IMG/VR virus record: IMGVR_UViG_3300030419_005629 | Coordinates: 1 to 35,461 of that record | Length of the DNA: 35,461 bases | Source of the DNA: a virus | Reading direction: 5' to 3' (one strand) | Position numbers and translations under genes: made by a program | Notes under the pieces: generated by a model | What the model saw: the letters and a program-made list of their open reading frames with translations, nothing else | What the model was told of the DNA's origin: nothing | Databases searched by the model: none | In this document: positions 1 through 35,461 of the stretch, one piece after another | Position numbering within the stretch: the first letter of the stretch is position 1 | Layout of the letters: every line of letters starts with the position of its first letter

Positions 1-36
1 GCTACCATCTCTAACATACTTAGGAGATTACAATGA
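1..36 (+). CDS. 3' end of an upstream gene (partial)
   Basis: Frame 1 is open from base 1 and ends at a TGA at 34-36, giving the C-terminal residues ATISNILRRLQ. The next gene's ATG at 33 overlaps that stop as ATGA, the commonest junction in this window, which supports a real coding tail. Too little is present to name it. If T4-like order holds, the large clamp-loader subunit (gp44) could lie upstream of the gp62-like gene, but eleven residues cannot show this. Confidence 0.5.
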   Translation, partial: ATISNILRRLQ

Positions 37-272
37 ACATGAAACCACAAAAACCATTACCACAACAACAAGTTCAAATAGACTTGAGTGATGCAGATAC
101 GATGAAATGTCAAAAGTGTGAGAATCCTGTTTTCATACAAGCATATGTCATAAAGAAAATATCTGCTATAGTTTCACCTACAGGTAAAGAAGTTATCGCC
201 CCAATCCAAGTTTTCAACTGTGGGAATTGCGGAGAGATGTTACCACTACAGGAATTAGATGAACTTATTTAA
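33..272 (+). CDS. small zinc-ribbon phage protein
   Basis: A 79-residue protein with two cysteine pairs, C26-x2-C29 and C63-x2-C66, separated by a beta-rich stretch. This is the layout of a zinc ribbon. The N-terminus is rich in Pro and Gln (residues 5-14). The start is supported by AGGAG at 22-26, six bases before the ATG, and by ATGA overlap with the upstream stop; a second ATG two codons on is possible. From memory, similar small proteins occur beside replication genes in marine T4-like phages. The molecular role is unknown; nucleic-acid or protein binding is the usual job of such ribbons. Confidence 0.7.
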   Translation: MNMKPQKPLPQQQVQIDLSDADTMKCQKCENPVFIQAYVIKKISAIVSPTGKEVIAPIQVFNCGNCGEMLPLQELDELI

Positions 273-678
273 GTGGATAGACGAACTATTCACTAAGAAA
301 AGACCTTGGGATAGTTTCTCGGAAGAAGAACAAAAGAAATTTAGTCCATTTATGGTAAATCGTTATTTAAGTATGAATAATGATTTTTTACCAATAGTCA
401 ACCATTTTCAGAACTTGACGATTGAAGTGATGCCGACATCTGCCGTCTACAAGTTCTATTGCTCTTTACTTCCAAATAAAAAAACTTATCTGAGGTATCT
501 TAGTGGTAAGAAAAAAAAGGTCAATGAAAAAGTTGTTCCATTTATCCAAGAATACTTTGAAGTTAGTAAGATACAAGCTGGTGAATACTATCAACTAATG
601 AACAAAGACGAGTTAAAGTCTTTACTAACAAAGTATGGTAAAACCGAGAAAGAAATAAAAAAGATGGGTGTTAAATGA
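259..678 (+). CDS. 62: sliding-clamp loader small subunit, gp62-like
   Basis: A 139-residue basic, helical protein. Residues 30-39 read PFMVNRYLSM, which resembles the conserved segment I recall from gp62 of marine T4-like phages. The KYGKTEKEIKKMG tail also fits that group. In T4, gp62 joins the gp44 ATPase to load the gp45 clamp onto DNA behind the polymerase. The protein is shorter than T4 gp62 (187 aa), as is usual for marine relatives. AGGA at 250-253 precedes the ATG, which overlaps the previous gene by 14 nt. The assignment rests on motif memory only. It has no ATPase motifs, as expected for this subunit. Confidence 0.62.
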   Translation: MNLFKWIDELFTKKRPWDSFSEEEQKKFSPFMVNRYLSMNNDFLPIVNHFQNLTIEVMPTSAVYKFYCSLLPNKKTYLRYLSGKKKKVNEKVVPFIQEYFEVSKIQAGEYYQLMNKDELKSLLTKYGKTEKEIKKMGVK

Positions 679-1028
679 CAAAACTTATTATGGCTTGTTT
701 AGCCAATTTAATTGCTTCAATTCTTGCATTTTTTCAGTTACAGGCACATTATGTGTGGCCAGATGTTAAAATACTAAAATCGATGTGGTGGGTTTATGCT
801 ACAAGTTTGTTAATAGCACCATTATTCTTTTATAGTACCAAGTGGTCATTTGAACATTTTGGTGCTTTTTGGAATATGAGATTGGCTGGATTTGGTATAA
901 GCACATTTGTCTTTGGTTTATTAACTTGGTTTTTGATAGGGGAAATACCAACTTTAAAAACAATAATTAGTATACTATTGGCAATATCAATTATTTTAAT
1001 ACAATTAACAAATGTAGTGAAGGTATAA
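675..1028 (+). CDS. four-helix membrane protein, SMR/EamA (DMT)-like half
   Basis: A 117-residue hydrophobic protein with four predicted membrane helices at about residues 3-25, 38-55, 65-87 and 95-113. The pattern near the C-terminus (GEIPTLKTIISILLAIS, before the last helix) resembles the drug/metabolite transporter fold, whose single-repeat members (SMR, and ArnE/ArnF) work as dimers. It starts by ATGA overlap with the gp62-like gene. No clear Shine-Dalgarno is seen, so translation may be coupled. It is unlike a holin in having four helices and no charged tail. A transported substrate cannot be inferred. A role in moving a lipid-linked sugar would be speculation, as the glycan cassette starts 2.8 kb downstream. 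Confidence 0.6.
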   Translation: MTKLIMACLANLIASILAFFQLQAHYVWPDVKILKSMWWVYATSLLIAPLFFYSTKWSFEHFGAFWNMRLAGFGISTFVFGLLTWFLIGEIPTLKTIISILLAISIILIQLTNVVKV

Positions 1029-1029
1029 T

Positions 1030-1494
1030 ATGAATATAAAAGAACGAGAATTAGAAACTAAAATTATAGATCCTGCTGATGATCCTGAAAGAGGTCTTTG
1101 TCCAACGGGTATCGGAAGGAATTTAAAACAAGATAAAAATGAAGTAACAAAGGACAAGACAGTTGTTCAACAGATGGAAGAAGAATGGCCACAAATGACG
1201 GCTGAGTTCCGTAGGTTACAAAGAGAACAATATGAGTTGTTTCTTCATAAACAACATGATTATGGTCCTGGTAATATTTCAGTTGGAACACAATTACAAA
1301 CATCTGATGAAATACATTTATCACTTACAGGTCTTTGGTTTAGGATGAACGATAAGATACAACGATTGAAAACACTTTTGATGAGTGGAAGAGAGAACGC
1401 CGTAGAAGGTGAACCTATGGTAGATGCATTTTTGGATGTATCAAATTATGGAATAATGGCAACAATCGTTAAAAATGGTAAATGGGGTAAGTAA
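1030..1494 (+). CDS. DUF1599 / nucleotide-modification-associated domain 1-like protein
   Basis: A 154-residue protein. From residue 66 it carries the pattern of the DUF1599 family (Nmad1, an all-alpha fold related to NTP pyrophosphohydrolases). The pattern is QYELFLHKQHDYGPGNI (67-83), a WFRMNDKIQRLK helix (103-114), and a C-terminal acidic-D-x2-NY motif (VDAFLDVSNY, 131-140). Family members are often encoded near enzymes of modified nucleotide metabolism in phages. The first 55 residues are polar and look disordered. AGG at 1021-1023 supports the ATG. It could bind or cleave a nucleotide, but the substrate is unknown. Confidence 0.65.
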   Translation: MNIKERELETKIIDPADDPERGLCPTGIGRNLKQDKNEVTKDKTVVQQMEEEWPQMTAEFRRLQREQYELFLHKQHDYGPGNISVGTQLQTSDEIHLSLTGLWFRMNDKIQRLKTLLMSGRENAVEGEPMVDAFLDVSNYGIMATIVKNGKWGK

Positions 1495-2093
1495 TGGAAA
1501 GACATTGGGGTGAGAAAAAAGTACAACCTAAAAGAAAGACAAGTGGTGAAGCAACAGAAAAACATATATCAGTACAAGATAATAAGATATATTTTTATTC
1601 TGGTGTAAATAGAAATTCTTGTAGTGAGTTAAATAAAAAGATAAGTGAGTTAGAAGCAAAAGCTATAACTTTATCTAATAGTCTCACTATAAAACCACCA
1701 CCTATAAAACTTTTTATTAATTCAGGTGGTGGAACTATTGTAAGTGGTATCGCTTCTATGGACACTATATTAAGAAGTAAAGTTCCAGTTTGGACTTATG
1801 TAGATGGATTTTCTGCTAGTGCGGCTACTTTTATGACTGTCGTTGGGCATAAAAGATTTATGAGTAGAAATTCTTATATGTTAGTTCATCAGTTATCTAC
1901 AGCATTTTGGGGTACATATGCTAACTTTGAAGATGAGAAACAAAACTTAGATTTGATGATGAAGAATATCAAGAACATCTATAAAGAATACACAAAGATA
2001 CCGATGAAGAAACTTAACGAGATATTAAAACACGACTTGATGTGGGATGCCAATACTTGTTTAGAATATGGAATGATTGACGAGATTATATAA
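1494..2093 (+). CDS. ClpP-like serine peptidase
   Basis: A 199-residue member of the ClpP/crotonase fold. Features in order are the oxyanion strand FINSGGGTIVSG (74-85), the nucleophile segment DGFSASAATF (104-113) with Ser109 as the expected catalytic serine, LVHQL with His132, and the HD segment with Asp181. The complete triad suggests an active peptidase. In phages such proteins serve either as head-maturation proteases or as stand-alone ClpP homologues in the early region. There is no scaffold, portal or capsid gene nearby, and the neighbours look replicative, which favours the second. It overlaps the previous stop as TAATG. The first 25 residues are basic and may be an extension or propeptide. 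Confidence 0.85.
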   Translation: MERHWGEKKVQPKRKTSGEATEKHISVQDNKIYFYSGVNRNSCSELNKKISELEAKAITLSNSLTIKPPPIKLFINSGGGTIVSGIASMDTILRSKVPVWTYVDGFSASAATFMTVVGHKRFMSRNSYMLVHQLSTAFWGTYANFEDEKQNLDLMMKNIKNIYKEYTKIPMKKLNEILKHDLMWDANTCLEYGMIDEII

Positions 2094-2956
2094 TGGCACA
2101 TATATCACATAGTCAATTTACTACCTATAACGATTGTAACCTTAAATGGAAACTTCGTTATATAGACAAGTTAGGAACTTTTGTTGGTAATATACACACT
2201 CTCTTTGGTTCAGCGATGCATACGGTGATACAAGAGTATCTGTCGGTGATGTACAACAAGTCTATTGTTGCTGCTGACAAACTTGACATGGAGTCTCGAT
2301 TGAAAGAAGAGATGGTTACGGAGTTCACCAAAATAAAAGAAAGTCAAAATGTCTTACCTTGTACACAAGACGAGATGATGGAGTTCTACCAAGATGGTCT
2401 TGAAATACTACAACACTTTAGAAAATATCGTAACAAATATTTTATGAAACAAAATTGGGAACTGATTGGTGTTGAAGTTCCAATTTTGAAAAGTGTCCAA
2501 GAGGGTGTAGATATGATGGGTTTCTTAGATGTTGTAATACGAAATAAGATATCTGGTAGAGTTGTAATTATTGACCTTAAAACTGCTACTCGTGGTTGGA
2601 CAGATTACCAAAAGAAAGACTTCAACAAAAAATCTCAGTTGTTACTTTACAAGAAATATTACTCTGAGTTATTTGATGTTTCATTAGATAAGATTGATGT
2701 TATGTTTCTTATATTAAAAAGAAAAATAGCAAAGAATCCTGATTTTCCAATAACAAGGTTACAGAAGTTTGAACCGGCAAATGGAGTACCAAGTATCAAC
2801 AAGACTATGAATAAGTTTGAGGAGTTTAGAGCCGAAGTGTTTGATGATAGTGGAAATTATCTATTAGAAAGAACTTATGCTGCTAAACCAGGTAAGGTGT
2901 GTAAATTCTGTGAGTTCTATGATACGGAGCATTGTAAATGGGGCAAGATACTTTAA
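2093..2956 (+). CDS. PD-(D/E)XK nuclease with probable Fe-S cluster (RecB/Cas4-like)
   Basis: A 287-residue nuclease of the PDDEXK_1 group. Visible motifs are SHSQFTTYNDC (5-15), GSAMH with His43, the acidic MGFLDVV (Asp146), IIDLKT (Asp161, Lys163) and the QLLLY helix with Gln182. Cys15 and the C-terminal Cys270, Cys273 and Cys281 form the one-plus-three cysteine layout seen in AddB and Cas4, where they hold a 4Fe-4S cluster. Related phage genes are annotated as exonucleases for recombination or DNA processing. No CRISPR array is present, so a Cas4 role is not implied. The start overlaps the ClpP-like gene as TAATG. Confidence 0.83.
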   Translation: MAHISHSQFTTYNDCNLKWKLRYIDKLGTFVGNIHTLFGSAMHTVIQEYLSVMYNKSIVAADKLDMESRLKEEMVTEFTKIKESQNVLPCTQDEMMEFYQDGLEILQHFRKYRNKYFMKQNWELIGVEVPILKSVQEGVDMMGFLDVVIRNKISGRVVIIDLKTATRGWTDYQKKDFNKKSQLLLYKKYYSELFDVSLDKIDVMFLILKRKIAKNPDFPITRLQKFEPANGVPSINKTMNKFEEFRAEVFDDSGNYLLERTYAAKPGKVCKFCEFYDTEHCKWGKIL

Positions 2957-3354
2957 AAGTAGGGATTGTCGGTAGTCGTAAATACGAAAACCGAAAGAAA
3001 ATTAAAGAATTTATCTTTAAGTTAAAAAATGATAAAGGTAATGATACTATAATAGTTAGTGGTGGGTGTAAACAAGGAGCTGATTATTACGCTAAAAAAT
3101 ATGCTCTTGAATTAGGTTTACAATATGAAGAATATCCACCAGCACATCAAGCTCATAATTTATATTGTCCACTTCACGAAAGGAACTATGGTAAACCTTA
3201 TAGTGTTAAAAACTTCTTTGCTCGTAATAAACAGATTGCTATTCATTCAGAATATGTAGTGGCATTTATTCCAAGAGGTGTTGATTCACCAGGTTCTATG
3301 TCTACGATAGGTTATGCTAAAAAATTTGGAAAAAAAACACTTGTTATTGATTGA
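2938..3354 (+). CDS. SLOG-family (DUF2493/YspA-like) nucleotide-binding protein
   Basis: A 138-residue Rossmann-like protein. It has VGIVGSRKY at the N-terminus (8-16), the glycine-rich VSGGCKQGAD (40-49), RNKQI (96-100) and the SPGSMSTIGYAKK segment (117-129). This order is typical of the SLOG superfamily (DprA, LOG and YspA types), which binds nucleotides or nucleotide-derived signals. It overlaps the nuclease gene by 19 nt, has a GGAG about ten bases before the ATG and closes the first transcription block. SLOG proteins act in sensing or signalling in several bacterial defence systems, so a counter-defence or nucleotide-handling role is possible but unproven. Confidence 0.75.
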   Translation: MGQDTLKVGIVGSRKYENRKKIKEFIFKLKNDKGNDTIIVSGGCKQGADYYAKKYALELGLQYEEYPPAHQAHNLYCPLHERNYGKPYSVKNFFARNKQIAIHSEYVVAFIPRGVDSPGSMSTIGYAKKFGKKTLVID

Positions 3355-3396
3355 AACTATATATTTATATATATAGTTATTAACAAGGAATAGGTT
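3355..3396 (+). promoter_or_regulatory. promoter-like intergenic gap with AT palindrome
   Basis: One of only three real non-coding gaps. AACTATATAT (3355-3364) is a perfect 10-bp inverted repeat of ATATATAGTT (3369-3378) around a TTAT loop. ATATTTATA lies at 3361-3369 inside it, and AACAAGG (3382-3388) follows as the likely ribosome-binding site for the gene at 3397. The minus strand reads TATAAATA, the T4 late-promoter octamer, but no gene runs that way nearby. A + strand promoter -10 region is the simplest reading. A weak hairpin ending the upstream block is possible, though no T-run follows it. Confidence 0.5.
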
Positions 3397-3600
3397 ATGA
3401 AAAAAGATAATTTGACTAAATTAACTTCTGTAAAAATAATTAAATCATTATATGAACAATTTAAGTTTAAGACTGTAAATTCTTCAATGAATCTACAAAA
3501 GTTAGTGAACAGGTCAGTACATCAGTACATTACAGATAATTCAATGAGAGAACAAGTTGAAAGTTATGATAAACTTTACATAAGTGGGAGTCAGTTCTAA
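3397..3600 (+). CDS. small ribbon-helix-helix-like protein
   Basis: A 67-residue basic protein. LTSVKIIKSLYEQFKF (8-23) followed by NSSMNLQKLVNRSVHQYI (28-45) fits a beta strand plus two helices of the ribbon-helix-helix fold used by small DNA-binding dimers. It is the first gene after a promoter-like gap and heads the run that becomes the glycan cassette. It could therefore regulate that block, but this is an inference from position. The ATG is preceded by AAGG at 3385-3388. It has no cysteines or membrane segment. Confidence 0.6.
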   Translation: MKKDNLTKLTSVKIIKSLYEQFKFKTVNSSMNLQKLVNRSVHQYITDNSMREQVESYDKLYISGSQF

Positions 3601-3845
3601 TGATGCAACTTAGGGGAGATATTATCAAAGCTCTTGTAAAAAAATTCGAAGGTGAAATTTCTGCACATAAAGTAAATATAGAAATACTACTTGAGAATAC
3701 TGTTGGTGTTGGGGAACATCCTAATATAATAGAAACCATTGAACAGGAGTTAGATATAATTGCTGGATTTGAAGATAAATTATCTGTATTAAAAAAATAT
3801 TTTACAGATTCAAATTCTAAGAAGAAAGAGGTTCTGAATGGCTAA
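3600..3845 (+). CDS. small helical phage protein, function unknown
   Basis: An 81-residue protein that looks mostly helical, with a central TVGVGEHPNIIETIEQELD segment (34-52). GDIIKALVKKFEGEI comes near the start and a KLSVLKKYF helix follows. It begins in a TAATG junction with the preceding gene and ends 8 nt inside the first glycosyltransferase gene, so the three are translationally coupled. GGGAG at 3586-3590 precedes the start; a second ATG follows directly. From memory, similar small proteins occur in marine T4-like phages without assigned function. Nothing in the sequence names a role. Confidence 0.6.
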   Translation: MMQLRGDIIKALVKKFEGEISAHKVNIEILLENTVGVGEHPNIIETIEQELDIIAGFEDKLSVLKKYFTDSNSKKKEVLNG

Positions 3846-5205
3846 GAAGAAAATTTTATTGATGTCTGATGATTTGAGAATGCATAGTGGAGTAGCTACT
3901 GTATCTAAAGACATCGTATTTGAGACATTAAATGAATATGATTGGGTTCAGATTGGGGGTGCTATTAAACATCCAGAAGCTGGAAAGGTGATAGATATGT
4001 CACAGGGACTTGAGGAATTCGGTATTAAAGATGGATATCTGAGAATATATCCAGTAGATGGGTATGGTAATGAAGATATTCTTAGAGAAGTTATTGCTTT
4101 GGAAAAACCAGATGCTATCTTACACTATACAGATCCTCGTTTTTGGATTTGGTTTTATAATATGGAAGCGGAACTTCGTAGGACTATGCCAATATTTTAT
4201 TACAACATTTGGGATGATTTACCTGATCCACAATACAATACTAATTACTATCGTAGTTGTGATTTATTGATGGCAATATCAAAACAGACTTATGGTATAA
4301 ATAAAAGATTACTAAAACCATATGGGTATGAAGATTGGCAAGTGACTTATGTGCCACATGGTATTTCACCAAGAAGGTTTAATAAGATAGAAGATGATAA
4401 TATGTCATTGATAGACTTTGAATCTAAACATAAACTTTCTGATAAGAAATTTAAAATACTTTATAGTAATAGAAATATCAGAAGAAAACAACCTAATGAT
4501 TTGATTCTAGCATACAAATACTTTATGGACGAATTAACGCCGGAACAACAAAGAGAATGTGTGTTAATATTTCATTGTCAACCAAGTGATGAAAATGGAA
4601 CAGATTTACCAAGAGTAAAAAAACATTTAATTCCAGATTATGATATTTGTTTTACATATGATACGGATGGTAGACCGTTTGGTGATCAAGAAATGAATAT
4701 GTTGTTTAATTCTGCAGATGTTTATGTTAATCTTGCTAGTAATGAGGGATTTGGATTGGGTAGTTGTGAGGCTATGACTGTTGGAACACCAATTATTGTA
4801 AATGTTACAGGTGGATTACAAGACCAATGTGGATTTAAAGATGATGATGGTAATTTACTAACACCTGATGACTATGTTGACTTGGGTAGTAATCACAGAG
4901 GTCGATATAAAACACATGGTGAGTGGGCAAAACCCGTTTATCCAACTTCTATTTCATTACAAGGTTCAGTACCAACACCATACATTTGGGATGATAGATG
5001 TCAACCAGAGGATGCTGCTAAAAATCTAAGAGAGTTTTACGACATGGGTAGAGAAGAAAGAAAACGAGTTGGTTCATTGGGAACACAGTTTTGTAAAGAA
5101 AATCAAATGACAGCAAAGGTCATGGGCGAAAACTTTATTAAGTCTATGAATGGTGCTTTTGAGAATTGGACACCAAAATCAAAATATACGATGGAGGCAG
5201 TATGA
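3838..5205 (+). CDS. GT4-type (GT-B) glycosyltransferase
   Basis: A 455-residue GT-B enzyme. The N-terminal domain opens with an SGVATVSKDIV loop after the first strand (17-27). The C-terminal domain shows NRNIRRKQP (211-219), a sugar-nucleotide site entrance, and SNEGFGLGSCEAMTVGTPII (301-320). The latter is the E-x7-E motif (Glu303, Glu311) of retaining GT4 transferases. It should move a sugar from an activated donor to an acceptor in the cytoplasm; donor and acceptor are unknown. AAAGAGG precedes the ATG, which overlaps the previous gene by 8 nt. The next gene is another GT4-type enzyme joined by ATGA overlap. Confidence 0.88.
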   Translation: MAKKKILLMSDDLRMHSGVATVSKDIVFETLNEYDWVQIGGAIKHPEAGKVIDMSQGLEEFGIKDGYLRIYPVDGYGNEDILREVIALEKPDAILHYTDPRFWIWFYNMEAELRRTMPIFYYNIWDDLPDPQYNTNYYRSCDLLMAISKQTYGINKRLLKPYGYEDWQVTYVPHGISPRRFNKIEDDNMSLIDFESKHKLSDKKFKILYSNRNIRRKQPNDLILAYKYFMDELTPEQQRECVLIFHCQPSDENGTDLPRVKKHLIPDYDICFTYDTDGRPFGDQEMNMLFNSADVYVNLASNEGFGLGSCEAMTVGTPIIVNVTGGLQDQCGFKDDDGNLLTPDDYVDLGSNHRGRYKTHGEWAKPVYPTSISLQGSVPTPYIWDDRCQPEDAAKNLREFYDMGREERKRVGSLGTQFCKENQMTAKVMGENFIKSMNGAFENWTPKSKYTMEAV

Positions 5206-6554
5206 AGCGTTTTGTACTTATGATTGCACCTTTTAATACCCGTAGTGGTTATGGTGACCATGCTCGTTCATTATACTATTCAATCATGGATAGAGAAGAC
5301 TTAGATATTAAGTGTATTGATGTTAAGTGGGGAAGTACGCCAAGAAATCATTTAAGACCAGAAGTTCCCAAACATAAAAAATTATTAGATAGTTTTATTA
5401 CAAATGAACAAGTAAAAAGTCAACCAGATGTTTTAATTGACATAAGAATACCAAATGAATTTGCTACTGGTGGGAAAATTAGTATTGGTGTAACTGCTGG
5501 TGTGGAAACTGATGTAGTTTCACCTGAATTTTTAAATGGTATGAATAAAATGAATCTAAATATAGTTCCATCTACCTTTACTGCTAACACATTTAATAAA
5601 TGTACTTATGATAGAATGGAAGATTTACCAAATGGTCAGAAGAGAAAAGCAGGTGTGGTTAAAAACGAAAAACCTATTCATGTTTTGTTCGAAGGTGTTG
5701 ATACAGATATCTATTATCCAAAACAAAAACATGAATTAGAAAAGGATTTATGTGAAGAGTTAGATGGCCTTATCAAAGAAGATTTTGCATATCTTCATGT
5801 AGGTCAATGGGGTAATGCTGGTTTTGGTGAAGATAGAAAAAATATCGGAGTTTTGATAAAGTCTTTTTTAAAAGCTTTTGCTAATATCCCTAATCCACCA
5901 GCACTTGTCCTTAAAACTAATGGAGCTAATTTTAGTATACTTGATAGACAAGATATTAAAAAAAGAATACAAAGTGTTAAAGATATGTTTGATGGGGTAA
6001 ACTTACCTAATATTTATTTAATACACGGTGACTTTACTATTGAAGAGATGTCAACACTTTACAACCATCCAAAGATTGGTGCTTTCATTACTTGTACTCA
6101 TGGTGAGGGATTTGGAAGACCAATGGCTGAAGCTAGTTGTTGTGATTTACCTGTAATTGCTACAAAGTGGAGTGGTCATCTAGATTTTCTAACAGATTCG
6201 GAATCTATGTTAATAGATGGGTTTGTAAAAGAAGTTCCAAAATCTGCTTTATGGCCTCCAATTATTGTTGAGCCATCTAAGTGGTTTAGTGTAAATGAAG
6301 CTGATGTGGTTAGAAAGATTAGAACTTTTCATAAGAAAAGAAAACTAATACAAAAGAAAGCTACTCGTTTGGGTAAAAGAAATAGACGAGAGTTTTCTTT
6401 AAAAGCTATGAAAATTGAATTTAATAAAATGTTAGATGAAGTTTTTAAGTCAATACCTCAACCTGTAAGTTTAAATCTACCTAAACTTAAGAAAATTGAT
6501 AATAAAACACAACCCTCTAAGATAAAATTACCTAAACTTAAAAAGGTAACATAA
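5202..6554 (+). CDS. GT4-type glycosyltransferase with repeated basic tail
   Basis: A 450-residue GT-B enzyme starting at ATG 5202 (GGAGG at 5193-5197, ATGA overlap), not at the in-frame ATG 36 nt upstream. The N-terminus has PFNTRSGYGDHARSL, a typical donor/acceptor loop. The C-terminal domain has THGEGFGRPMAEAS with the E-x7-E pair Glu302 and Glu310, then PVIATKWSGHLDFL. The last 30 residues leave the fold and carry LPKLKK twice, encoded by two copies of a 13-bp repeat (6478-6490 and 6529-6541). That tail is basic and may bind a partner or nucleic acid. It probably acts with the preceding GT4 enzyme on the same glycan. Confidence 0.87.
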   Translation: MKRFVLMIAPFNTRSGYGDHARSLYYSIMDREDLDIKCIDVKWGSTPRNHLRPEVPKHKKLLDSFITNEQVKSQPDVLIDIRIPNEFATGGKISIGVTAGVETDVVSPEFLNGMNKMNLNIVPSTFTANTFNKCTYDRMEDLPNGQKRKAGVVKNEKPIHVLFEGVDTDIYYPKQKHELEKDLCEELDGLIKEDFAYLHVGQWGNAGFGEDRKNIGVLIKSFLKAFANIPNPPALVLKTNGANFSILDRQDIKKRIQSVKDMFDGVNLPNIYLIHGDFTIEEMSTLYNHPKIGAFITCTHGEGFGRPMAEASCCDLPVIATKWSGHLDFLTDSESMLIDGFVKEVPKSALWPPIIVEPSKWFSVNEADVVRKIRTFHKKRKLIQKKATRLGKRNRREFSLKAMKIEFNKMLDEVFKSIPQPVSLNLPKLKKIDNKTQPSKIKLPKLKKVT

Positions 6555-6970
6555 TGGAAGATATGGTATTGAAAGTTAAATGTCCTGTATGTATGGCTGA
6601 TGATGGTGAAGAAAATACAGGAGATAATCTCATATTATTAGGTGATGATGAGCAGAATATGCAGTGCATAGGTTGTGGTTTTGGTTCAAACAATAATATG
6701 AAAATTCATATAAGTGATAATCCATTTCCACAAGAATTTAAAGATGTTTGTAGAAAAATTGGAAAAAGGTTTTGGGCACCATCGGTATTTACAACGGAGA
6801 ATTACAATGTTGTTCCTATGGTTGAAAAAAAAGAGTTGAAGTGGAGAGTTTTTTCTCATGTGGATCCGAAAACTGAAGTTGTAGTACCTACATTTGGTGA
6901 TGCTTTTAAAATGGTAGAAAAATTGGAGACATTAATTGGCCAGAAGATACAACAACAGACGAATAGTTAA
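6554..6970 (+). CDS. zinc-ribbon protein, function unknown
   Basis: A 138-residue protein with C10-x2-C13 and C38-x2-C41, an N-terminal zinc ribbon. It is followed by an FWAPSVFTTENYNVVPM segment and a C-terminal half with no motif I recognise. It has no features of a sugar enzyme and looks like a phage accessory gene sitting inside the glycan run, together with the next gene. It starts in a TAATG junction and its last 35 nt are shared with the next gene in another frame. DNA or RNA binding is possible from the ribbon alone. Confidence 0.55.
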   Translation: MEDMVLKVKCPVCMADDGEENTGDNLILLGDDEQNMQCIGCGFGSNNNMKIHISDNPFPQEFKDVCRKIGKRFWAPSVFTTENYNVVPMVEKKELKWRVFSHVDPKTEVVVPTFGDAFKMVEKLETLIGQKIQQQTNS

Positions 6971-7394
6971 GTCTTTTCAAACTATTGCCAGTGGTAAATT
7001 ATTACCTGGTATGATAATTACATTTAACTATGCTGAAACTGGTGTCGTGGATCCTCGCCCCATACTACTTTTTTTACATCAAAATAATAAGACAAAAAAT
7101 GTTGAAGGTTTGAACTTAAACTATCTTAACCCAACGAAGTTAAAAAAATTATTTCAAGTTGCAGATTTTAAGAAAACTAAATTAGATGAAGTAGAAAACT
7201 TAATTAACTTAAAAGAAGATTACTTTCGTGTTCAGATTTCTAATCCAAAGAAGAGGTCTGCCATGTCCACCAAAAGATTTTATAGTGATGTTATATCATC
7301 CGATAAATATTTTAAAGAAGCGTATAGATCCTATAAAATAGGAAAATTAACAGCAATAAAAGTCACACAAATAAACATAGAATTTATTCAATGA
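6936..7394 (+). CDS. conserved phage protein of unknown function, TTG start
   Basis: A 152-residue basic protein. The likely start is TTG at 6936, seven bases after GGAG at 6925-6928. It lies 35 nt inside the previous gene; the first in-frame ATG (residue 26) would cut into the recognisable domain. LLPGMIITFNY (22-32), then PILLFLHQN and EGLNLNYLNP, resemble a small beta-rich domain I recall from T4-like marine phages, including some annotated as DNA-associated. The following 70 residues are Lys-rich. It ends in ATGA overlap with a glycosyltransferase gene. Its place within the glycan run suggests co-transcription, not a sugar function. Confidence 0.55.
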   Translation: MARRYNNRRIVKSFQTIASGKLLPGMIITFNYAETGVVDPRPILLFLHQNNKTKNVEGLNLNYLNPTKLKKLFQVADFKKTKLDEVENLINLKEDYFRVQISNPKKRSAMSTKRFYSDVISSDKYFKEAYRSYKIGKLTAIKVTQINIEFIQ

Positions 7395-8026
7395 AAATTA
7401 GTTATTCAATGTTGGTTCATAATGAAACCAATACACTTGAAAAGTTATTAGAGTTTTTAGTAAAATATAAACAACCACAGGATGAAATAGTTATTCTTGA
7501 TGACTATTCTGATAATGAAAAGACTAAAACTATATTAGATTTTTATATATCTACCGAGGGTGTAGTTTATGAGCAAAGAAATCTTTTAGGTGATTTCGCC
7601 ACACAAAAGAATTATCTCAAAGGAATGTGTTCTGGTGATTATAGTTTTAACTTAGATGCGGATGAAATGGTATCTCATTGGTTTATGAAAGACATACATG
7701 ATATACTTGAGGGTAACGAGGTTGATTTGATTTATGTTCCAAGAATAAATACAGTAGATGGGATAACAGAAGAACATTGTAGAATGTATGGATATAGAAT
7801 AAATGAAAATGGTTGGGTAAATTATCCTGACTGGCAAGGTCGTATATTTCGTAACCGACCAAACATTCGTTGGGAAAAACCAGTTCACGAAATGATTACT
7901 GGATTTCAAACTTATGCTCATTTACCAATGGAACAAAAATATTCTATTATACATCCAAAGACAATAGAAAGACAAGTAGAACAAAATAAATTTTATAATG
8001 AAGAGATAAGTGCTAAATTAAGGTGA
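7391..8026 (+). CDS. GT2-family (GT-A) glycosyltransferase
   Basis: A 211-residue GT-A enzyme. It has YSMLVHNETNTLEKLLEFL at the N-terminus (5-23), EIVILDDYSDN (32-42) and the metal-binding DxD in NLDADEM (Asp89, Asp91). A typical RIFRNRPNIRWEKPVHE segment follows. It matches short GT2 enzymes of the WaaE/KdtX type, which add sugars in LPS cores and elsewhere. The C-terminus is short, with no membrane helix. It starts by ATGA overlap and passes to the next gene by GTGA overlap. The transferred sugar cannot be told from sequence. Confidence 0.88.
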   Translation: MKISYSMLVHNETNTLEKLLEFLVKYKQPQDEIVILDDYSDNEKTKTILDFYISTEGVVYEQRNLLGDFATQKNYLKGMCSGDYSFNLDADEMVSHWFMKDIHDILEGNEVDLIYVPRINTVDGITEEHCRMYGYRINENGWVNYPDWQGRIFRNRPNIRWEKPVHEMITGFQTYAHLPMEQKYSIIHPKTIERQVEQNKFYNEEISAKLR

Positions 8027-9033
8027 TTAAAGTAAAGTTATATGAACTTGATAAACATCGTAATGAAACTACTTTTAGACCTTTCATTATGGCTCAAAAT
8101 CTTTTTAGTGAAGTAGGAATACTTTTTACCGATTCTGATGATTATGATTACGCTTTTGTTGGTCAAGCTAGTATTATAGATAAGAAAAAACCATTAAAAG
8201 AATCTATAGATAATGGAGTAGAATTTGTCTCTAAAATAGATGGTGATTATATGATTGTAGATGGTCAAGATTCTACTACTTTAATTGGGACAATTGATGT
8301 TTTTCGTGAATCAAATGCTAAGTTATTTTTAAAAAATACATATTTAAAAGATTTTAATTTATACAAACAAGGTTGGGCTAATGGTAGAATGTATTGGGGA
8401 AAAGGTGATTATTCTGTACCAGATATATACGATTTAGAGCCTAATATGGAGTTGACGGGTTGTAATTGGTTGCATACTTTACAACCAAATTGGTATGATT
8501 ATAGTCAAGATAAACCATATGATTTGTCTTGTATGTTTAGTTATCCAACAAAAGAACCAGTTTATGAACATGATTTGTGTCAAACAGATTATTACGATCC
8601 TCATAGAAAAAATTTAATGGACACTTTGGGTGATAAATATAATGTAGCCAAATTAGTAGATGGTGTTAGATTGTCACCACAAGAATACTATAAAAAAATG
8701 TTTGATTCAAAAATTATATTAGCACCAATTGGTTATGGTGAAATGGCACCTAGAGATATAGAGTCTGCTATGTTTGGAAGTGTTTTGATGAAACCTGATA
8801 TGAGTTATATTAATTCCAAACCTTTTATATATGAGGATGATGAGACATATATTGCTGTAAATTATGATTGGTCTAATCTTGAAGAGAAGATAGATTATGT
8901 ATTATCGGATTACGATAATATCAGAGAAAGACTTGTCCAAAATATGAGAAAAAAATATCAAGAAAAATATAATTTACAAAATTTAGTGTTGCATGTTTAT
9001 GATATTTTTAGTAGATTAGATGATGTTGAATAA
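8023..9033 (+). CDS. putative glycosyltransferase (paralogue of 24530 gene)
   Basis: A 336-residue protein from a GTG at 8023 that overlaps the previous stop as GTGA. The C-terminal part (SKIILAPIGYGEMAPRDIES, then FGSVLMKPDMS and DWSNLEEKIDYVL) resembles the glycosyl transferases group 1 C-terminal domain (Glyco_trans_1_2) and exostosin-like proteins. There a surface sugar-nucleotide site is followed by a Y/W-rich helix. The N-terminal SDDYDYAFVG and VFRESNAKLFLKN segments match the gene at 24530. No classical E-x7-E is present. The sugar-transfer role is inferred from the C-terminal pattern and context. Confidence 0.68.
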   Translation: MIKVKLYELDKHRNETTFRPFIMAQNLFSEVGILFTDSDDYDYAFVGQASIIDKKKPLKESIDNGVEFVSKIDGDYMIVDGQDSTTLIGTIDVFRESNAKLFLKNTYLKDFNLYKQGWANGRMYWGKGDYSVPDIYDLEPNMELTGCNWLHTLQPNWYDYSQDKPYDLSCMFSYPTKEPVYEHDLCQTDYYDPHRKNLMDTLGDKYNVAKLVDGVRLSPQEYYKKMFDSKIILAPIGYGEMAPRDIESAMFGSVLMKPDMSYINSKPFIYEDDETYIAVNYDWSNLEEKIDYVLSDYDNIRERLVQNMRKKYQEKYNLQNLVLHVYDIFSRLDDVE

Positions 9034-10006
9034 AATAAATTTTGCTATGTTAATAGATGGTTGTGTTCAAAGGTCTTATTATGTCAAAGACGGCAAGTCA
9101 TATAAATTTAATACTGATGAACCATACTCACATCATCACTCAATAGGTAATGAGTGTCATTTGGGAATATGGGGATGGCCTTTTTTATTTGATGGTTATT
9201 TTTTAAATTGGACGGAATTTGATGAATTACCTTCTTTAGATTTAGATGTTATTATGGTTGCAATAGAAAAAAAACATGAATATAATGTTGATATGATAAG
9301 AAAAAAATATCCAAATGCTATTGTTGTTAGTTTTATAAAAGAAGATTATTGGTCTAATTTTTCCATACCACAAAGAGTTGAATTTTTTAAGTCGTGTGAT
9401 TACATAACTTTTCCTTGGAAAGTAGACCATGAAGAGAATGGTATGTTAGGTATAAAAACATTATCTGATTTATGTGGTAGAGATGTTCATTATGTACCAC
9501 AACCTCATAATATCGATTTTTTATATGAAAAATATTTTACACAAGATAAGTTAGTACAAATATTAAATTATAAAACACCAGAAGTTTCACCAGGTGAGGA
9601 TACAGAAAGTTTTGTTAATTATATAAGTGAAAAATATGATGTACCAGTAGTTGAACATATTGTCAAATATGAAGGTCCAGAACATAACCAATGGGAAGAA
9701 TTTTTATCTGGTATTACCGATTCATTATATTGTTTTAATTTAGATACTGTTAAAACAGGTGGTTCTATGGCTGTTCAATGTGCAGCACTTGGTATGTTGA
9801 ATATCGGTGGGGTTCAAGATTCAAATGAAATTCTATTTCCAAATACTGCTACTAATGAGTGGAATAAGTTAGAAAAATCTTTTGTGGATTTACATGAAAA
9901 TAATGATGTATTAAGAAAAACTATGTATACTGCTTTTGAAAAGGCAAATGAATACTATTCATATGATTCTGTTAAAAACAGATTTTTGGGAGTTATAAAT
10001 GGTTAA
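9020..10006 (+). CDS. putative GT-B-like glycosyltransferase
   Basis: A 328-residue protein with no membrane segment. The middle has HYVPQPHNIDFLYEKYF, like the end of an N-terminal GT-B domain. Near the C-terminus GGSMAVQCAALGMLNIGG looks like the donor-site helix of GT-B enzymes. No known family is recognised with certainty, and an unrelated sugar enzyme cannot be excluded. Two adjacent ATGs (9020 and 9023) lie in a 14-nt overlap with the previous gene. It ends 8 nt inside the PIG-L gene. Neighbours on both sides are sugar enzymes. Confidence 0.5.
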   Translation: MMLNKINFAMLIDGCVQRSYYVKDGKSYKFNTDEPYSHHHSIGNECHLGIWGWPFLFDGYFLNWTEFDELPSLDLDVIMVAIEKKHEYNVDMIRKKYPNAIVVSFIKEDYWSNFSIPQRVEFFKSCDYITFPWKVDHEENGMLGIKTLSDLCGRDVHYVPQPHNIDFLYEKYFTQDKLVQILNYKTPEVSPGEDTESFVNYISEKYDVPVVEHIVKYEGPEHNQWEEFLSGITDSLYCFNLDTVKTGGSMAVQCAALGMLNIGGVQDSNEILFPNTATNEWNKLEKSFVDLHENNDVLRKTMYTAFEKANEYYSYDSVKNRFLGVING

Positions 10007-10628
10007 GAAACTTGTTATATCTCCGCATATAGATGATGAGGTTTTGGGATGTGGTGGTATATTAGATAAAGATACATTTGTTTTATATTGTGGAGTAGAA
10101 AATAGATATGTTAATGGTGATATGTCAATTAGTGTTGTTACCAGAATAAATGAATTAAAAAAGGTTAGTAAATTTTTAAATTTTGATTTCAAATTATTGG
10201 ATAATAAAGTTAATAATTTTCAACTAAAAGATTTAATTGGTGAATTTGAGGAAGTCATTAGTCGGTTGAAACCAAAACAAATTTACATACCATATCCATC
10301 TTATAATCAAGATCATAGAATTGTATATGAAGCATCATTGATTGCAACTAGACCACATGACATTAATTTTTTTGTTAAAAAGATTTTAGTTTATGAACAA
10401 CCTCATGTTTTCTTTTGGGATAAGACTCATAACATAAATGGTGGATTTGTTCCAAACTATTTTATTCCGATAGATGTGAATAAAAAAATTAAAGCATATG
10501 AACTGATGAAAACACAAGTAAGAAGTTTTAGGAGTTCAGAGAATTTAAAGTCTATGGCTAATTTAAGAGGCACACAAAGTAACAACGAATATGCTGAAGC
10601 TTTTCAAATATTAAGATGGATTGACTAA
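9999..10628 (+). CDS. PIG-L/LmbE-type N-deacetylase
   Basis: A 209-residue zinc hydrolase of the PIG-L family. SPHIDDEVLGCGG (8-20) is the variant of the AHPDDE motif whose His10 and Asp13 hold zinc, and YNQDHR later supplies the second histidine. The family removes acetyl groups from N-acetylated sugars such as GlcNAc conjugates. GGGAG at 9988-9992 supports the ATG, and the gene overlaps its neighbours by 8 nt and 1 nt. The next gene is a formyltransferase, which needs a free amine, so deacetylation followed by formylation is a natural reading. A second PIG-L gene lies at 29839. Confidence 0.86.
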   Translation: MVKKLVISPHIDDEVLGCGGILDKDTFVLYCGVENRYVNGDMSISVVTRINELKKVSKFLNFDFKLLDNKVNNFQLKDLIGEFEEVISRLKPKQIYIPYPSYNQDHRIVYEASLIATRPHDINFFVKKILVYEQPHVFFWDKTHNINGGFVPNYFIPIDVNKKIKAYELMKTQVRSFRSSENLKSMANLRGTQSNNEYAEAFQILRWID

Positions 10629-11281
10629 TGAGAAATATATTAATATGTGGATATAGAGATTGGGCATTTGATTTATATCAAAAAGTAGATGAGCGTGAAA
10701 TTGATAATTGTATTTATGTAGATGATAAAGATTTACTTGAAAGAATGATAGACTATTATCAACCAGTTTATGTATTTTTTATAGGTTGGAGTTGGATTAT
10801 AAAAGAAGATATAATAAATAATTATCCTTGTATTTGTTTACACCCATCACCACTACCAAAATATAGAGGTGGTTCTCCAATGCAACATCAAATAATTGCT
10901 GGTGAAAAGAAAAGTGCTGTCACTTTATTTAAGATGGACGAAGGTATTGATACTGGTGACATTTTATTTCAAAAAGAATTTAGTCTTGATGGAGATTTAG
11001 AAGATATTTATAATAGAGTTAGCAACATAGGAGCTGATGGAGTTATAGAGATATTAGAAGATGGTTATCAAAATCGTATCAAACAAAATGAAGATAAAGC
11101 CACCTTTTACAAAAGAAGAAAACCGTCTATGAGTGAAATAAAAATAGACGATATAAGTAATTTTACTGCTGATGAACTACATGATAAGGTAAGGGCATTA
11201 CAAGATCCATATCCAAATGCCTTCATAACTTGTAAAGATGGTTCTAAACTTTACATTAAGAAAACGGAGTTAAAACAATGA
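10628..11281 (+). CDS. sugar N-formyltransferase-like protein
   Basis: A 217-residue member of the formyltransferase family that uses 10-formyl-tetrahydrofolate. It has LHPSPLPKYRGGSPMQHQII (71-90) with His72, and FKMDEGIDTGDIL with Asp108. In enzymes such as ArnA and methionyl-tRNA formyltransferase the triad is Asn-His-Asp; here the Asn position is Cys70. It is much shorter than Fmt (about 315 aa) and lacks the tRNA-binding C-terminal domain, so an aminosugar is the likelier acceptor. It follows the deacetylase in a TAATG junction. The Asn to Cys change may alter or weaken catalysis, though some small relatives also vary here. Confidence 0.8.
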   Translation: MRNILICGYRDWAFDLYQKVDEREIDNCIYVDDKDLLERMIDYYQPVYVFFIGWSWIIKEDIINNYPCICLHPSPLPKYRGGSPMQHQIIAGEKKSAVTLFKMDEGIDTGDILFQKEFSLDGDLEDIYNRVSNIGADGVIEILEDGYQNRIKQNEDKATFYKRRKPSMSEIKIDDISNFTADELHDKVRALQDPYPNAFITCKDGSKLYIKKTELKQ

Positions 11282-12234
11282 AACTGTTAATGACTGGTGG
11301 ATTGGGATTTCTTGGTTCACATTCAATTGAAAAATATGAGTCTGAGGGATTTGAAATAACTATTATAGATAATTTATCATCAAATGTAATTGAACCTACA
11401 GATGAGTTGTGTAAGAACTCTCATGTGATAATAGATGATATTCTCAATGTATCGTGGGACACATTACAAGATGATTTTGATGTTATATTACATTTAGCTA
11501 GTCCAGTAGGTCCCGTAGGTGTATTGAAACATTCGGGTGAGATGGCTAGATATATTTTAGATGATATTTATTGGGCTATAGATGGTGCTAAGAAATTTGA
11601 TTGTCCTTTGATTTTTATTTCTACTTCTGAAATTTATGGTTATAGGGAAAAAGCTGAGTTTTTAAAAGAAGATGATGATAAATTATTAGTTGGTGATTTT
11701 AAAGTTCGTAATGAATATTCAATGGGTAAGTTACTAGCAGAAATAGTCTTATCTAATACATCAAAGGTGTCTAATTTAAAATATCAAATAATTAGACCAT
11801 TTAATATAAGTGGTCCTAGACAATTAAAAGATGGTGGATTTGTTTTACCTACTTTTACTCAACAGGCATTAAAAGATGAGCCAATAACTGTTTTTGGAGA
11901 TGGAGAACAAATTAGAGCTTTTACTTATGTCAAAGATATAGTTGATGGTATTTATTTAACATCAGTTACTAATGACCATATGAATGAAATTTGGAATATT
12001 GGTAATGGTGAGAATGTTGCTACTATTAAACATATGGCAGAAAAAGTGAAAGAGTTCACAAATAGTAAATCAGAAATTGTTAATGTTGATCCTAAAACAA
12101 TTCATGGGCCTTTATTTGAAGAGGCTTGGGATAAAATACCAGATTCTGAAAAAATAAAAAAATTATTAGGTTGGGAATCAACTTTGGGTGTTGATGAAAT
12201 AATTGAATCTGTTATAAATTTTTGGAGAAGATAA
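11278..12234 (+). CDS. NAD-dependent SDR epimerase/dehydratase
   Basis: A 318-residue extended SDR. TGGLGFLG (6-13) binds NAD(P), STSEIYG (115-121) and Y147-x3-K151 give the active site, and IRPFNISGPRQ plus FGDGEQIRAFTYVKDIVDG are typical of nucleotide-sugar epimerases and dehydratases. The Ser-Thr-Ser-Glu pattern resembles dTDP-glucose 4,6-dehydratase and UDP-glucuronate decarboxylase lineages, so decarboxylation or epimerisation is possible. With the UDP-sugar dehydrogenase at 31411, a UDP-glucuronate to UDP-xylose route would be one option, but the substrate is not determined. GGAG and an ATGA overlap fix the start. Confidence 0.8.
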   Translation: MKLLMTGGLGFLGSHSIEKYESEGFEITIIDNLSSNVIEPTDELCKNSHVIIDDILNVSWDTLQDDFDVILHLASPVGPVGVLKHSGEMARYILDDIYWAIDGAKKFDCPLIFISTSEIYGYREKAEFLKEDDDKLLVGDFKVRNEYSMGKLLAEIVLSNTSKVSNLKYQIIRPFNISGPRQLKDGGFVLPTFTQQALKDEPITVFGDGEQIRAFTYVKDIVDGIYLTSVTNDHMNEIWNIGNGENVATIKHMAEKVKEFTNSKSEIVNVDPKTIHGPLFEEAWDKIPDSEKIKKLLGWESTLGVDEIIESVINFWRR

Positions 12235-13145
12235 TGAAAGTATTAGTTACAGGTGGTGCTGGATTTGTTGGTACTAATTTAATTAAAAGAATGATGAGAG
12301 ATGGTCATGAAGTATTTGCTTTAGACAATTACTCTACTGGTTTTAAGGAAAATGAACAGGATGGATGTAAATATTATAATATTGATATTTCTAAAAAGTT
12401 CTTTTGGAAATTATCAGATAGTTGTTTTTGCGAGGTTACTTGCGATTGTCAAATAGAGAAGCCAGATGTAATATTTCATTTAGCTGCTTTAGCTAGAATA
12501 CAACCATCTTTTAAAAATCCACAGGAGGTTTTTGAAAATAATGTATTGGGAACACAGAATGTTTTGAATTATGCCAGAGATAAAAATATACCTGTTGTTT
12601 ATGCTGGTTCTAGTACGGCTCATGGTGACCATTTTGCTAATCCATATAGTTTTACAAAGAGACAAGGTGAGTTGTTATGTGAAATGTACAACAAAGTATT
12701 TAAATTACCAACTGTCACCACTAGATTTTATAATGTATATGGAGAACATCAGATATTGGAAGGGGCATATGCTGCTGTAATCGGAATATTTGAGAAACAA
12801 TATGGTAATGGTAAAACCTTAACTGTTACAGGTGATGGTGAGCAGAGACGAGATTTTACTCATGTTCAAGATATTGTAGATGGATTAGTTAGGTGTGGTA
12901 ATACTCTTGTTACTGATAACTATTATACAATAAGTGGTAAAACATTTGAGTTAGGTCGAGGTGTAAATTACTCTATAAATGAGATAACTGAAATGTTTGG
13001 TCAAGAGGAAGTTGAATATATTCCAGCAAGACCTGGTGAAATGGAAGTAACTTTATGTGAATCAGTAGAAGCTAGAGAATTGTTAGGTTGGAATCCAACA
13101 ATTGACATTAAAGATTATATTAAAGATTTTATTAGTAAAAATTAA
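12234..13145 (+). CDS. NAD-dependent SDR, UDP-glucose 4-epimerase-like, Cys-rich insert
   Basis: A 303-residue extended SDR from ATG 12234 (GGAG at 12224-12227, TAATG junction); the in-frame TTG twelve bases earlier is less likely. TGGAGFVG (6-13), GSSTAHG and Y138-x3-K142 are the cofactor and active-site motifs, and RFYNVYGEHQ with GDGEQRRDFTHVQD marks a sugar epimerase. Between the second and third strands an insert carries four cysteines (Cys64, Cys66, Cys70, Cys72) as C-x-C-x3-C-x-C, not usual for GalE-like enzymes. It forms a pair with the preceding SDR. The exact sugar is unknown. Confidence 0.8.
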   Translation: MKVLVTGGAGFVGTNLIKRMMRDGHEVFALDNYSTGFKENEQDGCKYYNIDISKKFFWKLSDSCFCEVTCDCQIEKPDVIFHLAALARIQPSFKNPQEVFENNVLGTQNVLNYARDKNIPVVYAGSSTAHGDHFANPYSFTKRQGELLCEMYNKVFKLPTVTTRFYNVYGEHQILEGAYAAVIGIFEKQYGNGKTLTVTGDGEQRRDFTHVQDIVDGLVRCGNTLVTDNYYTISGKTFELGRGVNYSINEITEMFGQEEVEYIPARPGEMEVTLCESVEARELLGWNPTIDIKDYIKDFISKN

Positions 13146-13820
13146 ATGCAAAAATATTTCGATAAAATTTATTGTATAAATTTAAAACATCGACAAGATA
13201 GATGGTTAGAAAGCTTAGAGGTTTTTGAAAAATTAGGTATTGGTGATGTAGAAAGGTTTGATGCATATTACATACAACCAGGTATTATTGGATGTACTAA
13301 ATCACATTATGAAGTTGTTAAATTAGCCAAACAAAATGAGTATAAAAATATATTAATTTTTGAAGATGATGTTAAAATACTTAGAGATGATGTTGATGAT
13401 ATATTATCTAATTGTATGGAACAGATAGAAAAACATAATATTGATTATGATATGTTATATTTAGGTGGTAATGTAGTAGGGGATGAAAGTCTTTCATATA
13501 GAATCGATGATAATTTAGCTTCTATCCATATGTGTAAAACGACTCATGCTTATGCTATTGGTTCGTCAGCTTATGATTATATTATTGATACTTATGATAA
13601 TTTAGATTGGGATGATTCTTGGAATTGGTCACAATCAAATCCTAATCGTTATAATATAGATAAATGGTACACCGACAACTTACAGCGTAGAAATAAAACA
13701 TATGGTGTTTATCCTTGTTTAGCAGAGCAAAGAGATAGTTTTAGTGACTTAATGAACACGATGAGTATTTTTTCAATGTATGAAAAGTATAATAGAATAT
13801 TAGAAAAGGTAAATAAATGA
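13146..13820 (+). CDS. GT25-family glycosyltransferase
   Basis: A 224-residue enzyme with the GT25 pattern (LPS beta-glycosyltransferase and collagen galactosyltransferase family). KIYCINLKHRQDRW (7-20), GCTKSHYEVV (49-58), the acidic ILIFEDDVKI (69-78) and a later HAYAIGSSAYDYI segment are in the normal order. Members add galactose or glucose to LPS or protein. The ATG follows the previous TAA with no spacer and no Shine-Dalgarno is visible, so it depends on coupling. It is the first of three consecutive transferase genes, followed by GT11 and GT10 enzymes. Confidence 0.87.
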   Translation: MQKYFDKIYCINLKHRQDRWLESLEVFEKLGIGDVERFDAYYIQPGIIGCTKSHYEVVKLAKQNEYKNILIFEDDVKILRDDVDDILSNCMEQIEKHNIDYDMLYLGGNVVGDESLSYRIDDNLASIHMCKTTHAYAIGSSAYDYIIDTYDNLDWDDSWNWSQSNPNRYNIDKWYTDNLQRRNKTYGVYPCLAEQRDSFSDLMNTMSIFSMYEKYNRILEKVNK

Positions 13821-14578
13821 TTTCTTGTGAATTGGCAGGTGGTTTAGGAAACTATATGTTTCAGATAGCTGCAGGTTATACATTAGCTAAAAAAAACGAT
13901 GATGAATTTTCAGTAGACTTTGATTTGGCGGTACAGATTCATAAAAATATAAATAATTATAAAGAAAATATTTTAAGAAAAGTAAAAAACGAAAAATCTA
14001 ATGTTAAATATTATTATCAAGAAAATAATTTTACATATGAAAAATTACCTTATGTTAAAAATTTGTTATTAAAGGGTTATTTTCAATCGGAAAAATACTT
14101 AGATAGAGAATTGATTTTAGATTTATATTCCATTGATTCGAAATCTTATGAACATATCACTAATTATTATTTACCACTATTGGATAAGAATACATCAGTA
14201 TCTTTGCATGTAAGAAGGGGTGATTATTTGGATAAGGTAGATAGACATCCACCAACAGAACTATCTTATTGTGAAAATGCTATGAATCATTATGGCTCTA
14301 ATTACAATTTTTTAGTCATGAGTGATGACATAGAATGGTGTAAGAAAAATATTACAGGTGATAATGTTGTTTTCATAGAAGGTGAATATGATTATATTGA
14401 TTTATGGTTAATGAGTTTATGTCAACATAATATAATTACCAACAGTAGTTTTAGTTGGTGGGGTTCTTGGTTAAATCAAAATAAAAACAAGAGTGTGATA
14501 GCACCAAAAGTTTGGTTTGGTCCAAATAAAAATTTGGATTCAAGAGATATATACTGTAAAGATTGGATATTAATATGA
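13817..14578 (+). CDS. GT11-family fucosyl/colitosyltransferase-like
   Basis: A 253-residue enzyme matching the alpha-1,2-fucosyltransferase family GT11. It has GGLGNYMFQIAAGYTLA (8-24), GYFQSEKYL, the GDP-binding HVRRGDYL (131-138), FLVMSDDIEWCKKN and the NSSFSWWGSWL segment (209-219). The family uses GDP-L-fucose; known bacterial members also transfer GDP-L-colitose. Length is close to bacterial relatives. The cassette itself encodes a GDP-6-deoxysugar pathway (16984, 17858, 23568), giving a plausible donor. ATGA overlaps join it to both neighbours. Confidence 0.92.
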   Translation: MISCELAGGLGNYMFQIAAGYTLAKKNDDEFSVDFDLAVQIHKNINNYKENILRKVKNEKSNVKYYYQENNFTYEKLPYVKNLLLKGYFQSEKYLDRELILDLYSIDSKSYEHITNYYLPLLDKNTSVSLHVRRGDYLDKVDRHPPTELSYCENAMNHYGSNYNFLVMSDDIEWCKKNITGDNVVFIEGEYDYIDLWLMSLCQHNIITNSSFSWWGSWLNQNKNKSVIAPKVWFGPNKNLDSRDIYCKDWILI

Positions 14579-15411
14579 ATAAAATAAAATTAAAGATAGT
14601 GGAAAATACTTTTTGGCATTGTGAATATAGTAACAATCCAATGCCTCCAGTATCGTTTTCTAAATATGTGGAGTGGGATAGAGATGTTTCAGAAGAAGAA
14701 GATTTGGTTTTTTATACAGATAGGGATATCCAAAACACAAAACCAGGACATAAAAGAAAAGTTGCTTGGTTGATAGAACCATATGTAAAACAACCAGCAA
14801 GATACGAGTGGGTTTTTGAAAATAATCACTTATTTGAGTGGGTGTTGGTTAATGATAAAAAACTTTTAGACAAAGGTGAAAATTTTATTTATTATCCATT
14901 CGGTGGGTGTTGGATCGAAGAAGAAAATAGAAAAGTAGACCACCACAAGAGTAAATTAGTGTCTATTATTGCTTCTGGTAAAAAGAATGTTGTAGACCAT
15001 TACAAAAGACATGAAATTATTGCTAGACATAATAATATCATAGATGTTATGGGTAGAGGTTATACTCCTATAGAGCCAATTAGTGTTGGGTTGATAGACT
15101 ATATGTTCCATGTGGCTATGGAAAATCAGTCTCGTGACTATCACTTTTCAGAAAAACTTATTAATCCAATAATGGTAGGAACTATTCCAATTTATTATGG
15201 GATGCCCTCTATAGGAGATTATTTTGACACAAGGGGTATGATTATCTTTAATGATGTAGAGGAAATTAGTGATATATTAAATTCTTTAAATAAAGAGTTA
15301 TATGACTCAATGTTACCTTATGCTAAAGAAAATTTTAAGATTGCACAAGATTACATTCTTTCAGAGGATTGGATGTATGAAAATATTTTTAAACAAATGT
15401 CAATTATATAG
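14575..15411 (+). CDS. GT10-like (alpha-1,3-fucosyltransferase-type) glycosyltransferase
   Basis: A 278-residue protein starting at ATG 14575 (ATGA overlap) rather than the in-frame TTG twelve bases earlier. Residues 178-217 carry the GT10 signature: FHVAMENQSRDYHFSEKLIN (Glu184, Asn185, Glu193, Lys194), then VGTIPIYYGMPSIGDYF. GT10 enzymes move fucose from GDP-fucose to the 3 or 4 position of GlcNAc or glucose. The N-terminal half is divergent, so the donor could be another deoxy sugar. It sits directly after the GT11 gene, and the two may build neighbouring branches. Confidence 0.8.
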   Translation: MNKIKLKIVENTFWHCEYSNNPMPPVSFSKYVEWDRDVSEEEDLVFYTDRDIQNTKPGHKRKVAWLIEPYVKQPARYEWVFENNHLFEWVLVNDKKLLDKGENFIYYPFGGCWIEEENRKVDHHKSKLVSIIASGKKNVVDHYKRHEIIARHNNIIDVMGRGYTPIEPISVGLIDYMFHVAMENQSRDYHFSEKLINPIMVGTIPIYYGMPSIGDYFDTRGMIIFNDVEEISDILNSLNKELYDSMLPYAKENFKIAQDYILSEDWMYENIFKQMSII

Positions 15412-15419
15412 GTAGAAAT

Positions 15420-16991
15420 ATGTTATCAACTTTAAGTATATATGGTTCACATGATGCTAGTGTTACTTTTGTGGATAAAAACAATGAAATAAAAGTTTTA
15501 GAATATGAAAGATTTGTAAATCAAAGGTATGGTGCTTTTACTCAACGAATGGATCATAGGGATGGTTTGGGTAGTAGTGATGAAAAAAGAAATTTATTTT
15601 TTCAACATATAAAAAAACAAGTAAAACAAGATATAGACTTAGTTATCTATAATGAAATAAGTTCAGAGGACATAGAATTTATATCTAAATATTTTCCAAA
15701 CGCAGAATTTAAAAAAATGGAACATCACAGATCTCACGCGGCTAGTGGATTTTTCCAATCTGGTTTTGAAAAGGCAGTTGTTTTTTCAATAGATGGTGGT
15801 GGTAATGATTACGATGGGGTAACATATACCGCTTCGTATCTGGCCGAAGGTGATAGTGTTGAACTAATTAAAAAATATGATATTAATCTAGGTGTAGCTT
15901 ATGGTCATATAGGATGCCCAATTTCAGAGATAAAACCAGGTCCAGATAGTGACAGACACTCATTAGTTTACGCTGGTAAGGTTATGGGATTATGTGCTTA
16001 TGGTAATGTCATTGAGGAGTGGATAGAGCCTATGGGTAGATATTATAACCACAAACACTTAAGTCAGTTGGGTGATGAAATAGGACTAAATTTAAGTTTG
16101 AATAGTATCGAAGGACAATCAAGTTATGATTTAGCAGCAACTTCACAATATGTTTTTGAGGAATTATCTTTACAATTGATAATACCTTTGATAGATGAAT
16201 ATAAAGAGCATGATGTAATTTTAGTTGGTGGGTGTGCTTTAAATGTCTTATTCAATCAAAGACTATACGAACATTTGAGCAAATCTGGTAGAAGATTATA
16301 TGTACCACCAAATCCAAATGATTGTGGTTTATCTTTAGGTCAATTTTTATTAAATCACCCACAACAAGTTGAGGATATACATTATAATGGTTTTGAATTA
16401 CTAGATTATCAAAAATTAGATTCGTATGTTAAAGATAGGGGTGCTAGAAAAATAGATGTCTCTGAAATAGTTACTTTATTAAAAAGTGGTAAATTGATTG
16501 GTTTAGTTGAAGGATGTTCTGAAATAGGACCTAGAGCTTTAGGTAACAGAAGTATCATTTGTGATCCTTCTTTTCCTAATATGAAAGATATATTAAATTC
16601 CAAAGTAAAATTCAGAGAATGGTATAGACCATTTGCTCCTGTTGCTAGATTAGAAAATGCTTCCGAATACTTTAATGATGTATTTGAGTCAAAATATATG
16701 AGTTTTGCTCCAACCGTAAAAGAAGAGTATGAAGAAGAACTAAAATCAATAACTCATGTAGACAAAACTTCAAGATTACAAACAGTTACAAGAGAACAAC
16801 ACGCTAAATTTTATGATATACTTAAAGAAATGGAAAACCAAAATCATGTTTCAGTTATCTTAAACACTTCATTCAATATATTAGGTAATCCTATTTTAAC
16901 TAAAATAGAAGACGCACTTTATGTATTAGATAACACCGAGTTGGATTATGTGATTGTTGATGATTATTTATTCGGAGAAAAAAATGGATAA
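15420..16991 (+). CDS. NodU/CmcH-type carbamoyltransferase
   Basis: A 523-residue two-domain O-carbamoyltransferase. The N-terminal Kae1-like domain has the metal-binding HHRSHAASGFF (102-112) and FSIDGGGNDYDG. GGCALNVLFNQ and PPNPNDCGLSLGQF follow. The C-terminal domain has GCSEIGPRALGNRSII and FREWYRPFAPV, both family signatures. The reaction uses carbamoyl phosphate and ATP to carbamoylate a hydroxyl, as on Nod factors and antibiotics, so here probably a glycan sugar. Length is a little below the usual 550-600. It has its own AGG-type ribosome-binding site after an 8-nt gap. Confidence 0.9.
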   Translation: MLSTLSIYGSHDASVTFVDKNNEIKVLEYERFVNQRYGAFTQRMDHRDGLGSSDEKRNLFFQHIKKQVKQDIDLVIYNEISSEDIEFISKYFPNAEFKKMEHHRSHAASGFFQSGFEKAVVFSIDGGGNDYDGVTYTASYLAEGDSVELIKKYDINLGVAYGHIGCPISEIKPGPDSDRHSLVYAGKVMGLCAYGNVIEEWIEPMGRYYNHKHLSQLGDEIGLNLSLNSIEGQSSYDLAATSQYVFEELSLQLIIPLIDEYKEHDVILVGGCALNVLFNQRLYEHLSKSGRRLYVPPNPNDCGLSLGQFLLNHPQQVEDIHYNGFELLDYQKLDSYVKDRGARKIDVSEIVTLLKSGKLIGLVEGCSEIGPRALGNRSIICDPSFPNMKDILNSKVKFREWYRPFAPVARLENASEYFNDVFESKYMSFAPTVKEEYEEELKSITHVDKTSRLQTVTREQHAKFYDILKEMENQNHVSVILNTSFNILGNPILTKIEDALYVLDNTELDYVIVDDYLFGEKNG

Positions 16992-17886
16992 AAAAATATT
17001 AGTTACTGGTGGAAGTGGATTAGTAGGTAAACACCTAAAAGATATTTTACAAGATGCAAATTATGTAAGGTCTAAACCTTGGAACTTGTTAAACCCAAGT
17101 AGAGTCGATGACTTACTTTATATATTTAAACCAGATGTTGTTGTACATCTAGCAGCTAGAGTTGGTGGTATAATGGATAACATAACTTATCCAGTAGAAT
17201 ATCTTGAAGAAAATACTTTGATAAATACAAATTTACTTAGAGCTTGTCATGAACATGAAGTTGAAAAAGTGATTGCTGTTAATAGTACTTGTATGTATCC
17301 TGATGTAGTTGAAAATTATCCGATGAAAGAGGATGTTGTATTTGACGGACCTCCGCCTGAAGATAATTTTGCATACGCTATGTCTAAGAGACTTATGGCA
17401 ACTCAAATAGATTCCTATGTTAAAGAGTATAACAAAAATTGGTCTTATTTAATGCCTTGTAACTTGTATGGTGAATATGACAAATACGAAGAACATCACA
17501 GTCATTTCGTTTCGGCTTTAATTAAAAAGATATATGATGCTAAAGATAGTGTTGAGATATGGGGAACGGGTAAACCATTAAGACAATTCATGTATGCTGG
17601 TGATTTATCTAGAGTCATTAAGTATATGATTGAAAATGACATACGAGGAAATTATAATGTAGCTCCAGATTATGTTCATTCAATAGAAGACATAACTAAA
17701 ATAGGTATGAAAGCTTGTGGTAAAGGTGATTTAAAAGTTACCTACGATAACACAAAACCTGATGGTCAGTATAGAAAAGATGTTGATTCGTCAAAGTTAC
17801 TTTCAGTATTAAATGATTTTGAATTTACTTCGTTAGAAGAAGGTATAAGGAGAGTTTATGATAACTTTAGTAAAAGATACAATTGA
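16984..17886 (+). CDS. GDP-L-fucose synthase / GDP-L-colitose synthase-like SDR
   Basis: A 300-residue SDR from ATG 16984 (GGAG at 16974-16977). Motifs match the Fcl/WcaG group: TGGSGLVG (8-15), LAARVGGI, the NSTCMYP segment with Cys103, Y131-x3-K135 and a HSHFVSALIKKI histidine region. The enzyme epimerises and reduces GDP-4-keto-6-deoxymannose to GDP-L-fucose. ColC of the colitose pathway is a homologue that acts on the 3-deoxy ketosugar. The next gene, overlapping by 29 nt, is ColD-like, which makes the ColC reading real. The choice cannot be made from motifs. Gmd, the supplier, is at 23568. Confidence 0.88.
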   Translation: MDKKILVTGGSGLVGKHLKDILQDANYVRSKPWNLLNPSRVDDLLYIFKPDVVVHLAARVGGIMDNITYPVEYLEENTLINTNLLRACHEHEVEKVIAVNSTCMYPDVVENYPMKEDVVFDGPPPEDNFAYAMSKRLMATQIDSYVKEYNKNWSYLMPCNLYGEYDKYEEHHSHFVSALIKKIYDAKDSVEIWGTGKPLRQFMYAGDLSRVIKYMIENDIRGNYNVAPDYVHSIEDITKIGMKACGKGDLKVTYDNTKPDGQYRKDVDSSKLLSVLNDFEFTSLEEGIRRVYDNFSKRYN

Positions 17887-19009
17887 CAATAATGATATAG
17901 ACAGATTAGTAGAATGGCTTAAAACCTATCCAAGACTTACTAAAGGAGAGGTCACTTTAGAATTTGAGGAAAAATATTCCAAATGGTTAGGTAGAAAATA
18001 TTCAGTATTCTGCAACTCAGGATCTTCTGCTAATTTATTAATGTTGTCTGCATTACAACAAGGTGAATATTTAAAGAATAATAAAGTTGTAGTTCCATCG
18101 GTTGCTTGGGCTACTGATTTATCTCCTGTAATGCAGTTGGGTTTAGAGCCAATTTTATGTGATTCTAACAAGAGAGATTTATCGGCTGATTTGAATCATT
18201 TGGAAGATATATTTAAAGAACATCAACCATCGGTTTTAATGTTTGTTTCCGTATTGGGATTAGTTCCTGAAATTAATAAACTTGTTAATTTGTGTGATAA
18301 ATATGATGTTATATTACTAGAAGATACATGTGAGTCTATGGGTTGTGAATTTAGAGATAAGAAATTAGGTACATTTGGCAAGATGTCGTCTTTTTCAACT
18401 TATTTTGGACATCACATATCTACGATTGAGGGTGGTTTTGTTTCAACAGATGATTTTGAATTGTATGAGATGTTAAAGTCGTTGAGGAGTCACGGTTGGG
18501 ATAGAGATTTGGATATAGAAACACAATTTCAATTACAACAAGATTGGGATGTATCGGAGTTCAATTCTTTATATACTTTTTATTATGAAGGATTCAATTT
18601 GAGATCAACAGACTTACAAGCATATATTGGGTTAACTCAAATTGATAAATTAGATAGGTGGGGTATAAAAAGAGAAGAGAATTTATTTAAATATCAAGAG
18701 TTAATTAAAAATGATTATTGGAAACCAACTATAGATTTAAATGATTTTAATTCAAATTTTGCTTATCCTTTAATTCATCCAAGAAGAGAAAAAATAGTTA
18801 AAAAATTACAAGAAAATAAAGTTGAAGTCAGACCTATGATTTGTGGATCAATGGGAACACAACCCTTTTATGCTAAAAAATATGGTAGGTTGGAATTACC
18901 AAATGTTACAGAGATAGATGAATTTGGTTTTTATGTACCTAATCATCCCAAATTAACTGATGATGATATAGAGTTTATTTCTAATATTATAAATGAGATA
19001 ATTTTATAA
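17858..19009 (+). CDS. ColD-like PLP-dependent sugar 3-dehydratase
   Basis: A 383-residue DegT/DnrJ/EryC1-fold enzyme. It has NSGSSANLL (53-61), LLEDTCESMG (153-162) and SFSTYFGHHISTIEGG (178-193). At the position where aminotransferases carry the PLP-binding lysine (six residues before the Glu of EGG) it has His185. The same Lys to His change defines ColD, GDP-4-keto-6-deoxymannose 3-dehydratase, and the related E1-type dehydratases. With Gmd (23568) and the adjacent Fcl-like SDR it would make GDP-L-colitose. AAGGAG five bases before the ATG is a strong site. It ends the first half of the cassette. An aminotransferase role is unlikely without the lysine. Confidence 0.85.
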   Translation: MITLVKDTIDNNDIDRLVEWLKTYPRLTKGEVTLEFEEKYSKWLGRKYSVFCNSGSSANLLMLSALQQGEYLKNNKVVVPSVAWATDLSPVMQLGLEPILCDSNKRDLSADLNHLEDIFKEHQPSVLMFVSVLGLVPEINKLVNLCDKYDVILLEDTCESMGCEFRDKKLGTFGKMSSFSTYFGHHISTIEGGFVSTDDFELYEMLKSLRSHGWDRDLDIETQFQLQQDWDVSEFNSLYTFYYEGFNLRSTDLQAYIGLTQIDKLDRWGIKREENLFKYQELIKNDYWKPTIDLNDFNSNFAYPLIHPRREKIVKKLQENKVEVRPMICGSMGTQPFYAKKYGRLELPNVTEIDEFGFYVPNHPKLTDDDIEFISNIINEIIL

Positions 19010-19066
19010 GATGTTTACATAAGATAAGTTATATTTATATATATATAAACAAGGTTATATTTTAAA
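19010..19066 (+). promoter_or_regulatory. promoter-like intergenic gap inside the glycan cassette
   Basis: A 57-nt gap holding the 16-mer TATATTTATATATATA (19030-19045), identical to that at 3360-3375. AACAAGG (19048-19054) follows, also shared with the first gap. TGTTTA (19012-19017) and TAAACA (19046-19051) could pair around a long loop but form no convincing terminator. The duplication of both elements suggests a second start of transcription for the distal half of the cassette. Orientation of the AT element is uncertain, as its minus strand reads TATAAATA. Confidence 0.5.
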
Positions 19067-20431
19067 ATGAAAAATGTTGTATTTTGGGTAGGTGTAAAAA
19101 ACAATCAATACGCTGAAAAATATGGTGGATGGGAATGGATGGATATCAGCAAAAAGACTTGGCAGTATTGGTGTGATAAAAATGATGTTATATTTTTTCC
19201 ATTTGAAAAACCTATTGAAAAAGACCTCACAAAATTTAGGGTAAATTGGCAAAAATCTATTTTTTGTTTTGATTTACTAGATGAGGCTGGTATTGATTAT
19301 GATCAGATTTGGTTAATTGATGCTACTTGTATGGCTAAATGGGATATGCCAAATATATTTGAATTGACTAATCATAAGTTTACTGCTTGGAGAGAGAAAG
19401 ATAATTTAAGATGGGTTTACGATAGTATTCAGGGGTATAAAGATTTCTTTTCTTATGATTTTAATAAGTATGATTACTTTAGTTCTGGTATATTAGTATT
19501 TAATAAGAGCCATAGAGATATATTTTTAAAGTTTAAAGATTTATATTATAAAAATATTGATAAATTTGTAGAGTTACAAGATAAGACTGTGAGAAAGGGT
19601 ACTGAGCAGACTCCACTAAATTATTGGTTACAGATAAATAATGTTGAAATGAATTTAGATTTACCATTCGTTTATAAATTAACTCATATACACCGTAAGG
19701 ATATGTTTAGTCATAATTGGCAATTAGAAGAAGATAGGATTCCATTTTTTATTAAGTATGGTAAGAATTGGGTTTTTAATGGCATCCCTAAAGATCAGAG
19801 AACTCATGTGATGAAACAGGTTTGGGATTTAGTCAAAGATAATTACGATGAAAATCATTTTTTGAATAATGTAAAGGACAAAAAAGCAGATAAAGATACG
19901 ACTTCAAGAAAATTTAAAGAAGATATTATCACTACCTTTAATCATAGTGATTACGAAAATATGACATTGTTAGAGCTTGGATGTAATCGTGGTGCGACAA
20001 CAAGAATTTATGCTTCCCTATTTAAAAAAGTAATAGCGGTTGAAAGAAGTGAACAAAATATAAATGTTGCAAAAGAAGTTTGTAAGGATGTAGAAAATAT
20101 TCAATTCATATGTCAAGATGTTTATGATAAGAATTTTAATTTACCAAAAGCTGATGTAGTTCATATAGATGCAGGTCATAGTCATCAGGAGGTTTCGTAT
20201 GATATAGACAGGTGTTTAAATCATCTAACGAATCCAATTTTAATTTTTGACGATGTATGTGAAAAGTTATATCCAGATGGTACTATTGGTAAAACAATAC
20301 GAACAGCAATTGATGAATTTATTACTGCTGGTAAAATAAGAGTAAAAAAATATATAGGTGAGGATAGGGGATATAAAACAGGTAATGGTAAGATTTTAAT
20401 GGGAAGAGAGGGAATGGTTTGTAATGTTTAG
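19067..20431 (+). CDS. GT-A-like domain fused to SAM-dependent methyltransferase
   Basis: A 454-residue two-domain protein. Residues 1 to about 260 match the stand-alone transferase at 21810: YDQIWLIDATCM at 78-89 aligns with YDQILSVDADTI, and GTEQTPLNYWL with GTDQTPVNFLI. The metal-binding DxD is DAT here (Asp85, Thr87), so catalysis by this half is doubtful. From residue 300 a class I methyltransferase follows, with LLELGCNRGA (301-310, SAM loop), VIAVERSEQN, and VVHIDAGHSHQEV (364-376). The methyltransferase half may modify a sugar bound or made by the partner half. It is the first gene after a promoter-like gap. Confidence 0.82.
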   Translation: MKNVVFWVGVKNNQYAEKYGGWEWMDISKKTWQYWCDKNDVIFFPFEKPIEKDLTKFRVNWQKSIFCFDLLDEAGIDYDQIWLIDATCMAKWDMPNIFELTNHKFTAWREKDNLRWVYDSIQGYKDFFSYDFNKYDYFSSGILVFNKSHRDIFLKFKDLYYKNIDKFVELQDKTVRKGTEQTPLNYWLQINNVEMNLDLPFVYKLTHIHRKDMFSHNWQLEEDRIPFFIKYGKNWVFNGIPKDQRTHVMKQVWDLVKDNYDENHFLNNVKDKKADKDTTSRKFKEDIITTFNHSDYENMTLLELGCNRGATTRIYASLFKKVIAVERSEQNINVAKEVCKDVENIQFICQDVYDKNFNLPKADVVHIDAGHSHQEVSYDIDRCLNHLTNPILIFDDVCEKLYPDGTIGKTIRTAIDEFITAGKIRVKKYIGEDRGYKTGNGKILMGREGMVCNV

Positions 20432-21173
20432 TTATGTTGAATATAAAAATATAATTACATTAGTAGAGCAACATTTACCAATAGTAGATTTTTTAGATGT
20501 GTACATAACTGATGTTATGCCAAAATTTTGTGTTTTAAGACACGACATAGAGTTTTCAGTAGATAGGGCATTGAAATTAGCTCGTATTGAGGCTGATGAA
20601 TTGGGAGTTAAATCGACTTATACGGTTCAGTTGAGAAATAACACTTATAATGCTCTTTCACAAAAAAATATTGATTCTATTAAAGAAATAAAAAAACTTG
20701 GTCATAGTATAGGTTTACATCAGAATCCACCAACGATGAGTGATACGAAATTGATTAAGTATATTCAAAAAGATATAGAGACATTAGAACATTATTATGG
20801 ATTTGAGGTTGATAGATTTGCATTTCATAGATGTGGAAGTAATCCAAGTCTATTGGAAAGGTATGTGGAAGTTCCTAGAAAGATAAATTGTTATGCTGCA
20901 GATTTCTTTCATTACTTTAGTGGTAGTAGACCAAGTGAGTTAAATGTATATTATATAGCAGATTCAAATCACAAATGGAAATATGGGTATCCACTAGAGT
21001 TAGATTTTAATAAGGTTAATAAGTTACAATTATTAACACACCCATATTCTTGGACTGAAAGGGGATTTGATAACTATACTAATTATCATGGATTAATACG
21101 AGAAAGAAATTCAGAGTTGATAAAATCAATGAACACAGAAACTAACACTTTTCCAAAAGAATTATTGGTATGA
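20424..21173 (+). CDS. NodB-like polysaccharide deacetylase family protein
   Basis: A 249-residue protein with the divergent polysaccharide-deacetylase pattern. CVLRHDIEFSVDRAL (36-50) holds the metal/base Asp41 and its neighbours, STYTVQLRNNTYN follows, and LGHSIGLHQN (92-101) supplies histidines. AFHRCGSNPS and LLTHPYSW later match the remaining family motifs. Such enzymes remove N- or O-acetyl groups from sugars in cell-surface glycans. No signal peptide is present, so it would act in the cytoplasm on a precursor. It is the third deacetylase-type gene in the cassette. It overlaps the fusion gene by 8 nt. Confidence 0.78.
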   Translation: MFSYVEYKNIITLVEQHLPIVDFLDVYITDVMPKFCVLRHDIEFSVDRALKLARIEADELGVKSTYTVQLRNNTYNALSQKNIDSIKEIKKLGHSIGLHQNPPTMSDTKLIKYIQKDIETLEHYYGFEVDRFAFHRCGSNPSLLERYVEVPRKINCYAADFFHYFSGSRPSELNVYYIADSNHKWKYGYPLELDFNKVNKLQLLTHPYSWTERGFDNYTNYHGLIRERNSELIKSMNTETNTFPKELLV

Positions 21174-21805
21174 GAAAGTTAAATTACATAGATTTGGGAA
21201 CTCATAGTGGCCAAGAAATAGATTTGGTTTTGGAATATTATAAATATTTTGAAAAAGAATTTGATTTAACTGTATATGGTGTAGAAGCAAATACCAATTT
21301 GTTTAAGGGTTTACTAAATAAATATGAAAATAAATACAGAGTAAAACTTTTTAATAATGCTATATGTGAAAATTCTGGTAAAACTAAACTTTATTTATCT
21401 GAATATAAAACTGTACTTGGTTCTTCTATATTTCCATCAAAAAAAAATGTTAATGAATTGAATTTTATTGAAGTGGATGGTTATTCTATTTCTGACTTTG
21501 TTACTAAATATATCGTAGATTTTAAAGATTCGGTGAATGTTTTAAAACTTAACATAGAAGGTGCTGAATTAAGTGTTTATGAAGACTTATTAAAGAATGA
21601 TATGATTGAAGATATAGATTTATTTTGTGGTCACCCACAACACGATATTGAAAAAATACCAGAATTATTTGATAAGAAGGAGAGATACTACTCTATTTTA
21701 GAAAATAATAACATAAAATTAGTTAGATTATGTGGTGAAAATGAAACGGAAATTGACAGGTCTGTAAACATATTTTGGGAAATATTTTATACTATTTTTA
21801 GGTAA
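21170..21805 (+). CDS. FkbM-family methyltransferase
   Basis: A 211-residue SAM-dependent methyltransferase. YIDLGTHSGQE (6-16) is the SAM loop, YGVEAN follows at 36-41, and VNVLKLNIEGAELSVYEDLL (122-141) is the FkbM signature. Family members methylate hydroxyls of sugars and natural products, as in O-methylated LPS or glycolipids. It begins by ATGA overlap with no clear Shine-Dalgarno. Together with the methyltransferase half of the 19067 gene it gives the cassette two methylation activities. Target position is unknown. Confidence 0.87.
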   Translation: MRKLNYIDLGTHSGQEIDLVLEYYKYFEKEFDLTVYGVEANTNLFKGLLNKYENKYRVKLFNNAICENSGKTKLYLSEYKTVLGSSIFPSKKNVNELNFIEVDGYSISDFVTKYIVDFKDSVNVLKLNIEGAELSVYEDLLKNDMIEDIDLFCGHPQHDIEKIPELFDKKERYYSILENNNIKLVRLCGENETEIDRSVNIFWEIFYTIFR

Positions 21806-21809
21806 TCAA

Positions 21810-22574
21810 ATGAAAAATATAGTTTTTACAATGGATATTGATTTAGCTGGTGAAGGTAGATATGCCAGTACAAGAAGACTACCATATCAATATTCGATAA
21901 AGAGTTGGGAAAAATGGTGTGAAAAAAATGATTGCGAATTATTTGTCCTTACTGATTTGTTATTACCCAAAGAAGAGATGGCTATCTGTTGGCAAAGATA
22001 TTATCTTTTTGATATATTAGAAGCTAATGATATAGAATATGACCAAATACTTTCAGTTGATGCTGACACAATCGTTCATCCTGATTGTCCTAATTTTTTT
22101 GAGATGACAGATAGAAAAATGTGTGGAGTTCACAACGAAGGTAGTTACGATTGGATTATTAGAAGTATTGAAAATTACGGTAAGTATTTTTTCAATGGTC
22201 ATATTATGGACTTTTGGAAATACATCGATTGTGGATTTGTAATTGTAAATGAAACACACAAAGATTTTTTCAAACAAGTTACAGATTTTTATAATGAAAA
22301 TGCTGAACTTCTTAGACGAGCCGAAAAAGAATGGCACGCTGGAACAGATCAAACTCCAGTAAATTTTCTAATTCATGATAGAGGTATTGATTTTAAATGG
22401 TTACCATATGAATTCAATATGTGTGATATGTTCAGAAAAGAATTGTTGGGTGAAGATTTACTTTTTACAAAATGGGGATGGGTGTATCAGTATAATAGTA
22501 TACCAAATAACAAGGATGATAAATTAACTTATCATTGGATGAAAAAAACATACGAACATTTTTATGGGAATTAA
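21810..22574 (+). CDS. GT-A glycosyltransferase with intact DxD
   Basis: A 254-residue enzyme. YDQILSVDADTIVHPDCPNF (78-97) contains Asp84-Ala-Asp86, the metal-binding motif of GT-A transferases. IDCGFVIVNETHKDFF and HAGTDQTPVNFLI form the later acceptor part and resemble GT8-type and related galactosyltransferase-like enzymes. It is a paralogue of the N-terminal half of the fusion gene at 19067, separated from it by two genes. Several Trp-rich stretches (SWEKWCEKN, KWGWVYQ) are shared in style with that half. AGG at 21799-21801 supports the ATG. Donor unknown. Confidence 0.75.
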   Translation: MKNIVFTMDIDLAGEGRYASTRRLPYQYSIKSWEKWCEKNDCELFVLTDLLLPKEEMAICWQRYYLFDILEANDIEYDQILSVDADTIVHPDCPNFFEMTDRKMCGVHNEGSYDWIIRSIENYGKYFFNGHIMDFWKYIDCGFVIVNETHKDFFKQVTDFYNENAELLRRAEKEWHAGTDQTPVNFLIHDRGIDFKWLPYEFNMCDMFRKELLGEDLLFTKWGWVYQYNSIPNNKDDKLTYHWMKKTYEHFYGN

Positions 22575-23571
22575 ATTAAATAAAAAATATGTAATCGGAA
22601 CTCATGTGATGTGGTTTGAGATTGAGATGTATGCTGACTTTATTGATGGTATGGTAAATCTATTGGAAACTGTGGAGAACAAAGAGAATGTGACTATTGA
22701 TTTGTGTTTTAATATGTTACAGCATTTTGAAAAGGTTGATTATGATAAGATTAAAAAACATGAGTTGGTAATTAAATTTAAAAAAGGTGTATCAACATTA
22801 GAATCTATGGGATACATTGTCAATCAGGAGATTAAAGATGGTGATGAGTTTTATTTTCATGCCGACTATAGACGAGATTTGAACTATAACTATTGTAAAA
22901 AAGTCGATTATGTAATGTGGGGAGAGACTGATAGTTTCTTTCCAAGAGAAGCATTTCAAGTCATAGAGACATTAGCCAACTATACCGATGGACAAAATAT
23001 TCATAAATATCTGTTGAGTTTTTCAGATAGAAAGATGTGGGATAGTAGTTGGGATCCATTAGTTCATAATGACTATGTTGATGTTGAATTTATAGATGAT
23101 GACAATGGACATTTATATCCCAAACAGGCAAAGTCTCAGTTACCAATAGAAACAATGAATGAGATAAATGCAAAGGCTAATGAATTTGATATTTCATACA
23201 TTCAACACCCAAAGATAAGTGGTGCTTGTTTAGTATTATCAGCAGACTTGATAAAGTTTGGGGTTAATGTACCATCGTGTTTATTATATAATGACGATGA
23301 GGGTTTATCTATAATGTGTCAGAAACTATTAGGTCAGAACTTTATGCAGTTTGTCTGTAAAAATGTTTTACATGTTCATGCTAGAAGACACTCAAAGAAA
23401 AGACTTTATGTAAAAGGTGAGGACAACCCACATTCGTTTATTGGTGAGAAGAATAATGATTTTCAAGAATTTTTAAAATTATCAAAAGAGAATATACAAA
23501 AATTAATAACAGGTCAAGGTAAATTTAAAGAGTATCAAGACCTTAAAAACATATTGGAGAAAACAAAATGA
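22564..23571 (+). CDS. putative GT-A-like glycosyltransferase
   Basis: A 335-residue protein. VMWGETDSFFPREAF (117-131) looks like a GT-A metal site (Glu121-Thr-Asp123). A later region has PSCLLYNDDEGLSIMCQ, then LHVHARRHSKKR near the C-terminus, like the catalytic-base and His-rich end of GT2-type folds. I do not recognise a named family. It overlaps the previous gene by 11 nt, has no clear ribosome-binding site, and leads into gmd by ATGA overlap. Transfer of a sugar made nearby is the likely role, inferred mainly from these acidic motifs and context. Confidence 0.55.
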   Translation: MGIKLNKKYVIGTHVMWFEIEMYADFIDGMVNLLETVENKENVTIDLCFNMLQHFEKVDYDKIKKHELVIKFKKGVSTLESMGYIVNQEIKDGDEFYFHADYRRDLNYNYCKKVDYVMWGETDSFFPREAFQVIETLANYTDGQNIHKYLLSFSDRKMWDSSWDPLVHNDYVDVEFIDDDNGHLYPKQAKSQLPIETMNEINAKANEFDISYIQHPKISGACLVLSADLIKFGVNVPSCLLYNDDEGLSIMCQKLLGQNFMQFVCKNVLHVHARRHSKKRLYVKGEDNPHSFIGEKNNDFQEFLKLSKENIQKLITGQGKFKEYQDLKNILEKTK

Positions 23572-24533
23572 AAAAAGCACTTATTACAGGTATAAATGGT
23601 ATGGATGGTAGTCACCTTGCTGATTTTTTATTAGAGAAGGGGTATGAAGTATATGGTGTGGAAAGAAGATCATCTACTAAGAATAGAACAAATACCAGTC
23701 ATCTTGAGAAAAAAATAACATTTCTTAATGGGGATTTGACAGATCAAAATTCATTATTAAGATGTCTGAGACAATCTAATCCTGATGAGATTTATAATTT
23801 AGCTGCTCAATCATTTGTAGGTGCTAGTTGGGATACGCCAGAACAAACAGGTGATGTTACTGGTATGGGTGTTTTACGAGTTTTAGAAGCAATACGAGAG
23901 TTAAAAAGTGGTAAGGATATTAAATTTTATCAAGCATCTACTTCCGAAATGTTTGGTAAGATGGTAGAAAATCCAGCAAATGAAAATACACCATTTTATC
24001 CACGAAGTCCCTATGGAGTTGCAAAACTATATGGTCATTGGATTACAAAAAATTATAGAGAGTCTTATGATATGTTTAATGTAAGTGGTATATTATTCAA
24101 TCATGAATCAGAAAGACGAGGTATTGAATTTGTTACTCGTAAGATTACCGATGGTGTTGCTCGTATTCATTTGGGATTGGAAGATTACATCACTTTAGGT
24201 AATTTAGATTCTAAACGAGATTGGGGATATTCACCTGATTATGTTAAATGTATGTGGTTAATGATGCAACAACAAACTCCAGGTGATTATGTTATTTCTA
24301 CTGGTAAGGCACATTCTATACGAGAGTTTTTAGATGTGGCTTTTCAACATATAGGAGTTACTAATTGGGAAAAATATGTGAAACAAGATCCAAGATTTAT
24401 GAGGCCTGCAGAAGTTGATGTATTGCGTGGAGATTCTACAAAAGCTCATGAGGTATTGGGTTGGGAACCTGAAACTTCATTTGAAAAAATGGTTTCGGTA
24501 ATGGTTGAGAATGATCTTAATTTATTATCATGA
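23568..24533 (+). CDS. gmd: GDP-mannose 4,6-dehydratase
   Basis: A 321-residue extended SDR that matches Gmd closely. It has ITGINGMDGSHL (6-17), LAAQSFVGASW, STSEMFG (124-130), Y149-x3-K153 in SPYGVAK, FNHESERRG, and the strongly family-specific LGNLDSKRDWGYSPDYV and RPAEVDVLRGD. It turns GDP-D-mannose into GDP-4-keto-6-deoxymannose, the shared precursor of GDP-L-fucose, GDP-colitose, GDP-rhamnose and GDP-perosamine. GGAG at 23556-23559 and ATGA overlap fix the start. Its partners here are the Fcl/ColC-like and ColD-like genes at 16984 and 17858. Host GDP-mannose would be needed. Confidence 0.95.
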   Translation: MKKALITGINGMDGSHLADFLLEKGYEVYGVERRSSTKNRTNTSHLEKKITFLNGDLTDQNSLLRCLRQSNPDEIYNLAAQSFVGASWDTPEQTGDVTGMGVLRVLEAIRELKSGKDIKFYQASTSEMFGKMVENPANENTPFYPRSPYGVAKLYGHWITKNYRESYDMFNVSGILFNHESERRGIEFVTRKITDGVARIHLGLEDYITLGNLDSKRDWGYSPDYVKCMWLMMQQQTPGDYVISTGKAHSIREFLDVAFQHIGVTNWEKYVKQDPRFMRPAEVDVLRGDSTKAHEVLGWEPETSFEKMVSVMVENDLNLLS

Positions 24534-25546
24534 TAAAAGTAAAATTAACTAATCCACAAAATATGAAATGTTTCGGTGGGTTAATCGTAACTCACCAAAA
24601 AGGTATTTTGTCAGACTATAGTATAGAGTTGACTAATTCTGATGACTATGATTATGAATTTGTGGATATGGATAAATTTATTAACAAGGGTTTGTTAATT
24701 GAAGAGAGTTCTAAATATGGTATAGAGAGTATGTCTAAAAAAACAGGCGACTACTTTTTGTTTCATGGTGGGGGAGCTACAGATTTGTTAGGTGCTTATG
24801 AGGTTTTTACTGAGTGTGATGCTAAATTTTTATTTAAAAAAGCATTATTGTCTAGAGAAGACTATAAAGAAAAGACAGTTTTAAATAAGTGGTTTTTTGG
24901 AAAAGGCTCTACTTGTGATAAAGGTTACGATATCCCAAAAGAAACTTATGATAGAATCAAATTAACAGGATATACTGTATGTCATAACTGGCCTCATATG
25001 CAAAATTTACAACCTATTGGTGAGAAAGACCTTGATGTCTGTGCCGTATATCAAGCTGTTCATCCACCAGGTGATTATAATTATGGTGTTGAGACTGGTC
25101 AATACTACACTAAACATAGACAAGGTGGTTGGATACAACTAAAAGAAATAAAAGATAAATACAAAATAGTAGCAGAAAAATTACATCCTAACCTTACACA
25201 AGATGTGATGAGAAGGTCTAAAATTGGAATATCACCTTATGGTCAATGCGAGGTTTGTTATCGAGATTTGGAGATAATACAATGGGGTGGTTTACTGATA
25301 AAACCAGATATGAGTAAGGTGTTAACTGAACCTGATTTTTACAAACCGATGGAGACTTATGTGCCAGTTAAACCAGACTGGTCTGACTTAAACGAAACTG
25401 TTGAAAAAGTGCTTGGTAATTACAATGATTATCAGTATATTATAGAAAATTCTAGACAAAAACTTGTGGAGATGTTTTCTTATCATAATGTCGGAATGTA
25501 TTGGTACAACTTTTTTTCAAATTTGAGTGGAGTGAGTAGTGAATAA
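24530..25546 (+). CDS. putative glycosyltransferase (paralogue of 8023 gene)
   Basis: A 338-residue protein aligned by eye over its whole length with the 8023 gene. Both open with MIKVKL, share SDDYDY-x-FV, a VF-x-E-x2-AKFLFK-like segment, SKIGISPYGQCEVCYRDLEI (SKIILAPIGYGEMAPRDIES in the partner), LLIKPDMS and DWSDL. The C-terminal half resembles glycosyl transferases group 1. Identity looks moderate, so the duplication is not recent. It begins by ATGA overlap with gmd without a Shine-Dalgarno and ends 8 nt inside a GT2 gene. Its donor could be the GDP-sugar, but nothing shows this. Confidence 0.65.
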   Translation: MIKVKLTNPQNMKCFGGLIVTHQKGILSDYSIELTNSDDYDYEFVDMDKFINKGLLIEESSKYGIESMSKKTGDYFLFHGGGATDLLGAYEVFTECDAKFLFKKALLSREDYKEKTVLNKWFFGKGSTCDKGYDIPKETYDRIKLTGYTVCHNWPHMQNLQPIGEKDLDVCAVYQAVHPPGDYNYGVETGQYYTKHRQGGWIQLKEIKDKYKIVAEKLHPNLTQDVMRRSKIGISPYGQCEVCYRDLEIIQWGGLLIKPDMSKVLTEPDFYKPMETYVPVKPDWSDLNETVEKVLGNYNDYQYIIENSRQKLVEMFSYHNVGMYWYNFFSNLSGVSSE

Positions 25547-26444
25547 AATAACATCAGCGATACCAACTTATAACAATTTGCCATTTTTAAAACTAACGGT
25601 TACATCAATTCGACAGAACTGTTATTACAAGGATATGCCCATTGTTATATTTGCTGAAAACTGTACCGATGGCACAAATGATTGGTTACACAATCATGGT
25701 GATGAACTTGGAATTGAATACTACATAGAGGATGGGAAGGATAGAGAAGACCAACGAGGTATCGGTGGTGGTATTGATTATTGTGTAAGTAAGGTAAAGA
25801 CAGAGTTTGTTAATATATTACATTCAGATTTTTGGGTAGGGCCTAATCAAGATATTGAGTTGTTAAAATTATACGATGATATAGAGCCAGGTGAAAGATT
25901 AATAGCTTCTTCATTCAGAGTTCAACCTAACATATTTCCCAATGATCCTCCTTACAGACCTGGTACTATCTTTGTTGACTTTGATGAATTCGGTGTTCAT
26001 GATACAGATTTTGATGGTGATTATTTCGACCAATGGTCTAATGAATTTACAAAAGACAACGACATTCATGTTAGAAAAGCTGGTGGTGCCGGATACTTTT
26101 GTAGGGTAGAAGACCATATCCACATAGGTGGAAACGATCCAAGATTTGAACCTATGTATTGGGAAGATAAAGATTTGTTTATGAGAATGCAAATGGAAGG
26201 ATATAAATTTATAATGACAAGTAAATCTCTTATTTGGCATTTCACATCAAGGACATCAAGGTTTCCTGATGGTACAAAAGTATTGGATAATGATAAAAGA
26301 CCACCACATTTAGTGATGTGGGAACAAAGAGCTTTAAGAAGATTTATAGAGAAATGGGGTAAATTACCAGAAGAAGATAATGACACTTTTGTGGTGCCCA
26401 TAACAGGAACTAATAATCCGAATAGGATAGAGTGGCCATTTTAG
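25539..26444 (+). CDS. GT2-family glycosyltransferase
   Basis: A 301-residue GT-A enzyme from a GTG at 25539 (GTGGAG at 25527-25532). SAIPTYNNLPFLKLTVTSI (6-24) opens the fold. The metal motif is ILHSDFWVGPN with His95-Ser-Asp97 in place of the usual DxD. IHIGGNDPRFEPMYWEDKDL carries the catalytic-base ED region, and LIWHFTSRTSRFPDG ends it. The gene at 32896 shares all these segments, including an HxD motif (HAD), so the two are paralogues. It ends before a well-formed AGGAG site for the next gene. Donor not known. Confidence 0.85.
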   Translation: MNKITSAIPTYNNLPFLKLTVTSIRQNCYYKDMPIVIFAENCTDGTNDWLHNHGDELGIEYYIEDGKDREDQRGIGGGIDYCVSKVKTEFVNILHSDFWVGPNQDIELLKLYDDIEPGERLIASSFRVQPNIFPNDPPYRPGTIFVDFDEFGVHDTDFDGDYFDQWSNEFTKDNDIHVRKAGGAGYFCRVEDHIHIGGNDPRFEPMYWEDKDLFMRMQMEGYKFIMTSKSLIWHFTSRTSRFPDGTKVLDNDKRPPHLVMWEQRALRRFIEKWGKLPEEDNDTFVVPITGTNNPNRIEWPF

Positions 26445-26453
26445 GAGAATAAA

Positions 26454-27314
26454 ATGATTAATATAGAAAAGAATAAAAAGTATTTAGTAACAGGTGGTTC
26501 AGGTTTTTTAGGTGGTGAATTGATAGAGAGAATATTAGAACAAGGTGGGAAGATTATAACTGTATCAAGAAACGAGGGACAACTAATAAAGTTAAAACAA
26601 AAGTTTCCATCTGTACAGATAGAGACTGGTGATATAACAAATAAACATTCAGTTCATCGTGTAATGAAAGGTGTAACTGGTGTATTTCATCTGGCTGCTT
26701 TTAAGCATGTTGGGATGGCGGAAACTCAATCCGTTGAATGTACTAATTCAAATGTTATAGGTTCTAAAAATGTATTGGAGTGTGCTGCTGAAGAGGGAGT
26801 GGATTTTGTGATTGGTATCAGTACAGATAAGGCTGCTCAAGTTGCTGGGGTTTATGGTGCTAGTAAATTATTAATGGAAAAAATGTTTAAACAATATGAA
26901 GTAGATTATCCAAGTATAAAATTTAGATTAGTTAGATATGGTAATGTTCTTTATTCAACTGGTTCAGTTCTTTGTAAGTGGAGAGATTTATTACAACAAG
27001 GTAAGGAAGTTATTGTTACTGAACCCAAAGCTACAAGATTTTTTTGGACTTTAGAGCAGGCAGTTGACTTGATATATGATTGTATGCGAGATGCTAATGA
27101 TTGTGAGATACATTTTCCAAGTATGAAATCTATGAGTATCGAAAATCTATTGAAGGCTATGGCTGAAAAGTATTTACCAGAAGGTGAAGAACTACAGATT
27201 AAAACCATTGGTCTACAACCTGGTGAAAACTTTCATGAGAAGATATTGGAAGTAGGACCTGCTTCTAATGAAGTAGATGAGTTTACAATTGAGGAAATTA
27301 AGGAATTGATATAG
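26454..27314 (+). CDS. UDP-GlcNAc 4,6-dehydratase, PseB/CapD-like
   Basis: A 286-residue SDR of the short PseB/FlaA1 type. It has VTGGSGFLGGELIE (12-25), LAAFKHV, and GISTDKAAQVAGVYGASKL (121-139) with Asp125, Lys126, Tyr134 and Lys138. The eight-residue spacing from Lys126 to Tyr134 equals that of PseB. Family enzymes dehydrate UDP-GlcNAc to a 4-keto-6-deoxy sugar, with or without C5 inversion. The aminotransferase at 28089 could use the ketosugar. AGGAG six bases before the ATG is clear. PseG, PseH and PseI were not seen, so pseudaminic acid is not indicated. Confidence 0.85.
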   Translation: MINIEKNKKYLVTGGSGFLGGELIERILEQGGKIITVSRNEGQLIKLKQKFPSVQIETGDITNKHSVHRVMKGVTGVFHLAAFKHVGMAETQSVECTNSNVIGSKNVLECAAEEGVDFVIGISTDKAAQVAGVYGASKLLMEKMFKQYEVDYPSIKFRLVRYGNVLYSTGSVLCKWRDLLQQGKEVIVTEPKATRFFWTLEQAVDLIYDCMRDANDCEIHFPSMKSMSIENLLKAMAEKYLPEGEELQIKTIGLQPGENFHEKILEVGPASNEVDEFTIEEIKELI

Positions 27315-28111
27315 TGAAAAAAATTCTGATATTTGGTGGTAATAGATTTGTCGGAAAATCTTTATCTAAAATCCTTTTGGATAAGGGATATGAAGTTGAT
27401 GTATTTAATAGAAGTGGTACATCAGCAGATATTGGTATATCTATTATTCAGGGGGATAGAAATAATGGTGAGGATATTAATAAAATAGATTTTGAAAAAT
27501 ATGATTGTATAGTTGATATGTGTTTATTTTTTATTAGTCAATTTAAGATGTTTTATAAATTAATACCCAAGGAAACCAAATATATTTTTGTAAGTAGTGG
27601 TGCTGCTGATCACCGATATGTTCATCATTATGGAGAATATGGAAAAGAAAAATCAGAAATAGAGGATTTTTTGGATTATGTGGATTTCAATTATGCTATA
27701 ATTAGACCAAGTTATATAGTTGGAAGTGGTGATCATAGAGCTAGACTTGACTATTATATAGATAAAATAAATAATAACGAATTAATAAAAATAGATGGTG
27801 ATGGTACAAATGAAATTAATATGGTTTTTGTACAGGATGTAGTAAAAGTTTTGGAAAAGTTAGTCGATATGGATGAACTTGATAATGATATTATTAATGT
27901 TTGTGGAAATGAATCATTCAGTTTATTAGATTTTGTTAATAATATTAATAACAAATATTATCAAAAAACAGTCAATTTTCTTTTTAATCAAAATGATGCA
28001 ATACTACCAAAAAATACATTTGTGTTTGACAATACACAAACTTGTATTAAATTTGATATGAATTTCACCGACTTATATGAAGGTTTTGATGAATATGTAC
28101 AAGGTTCATAG
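27314..28111 (+). CDS. NAD-dependent SDR (epimerase/reductase-like)
   Basis: A 265-residue SDR from a GTG that shares one base with the preceding TAG. IFGGNRFVGKSL (6-17) is an atypical Rossmann loop seen in divergent NAD-dependent epimerases, with FNRSGTS at the cofactor-specificity position. VSSGAAD (93-99) and Y109-x3-K113 supply the active site. RPSYIVGSGDHRARLDYYI and FVQDVVKVLEKL follow. It lies between a 4,6-dehydratase and an aminotransferase, so epimerisation or reduction of their shared UDP-sugar intermediate is likely, though the family is broad. The 3' end holds the start of the next gene. Confidence 0.7.
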   Translation: MKKILIFGGNRFVGKSLSKILLDKGYEVDVFNRSGTSADIGISIIQGDRNNGEDINKIDFEKYDCIVDMCLFFISQFKMFYKLIPKETKYIFVSSGAADHRYVHHYGEYGKEKSEIEDFLDYVDFNYAIIRPSYIVGSGDHRARLDYYIDKINNNELIKIDGDGTNEINMVFVQDVVKVLEKLVDMDELDNDIINVCGNESFSLLDFVNNINNKYYQKTVNFLFNQNDAILPKNTFVFDNTQTCIKFDMNFTDLYEGFDEYVQGS

Positions 28112-29243
28112 AGCTAAACCTTATATACCACAATCTAGTAAAGCCTGGATTATGACTAAATATCGAGATATAATTGATAATGAACAATTGATACAAGGTA
28201 AATATGTTTCGGAGTTTGAGGATGAGGTAAAACTTTTAAGTAAGGTTGATAATGCTATTGCTACGACTTCATGTGGAACTGGTTTAGAAACTGTATTAAT
28301 TGCTAGTGAAATAAGAAATAAAAAATTCATAGTTCCGACACAGACCTTTGCGGCTAGTGTAAATTGTATCATACGAAGTGGTAACGAACCTTTAATTGTT
28401 GATGTAGATGAAGTAACACAATGTCTATCTCTTGATATAATAAAAGAGAATTTTTCAGATGATGTTGGTGGGGTTGTATTAGTTCATATGTCTGGTCTGA
28501 TAACACCTGAGATAATACAGATAGAAAACTTTTGTAAAGAGAATAATTTATTCTTACTAACTGATGATGCCCATTCATATGGTGCGAGTTATTTCGATGT
28601 TTACAGAAATGAGGTTAGATATGCTGGTTCTTTTGGTAATGCGGGTGTTTTTTCTTTCTATCCATCCAAGATAATAACTACTGCCGAGGGTGGTATGATT
28701 ACTACCAATGATGATGAACTTGCAGAGAGATGTAGAGTGGTTAGAAATCATGGAACAAGAAGAAATGATGGAGAACATCAAGGTTTGGATTATGGATACA
28801 CTTGTGATATGCCCTCTACTAATTATAGAATGAGTGAGTTTCACGCTGTTCTGGGTATATCACAGAATAAATATCTTAGAGAATTTTTGTTTCGTAGGAA
28901 TGAAATAGCTGAGATTTATAATGATAGATTATCAAATATAGAATGGTTACAGACACCTCTTGTTTATGATTTTGTATATCAAACTTGGTGGCAGTATACT
29001 TTAAAGATAACCGATGGAAGAGATAGAATTGAAGTTTTATTATCCTTAAATAAGATGGGAATTCCTACTGCTAATGCTTATCAACCTTTATGTCATGAAC
29101 AAAAAATATACGATAAATTTTTGAGTAAAGGTGGGTATAATAATATTAATAATGTTATCAATAAAATATTTTCTGTTCCTATGTATGTAGAATTAGAGGA
29201 TGAAGAAGTACATTATATATGTGATTGTTTGGAGACATTGTGA
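28089..29243 (+). CDS. DegT/DnrJ/EryC1 sugar aminotransferase
   Basis: A 384-residue PLP enzyme with the internal lysine intact. From the chosen ATG 28089, LLTDDAHSYG (156-165) holds the PLP-binding Asp, and FSFYPSKIITTAEGG has Lys194 as the Schiff-base residue. TSCGTGLET binds phosphate. AAGG lies five bases before ATG 28089; in-frame ATGs at 28077 and 28095 are alternatives. It should add an amino group, using glutamate, to the 4-keto sugar made by the PseB-like enzyme, as PseC and PglE do. It contrasts with the His-containing relative at 17858. It ends in GTGA overlap with the WbqC-like gene. Confidence 0.86.
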   Translation: MNMYKVHRAKPYIPQSSKAWIMTKYRDIIDNEQLIQGKYVSEFEDEVKLLSKVDNAIATTSCGTGLETVLIASEIRNKKFIVPTQTFAASVNCIIRSGNEPLIVDVDEVTQCLSLDIIKENFSDDVGGVVLVHMSGLITPEIIQIENFCKENNLFLLTDDAHSYGASYFDVYRNEVRYAGSFGNAGVFSFYPSKIITTAEGGMITTNDDELAERCRVVRNHGTRRNDGEHQGLDYGYTCDMPSTNYRMSEFHAVLGISQNKYLREFLFRRNEIAEIYNDRLSNIEWLQTPLVYDFVYQTWWQYTLKITDGRDRIEVLLSLNKMGIPTANAYQPLCHEQKIYDKFLSKGGYNNINNVINKIFSVPMYVELEDEEVHYICDCLETL

Positions 29244-29839
29244 TTGTATCAATACATCAACCAATGCACTTTCCTTATATGGGATTTTTTCAAAAAATGA
29301 AATCATCGGATTTATTTATTCTATTAGACGATGTTCAATTTTCTAAAAATGATAAGTATTCATTTTACAATAGAAATAAATTTCAAAATAATAGTGGTGT
29401 GGAAGAGTGGTTTACTGTACCTGTTGAAAGAGGGGCAAATAAGAAGTTGATAAAAGATGTGTCAGTTGCAGAAGATTTTGGATGGAGAAGAAAGTTGGCT
29501 AAACAGATGAAACAGAATTTTGGTAATGATTTTTTAGACATTTATAGTAGTGATAAAATAGTAGATATTAATATTAAAAGTATAGATTATTGTAAATTTA
29601 AACTTAATATTAATACAGAAACAATAAGGTCATCTGATTTAAATGTTAGTGGTGTTAAGTCGGAGAGATTATATAATTTATGTAAGAAAGTTGGTGCAAC
29701 TGAATACATATCAGGTCCGTTTGGTAAATATTATCTCGATAAAGAATTGTTTACTGATGTTAAAATAACTATTTTTGAACCCAAAGTGGATAATCATTAT
29801 ACTGCTTTGACATATTTTGATAACAGAGGTGATGGGTAA
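29240..29839 (+). CDS. WbqC-like family protein
   Basis: A 199-residue protein from GTG 29240 (GGAG at 29231-29234, GTGA overlap), not the TTG fifteen bases upstream. IHQPMHFPYMGFFQKM (5-20), SDLFILLDDVQFSKND and NRNKF are the hallmarks of the WbqC-like family (PF08889), often found in O-antigen and antibiotic sugar loci beside DegT aminotransferases. Its biochemistry is not established to my knowledge. Context suggests modification of the amino sugar made by the preceding genes. It ends in a TAATG junction with a PIG-L deacetylase gene. Confidence 0.87.
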   Translation: MIVSIHQPMHFPYMGFFQKMKSSDLFILLDDVQFSKNDKYSFYNRNKFQNNSGVEEWFTVPVERGANKKLIKDVSVAEDFGWRRKLAKQMKQNFGNDFLDIYSSDKIVDINIKSIDYCKFKLNINTETIRSSDLNVSGVKSERLYNLCKKVGATEYISGPFGKYYLDKELFTDVKITIFEPKVDNHYTALTYFDNRGDG

Positions 29840-30501
29840 TGAATGTAATGGCGATAGGTGCACATCCAGATGATATAGAATTTGGGTGTAGTGGTACTTT
29901 AATGAGACATGTTCATGCAAACGACAATGTTGTCTATGTCTGTATGACCAACACCGAGTCAAAGTCTGGTACTACTGGTGATGTGTTGAGAACTAGTGAT
30001 GAGTTATTTGAAGAGGTGAAGTGTGCTACTGATAGAATGGGAATAGAAACTTTAGAGTTTTTAGACTTTAAAGATTTGCATGTTCCCTTTAGTTTCAAAA
30101 GTGTATCTGAATTAGATAAAATAATACAACGATATAAGATAGATACCATTTATACACATTGGGCTGGTGATGCAAATCAAGACCACATATCAACTTTTAA
30201 ATCAACTATGGCTGCTGCTAGATATGTTAGAAATGTCTATTGTTATGAACAGATACCAATCCCAAGATTGACAGAGAATGAGATGACAATTAATTATTAT
30301 GTAGATATTAGTGACTATATGGAAGATAAAATAGAAGTTGCGGAATGTCACAAGAGTCAAATAAAAAAGTATAAAAAAGTTGGTTTTGATGTTCCAAATA
30401 GATTAAGAGTTCTTGCTGAGTTCAGAGGTATTCAAGCTAATTGTAGATATGCTGAGGGTTTTCATATAATAAAACAGGTTGATGGTACATATGGTAATTA
30501 A
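29839..30501 (+). CDS. PIG-L/LmbE-type N-deacetylase
   Basis: A 220-residue zinc-dependent deacetylase. AIGAHPDDIEFGCSGTL (5-21) has the zinc ligands His9 and Asp12, GDANQDHIST holds the third ligand, and FRGIQANCRYAEGF resembles the C-terminal signature shared with the 9999 gene (LRGTQSNNEYAEAF). It is closer to the canonical BshB/LmbE pattern than the other copy. It would remove an N-acetyl group from an amino sugar. TAATG joins it to the WbqC-like gene. Unlike the 9999 copy it has no formyltransferase next to it. Confidence 0.9.
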   Translation: MNVMAIGAHPDDIEFGCSGTLMRHVHANDNVVYVCMTNTESKSGTTGDVLRTSDELFEEVKCATDRMGIETLEFLDFKDLHVPFSFKSVSELDKIIQRYKIDTIYTHWAGDANQDHISTFKSTMAAARYVRNVYCYEQIPIPRLTENEMTINYYVDISDYMEDKIEVAECHKSQIKKYKKVGFDVPNRLRVLAEFRGIQANCRYAEGFHIIKQVDGTYGN

Positions 30502-31414
30502 AACAAATCCAGAGTTTGGTATAGAATTAGCACTTAGTGTTCCATATGCTTATTATTTACACACACAGGGTAAATTAGATACTGTTATTACATCTAAGGG
30601 TATGAAACCATTTTATTATTTTTGTGAAGATGTAAGAGAAGATTTTAATGACAGAACTATAGATAATTCAGCTGCTGGTTTAGATGAACTACCAAACAAT
30701 TGGATTCATGGTTTTGACTCGATGAATCAACCTGGTGTTTTAAATTATGATGAGTGGATGACGCCACCTTATAGAGATTATTATAAAAATGATGAATATA
30801 AGTTTGGGGGTAAGGTTGTTTTTGTAACTAATAAGTATAATATAGAACATGGTCATGAACCATATGGTTATTTTGACATCAAATGTTTATATGACATTTT
30901 TACTTATTTAACATCCGTTGGTTATGATGTTATTTACAAAAGACCTTTGAATACAGAGTTTGTTGTTGACCAAAATGAAATGCGTTCTGCTATGTCTGAT
31001 ATGCATATTGTTGCTGATGTTGAAGGGATAGGATTAATTTCTGATAGGGATTTACCTAAATATTTTGATAAAGTTTACCTGTTTGATGATTTAATAAATA
31101 ACTATTCATATAATGAAACACAAATGAAAATAATGGCAAACACAGATTATTTTATAAGTCAGAGTGGTGGAAATACTATATTATCTTGTATGTGGGATAG
31201 ACCAGTAATTACATACTTAACTCAAGGTAAAGAATTAAGACCTAACTACTTTGGTAAAAATTCTTATTTTCAAAAGTTGTCAAATCAAAAATGTATACCA
31301 ATTTATGATGTCATAGGTAAAATAAATTCAACTACTTATAATCATTATGTTAATGATACTGGTAAGAATGATTACTCTGGTTTAATAGAAAAAATTAAAG
31401 AGGAAATAAAATGA
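30482..31414 (+). CDS. putative GT-B-like sugar enzyme, unclassified
   Basis: A protein of about 310 residues, with no named family recognised. KVVFVTNKYN is followed by CLYDIFTYLTSVGYDVIYKRP. Later, ANTDYFISQSGGNTILSCMW and DRPVITYLTQGKEL look like the donor-site half of GT-B enzymes and UDP-GlcNAc 2-epimerases. Start is uncertain: ATG 30482 sits only three bases after AGG, ATG 30491 twelve bases, and the frame reads back to a TTG at 30479. Both ATGs overlap the PIG-L gene. Its neighbours are a deacetylase and a UDP-sugar dehydrogenase, so a sugar role is likely. Confidence 0.5.
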   Translation: MVHMVIKTNPEFGIELALSVPYAYYLHTQGKLDTVITSKGMKPFYYFCEDVREDFNDRTIDNSAAGLDELPNNWIHGFDSMNQPGVLNYDEWMTPPYRDYYKNDEYKFGGKVVFVTNKYNIEHGHEPYGYFDIKCLYDIFTYLTSVGYDVIYKRPLNTEFVVDQNEMRSAMSDMHIVADVEGIGLISDRDLPKYFDKVYLFDDLINNYSYNETQMKIMANTDYFISQSGGNTILSCMWDRPVITYLTQGKELRPNYFGKNSYFQKLSNQKCIPIYDVIGKINSTTYNHYVNDTGKNDYSGLIEKIKEEIK

Positions 31415-32286
31415 AATTAAAACAAAAAATAGGTGTGGTTGGTAATGGATTTGTTGGTGGAGCTGTTAAGTTTGGTTTTTCACCACAAGTTGGTTGTGAT
31501 GCTGATGTTAGAGTTTATGATAAGAATCCAAATAAATCAACACACACCTTAGAAGAAACAGTAAATGAGTCTGATTTTATATTTTTATCAGTACCAACAC
31601 CAGCAAATAAAGATGGTTCAATTAATATTGATATACTGAATAGTGTCCTAAGTGAAATTAATATTGTGTCTGAACGAGAAAATATTATCTTGATTAGGTC
31701 TACTGTGACACCAGGAACTACTTGGTCGTTACAAAATCACTATGAAAATTTGAATTTATTATTTAATCCAGAGTTTTTAACTGAGAGGTCTGCTAACTTT
31801 GACTTCATAAATCAAAGTCGTTTTATTATTGGTAGTGAAGAATCAAAAAAAGGAAAATCAAATTCTAAGGAATTTGTTAAGTTGATTAAAGATAGGTTTG
31901 GTGATTGTATTGCAGTATTGGAAACTAATTATGAAACTGCTGAGATGATTAAATATATGAGTAATTGTTTTTTTGCTACCAAGGTATCTTTTATGAATGA
32001 AATGTATCAAATAGCAAAAAAAGTAAATGTTGATTGGGATGATGCCGTTAGTGGATTTGTAGCTGATGGTAGGATAGGACACTCTCATTTAGTTGTACCT
32101 GGTCACGATGGTAAGTTTGGATTTGGTGGTAGTTGTTTTCCAAAAGATATACAGGCCATGATTGATTTTGCTGAAACTGTAGGTATAGAACCAACTGTAT
32201 TATATGGGGTTTGGGAAAAAAACTTACAAGTTAGACCAGAAGAAGATTGGAAAGAATTAAAGGGAAGGGCAGTAACAGATGATTAA
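31411..32286 (+). CDS. short UDP-sugar (UDP-glucose/GDP-mannose type) dehydrogenase
   Basis: A 291-residue member of the UDP-glucose/GDP-mannose dehydrogenase family. IGVVGNGFVGGAVKFG (7-22) binds NAD, SVPTPANKDGSIN and NPEFLTERSA (119-128, Glu122) follow, then MIKYMSN with Lys181 and Asn185, and FGFGGSCFPKD with the catalytic Cys242. These are all the residues for two-step oxidation to a uronate. It lacks the C-terminal sugar-nucleotide-binding domain of full enzymes (about 390-440 aa). Short versions occur in phages, and whether they are active alone is unclear. It ends 8 nt inside the MazG-like gene. Confidence 0.86.
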   Translation: MKLKQKIGVVGNGFVGGAVKFGFSPQVGCDADVRVYDKNPNKSTHTLEETVNESDFIFLSVPTPANKDGSINIDILNSVLSEINIVSERENIILIRSTVTPGTTWSLQNHYENLNLLFNPEFLTERSANFDFINQSRFIIGSEESKKGKSNSKEFVKLIKDRFGDCIAVLETNYETAEMIKYMSNCFFATKVSFMNEMYQIAKKVNVDWDDAVSGFVADGRIGHSHLVVPGHDGKFGFGGSCFPKDIQAMIDFAETVGIEPTVLYGVWEKNLQVRPEEDWKELKGRAVTDD

Positions 32287-32539
32287 CAGAAAATTAGACT
32301 ACAATACAGAGTTAATGTTAATCACTATGGAAGAGTGTGGTGAATTAATTGAGGCTTGTTCTAAGACCATTCGATGTGAGGATTATGTGGATGATGAAAA
32401 AATGATAGAAGAGGTTGGCGATGTATTATTGATGATAGATTTGATAGTAGACAGGGGGTTGGTTAAGAAAGAGGACATAGAGGCTCGTAAGAAAGTAAAA
32501 TTAGAAAAATTAAAAAAATGGAGTAACTTGATTGATTAA
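32279..32539 (+). CDS. MazG-like nucleotide pyrophosphohydrolase
   Basis: An 86-residue all-helical protein with the two metal-binding motifs of the MazG/dUTPase-like fold: TMEECGELIEACSK (16-29, E-E-x2-E) and MIEEVGDVLLMIDLI (42-56, E-E-x2-D). Members hydrolyse NTPs or dNTPs to monophosphate and pyrophosphate. In phages they are proposed to adjust nucleotide pools or alarmone levels. The domain is a single-copy, short type. It interrupts the sugar genes, as does the next gene. Its substrate is not predictable. Confidence 0.85.
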   Translation: MINRKLDYNTELMLITMEECGELIEACSKTIRCEDYVDDEKMIEEVGDVLLMIDLIVDRGLVKKEDIEARKKVKLEKLKKWSNLID

Positions 32540-32891
32540 CCAAAAAACATTATTAGAAAAGTTATTACTATTACGATGCCGTATAGAGGATTGGACTCAT
32601 ATACACGGCTGGGAGAATATGGATAATTACAGAGAGCAAAAAAATAAGGATGGTAAAATTGTATTTAAAATAAGTGATTGGGAATATGTAGATAATGTTT
32701 ATAATGCTGCATATAATGATTGGAAATTGAAATGTACTAAATGGCAAGTGGTAGAATGGAATGAGATGTGGAAGAAGTATAAAATAGATGAACCGATTAA
32801 GAATTATAACTTAGAACCTGAATGGGAACAGATACAACAAATGGATTGGAGCGATTTAAACATGGATGTAAAAAATGGTATGAAGGGGTAA
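32532..32891 (+). CDS. Trp-rich small protein, function unknown
   Basis: A 119-residue protein from a TTG at 32532, eight bases after GGAG at 32520-32523, sharing TTGATTAA with the previous stop. It has nine tryptophans, several in D/E-W or K-W pairs (EDW, SDW, NDW, TKW, MDW), and many Asn, Lys and Glu residues. No known domain, cysteine pair or membrane helix is visible. The repeated acidic-W spacing could mean a sugar- or protein-binding surface, but this is weak. It sits between MazG and the last GT2 gene. Confidence 0.5.
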   Translation: MINQKTLLEKLLLLRCRIEDWTHIHGWENMDNYREQKNKDGKIVFKISDWEYVDNVYNAAYNDWKLKCTKWQVVEWNEMWKKYKIDEPIKNYNLEPEWEQIQQMDWSDLNMDVKNGMKG

Positions 32892-32895
32892 TATA

Positions 32896-34125
32896 ATGAG
32901 TGATAAAGTAATAAGTTTCATACAACCAAGTAGAAACAATTTAAAGTATTTAAAGTGGTCGTATAATAGTATAAGAAAGAACTTAGGATATAGACATGAA
33001 TTATGTTGGGCAGATGATTTCTCAAATGATGGAACTTGGGAGTGGATGAATGAGATTGTCAAGAAAGACCCGAATGTAAAGATACACAGAAACGAAGGTC
33101 CCACAAGATTAGGACACACCATACTATATGATACATTAGTTGATATGGCATCAAATGATATTGTGATGATATATCACGCTGATATGTACGCTTGTCCTAA
33201 CTTAGATACAGAGATACTTAAACATTTGGAACGAGGTAAGGTAGTAAGTGCAACACGAATAGAACCACCACTACATCCAGATGGACCAGAAAAGATTTTA
33301 CAAGATTTTGGAATAGAACCCGAAGAATTTGATGAACAGGGGTTGATGAGATTTTTAGATGAGGGTGTTGATTATTCTAAAAAACCAACAAATGGAATAT
33401 TTGCACCTTGGGCTATATACAAGGATGACTTTACGAGTATTGGTGGACACGACCCGTTATATGCTCCACAATCTAAAGAGGACTCTGATATATTTAACAG
33501 ATTTAAATTAAACGGATACGAGTTGATTCAGACTTGGAGAGGTTTTGTATATCATATGACTTGTAGGGGTTCAAGATTTAAAGATGGAGCTATGAGAAAT
33601 CCAGCAGGTCAAGTCTTTATGAAAGGTAGAGAATCATCAGAATGGTTAGCTCAAAATTTAAGAAGTACAAGAAACTTTATTCGTAAATGGGGACATATGG
33701 TTCAACATGATGAGTATCTTAAACCAATAGTTCCACCTAAATATGATGTCGCATTTGTTGCTTATAATTGTAATAAACAAATGTTATATGAATTAGAACC
33801 TTGGTGTAATATGATATTTTTGGATTCAGGTGCTATAGGAAAGTATGCCCATCAATATCGAGTGGAAGAACAACCAAACACTCAGTTTAACTTGGACGAG
33901 AGAATAAAGTTATATGGTAATAGTAAGATTTCGGATTTACATGATATTTGTGTAGAGTTTGATTGTAATCAATTGAATAATGAAAACTTTCAAGTGTTGG
34001 TCAATTTATCAAAAATGTTACAAGATAGTGGTGAGGTAGGTGAGATGGAATATGACATTTTTAAGTTTTACATCAAATCACTTGAAACATACGAAAAAAA
34101 CTTGATTGTTTGTAAGAGTAATTAG
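32896..34125 (+). CDS. GT2-family glycosyltransferase with extra C-terminal domain
   Basis: A 409-residue protein. Residues 1 to about 280 are a GT-A domain paralogous to the 25539 gene: SFIQPSRNNLKYLKWSYNSI (7-26), MIYHADMYACPN with His94-Ala-Asp96 replacing DxD, SIGGHDPLYAPQSKEDSDIF, and VYHMTCRGSRFKDG. The final 125 residues (from about PPKYDVAFVAYNCNKQM) are not in the paralogue and match nothing I know. They are helical and acidic near the end. AAGGGG seven bases upstream supports the ATG. It closes the glycan cassette. Confidence 0.83.
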   Translation: MSDKVISFIQPSRNNLKYLKWSYNSIRKNLGYRHELCWADDFSNDGTWEWMNEIVKKDPNVKIHRNEGPTRLGHTILYDTLVDMASNDIVMIYHADMYACPNLDTEILKHLERGKVVSATRIEPPLHPDGPEKILQDFGIEPEEFDEQGLMRFLDEGVDYSKKPTNGIFAPWAIYKDDFTSIGGHDPLYAPQSKEDSDIFNRFKLNGYELIQTWRGFVYHMTCRGSRFKDGAMRNPAGQVFMKGRESSEWLAQNLRSTRNFIRKWGHMVQHDEYLKPIVPPKYDVAFVAYNCNKQMLYELEPWCNMIFLDSGAIGKYAHQYRVEEQPNTQFNLDERIKLYGNSKISDLHDICVEFDCNQLNNENFQVLVNLSKMLQDSGEVGEMEYDIFKFYIKSLETYEKNLIVCKSN

Positions 34126-34153
34126 ATATTTATAAGTGTAATAAGAGGTTATA
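34126..34153 (+). promoter_or_regulatory. promoter-like intergenic gap after the glycan cassette
   Basis: A 28-nt gap that starts with ATATTTATA (34126-34134), the nonamer found in the other two gaps, followed by AAGAGG (34143-34148) before the ATG at 34154. It lacks the longer AT stretch of the others. No terminator hairpin is visible. It probably begins a new transcript for the small genes downstream. Confidence 0.4.
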
Positions 34154-34510
34154 ATGGAAAATAAATTAGGTTTATATATCAATAATTTGATGACTACAAT
34201 AGTAGATGAAGATGAAAGAAATTTCACAAGAAAACTTGCATTTGAGGAATTACAAAAAATTAATCATGACATTGGTGAATTTTTGATAAAGTTTGATGAG
34301 ATATTAAATGACGAGCCGGAAATGAAAATTGGTGATAAAAATTATAAAGATTTTTGGACTTGTAGTTTTTGTGGAAAACATACATATGAAGTAGATTATG
34401 ATTACCTTTCTGGTACAGACCATTTGGATTGTGTATTAGAACAAGAAAAGAAAGAAGATGAAGAGAACCAATTAAAATTTAATTTTGGAGATAGTAATGA
34501 AAATAAATAA
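34154..34510 (+). CDS. zinc-binding small protein (CCHC layout), function unknown
   Basis: A 118-residue acidic protein. A helical first half is followed by FWTCSFCGKHTYEVDYDYL and DHLDCV, placing Cys70, Cys73, His90 and Cys93 as a likely zinc site of the C-x2-C...H-x2-C type. The end is rich in Glu and Lys (KKEDEENQ). AAGAGG precedes the ATG. It begins the block after the glycan cassette, with no sign of sugar function. Such small zinc proteins are common in phage accessory regions. Confidence 0.6.
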   Translation: MENKLGLYINNLMTTIVDEDERNFTRKLAFEELQKINHDIGEFLIKFDEILNDEPEMKIGDKNYKDFWTCSFCGKHTYEVDYDYLSGTDHLDCVLEQEKKEDEENQLKFNFGDSNENK

Positions 34511-34712
34511 TGAAGTATCTATAGAACTTAGAAAAATAAGAGCAGCATTAGATGATATGTATGATAAACTAAATGTTAACCTGTACGAAAAGAATCTTGC
34601 AACAAAAGTAAGTTACAAAGAGGTTAAACCATTTGATAAAGTTTCTGAAAATTTTAGGTATATAGCAAAAACCTTAACAGCAATTCAAGATTCTGAAATC
34701 ATAGGAGATTAA
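34497..34712 (+). CDS. small helical protein, function unknown
   Basis: A 71-residue protein starting at ATG 34497 (GGAG at 34487-34490, six bases before) rather than the in-frame TTG twelve bases upstream. It overlaps the previous gene by 14 nt. Sequence alternates charged and hydrophobic residues (IELRKIRAALDDMYDKL and ENFRYIAKTLTAIQ), suggesting two amphipathic helices and possible oligomerisation. No motif is recognised. Confidence 0.55.
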   Translation: MKINNEVSIELRKIRAALDDMYDKLNVNLYEKNLATKVSYKEVKPFDKVSENFRYIAKTLTAIQDSEIIGD

Positions 34713-34713
34713 T

Positions 34714-34935
34714 ATGGCAAACGACCACGCTCAAGATAGATACGATCCACCATCAATTGGTAGTGATTGGGAAAAAGAATACTTTGGTGATGTAAATATT
34801 GGTGAAGTATTTAGACTACGACCAGATAGTAAAGCTAAATCATTTCGTAAAGTTAAAGACGGAGTTGCTTTTGACATTGTAGAGAGAAAAGAAGTTGAAC
34901 TAGGGCAGAAACTAGAAATATATGTCAAGTCGTAA
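34714..34935 (+). CDS. small protein, function unknown
   Basis: A 73-residue polar protein with AGGAG six bases before the ATG, the strongest site in this block. IGSDWEKEYFGDVNIGEVFR (15-34) followed by KVKDGVAFDIVERKEVELGQ (46-65) looks beta-rich. No domain is recognised. It overlaps the HNH-like gene by 14 nt. Confidence 0.55.
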   Translation: MANDHAQDRYDPPSIGSDWEKEYFGDVNIGEVFRLRPDSKAKSFRKVKDGVAFDIVERKEVELGQKLEIYVKS

Positions 34936-35428
34936 TTTCCAAAAACCTATACGAATAAAAGGGCATCGATTAGTATTGACTAAGAAGATGATTGAAGATG
35001 CCCAATCTCAAACTAAATCTAACATGGCAGCTGCAAGATGGTTGGGTGTAAGTTACTTAACTTATCGTAAGTATGCTAAAAATTATGGTTTGTTTGAGAA
35101 ACATTTAAATCCTGCTGGAGTGGGAATTAAAAAGGGTTATGGTAAATGGTTAAAACCACTTGATGAAATATTAGATGGTTCTAAAAAATATCGACTTAGA
35201 CCAACATATATTAAAAAAAGACTCATCAAAGATAAATGGGTTGAAGAAGAGTGTAGTTCTTGTGGGTATAATGAAATCGTAATGGGAAAAGAATCAGTTG
35301 CTCTTCGTTTAGATTATGTCGATGGGGATGTAACCAATAACACACTAGAAAATCTGAGATTACTATGTCCTAATTGTTATTTGTCACATAACGGACATAT
35401 GCCATCATCAGAAAGGTTTTATAAATGA
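34922..35428 (+). CDS. HNH-like zinc protein with N-terminal helix-turn-helix
   Basis: A 168-residue protein. Residues 20-55 (MIEDAQSQTKSN, then AARWLGVSYLTYRKYAK) look like a helix-turn-helix. The C-terminal half has CSSCGYNE (111-118), LRLDYVDGDVTNNTLENLRL (128-147) and LCPNCYLSHNG (148-158). This is the zinc-bound beta-beta-alpha HNH frame, with Cys111, Cys114, Cys149 and Cys152. The first HNH histidine (usual LDH-x-DG) is Tyr132, and the usual CPNCH is CPNCY, so cleavage is doubtful. It may be a DNA-binding relic of a homing enzyme or a regulator. It ends in ATGA overlap. Confidence 0.7.
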   Translation: MSSRNFQKPIRIKGHRLVLTKKMIEDAQSQTKSNMAAARWLGVSYLTYRKYAKNYGLFEKHLNPAGVGIKKGYGKWLKPLDEILDGSKKYRLRPTYIKKRLIKDKWVEEECSSCGYNEIVMGKESVALRLDYVDGDVTNNTLENLRLLCPNCYLSHNGHMPSSERFYK

Positions 35429-35461
35429 AACATAAAGATTATATGAAATTAATGAAAACTC
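35425..35461 (+). CDS. 5' end of a downstream gene (partial)
   Basis: ATG at 35425 overlaps the TGA of the HNH-like gene as ATGA and has AAGG at 35413-35416, eight bases upstream. The open frame reads MKHKDYMKLMKT and runs off the window. Too short to name. The overlap and ribosome-binding site match the other true junctions. Confidence 0.6.
   Translation, partial: MKHKDYMKLMKT

Follow-up and report, generated by a model that had tools for sequence, protein, structure and literature searches.

Why would a phage carry some 30 kb of sugar genes, and onto what would their products be placed? The question is raised by a single IMG/VR record, IMGVR_UViG_3300030419_005629, which was analyzed over its entire length of 35,461 bp (hereafter the window) and in which ORF calling identified 35 closely spaced ORFs, all on the plus strand, between positions 3838 and 34125. 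The locus as a whole is best explained, with a probability of about 0.5, as a phage-borne, serotype-like Far-T4 glycan locus, whose soluble enzymes would decorate a phage-encoded acceptor. GC content ranges from 27 to 34%, GC skew is positive along the whole window, and no compositional break is present. No tRNA was detected in the window, an Rfam search of it gave no match, and the one promoter-like pattern searched for gave 0 matches versus 1.4 expected. All features given below with coordinates are encoded on the plus strand.

The flanks consist of phage genes, in agreement with the original prediction of a phage locus. On the left, a T4-type clamp loader A subunit belonging to the phage backbone (gp62, 259..678; PF16790, E=4.5e-6; phrog_225, E=1.9e-18), for which 11 of 13 close relatives have a copy 81-97% identical and the other two no match, precedes a ClpP-like protease (1494..2093; PF00574, E=4.7e-26), a PD-(D/E)XK exonuclease (2093..2956; PF12705, phrog_69), and a SLOG/DprA-like protein (2938..3354; PF02481, PF10686). 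On the right lies an HNH endonuclease (34922..35428; phrog_10822), found in 21 of 27 relatives. Longer homologous contigs continue these flanks with T4-type genes: the left flank of the closest long relative extends to the clamp loader and PolB, with a tail sheath gene further up, and the order PolB-HolB-gp62-nuclease-GT-GT-GT2-island-GT2 occurs on both G001 and G029. Seven T4-type virion genes (gp25, 17, 20, 21, 23, 13, and 18) are present on G029, T4-type virion genes also on G030 and G023, and gp18 on G001; capsid, portal, and terminase genes were found in relatives other than the closest long one. T4-like replication and structural modules are thereby represented in the relatives, and gp62 in the window itself. 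The flanks are phage sequence rather than bacterial chromosome, and a prophage in a bacterial chromosome, which the flanks do not support, was dropped as a candidate.

Assignment to the Far-T4 clade was based on the major capsid marker gp23 (PF07068), which is present in 3 of the 19 long contigs and was examined on G029, the window having no gp23. The G029 protein is 53% identical to that of Microcystis phage Mel-JY01, 51% to that of Flavobacterium phage vB_FspM_immuto (Immutovirus), and 36% to that of RM378 (similarity only), versus ~30% to those of the E. coli T-evens, over two thirds of gp23. Judged by this protein sequence, which sides with RM378 rather than with the T-evens and cyanophages, the capsid of the relatives is of the Far-T4 type.

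Of the 35 ORFs between 3838 and 34125, 24 matched Pfam families assigned to the metabolism of sugars or glycans (E<=1e-3). These include glycosyltransferases (two GT4, three GT2, GT25, GT11, and GT10), six NDP-sugar SDR enzymes, with GDP-mannose 4,6-dehydratase (GMD) among them, one UDP-sugar dehydrogenase, two DegT/PLP proteins, two PIG-L deacetylases, a formyltransferase, a carbamoyltransferase, two methyltransferases (one FkbM), and WbqC. Further glycosyltransferases, recognized by fold or homology, are the products of the genes starting at 21810 and 8023 and paralogues of both. The contiguous cassette that had been predicted is thus confirmed, although a count of ~30 sugar genes was slightly generous. 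The ~15 transferases also stand if glycosyl- (~12), methyl-, formyl-, carbamoyl-, and aminotransferases are counted together; of the several nucleotide-sugar pathways, the later steps are present, while NTP_transferase (PF00483) is absent from the window.

The variable part opens with a GT-B-fold protein (8023..9033; AF2 pLDDT 84; paralogue at 24530-25546), the model of which matches exostosin, PglA, and T4 BGT in the PDB weakly to moderately. It continues with a PIG-L deacetylase and a formyltransferase (9999..11281; PF02585, PF00551), two NDP-sugar epimerases/dehydratases (11278..13145; PF01370, PF16363), GT25, GT11, and GT10 transferases (13146..15411; PF01755, PF01531, PF00852), and a NodU-type carbamoyltransferase (15420..16991; PF16861, E=9.3e-59). 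Further along are a GT8-like domain fused to a methyltransferase (19067..20431; PF13847), whose N-terminal half is homologous to 21810-22574, an ORF with no family match that by eye looks like a NodB-type deacetylase (20424..21173), and an FkbM-type methyltransferase (21170..21805; PF05050), matched in 0 of 27 relatives. The divergent GT8-like GT-A glycosyltransferase at 21810..22574, matched in 26 of 27 relatives with paralogues counted, has a PBCV-1 capsid glycosyltransferase as its top fold match (13% identity, TM 0.62/0.76); this reflects the common GT-A fold and is uninformative on the acceptor. Toward the right end are a GT2 transferase (25539..26444; PF00535), a UDP-GlcNAc 4,6-dehydratase-like protein of the PseB family with a second SDR (26454..28111; PF02719, PF01370; TIGR03589 below cut-off), a PLP sugar aminotransferase that retains the PLP Lys motif together with a WbqC-like protein and a PIG-L deacetylase (28077..30501; PF01041, PF08889, PF02585), a member of the UDP-glucose/GDP-mannose dehydrogenase family (31411..32286; PF00984, PF03721; TIGR03026 below cut-off), and a MazG-like pyrophosphohydrolase (32279..32539; phrog_4856).

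One branch can be followed to a candidate product. GMD (23568..24533) exceeds its NCBIfam equivalog cut-off (TIGR01472, 438.5 bits versus 415). A ColD-like 3-dehydratase (17858..19009) has ColD as its top PDB match (2gms, E=4.9e-54) and has, in an HH motif, His at the position of the PLP lysine; this His aligns with the His of 2gms, which we take to be catalytic His188; its NCBIfam RfbH and PseC matches are below cut-off. The overlapping gene (16954..17886) encodes a ColC-like relative of GDP-L-fucose synthases (best match 4e5y, E=8e-51; NF047922 below cut-off), whose similarity fits ColC or fucose synthase alike. Since GMD is above its cut-off, the ColD-like protein shares the His, and the fucose-synthase relative lies alongside, a colitose step is proposed, and the predicted product would be GDP-colitose or a closely related 3,6-dideoxy sugar, the ColC and ColD assignments resting on similarity below NCBIfam equivalog cut-offs. 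The ColD-like gene and the fucose-synthase relative lie <=0.6 kb apart in 4 of 28 islands, all four with a GMD-like gene, and a GMD-like gene occurs in 10 of the 12 islands carrying a ColD-like gene. A scan of bacterial genomes, confined to close relatives of the ColD-like protein, gave one match (53%), in a Flavobacteriaceae MAG and adjoining a GT11-like gene; this is compatible with a flavobacterial donor but is not proof of one.

From two scans the best 80 of 99 and the best 80 of 272 relatives were retained, and 40 records were taken on, 26 via the left anchor and 14 via the right. The anchors are glycosyltransferases that bracket the island. On the left are constant glycosyltransferases 1 (GT4, the left anchor, 3838..5205; PF00534) and 2 (GT4, 5166..6554; PF00534), two small proteins with no family match (6554-6970 and 6936-7394, each in 17 of 27 relatives), and constant glycosyltransferase 3 (GT2, 7391..8026; PF00535), which forms the left edge of the variable interior; transferases 2 and 3, neither used for selection, are present in 27/27 relatives. 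On the right is constant glycosyltransferase 4 (GT2, the right anchor, 32896..34125; PF00535). The left anchor was found in 14/14 records chosen by the right one, the other 26 carrying it by selection, and the right anchor had a strong match in 20/26 records chosen by the left (cut by the contig end in two), indicating that the anchors are linked. In the other six, five had no match and one a weak paralogue, and fragment ends may account for some of these. The distance from first to last constant glycosyltransferase ranges from 15.7 to 35.5 kb.

Among known phages, a search of the phage collection with both anchor transferases (E<=1e-5) gave matches only in immuto, Mel-JY01, an uncultured 484 kb phage, and RM378. 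Constant glycosyltransferase 1 occurs in immuto, Mel-JY01, RM378, and one uncultured phage, while among isolates the right anchor is limited to immuto (49%), the match in Mel-JY01 being weak (23%). Both immuto and Mel-JY01, which belong to the same capsid group as the relatives of the window (51-53%), have the order nuclease, GT, GT, GT2 seen in the window, with one gene separating the exonuclease from the GT pair, and immuto also shares the right GT2 anchor and the HNH endonuclease. However, their first-to-last GT distances are ~11 kb (immuto) and ~6 kb (Mel-JY01) versus 30 kb in the window, and their island genes are mostly unrelated; since the nearest isolates carry such small versions, these phages can do without a large island. 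In RM378, the first GT and a weak GT2 match are present, with the island absent from the 20.6 kb examined. The divergence of the three left glycosyltransferases tracks the phage backbone.

The comparison with related phage genomes that the original prediction called for revealed the same bracketed locus in 27 other contigs, from 21 metagenome datasets, with a hypervariable interior. Omitted from this matrix were G002, G018, G020, G021, and G026 (right anchor absent), G006 (weak right-anchor paralogue only), G009 and G024 (right anchor cut), G033, G036, and G037 (left anchor in pieces), and G039 and G040, although both anchors are present there; G031 was kept despite a left anchor split in two pieces. 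The near-duplicates G007/G008 and G012/G013 were both included, one per pair being removed for rarefaction alone. The 28 islands comprise 309 gene clusters, 184 of them confined to a single island, and rarefaction did not plateau; a Pfam scan was run on 140 of 227 cluster representatives. Among 325 nonindependent pairs from 26 of the 28 segments (two had no usable flank proteins), 63 have flanks ≥85% identical, and 40 of these share <10% of their variable genes. Conversely, G012 and G027 have flanks only 43% identical and yet have in common 15 colinear variable genes and the right anchor (16 shared rows, 66-97% identity), and the window's own interior genes in many cases hold their order in related contigs. 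Thus, constant glycosyltransferases bracket a hypervariable island, the genes of which recur as blocks in different phage lineages, largely independently of the backbone. With a coding density of ~1 and median pN/pS of 0.17-0.44 across the 14 island genes that yielded usable pairs (>=60% identical, synonymous sites near-saturated), the island does not appear to be decaying.

The locus had been described as O-antigen-like and complete, and neither description held. Bacterial O-antigen loci generally have constant borders, an exchangeable interior, and rare sugars, as does the locus here, but it differs from loci of the galF-gnd type in what these searches failed to recover. The Wzx-type flippase PF01943 was found in 0/41 records (13/14 controls positive), the Bac_transf initiating transferase PF02397 in 0/41 (9/14 controls positive), and the nucleotidyltransferase PF00483 in 0/41 over cut-off, with two weak matches below it. 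None of 843 island ORFs (>=90 aa) has >=2 predicted membrane spans, whereas the E. coli O-antigen locus used as a control gave 5 for wbbH and 9 for rfbX; by span prediction there is thus no multi-pass Wzy-like polymerase, and a WecA-type initiating transferase, which would be multi-pass, falls under the same result. Together with the empty family searches, these results point to soluble machinery.

A phage making its own complex glycan is plausible. Host GDP-mannose, UDP-GlcNAc, and UDP-glucose would be the starting material for rare sugars, with amino, formylated, carbamoylated, and methylated sugars among the predicted products. Soluble transferases would then attach these one at a time, in the cytoplasm, to a phage-encoded acceptor, probably a protein on the virion surface; a shared core would be built by the constant transferases, and the variable outer part by the island genes. 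Gene blocks would be exchanged by recombination within the conserved borders, altering the particle surface while its proteins stay the same. A phage-encoded acceptor is favored because phages of both Flavobacterium and a cyanobacterium carry the left glycosyltransferases, which drop off with the backbone. This arrangement, most likely an unchanging core on a virion protein with outer sugars that differ between phages, would resemble that of chloroviruses, which have a conserved glycan core with decorations specific to each virus and also encode GMD and GMER (PMC5408694). PBCV-1, with its self-made capsid glycan, shares virus-encoded GMD, a fucose-synthase type enzyme, transferases, and one related fold, but it is a eukaryotic algal virus with a proven acceptor, whereas the acceptor proposed here is putative, and the likeness shown lies in enzyme types and fold rather than in sequence. 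More tentatively, these phages may form a true Far-T4 serotype system, with a conserved virion core, an outer structure for which hundreds of sugar genes in an open pool are available, and cassette swapping even between lineages with <50% identical flanking proteins.

Large sugar-gene clusters in T4-like phages are already known, and the locus here is a variant of them; the original view that most T4-like phages carry a handful of such genes has exceptions in P-SSM2, S-SSM7, and the pelagimyophages (PMC3037559, PMC7029224). As far as the available text describes them, the T4-like cyanophages P-SSM2, S-SSM7, and S-SM2, phages of marine bacteria, have large LPS-gene clusters near hli03 or phoH (PMC3037559) rather than between gp62/nuclease and HNH, and the anchors found no match there, in a collection that may lack P-SSM2. 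The hypervariable pelagimyophage host recognition cluster also contains glycosyltransferases, but the excerpt places it among structural genes, from VrlC to gp14, with tail fibers (PMC7029224), whereas the locus here adjoins replication genes. No tail fiber was seen in the window or among the 25 families listed, of 108, for the island representatives, and a tail-fiber or host-recognition cluster was dropped as a reading, the island of the window having no visible fiber or structural gene. Moraphages, large aquatic Bacteroidota phages, share predicted flavobacterial hosts with this locus and have four putative glycosyltransferase groups common to most members, but they form a separate lineage, and the portion of text at hand mentions no bracketed sugar island (PMC12619734).

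Counted against a phage-encoded acceptor is that soluble transferases could extend host lipid-linked sugars, with flippase and polymerase supplied by the host. Relatedly, the enzymes might remodel LPS or capsule precursors of the host cell surface during infection, blocking other phages or stopping progeny from sticking to debris, as proposed by the pelagimyophage authors for their glycosyltransferases in the text available (PMC7029224); we regard this as unlikely, though worth serious consideration. Retention of the left transferases across phages of different host phyla suits a phage-borne acceptor better than host LPS. Lipid-linked intermediates at the inner membrane can be substrates of soluble transferases, GT25 is listed in Pfam as a family of LPS biosynthesis, and WbqC takes its name from an O-antigen gene, all of which favor host-surface remodeling; serotype-converting phages, however, typically employ membrane proteins, and membrane, flippase, and PF02397 initiating components were not found in the 28 islands.

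It is improbable that the glycan sits on phage DNA as hypermodified bases shielding it from host nucleases. Hypermodification of DNA with several sugars by phage glycosyltransferases does exist (Pyle 2024, as cited in PMC12619734), T4 beta-glucosyltransferase appears at rank 30 among the weaker matches of the GT-B-fold protein, and a DUF1599 protein in the flank belongs to a family named nucleotide-modification associated. However, a thymidylate-synthase-type hydroxymethylase (PF00303) was found in 0 of 19 long contigs, which are fragments and include the 165 kb G029, compared to 9 of 14 control genomes, which weakened the DNA-modification reading. Of DpdA and the four queuosine-type genes of immuto that were looked for, none was found on G001, G029, or G030, and only QueE and FolE on G023. 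More than 20 genes for deoxy, amino, formyl, and carbamoyl sugars also go far beyond any DNA glycan known to us.

Functionless host sugar genes gathered at an insertion hot spot would explain the highly variable content and the many genes seen once, and whether phage 'LPS clusters' are functional or such stuffer DNA was left open by the 2010 cyanophage comparison, in the text available (PMC3037559). This explanation is disfavored and highly improbable here, given the coding density and pN/pS values, the co-occurrence of GMD-like with ColD-like genes, and the presence in all 27 relatives used of both left transferases that played no part in selection. That the contig is a chimera, a phage sequence wrongly assembled with an O-antigen locus from a bacterium, has only the caution in the original prediction in its favor and is very unlikely and almost negligible, as the bracketed locus recurs in the 27 contigs from 21 metagenome datasets with many interior genes in kept order, composition is uniform, and immuto isolate genomes have the same architecture.

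Selection, bracketing, and block sharing instead indicate that the system is functional and variable, in a clade that is common in aquatic viromes (PMC4360716). These results suggest that related phages swap sugar blocks on the 30-kb scale while keeping their flanks, in the manner of bacterial surface-coat types, and that they have a variable sugar coat of their own. The gene pool is a source of rare-sugar enzymes, and immuto, which was grown on Flavobacterium sp. LMO8 and has the same anchors, makes the acceptor question testable in culture. If virions are glycosylated, particle identity would be set partly by sugar chemistry, which a comparison of tail fibers would miss. If true, this would be a bacterial-virus counterpart to O-antigen switching and to the chlorovirus capsid glycan, operating without a lipid carrier.

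Because the window is too short for virion genes, these were sought on its relatives. For the left-anchor glycosyltransferase (3838-5205), the best 80 of 99 relatives in viral contigs were considered, and for the right-anchor GT2 (32896-34125), the best 80 of 272. The closest long relative, contig G001 (100 kb), whose five left genes average 90% identity, has the order PolB, HolB, gp62, nuclease, GT, GT, GT2, island, GT2, HNH, and carries a T4-type tail sheath gene near its start on the same strand as the locus. Contig G029 (165 kb) encodes T4-type gp25, gp17, gp20, gp21, gp23, gp13, and gp18; gp23, gp13, and gp18 are found on both G030 and G023, with gp19 in addition on G030. The sugar locus belongs to a phage: T4-like structural genes accompany it on longer homologous contigs. 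The G029 capsid protein is closest to that of an uncultured 484 kb phage (54% identity), followed by Microcystis phage Mel-JY01 (53%), Flavobacterium phage vB_FspM_immuto (51%), and RM378 (36%), which serves as reference phage for the Far-T4 clade (PMC4360716). Published host proposals for marine Far-T4 phages point to Bacteroidetes; in one study, Flavobacteriales made up the largest share (113/235) (PMC7198788, PMC13037479).

A distant version of the locus occurs in the 484 kb phage (LR756508.1, 3343-31303), where the nuclease is followed by SLOG and GT, together with GT25-, GT10-, fucose-synthase-, and GMD-like matches. In Mel-JY01 (20001-21492), the annotation splits the first constant transferase into two neighboring genes, which may reflect a broken gene or a sequencing error; this transferase is likewise matched in pieces in G031, G033, G036, and G037.

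The whole IMG/VR record of 35,461 bases lies in the window and is classed as linear, a class that often denotes a fragment. All main ORFs are on the + strand, and base composition is even throughout. The left flank encodes, in order, a T4-type clamp loader A, a small membrane protein, DUF1599, ClpP, a PD-(D/E)XK nuclease, and SLOG. The sugar locus (3838-34125, +) follows with 35 ORFs, 24 of which match Pfam sugar or glycan families. An HNH endonuclease (34922-35428, +), matched in 21/27 relatives and in immuto, adjoins the right anchor on its right and, speculatively, could promote recombination at this edge. The flank membrane protein (675-1028; three predicted spans) shows 35-92% identity across 13 contigs and a 37% match to an immuto gene annotated as an EmrE-type multidrug transporter. 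Nine contigs (G027 to G038) have less than 60% identity in the other flank genes; in six of them the DUF1599 protein (1030-1494) is 72-90% identical, so this gene also seems to have been exchanged between lineages.

An assembly join of a phage and a bacterial locus is very unlikely on these comparisons, since the locus with both anchors recurs in 27 related contigs, where it spans 15.7 to 35.5 kb and which by record names represent 21 metagenome datasets. Of the 40 records examined, 14 were chosen by the right anchor, and each has the left one as well; of the 26 chosen by the left anchor, 20 have the right one (cut in two of these). Many interior genes of the window are colinear in G001, G005, and G017; in G031 some are rearranged.

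The edges of the locus are constant. Over the stretch up to 8026, most genes of 13 contigs (G001 to G016) share 66-97% identity with the window, the small genes at 675, 3600, and 6554 being below this range, and the right anchor shares 79-86%. The second and third left transferases (5166-6554 and 7391-8026), neither used for selection, are present in 27/27 relatives. The interior is patchy, with five genes unmatched in all 27. At a 40% identity threshold, the 843 ORFs of 28 islands fall into 309 clusters, of which 184 are confined to one island and only five reach 24/28; at 26 islands, rarefaction still rises by ~8 new clusters per island.

Island content is largely uncoupled from the backbone. 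Flanks are at least 85% identical in 63 pairs, of which 40 have <10% of variable genes in common and four more than half; among 218 pairs with flanks <60% identical, the shared fraction reaches 10% in 30 and 20% in 12. Across all pairs the rank correlation is positive and weak (0.29). At 60% identity, the window has no interior genes in common with G012, G013, G014, and G016 (87-88% identity in the left genes), 11 with G017 (67%), and eight with G031 (46%). G012 and G027, with 43% identical flanks, have 15 colinear variable genes in common at 66-97% identity. The island gene pool is open and variable, and lineages have genes in common in blocks. Divergence of the left transferases follows the backbone. 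In the nine contigs used from G027 to G038, the right anchor is 73-83% identical to the window, versus 51-53% for the first left transferase, and it looks to have been exchanged itself.

The suggestion that sugar clusters are filler, or stuffer DNA, was left open for cyanophages (PMC3037559). It is disfavored here by an island coding density of ~1 and by median pN/pS of 0.17-0.44 for the 14 interior genes that yielded usable pairs (60% identity or more; single pairs up to 0.45), values that are rough because synonymous sites are near saturation. Reverse ORFs of at least 150 aa occur in 6/28 islands, the longest being 252 aa. The island genes are probably functional and, on these rough values, under purifying selection.

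The likely product is GDP-colitose or a close 3,6-dideoxy sugar. The window GMD exceeds its curated cut-off, and the best solved relative of the 17858-19009 protein is E. coli ColD, with a His pair at the PLP lysine site of the aminotransferase at 28077-29243. This His-type protein occurs in 12/28 islands, 10 of them with a GMD-like gene (absent from G014 and G038), and in four islands (window, G023, G031, G035) it has a fucose-synthase relative no more than 0.6 kb away. Transfer could involve GT11 and GT10. In a scan of bacterial genomes for close relatives of the ColD-like protein, the only one found (53%), on a Flavobacteriaceae MAG contig (4001-5997), adjoins a GT11-like gene and represents a possible donor type. 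The 140 cluster representatives scanned include radical SAM (5), B12-binding (4), transketolase-type TPP (4), and C-methyltransferase (3) families, which suggests that branched sugars and further rare ones are made by other islands. These families, present among the island genes of contigs G001-G038, would not be expected in phages. A GT8-like protein (21810-22574) lacks matches at E<=1e-5 among 50,697 phage records; matches, paralogues included, occur in 26/27 relatives, and its 40% cluster in 24/28 islands. Its predicted GT-A fold (pLDDT 90) best matches a PBCV-1 capsid glycosyltransferase at 13% identity. The 8023-9033 protein is modeled as GT-B, with weak to moderate structural matches.

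The island machinery is soluble: among 843 ORFs of at least 90 aa, six have a single predicted span and none has more, by a simple hydropathy method that assigns 5, 9, and 6 spans to E. coli K-12 wbbH, rfbX, and wzxC. Flippase (PF01943) and initiating transferase (PF02397) were found in 0/41 records, as was nucleotidyltransferase (PF00483) above cut-off (two weak sub-threshold hits). The phage therefore seems to depend on host nucleotide sugars and to lack its own export route. Sugars would be attached stepwise in the cytoplasm by phage transferases to an acceptor that the phage itself encodes, probably a virion protein, giving a glycan with a constant core and a variable outer part. Modification of the host surface by phage sugar enzymes is a serious rival; the main argument for a phage-encoded acceptor is the retention of the left transferases in phages whose hosts, Flavobacterium and the cyanobacterium Microcystis, have different cell surfaces. 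The best working model for such a virion glycan, by analogy, is that of the chlorovirus capsid, with a common core and virus-specific decorations (PMC5408694).

Published accounts already describe T4-like phages with large sugar clusters (P-SSM2 and S-SSM7), pelagimyophages with a hypervariable island that includes glycosyltransferases, and glycosyltransferases shared among moraphages, so the locus belongs to a known kind. The words glycosyl, LPS, and sugar are absent from the accessible text of the Far-T4 paper (PMC4360716), and the open-access literature searched yielded no description of this locus. What seems new is its position, its constant-core and variable-interior architecture, the pool size, and the uncoupling from the backbone.

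Follow-up and report, generated by a model that had tools for sequence, protein, structure and literature searches.

What sugar would a virus transfer with two different fucosyltransferase-type enzymes encoded side by side, and onto what? This question is raised by a viral record of 35,461 bases, which was analysed whole and is called the window here. It is a fragment with phage genes at its left end (a T4-type clamp-loader subunit, a head maturation protease and an exonuclease), its middle being a single long series of sugar genes, all on one strand. The resulting glycan cassette occupies about 25 kb of this T4-like phage fragment and has the GT11 and GT10 genes inside it; Rfam and tRNA scans over the whole window gave no matches. 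Between positions 259 and 8026 the left flank (clamp loader, exonuclease, two phrog_2170 glycosyltransferases and a GT2) is largely syntenic with three of the loci compared (L002, L003, L014) while cassette content varies, as one would expect if a hypervariable glycan island occupied a fixed site.

As a first-pass annotation had proposed, adjacent GT11 and GT10 genes are both present, at 13817-14578 and 14575-15411 (plus strand). The GT11 gene clearly exceeds the PF01531 cut-off (103.3 bits against 23.9; E 1.9e-29) and matches a PHROG glycosyltransferase family (PHROG 2644; E 3.9e-51), and its product carries the HxRRGDY motif in the form HVRRGDY. A GT11 profile search of PDB sequences found no match at E<=0.1, and a fold search was used in its place: the AlphaFold2 model (pLDDT 93.5) has its best solved matches in Arabidopsis FUT1, NodZ, POFUT1 and FUT8, all of them GDP-fucose enzymes. 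Profile, motif and model together confirm 13817-14578 as a predicted GT11 enzyme, of the alpha1,2-fucosyl/colitosyltransferase type. Linkage is not fixed by the family, however, given that HhFT2 from H. hepaticus is a GT11 member and yet forms alpha1,3 bonds (PMC4202792). Nor is the donor, since GT11 enzymes such as WbgN, the colitosyltransferase of E. coli O55, accept GDP-colitose as well as GDP-fucose (PMC11987014); the donor is therefore not readable from the sequence.

With the 14575 gene, the Pfam match is weak, yet over threshold (C-terminal domain of PF00852; 26.5 bits, cut-off 23.9), which is why extra tests were run. Aligning 38 phage GT10 proteins revealed invariant residues at E68, K125, R145, E183-N184, E193-K194 and P205, and the profile built from them finds the alpha1,3-fucosyltransferase of H. 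pylori (HpFucT; 2nzw) at 5e-25, followed by plant and human FUTs; among the matches listed at E<=0.1 there are GT10 fucosyltransferases only. In the profile alignment, R145, E193 and K194 pair with R195, E249 and K250 of HpFucT by our own residue count. The AlphaFold2 model (pLDDT 94.8) ranks HpFucT top in Foldseek, and VIA-align superposes it on FUT9 (Z 15.8, 246 residues, 3.9 A) and HpFucT (Z 15.3, 238 residues, 3.4 A), albeit with unrelated GT-B enzymes scoring just below, so the fold by itself is unspecific and it is the sequence motif that makes the assignment specific. The earlier placement of this gene in GT10 holds, based on PF00852, the 2nzw profile match, the catalytic residues and a FUT9/HpFucT-like model. 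A spurious weak match can be ruled out from the profile, the model and the structure alignments, and 14575-15411 is confirmed as a predicted GT10 enzyme of the alpha1,3/4-fucosyl/colitosyltransferase type.

Directly upstream lies a GT25-family glycosyltransferase gene (13146-13820, plus strand; PF01755, 43.7 bits, cut-off 24), whose product is a probable acceptor-building enzyme. Reading the sequence, the ATG of GT11 (13817) overlaps the GT25 stop (13820) as ATGA, and the ATG of GT10 (14575) overlaps the GT11 stop in the same manner; this start was preferred over the TTG at 14563 from a mechanical ORF call. In view of both overlaps, translational coupling of all three genes is probable. They are followed by a NodU/NolO-type carbamoyltransferase gene (15420-16991, plus strand; PF16861, 198 bits; phrog_1601).

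Which donor the cassette would supply is best judged from three further plus-strand genes. In line with the earlier claim that Gmd and an Fcl-like enzyme share the cassette with the transferase pair, Gmd (GDP-mannose 4,6-dehydratase) is found at 23568-24533 (TIGR01472, 438.5 bits, equivalog cut-off 415) and an Fcl-like epimerase/reductase at 16954-17886. The latter overlaps a DegT-family gene (17858-19009) whose product has its best solved relatives among ColD enzymes (2gms WbdK, 187 bits; 3gr9, 183 bits) rather than CDP-sugar E1 (137 bits) or perosamine synthetase (125 bits), and which misses the RfbH equivalog cut-off (199 of 423 bits). At the site of the PLP-binding Lys this product has His, with YFGHHISTIEGG aligned to YSHHIATMEGG of 2gms, and the ColD variant 3b8x, in which Asn replaces the first His, marks the active-site residue in that alignment. 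The window's other DegT gene, 28077, encodes Lys at the PLP site. The His recurs in ColD-type proteins of L002, L003, L004, L013 and L015; of the 35 DegT proteins in our first viral set, 28 have it, some of these being RfbH-type. Alignment and PDB matches identify 17858-19009 as a ColD-type PLP enzyme, a GDP-4-keto-6-deoxymannose 3-dehydratase, and a perosamine-type aminotransferase is ruled out by the active-site His and the closest ColD match. In the established pathway, GDP-mannose is converted by Gmd, ColD and ColC in turn to GDP-L-colitose, and ColD, unlike RfbH, works without an E3-type reductase. Colitose is 3-deoxy-fucose, a rare sugar.

As for the Fcl-like protein, its PDB match resembles GDP-fucose synthases, but against the GDP-L-fucose synthase equivalog (NCBIfam NF047922) it reaches just 198.6 bits where the cut-off is 500. 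We rejected a plain GDP-fucose synthase on account of this shortfall and of the neighbours, which point to ColC; PDB match and neighbours taken together, 16954-17886 is most likely ColC-like, a putative GDP-colitose synthase. Adjacency to the ColD-type gene makes colitose the likelier product, and the enzyme set (Gmd, ColD-type, ColC-like) more likely predicts GDP-L-colitose than GDP-fucose. Where the first-pass annotation had left the glycan as fucosylated or colitosylated, the second option is thus strengthened by the ColD-type gene with its active-site His and the first has become less likely.

It might still be argued that GDP-fucose, made by Gmd and the Fcl-like enzyme, is the real donor of two ordinary fucosyltransferases, with the ColD-type enzyme feeding another sugar or both donors being used. 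The resemblance of the Fcl-like protein to GDP-fucose synthases and the dual donor use of GT11 enzymes speak for this, as does cyanophage S-SCSM1, reported to carry Gmd, a GDP-fucose synthase and an alpha1,2-fucosyltransferase (PMC9602691). So do four GT11/GT10 phage loci (L009-L012) that have Gmd and Fcl without ColD within the stretch read; these would represent a fucose version, fucose being the likelier sugar there. Against it, the Fcl-like gene of the window overlaps ColD, misses the synthase cut-off and has no second Fcl-like gene beside it within the 35-kb fragment, outside which one could lie, and its whole phage clade accompanies ColD: in the Fcl-like tree, the phage clade that surrounds the window numbers nine members, and each of their loci contains ColD (6 kb off in L018). 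Once L018 is counted, this is the only clade uniform for ColD, and ColD-associated Fcl-like proteins do not form one overall clade in that tree (8 changes, a value reached in 89 of 500 shuffles). Nor is ColD significantly associated with GT10 over the GT11-selected loci (p 0.13). All in all, we regard fucose as the donor in the window as unlikely. An 8.3-kb contig of a Lokiarchaeota MAG (L123) has GT11-Fcl-ColD genes, and its Fcl clusters with that of phage L016 (100% support); this is probably a phage contig binned into the archaeal MAG.

The arrangement of the two transferase genes recurs. Our sets comprise 14 GT10-selected viral loci, 11 records of which also have GT11, and 78 GT11-selected loci, with GT10 found in 25 of the 50 records searched. 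After near-duplicates had been removed, 23 GT11-selected loci had both genes, and in 12 of these GT11 stands immediately 5' of GT10, where 1.8 would be expected (P 1.7e-8). The same holds for three of six GT10-selected loci (0.23 expected, P 0.001), besides two fusions. These P values are indicative, as the permutation treats genes within a locus as exchangeable and loci as independent. The reverse order, GT10 before GT11, is not enriched. Within that indicative frame, diverse phage contigs have GT11 immediately before GT10 far more often than chance predicts. GT25 sits directly upstream of GT11, or is fused to it, in 20 of 59 non-redundant GT11-selected viral loci, GT25-GT11-GT10 being a recurrent viral block that L002 and L003 extend to GT25-GT11-GT10-ColC-ColD-Gmd. 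Variants were also seen. Two different tandem GT10 genes directly 3' of GT11, then a second GT25, occur in L039, L053, L065 and L068; GT25 and GT11 are fused in single ORFs of opposite domain orders in L022 (9305-10801) and L070 (9956-12211); and L040 (4508-5230) has its GT11 split into two ORFs, perhaps through gene decay or a sequencing error, the gene being intact in the near-identical L038.

Consistent with a joint role, the two domains also occur in one chain. Scanning with the fused protein of L014 yielded 14 ORFs that join GT2, GT11 and GT10 (11 distinct at 90% identity), about 800 aa long and 1040 aa in L194. Among nine representatives checked, all have the DxDD-type motif of GT2, seven the strict GT11 pattern (HxRRGDY) and seven the strict GT10 pattern (EN...TEK...P-I/V-Y-W-G), and those that miss a strict GT11 or GT10 pattern still score in domain profiles. 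Downstream of the fusion, carbamoyltransferase, ColC, ColD and Gmd follow in L185, L186, L187 and L196, and ColC, ColD and Gmd in L192 and L193; the carbamoyltransferase adjoins the fused gene in L185, L186, L195 and L196. Seven distinct fusions can be read for 4 kb or more on their downstream side; by our own count five of these have a ColD-type His enzyme there, the exceptions being L184, with an RfbH-like enzyme, and L194, where none was seen in the stretch examined. The window displays these genes unfused but in matching order, GT11-GT10-carbamoyltransferase-ColC-ColD, and its Gmd lies 4.6 kb beyond ColD; L197 is intermediate (GT2-GT11 fused, GT10 separate). What our analysis demonstrates is the identity of the genes, their catalytic residues and folds, the conserved order and the natural fusions.

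Relatives of the GT10 gene are spread across many bacterial phyla, as judged from a genome scan with a 9-row alignment, the full 38-row set being too diverse. Some have GT11 and ColD-type genes nearby (among them Hoeflea L111, Planctomycetota L122 and Rhodospirillaceae L158), while the tight GT11-then-GT10 order is rare in the bacteria scanned, so the phage module, although more compact, does not stand apart from the polysaccharide loci of bacteria. In one Phycisphaeraceae MAG, an ORF of 612 aa (L096, 8930-10765) combines a GT10 domain with a weak match to GT11 and may be a GT11-GT10 fusion of cellular origin.

To our minds, the phage module probably, though by no means securely, makes GDP-L-colitose and attaches two 6-deoxy-L-sugars to one short oligosaccharide, with a phage protein as the likely target. 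Gmd (23568) would act first, dehydrating host GDP-mannose; the ColD-type enzyme (17858) would next remove the oxygen at C3, and the ColC-like enzyme (16954) would complete GDP-L-colitose by epimerisation and reduction. The acceptor would be extended by the coupled GT25, or by the fused GT2 in relatives, whereupon GT11 may place one residue on the outer sugar (alpha1,2, by family analogy) and GT10 a second on the inner one (alpha1,3/4). The same two families make Lewis y in H. pylori, Fuc-alpha1-2-Gal-beta1-4-[Fuc-alpha1-3]-GlcNAc (PMC4202792), and a 3-deoxy-Lewis-type tip, similar to a blood-group-like structure, is therefore a natural guess for the product, maybe O-carbamoylated by 15420. We infer the donor in vivo, the linkages, the order of action, the acceptor and the target. 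That the glycan has two 6-deoxy-sugar linkages, as originally suggested, is a reasonable inference from gene adjacency and the GT2-GT11-GT10 fusions; mimicry of a host or eukaryotic structure is not supported, the Lewis antigen analogy being its sole footing.

The adjacency could also reflect shared donor supply and cassette shuffling, GT10 and GT11 acting on different glycans or on protein. Indeed, human FUT10/11 show that GT10 enzymes can also be protein O-fucosyltransferases (PMC11949838), GT11 and GT10 lie 4-5 kb apart in L004, L013, L026 and L036, and transferase number varies, with tandem GT10s in L039, L053 and L068. Strong one-way adjacency of GT11 to GT10 and repeated single-chain fusions with GT2 are hard to square with such independence, however, and we find separate acceptors improbable. 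Another scenario, rather unlikely in our opinion, sees the cassette remodel not the virion but the host's surface polysaccharide during infection, GT11 and GT10 capping LPS or O-antigen via host flippase and ligase and, for example, blocking superinfection. While bacterial GT10, GT11 and ColD genes usually reside in surface polysaccharide loci and 32896-34125 has a weak GtrB-like match, no flippase, polymerase or polyprenyl-phosphate transferase was seen in the cassette, albeit on a 35-kb fragment outside which they could lie; the only membrane protein predicted for the window by a simple hydropathy scan, the small 675-1028 product, is outside the cassette. Moreover, a T4-like, presumably lytic phage would leave little time for a coat change. 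It is this lack of flippase, polymerase and membrane-spanning proteins in the cassette that favours, over host remodelling, cytoplasmic glycosylation of a phage protein; a virion protein is possibly the target, a step that is weak with the record being a fragment. Mycobacteriophages are a documented case of virion glycosylation (cited in PMC12619734). The fullest version of our preferred reading, a self-contained aquatic phage operon, in some lineages with a trifunctional GT2-GT11-GT10 enzyme, that makes GDP-colitose and builds a dicolitosyl 3-deoxy-Lewis-Y/b-like tip on its own virion proteins, is distinctly improbable as a whole.

Comparison with known systems puts these predictions in context. 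H. pylori makes Lewis Y/b with FutC (GT11) and FutA/B (GT10), the same two families as in the window (PMC4202792), but its LPS genes are dispersed (PMC3234257) and it uses GDP-fucose, whereas the phage genes are coupled or fused and lie beside ColD. Its HpFucT is matched by the window GT10 in fold and catalytic residues. A GT25 galactosyltransferase also takes part in the H. pylori Lewis pathway. The window further shares its logic with the colitose O-antigen locus of E. coli O55, which combines Gmd, ColD/WbdK and ColC with the GT11 enzyme WbgN (PMC11987014). Unlike colitose O-antigen loci, it is viral, has a GT10 partner and shows no flippase or polymerase. The polysaccharide of Vibrio cholerae O139 is a dicolitosyl Lewis-b-like structure with two colitoses on a Gal-GlcNAc unit, the same type as the predicted phage product; there it is a bacterial capsule/LPS, here a phage cassette, and the likeness is one of predicted product structure. 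Nothing relevant on the families of the O139 colitosyltransferases was found in the open-access literature searched. Among T4-like cyanophages, islands of S-SM2, S-T4, S-SCSM1, S-SCSM2R and ACG-2014f bring together GT10, GT11, GT25 or Gmd/Fcl/ColD-type genes, and fucosyltransferases in cyanophage cassettes are already known in kind. Unlike in the window, GT10 and GT11 are kilobases apart in S-SM2, S-T4 and S-SCSM2R; in ACG-2014f, Gmd, an Fcl-like gene and GT11 accompany a ColD-type gene (FYFGHHMTTIEGG) that carries the annotation aminotransferase or hypothetical, with no GT10 in the stretch read. Neither phage GDP-colitose synthesis nor a GT11-GT10 fusion was found in the open-access literature searched.

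Once a coupled or fused GT11-GT10 pair is seen alongside a donor pathway of its own, what was loosely annotated as phage glycan genes gains a specific, testable product. If our reading is true, viruses would be capable of making a Lewis-type branch as well as a rare dideoxy sugar, phage genes annotated as aminotransferases may be re-read as ColD, and single-chain enzymes would become available for the synthesis of colitosylated glycans. A dicolitosyl virion tip would then be the viral colitose counterpart of the H. pylori Lewis antigens and the V. cholerae O139 polysaccharide.

Other parts of the cassette deserve mention. Between 26454 and 30501 lie genes for a PseB-like dehydratase (26454), an epimerase (27314) and the PLP-Lys aminotransferase (28077), together with a WbqC-like protein (29225) and a PIG-L deacetylase (29839); this gene content suggests a second sugar pathway, for an amino sugar in the same glycan. 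A formyltransferase adjoining a PIG-L-type deacetylase (9999-11281) suggests an N-formylated sugar. Finally, 19067-20431 is one ORF whose parts are encoded apart in L002 (15887-16678; methyltransferase domain at 19010-19600), and is, as read from this comparison, another predicted gene fusion within the cassette.
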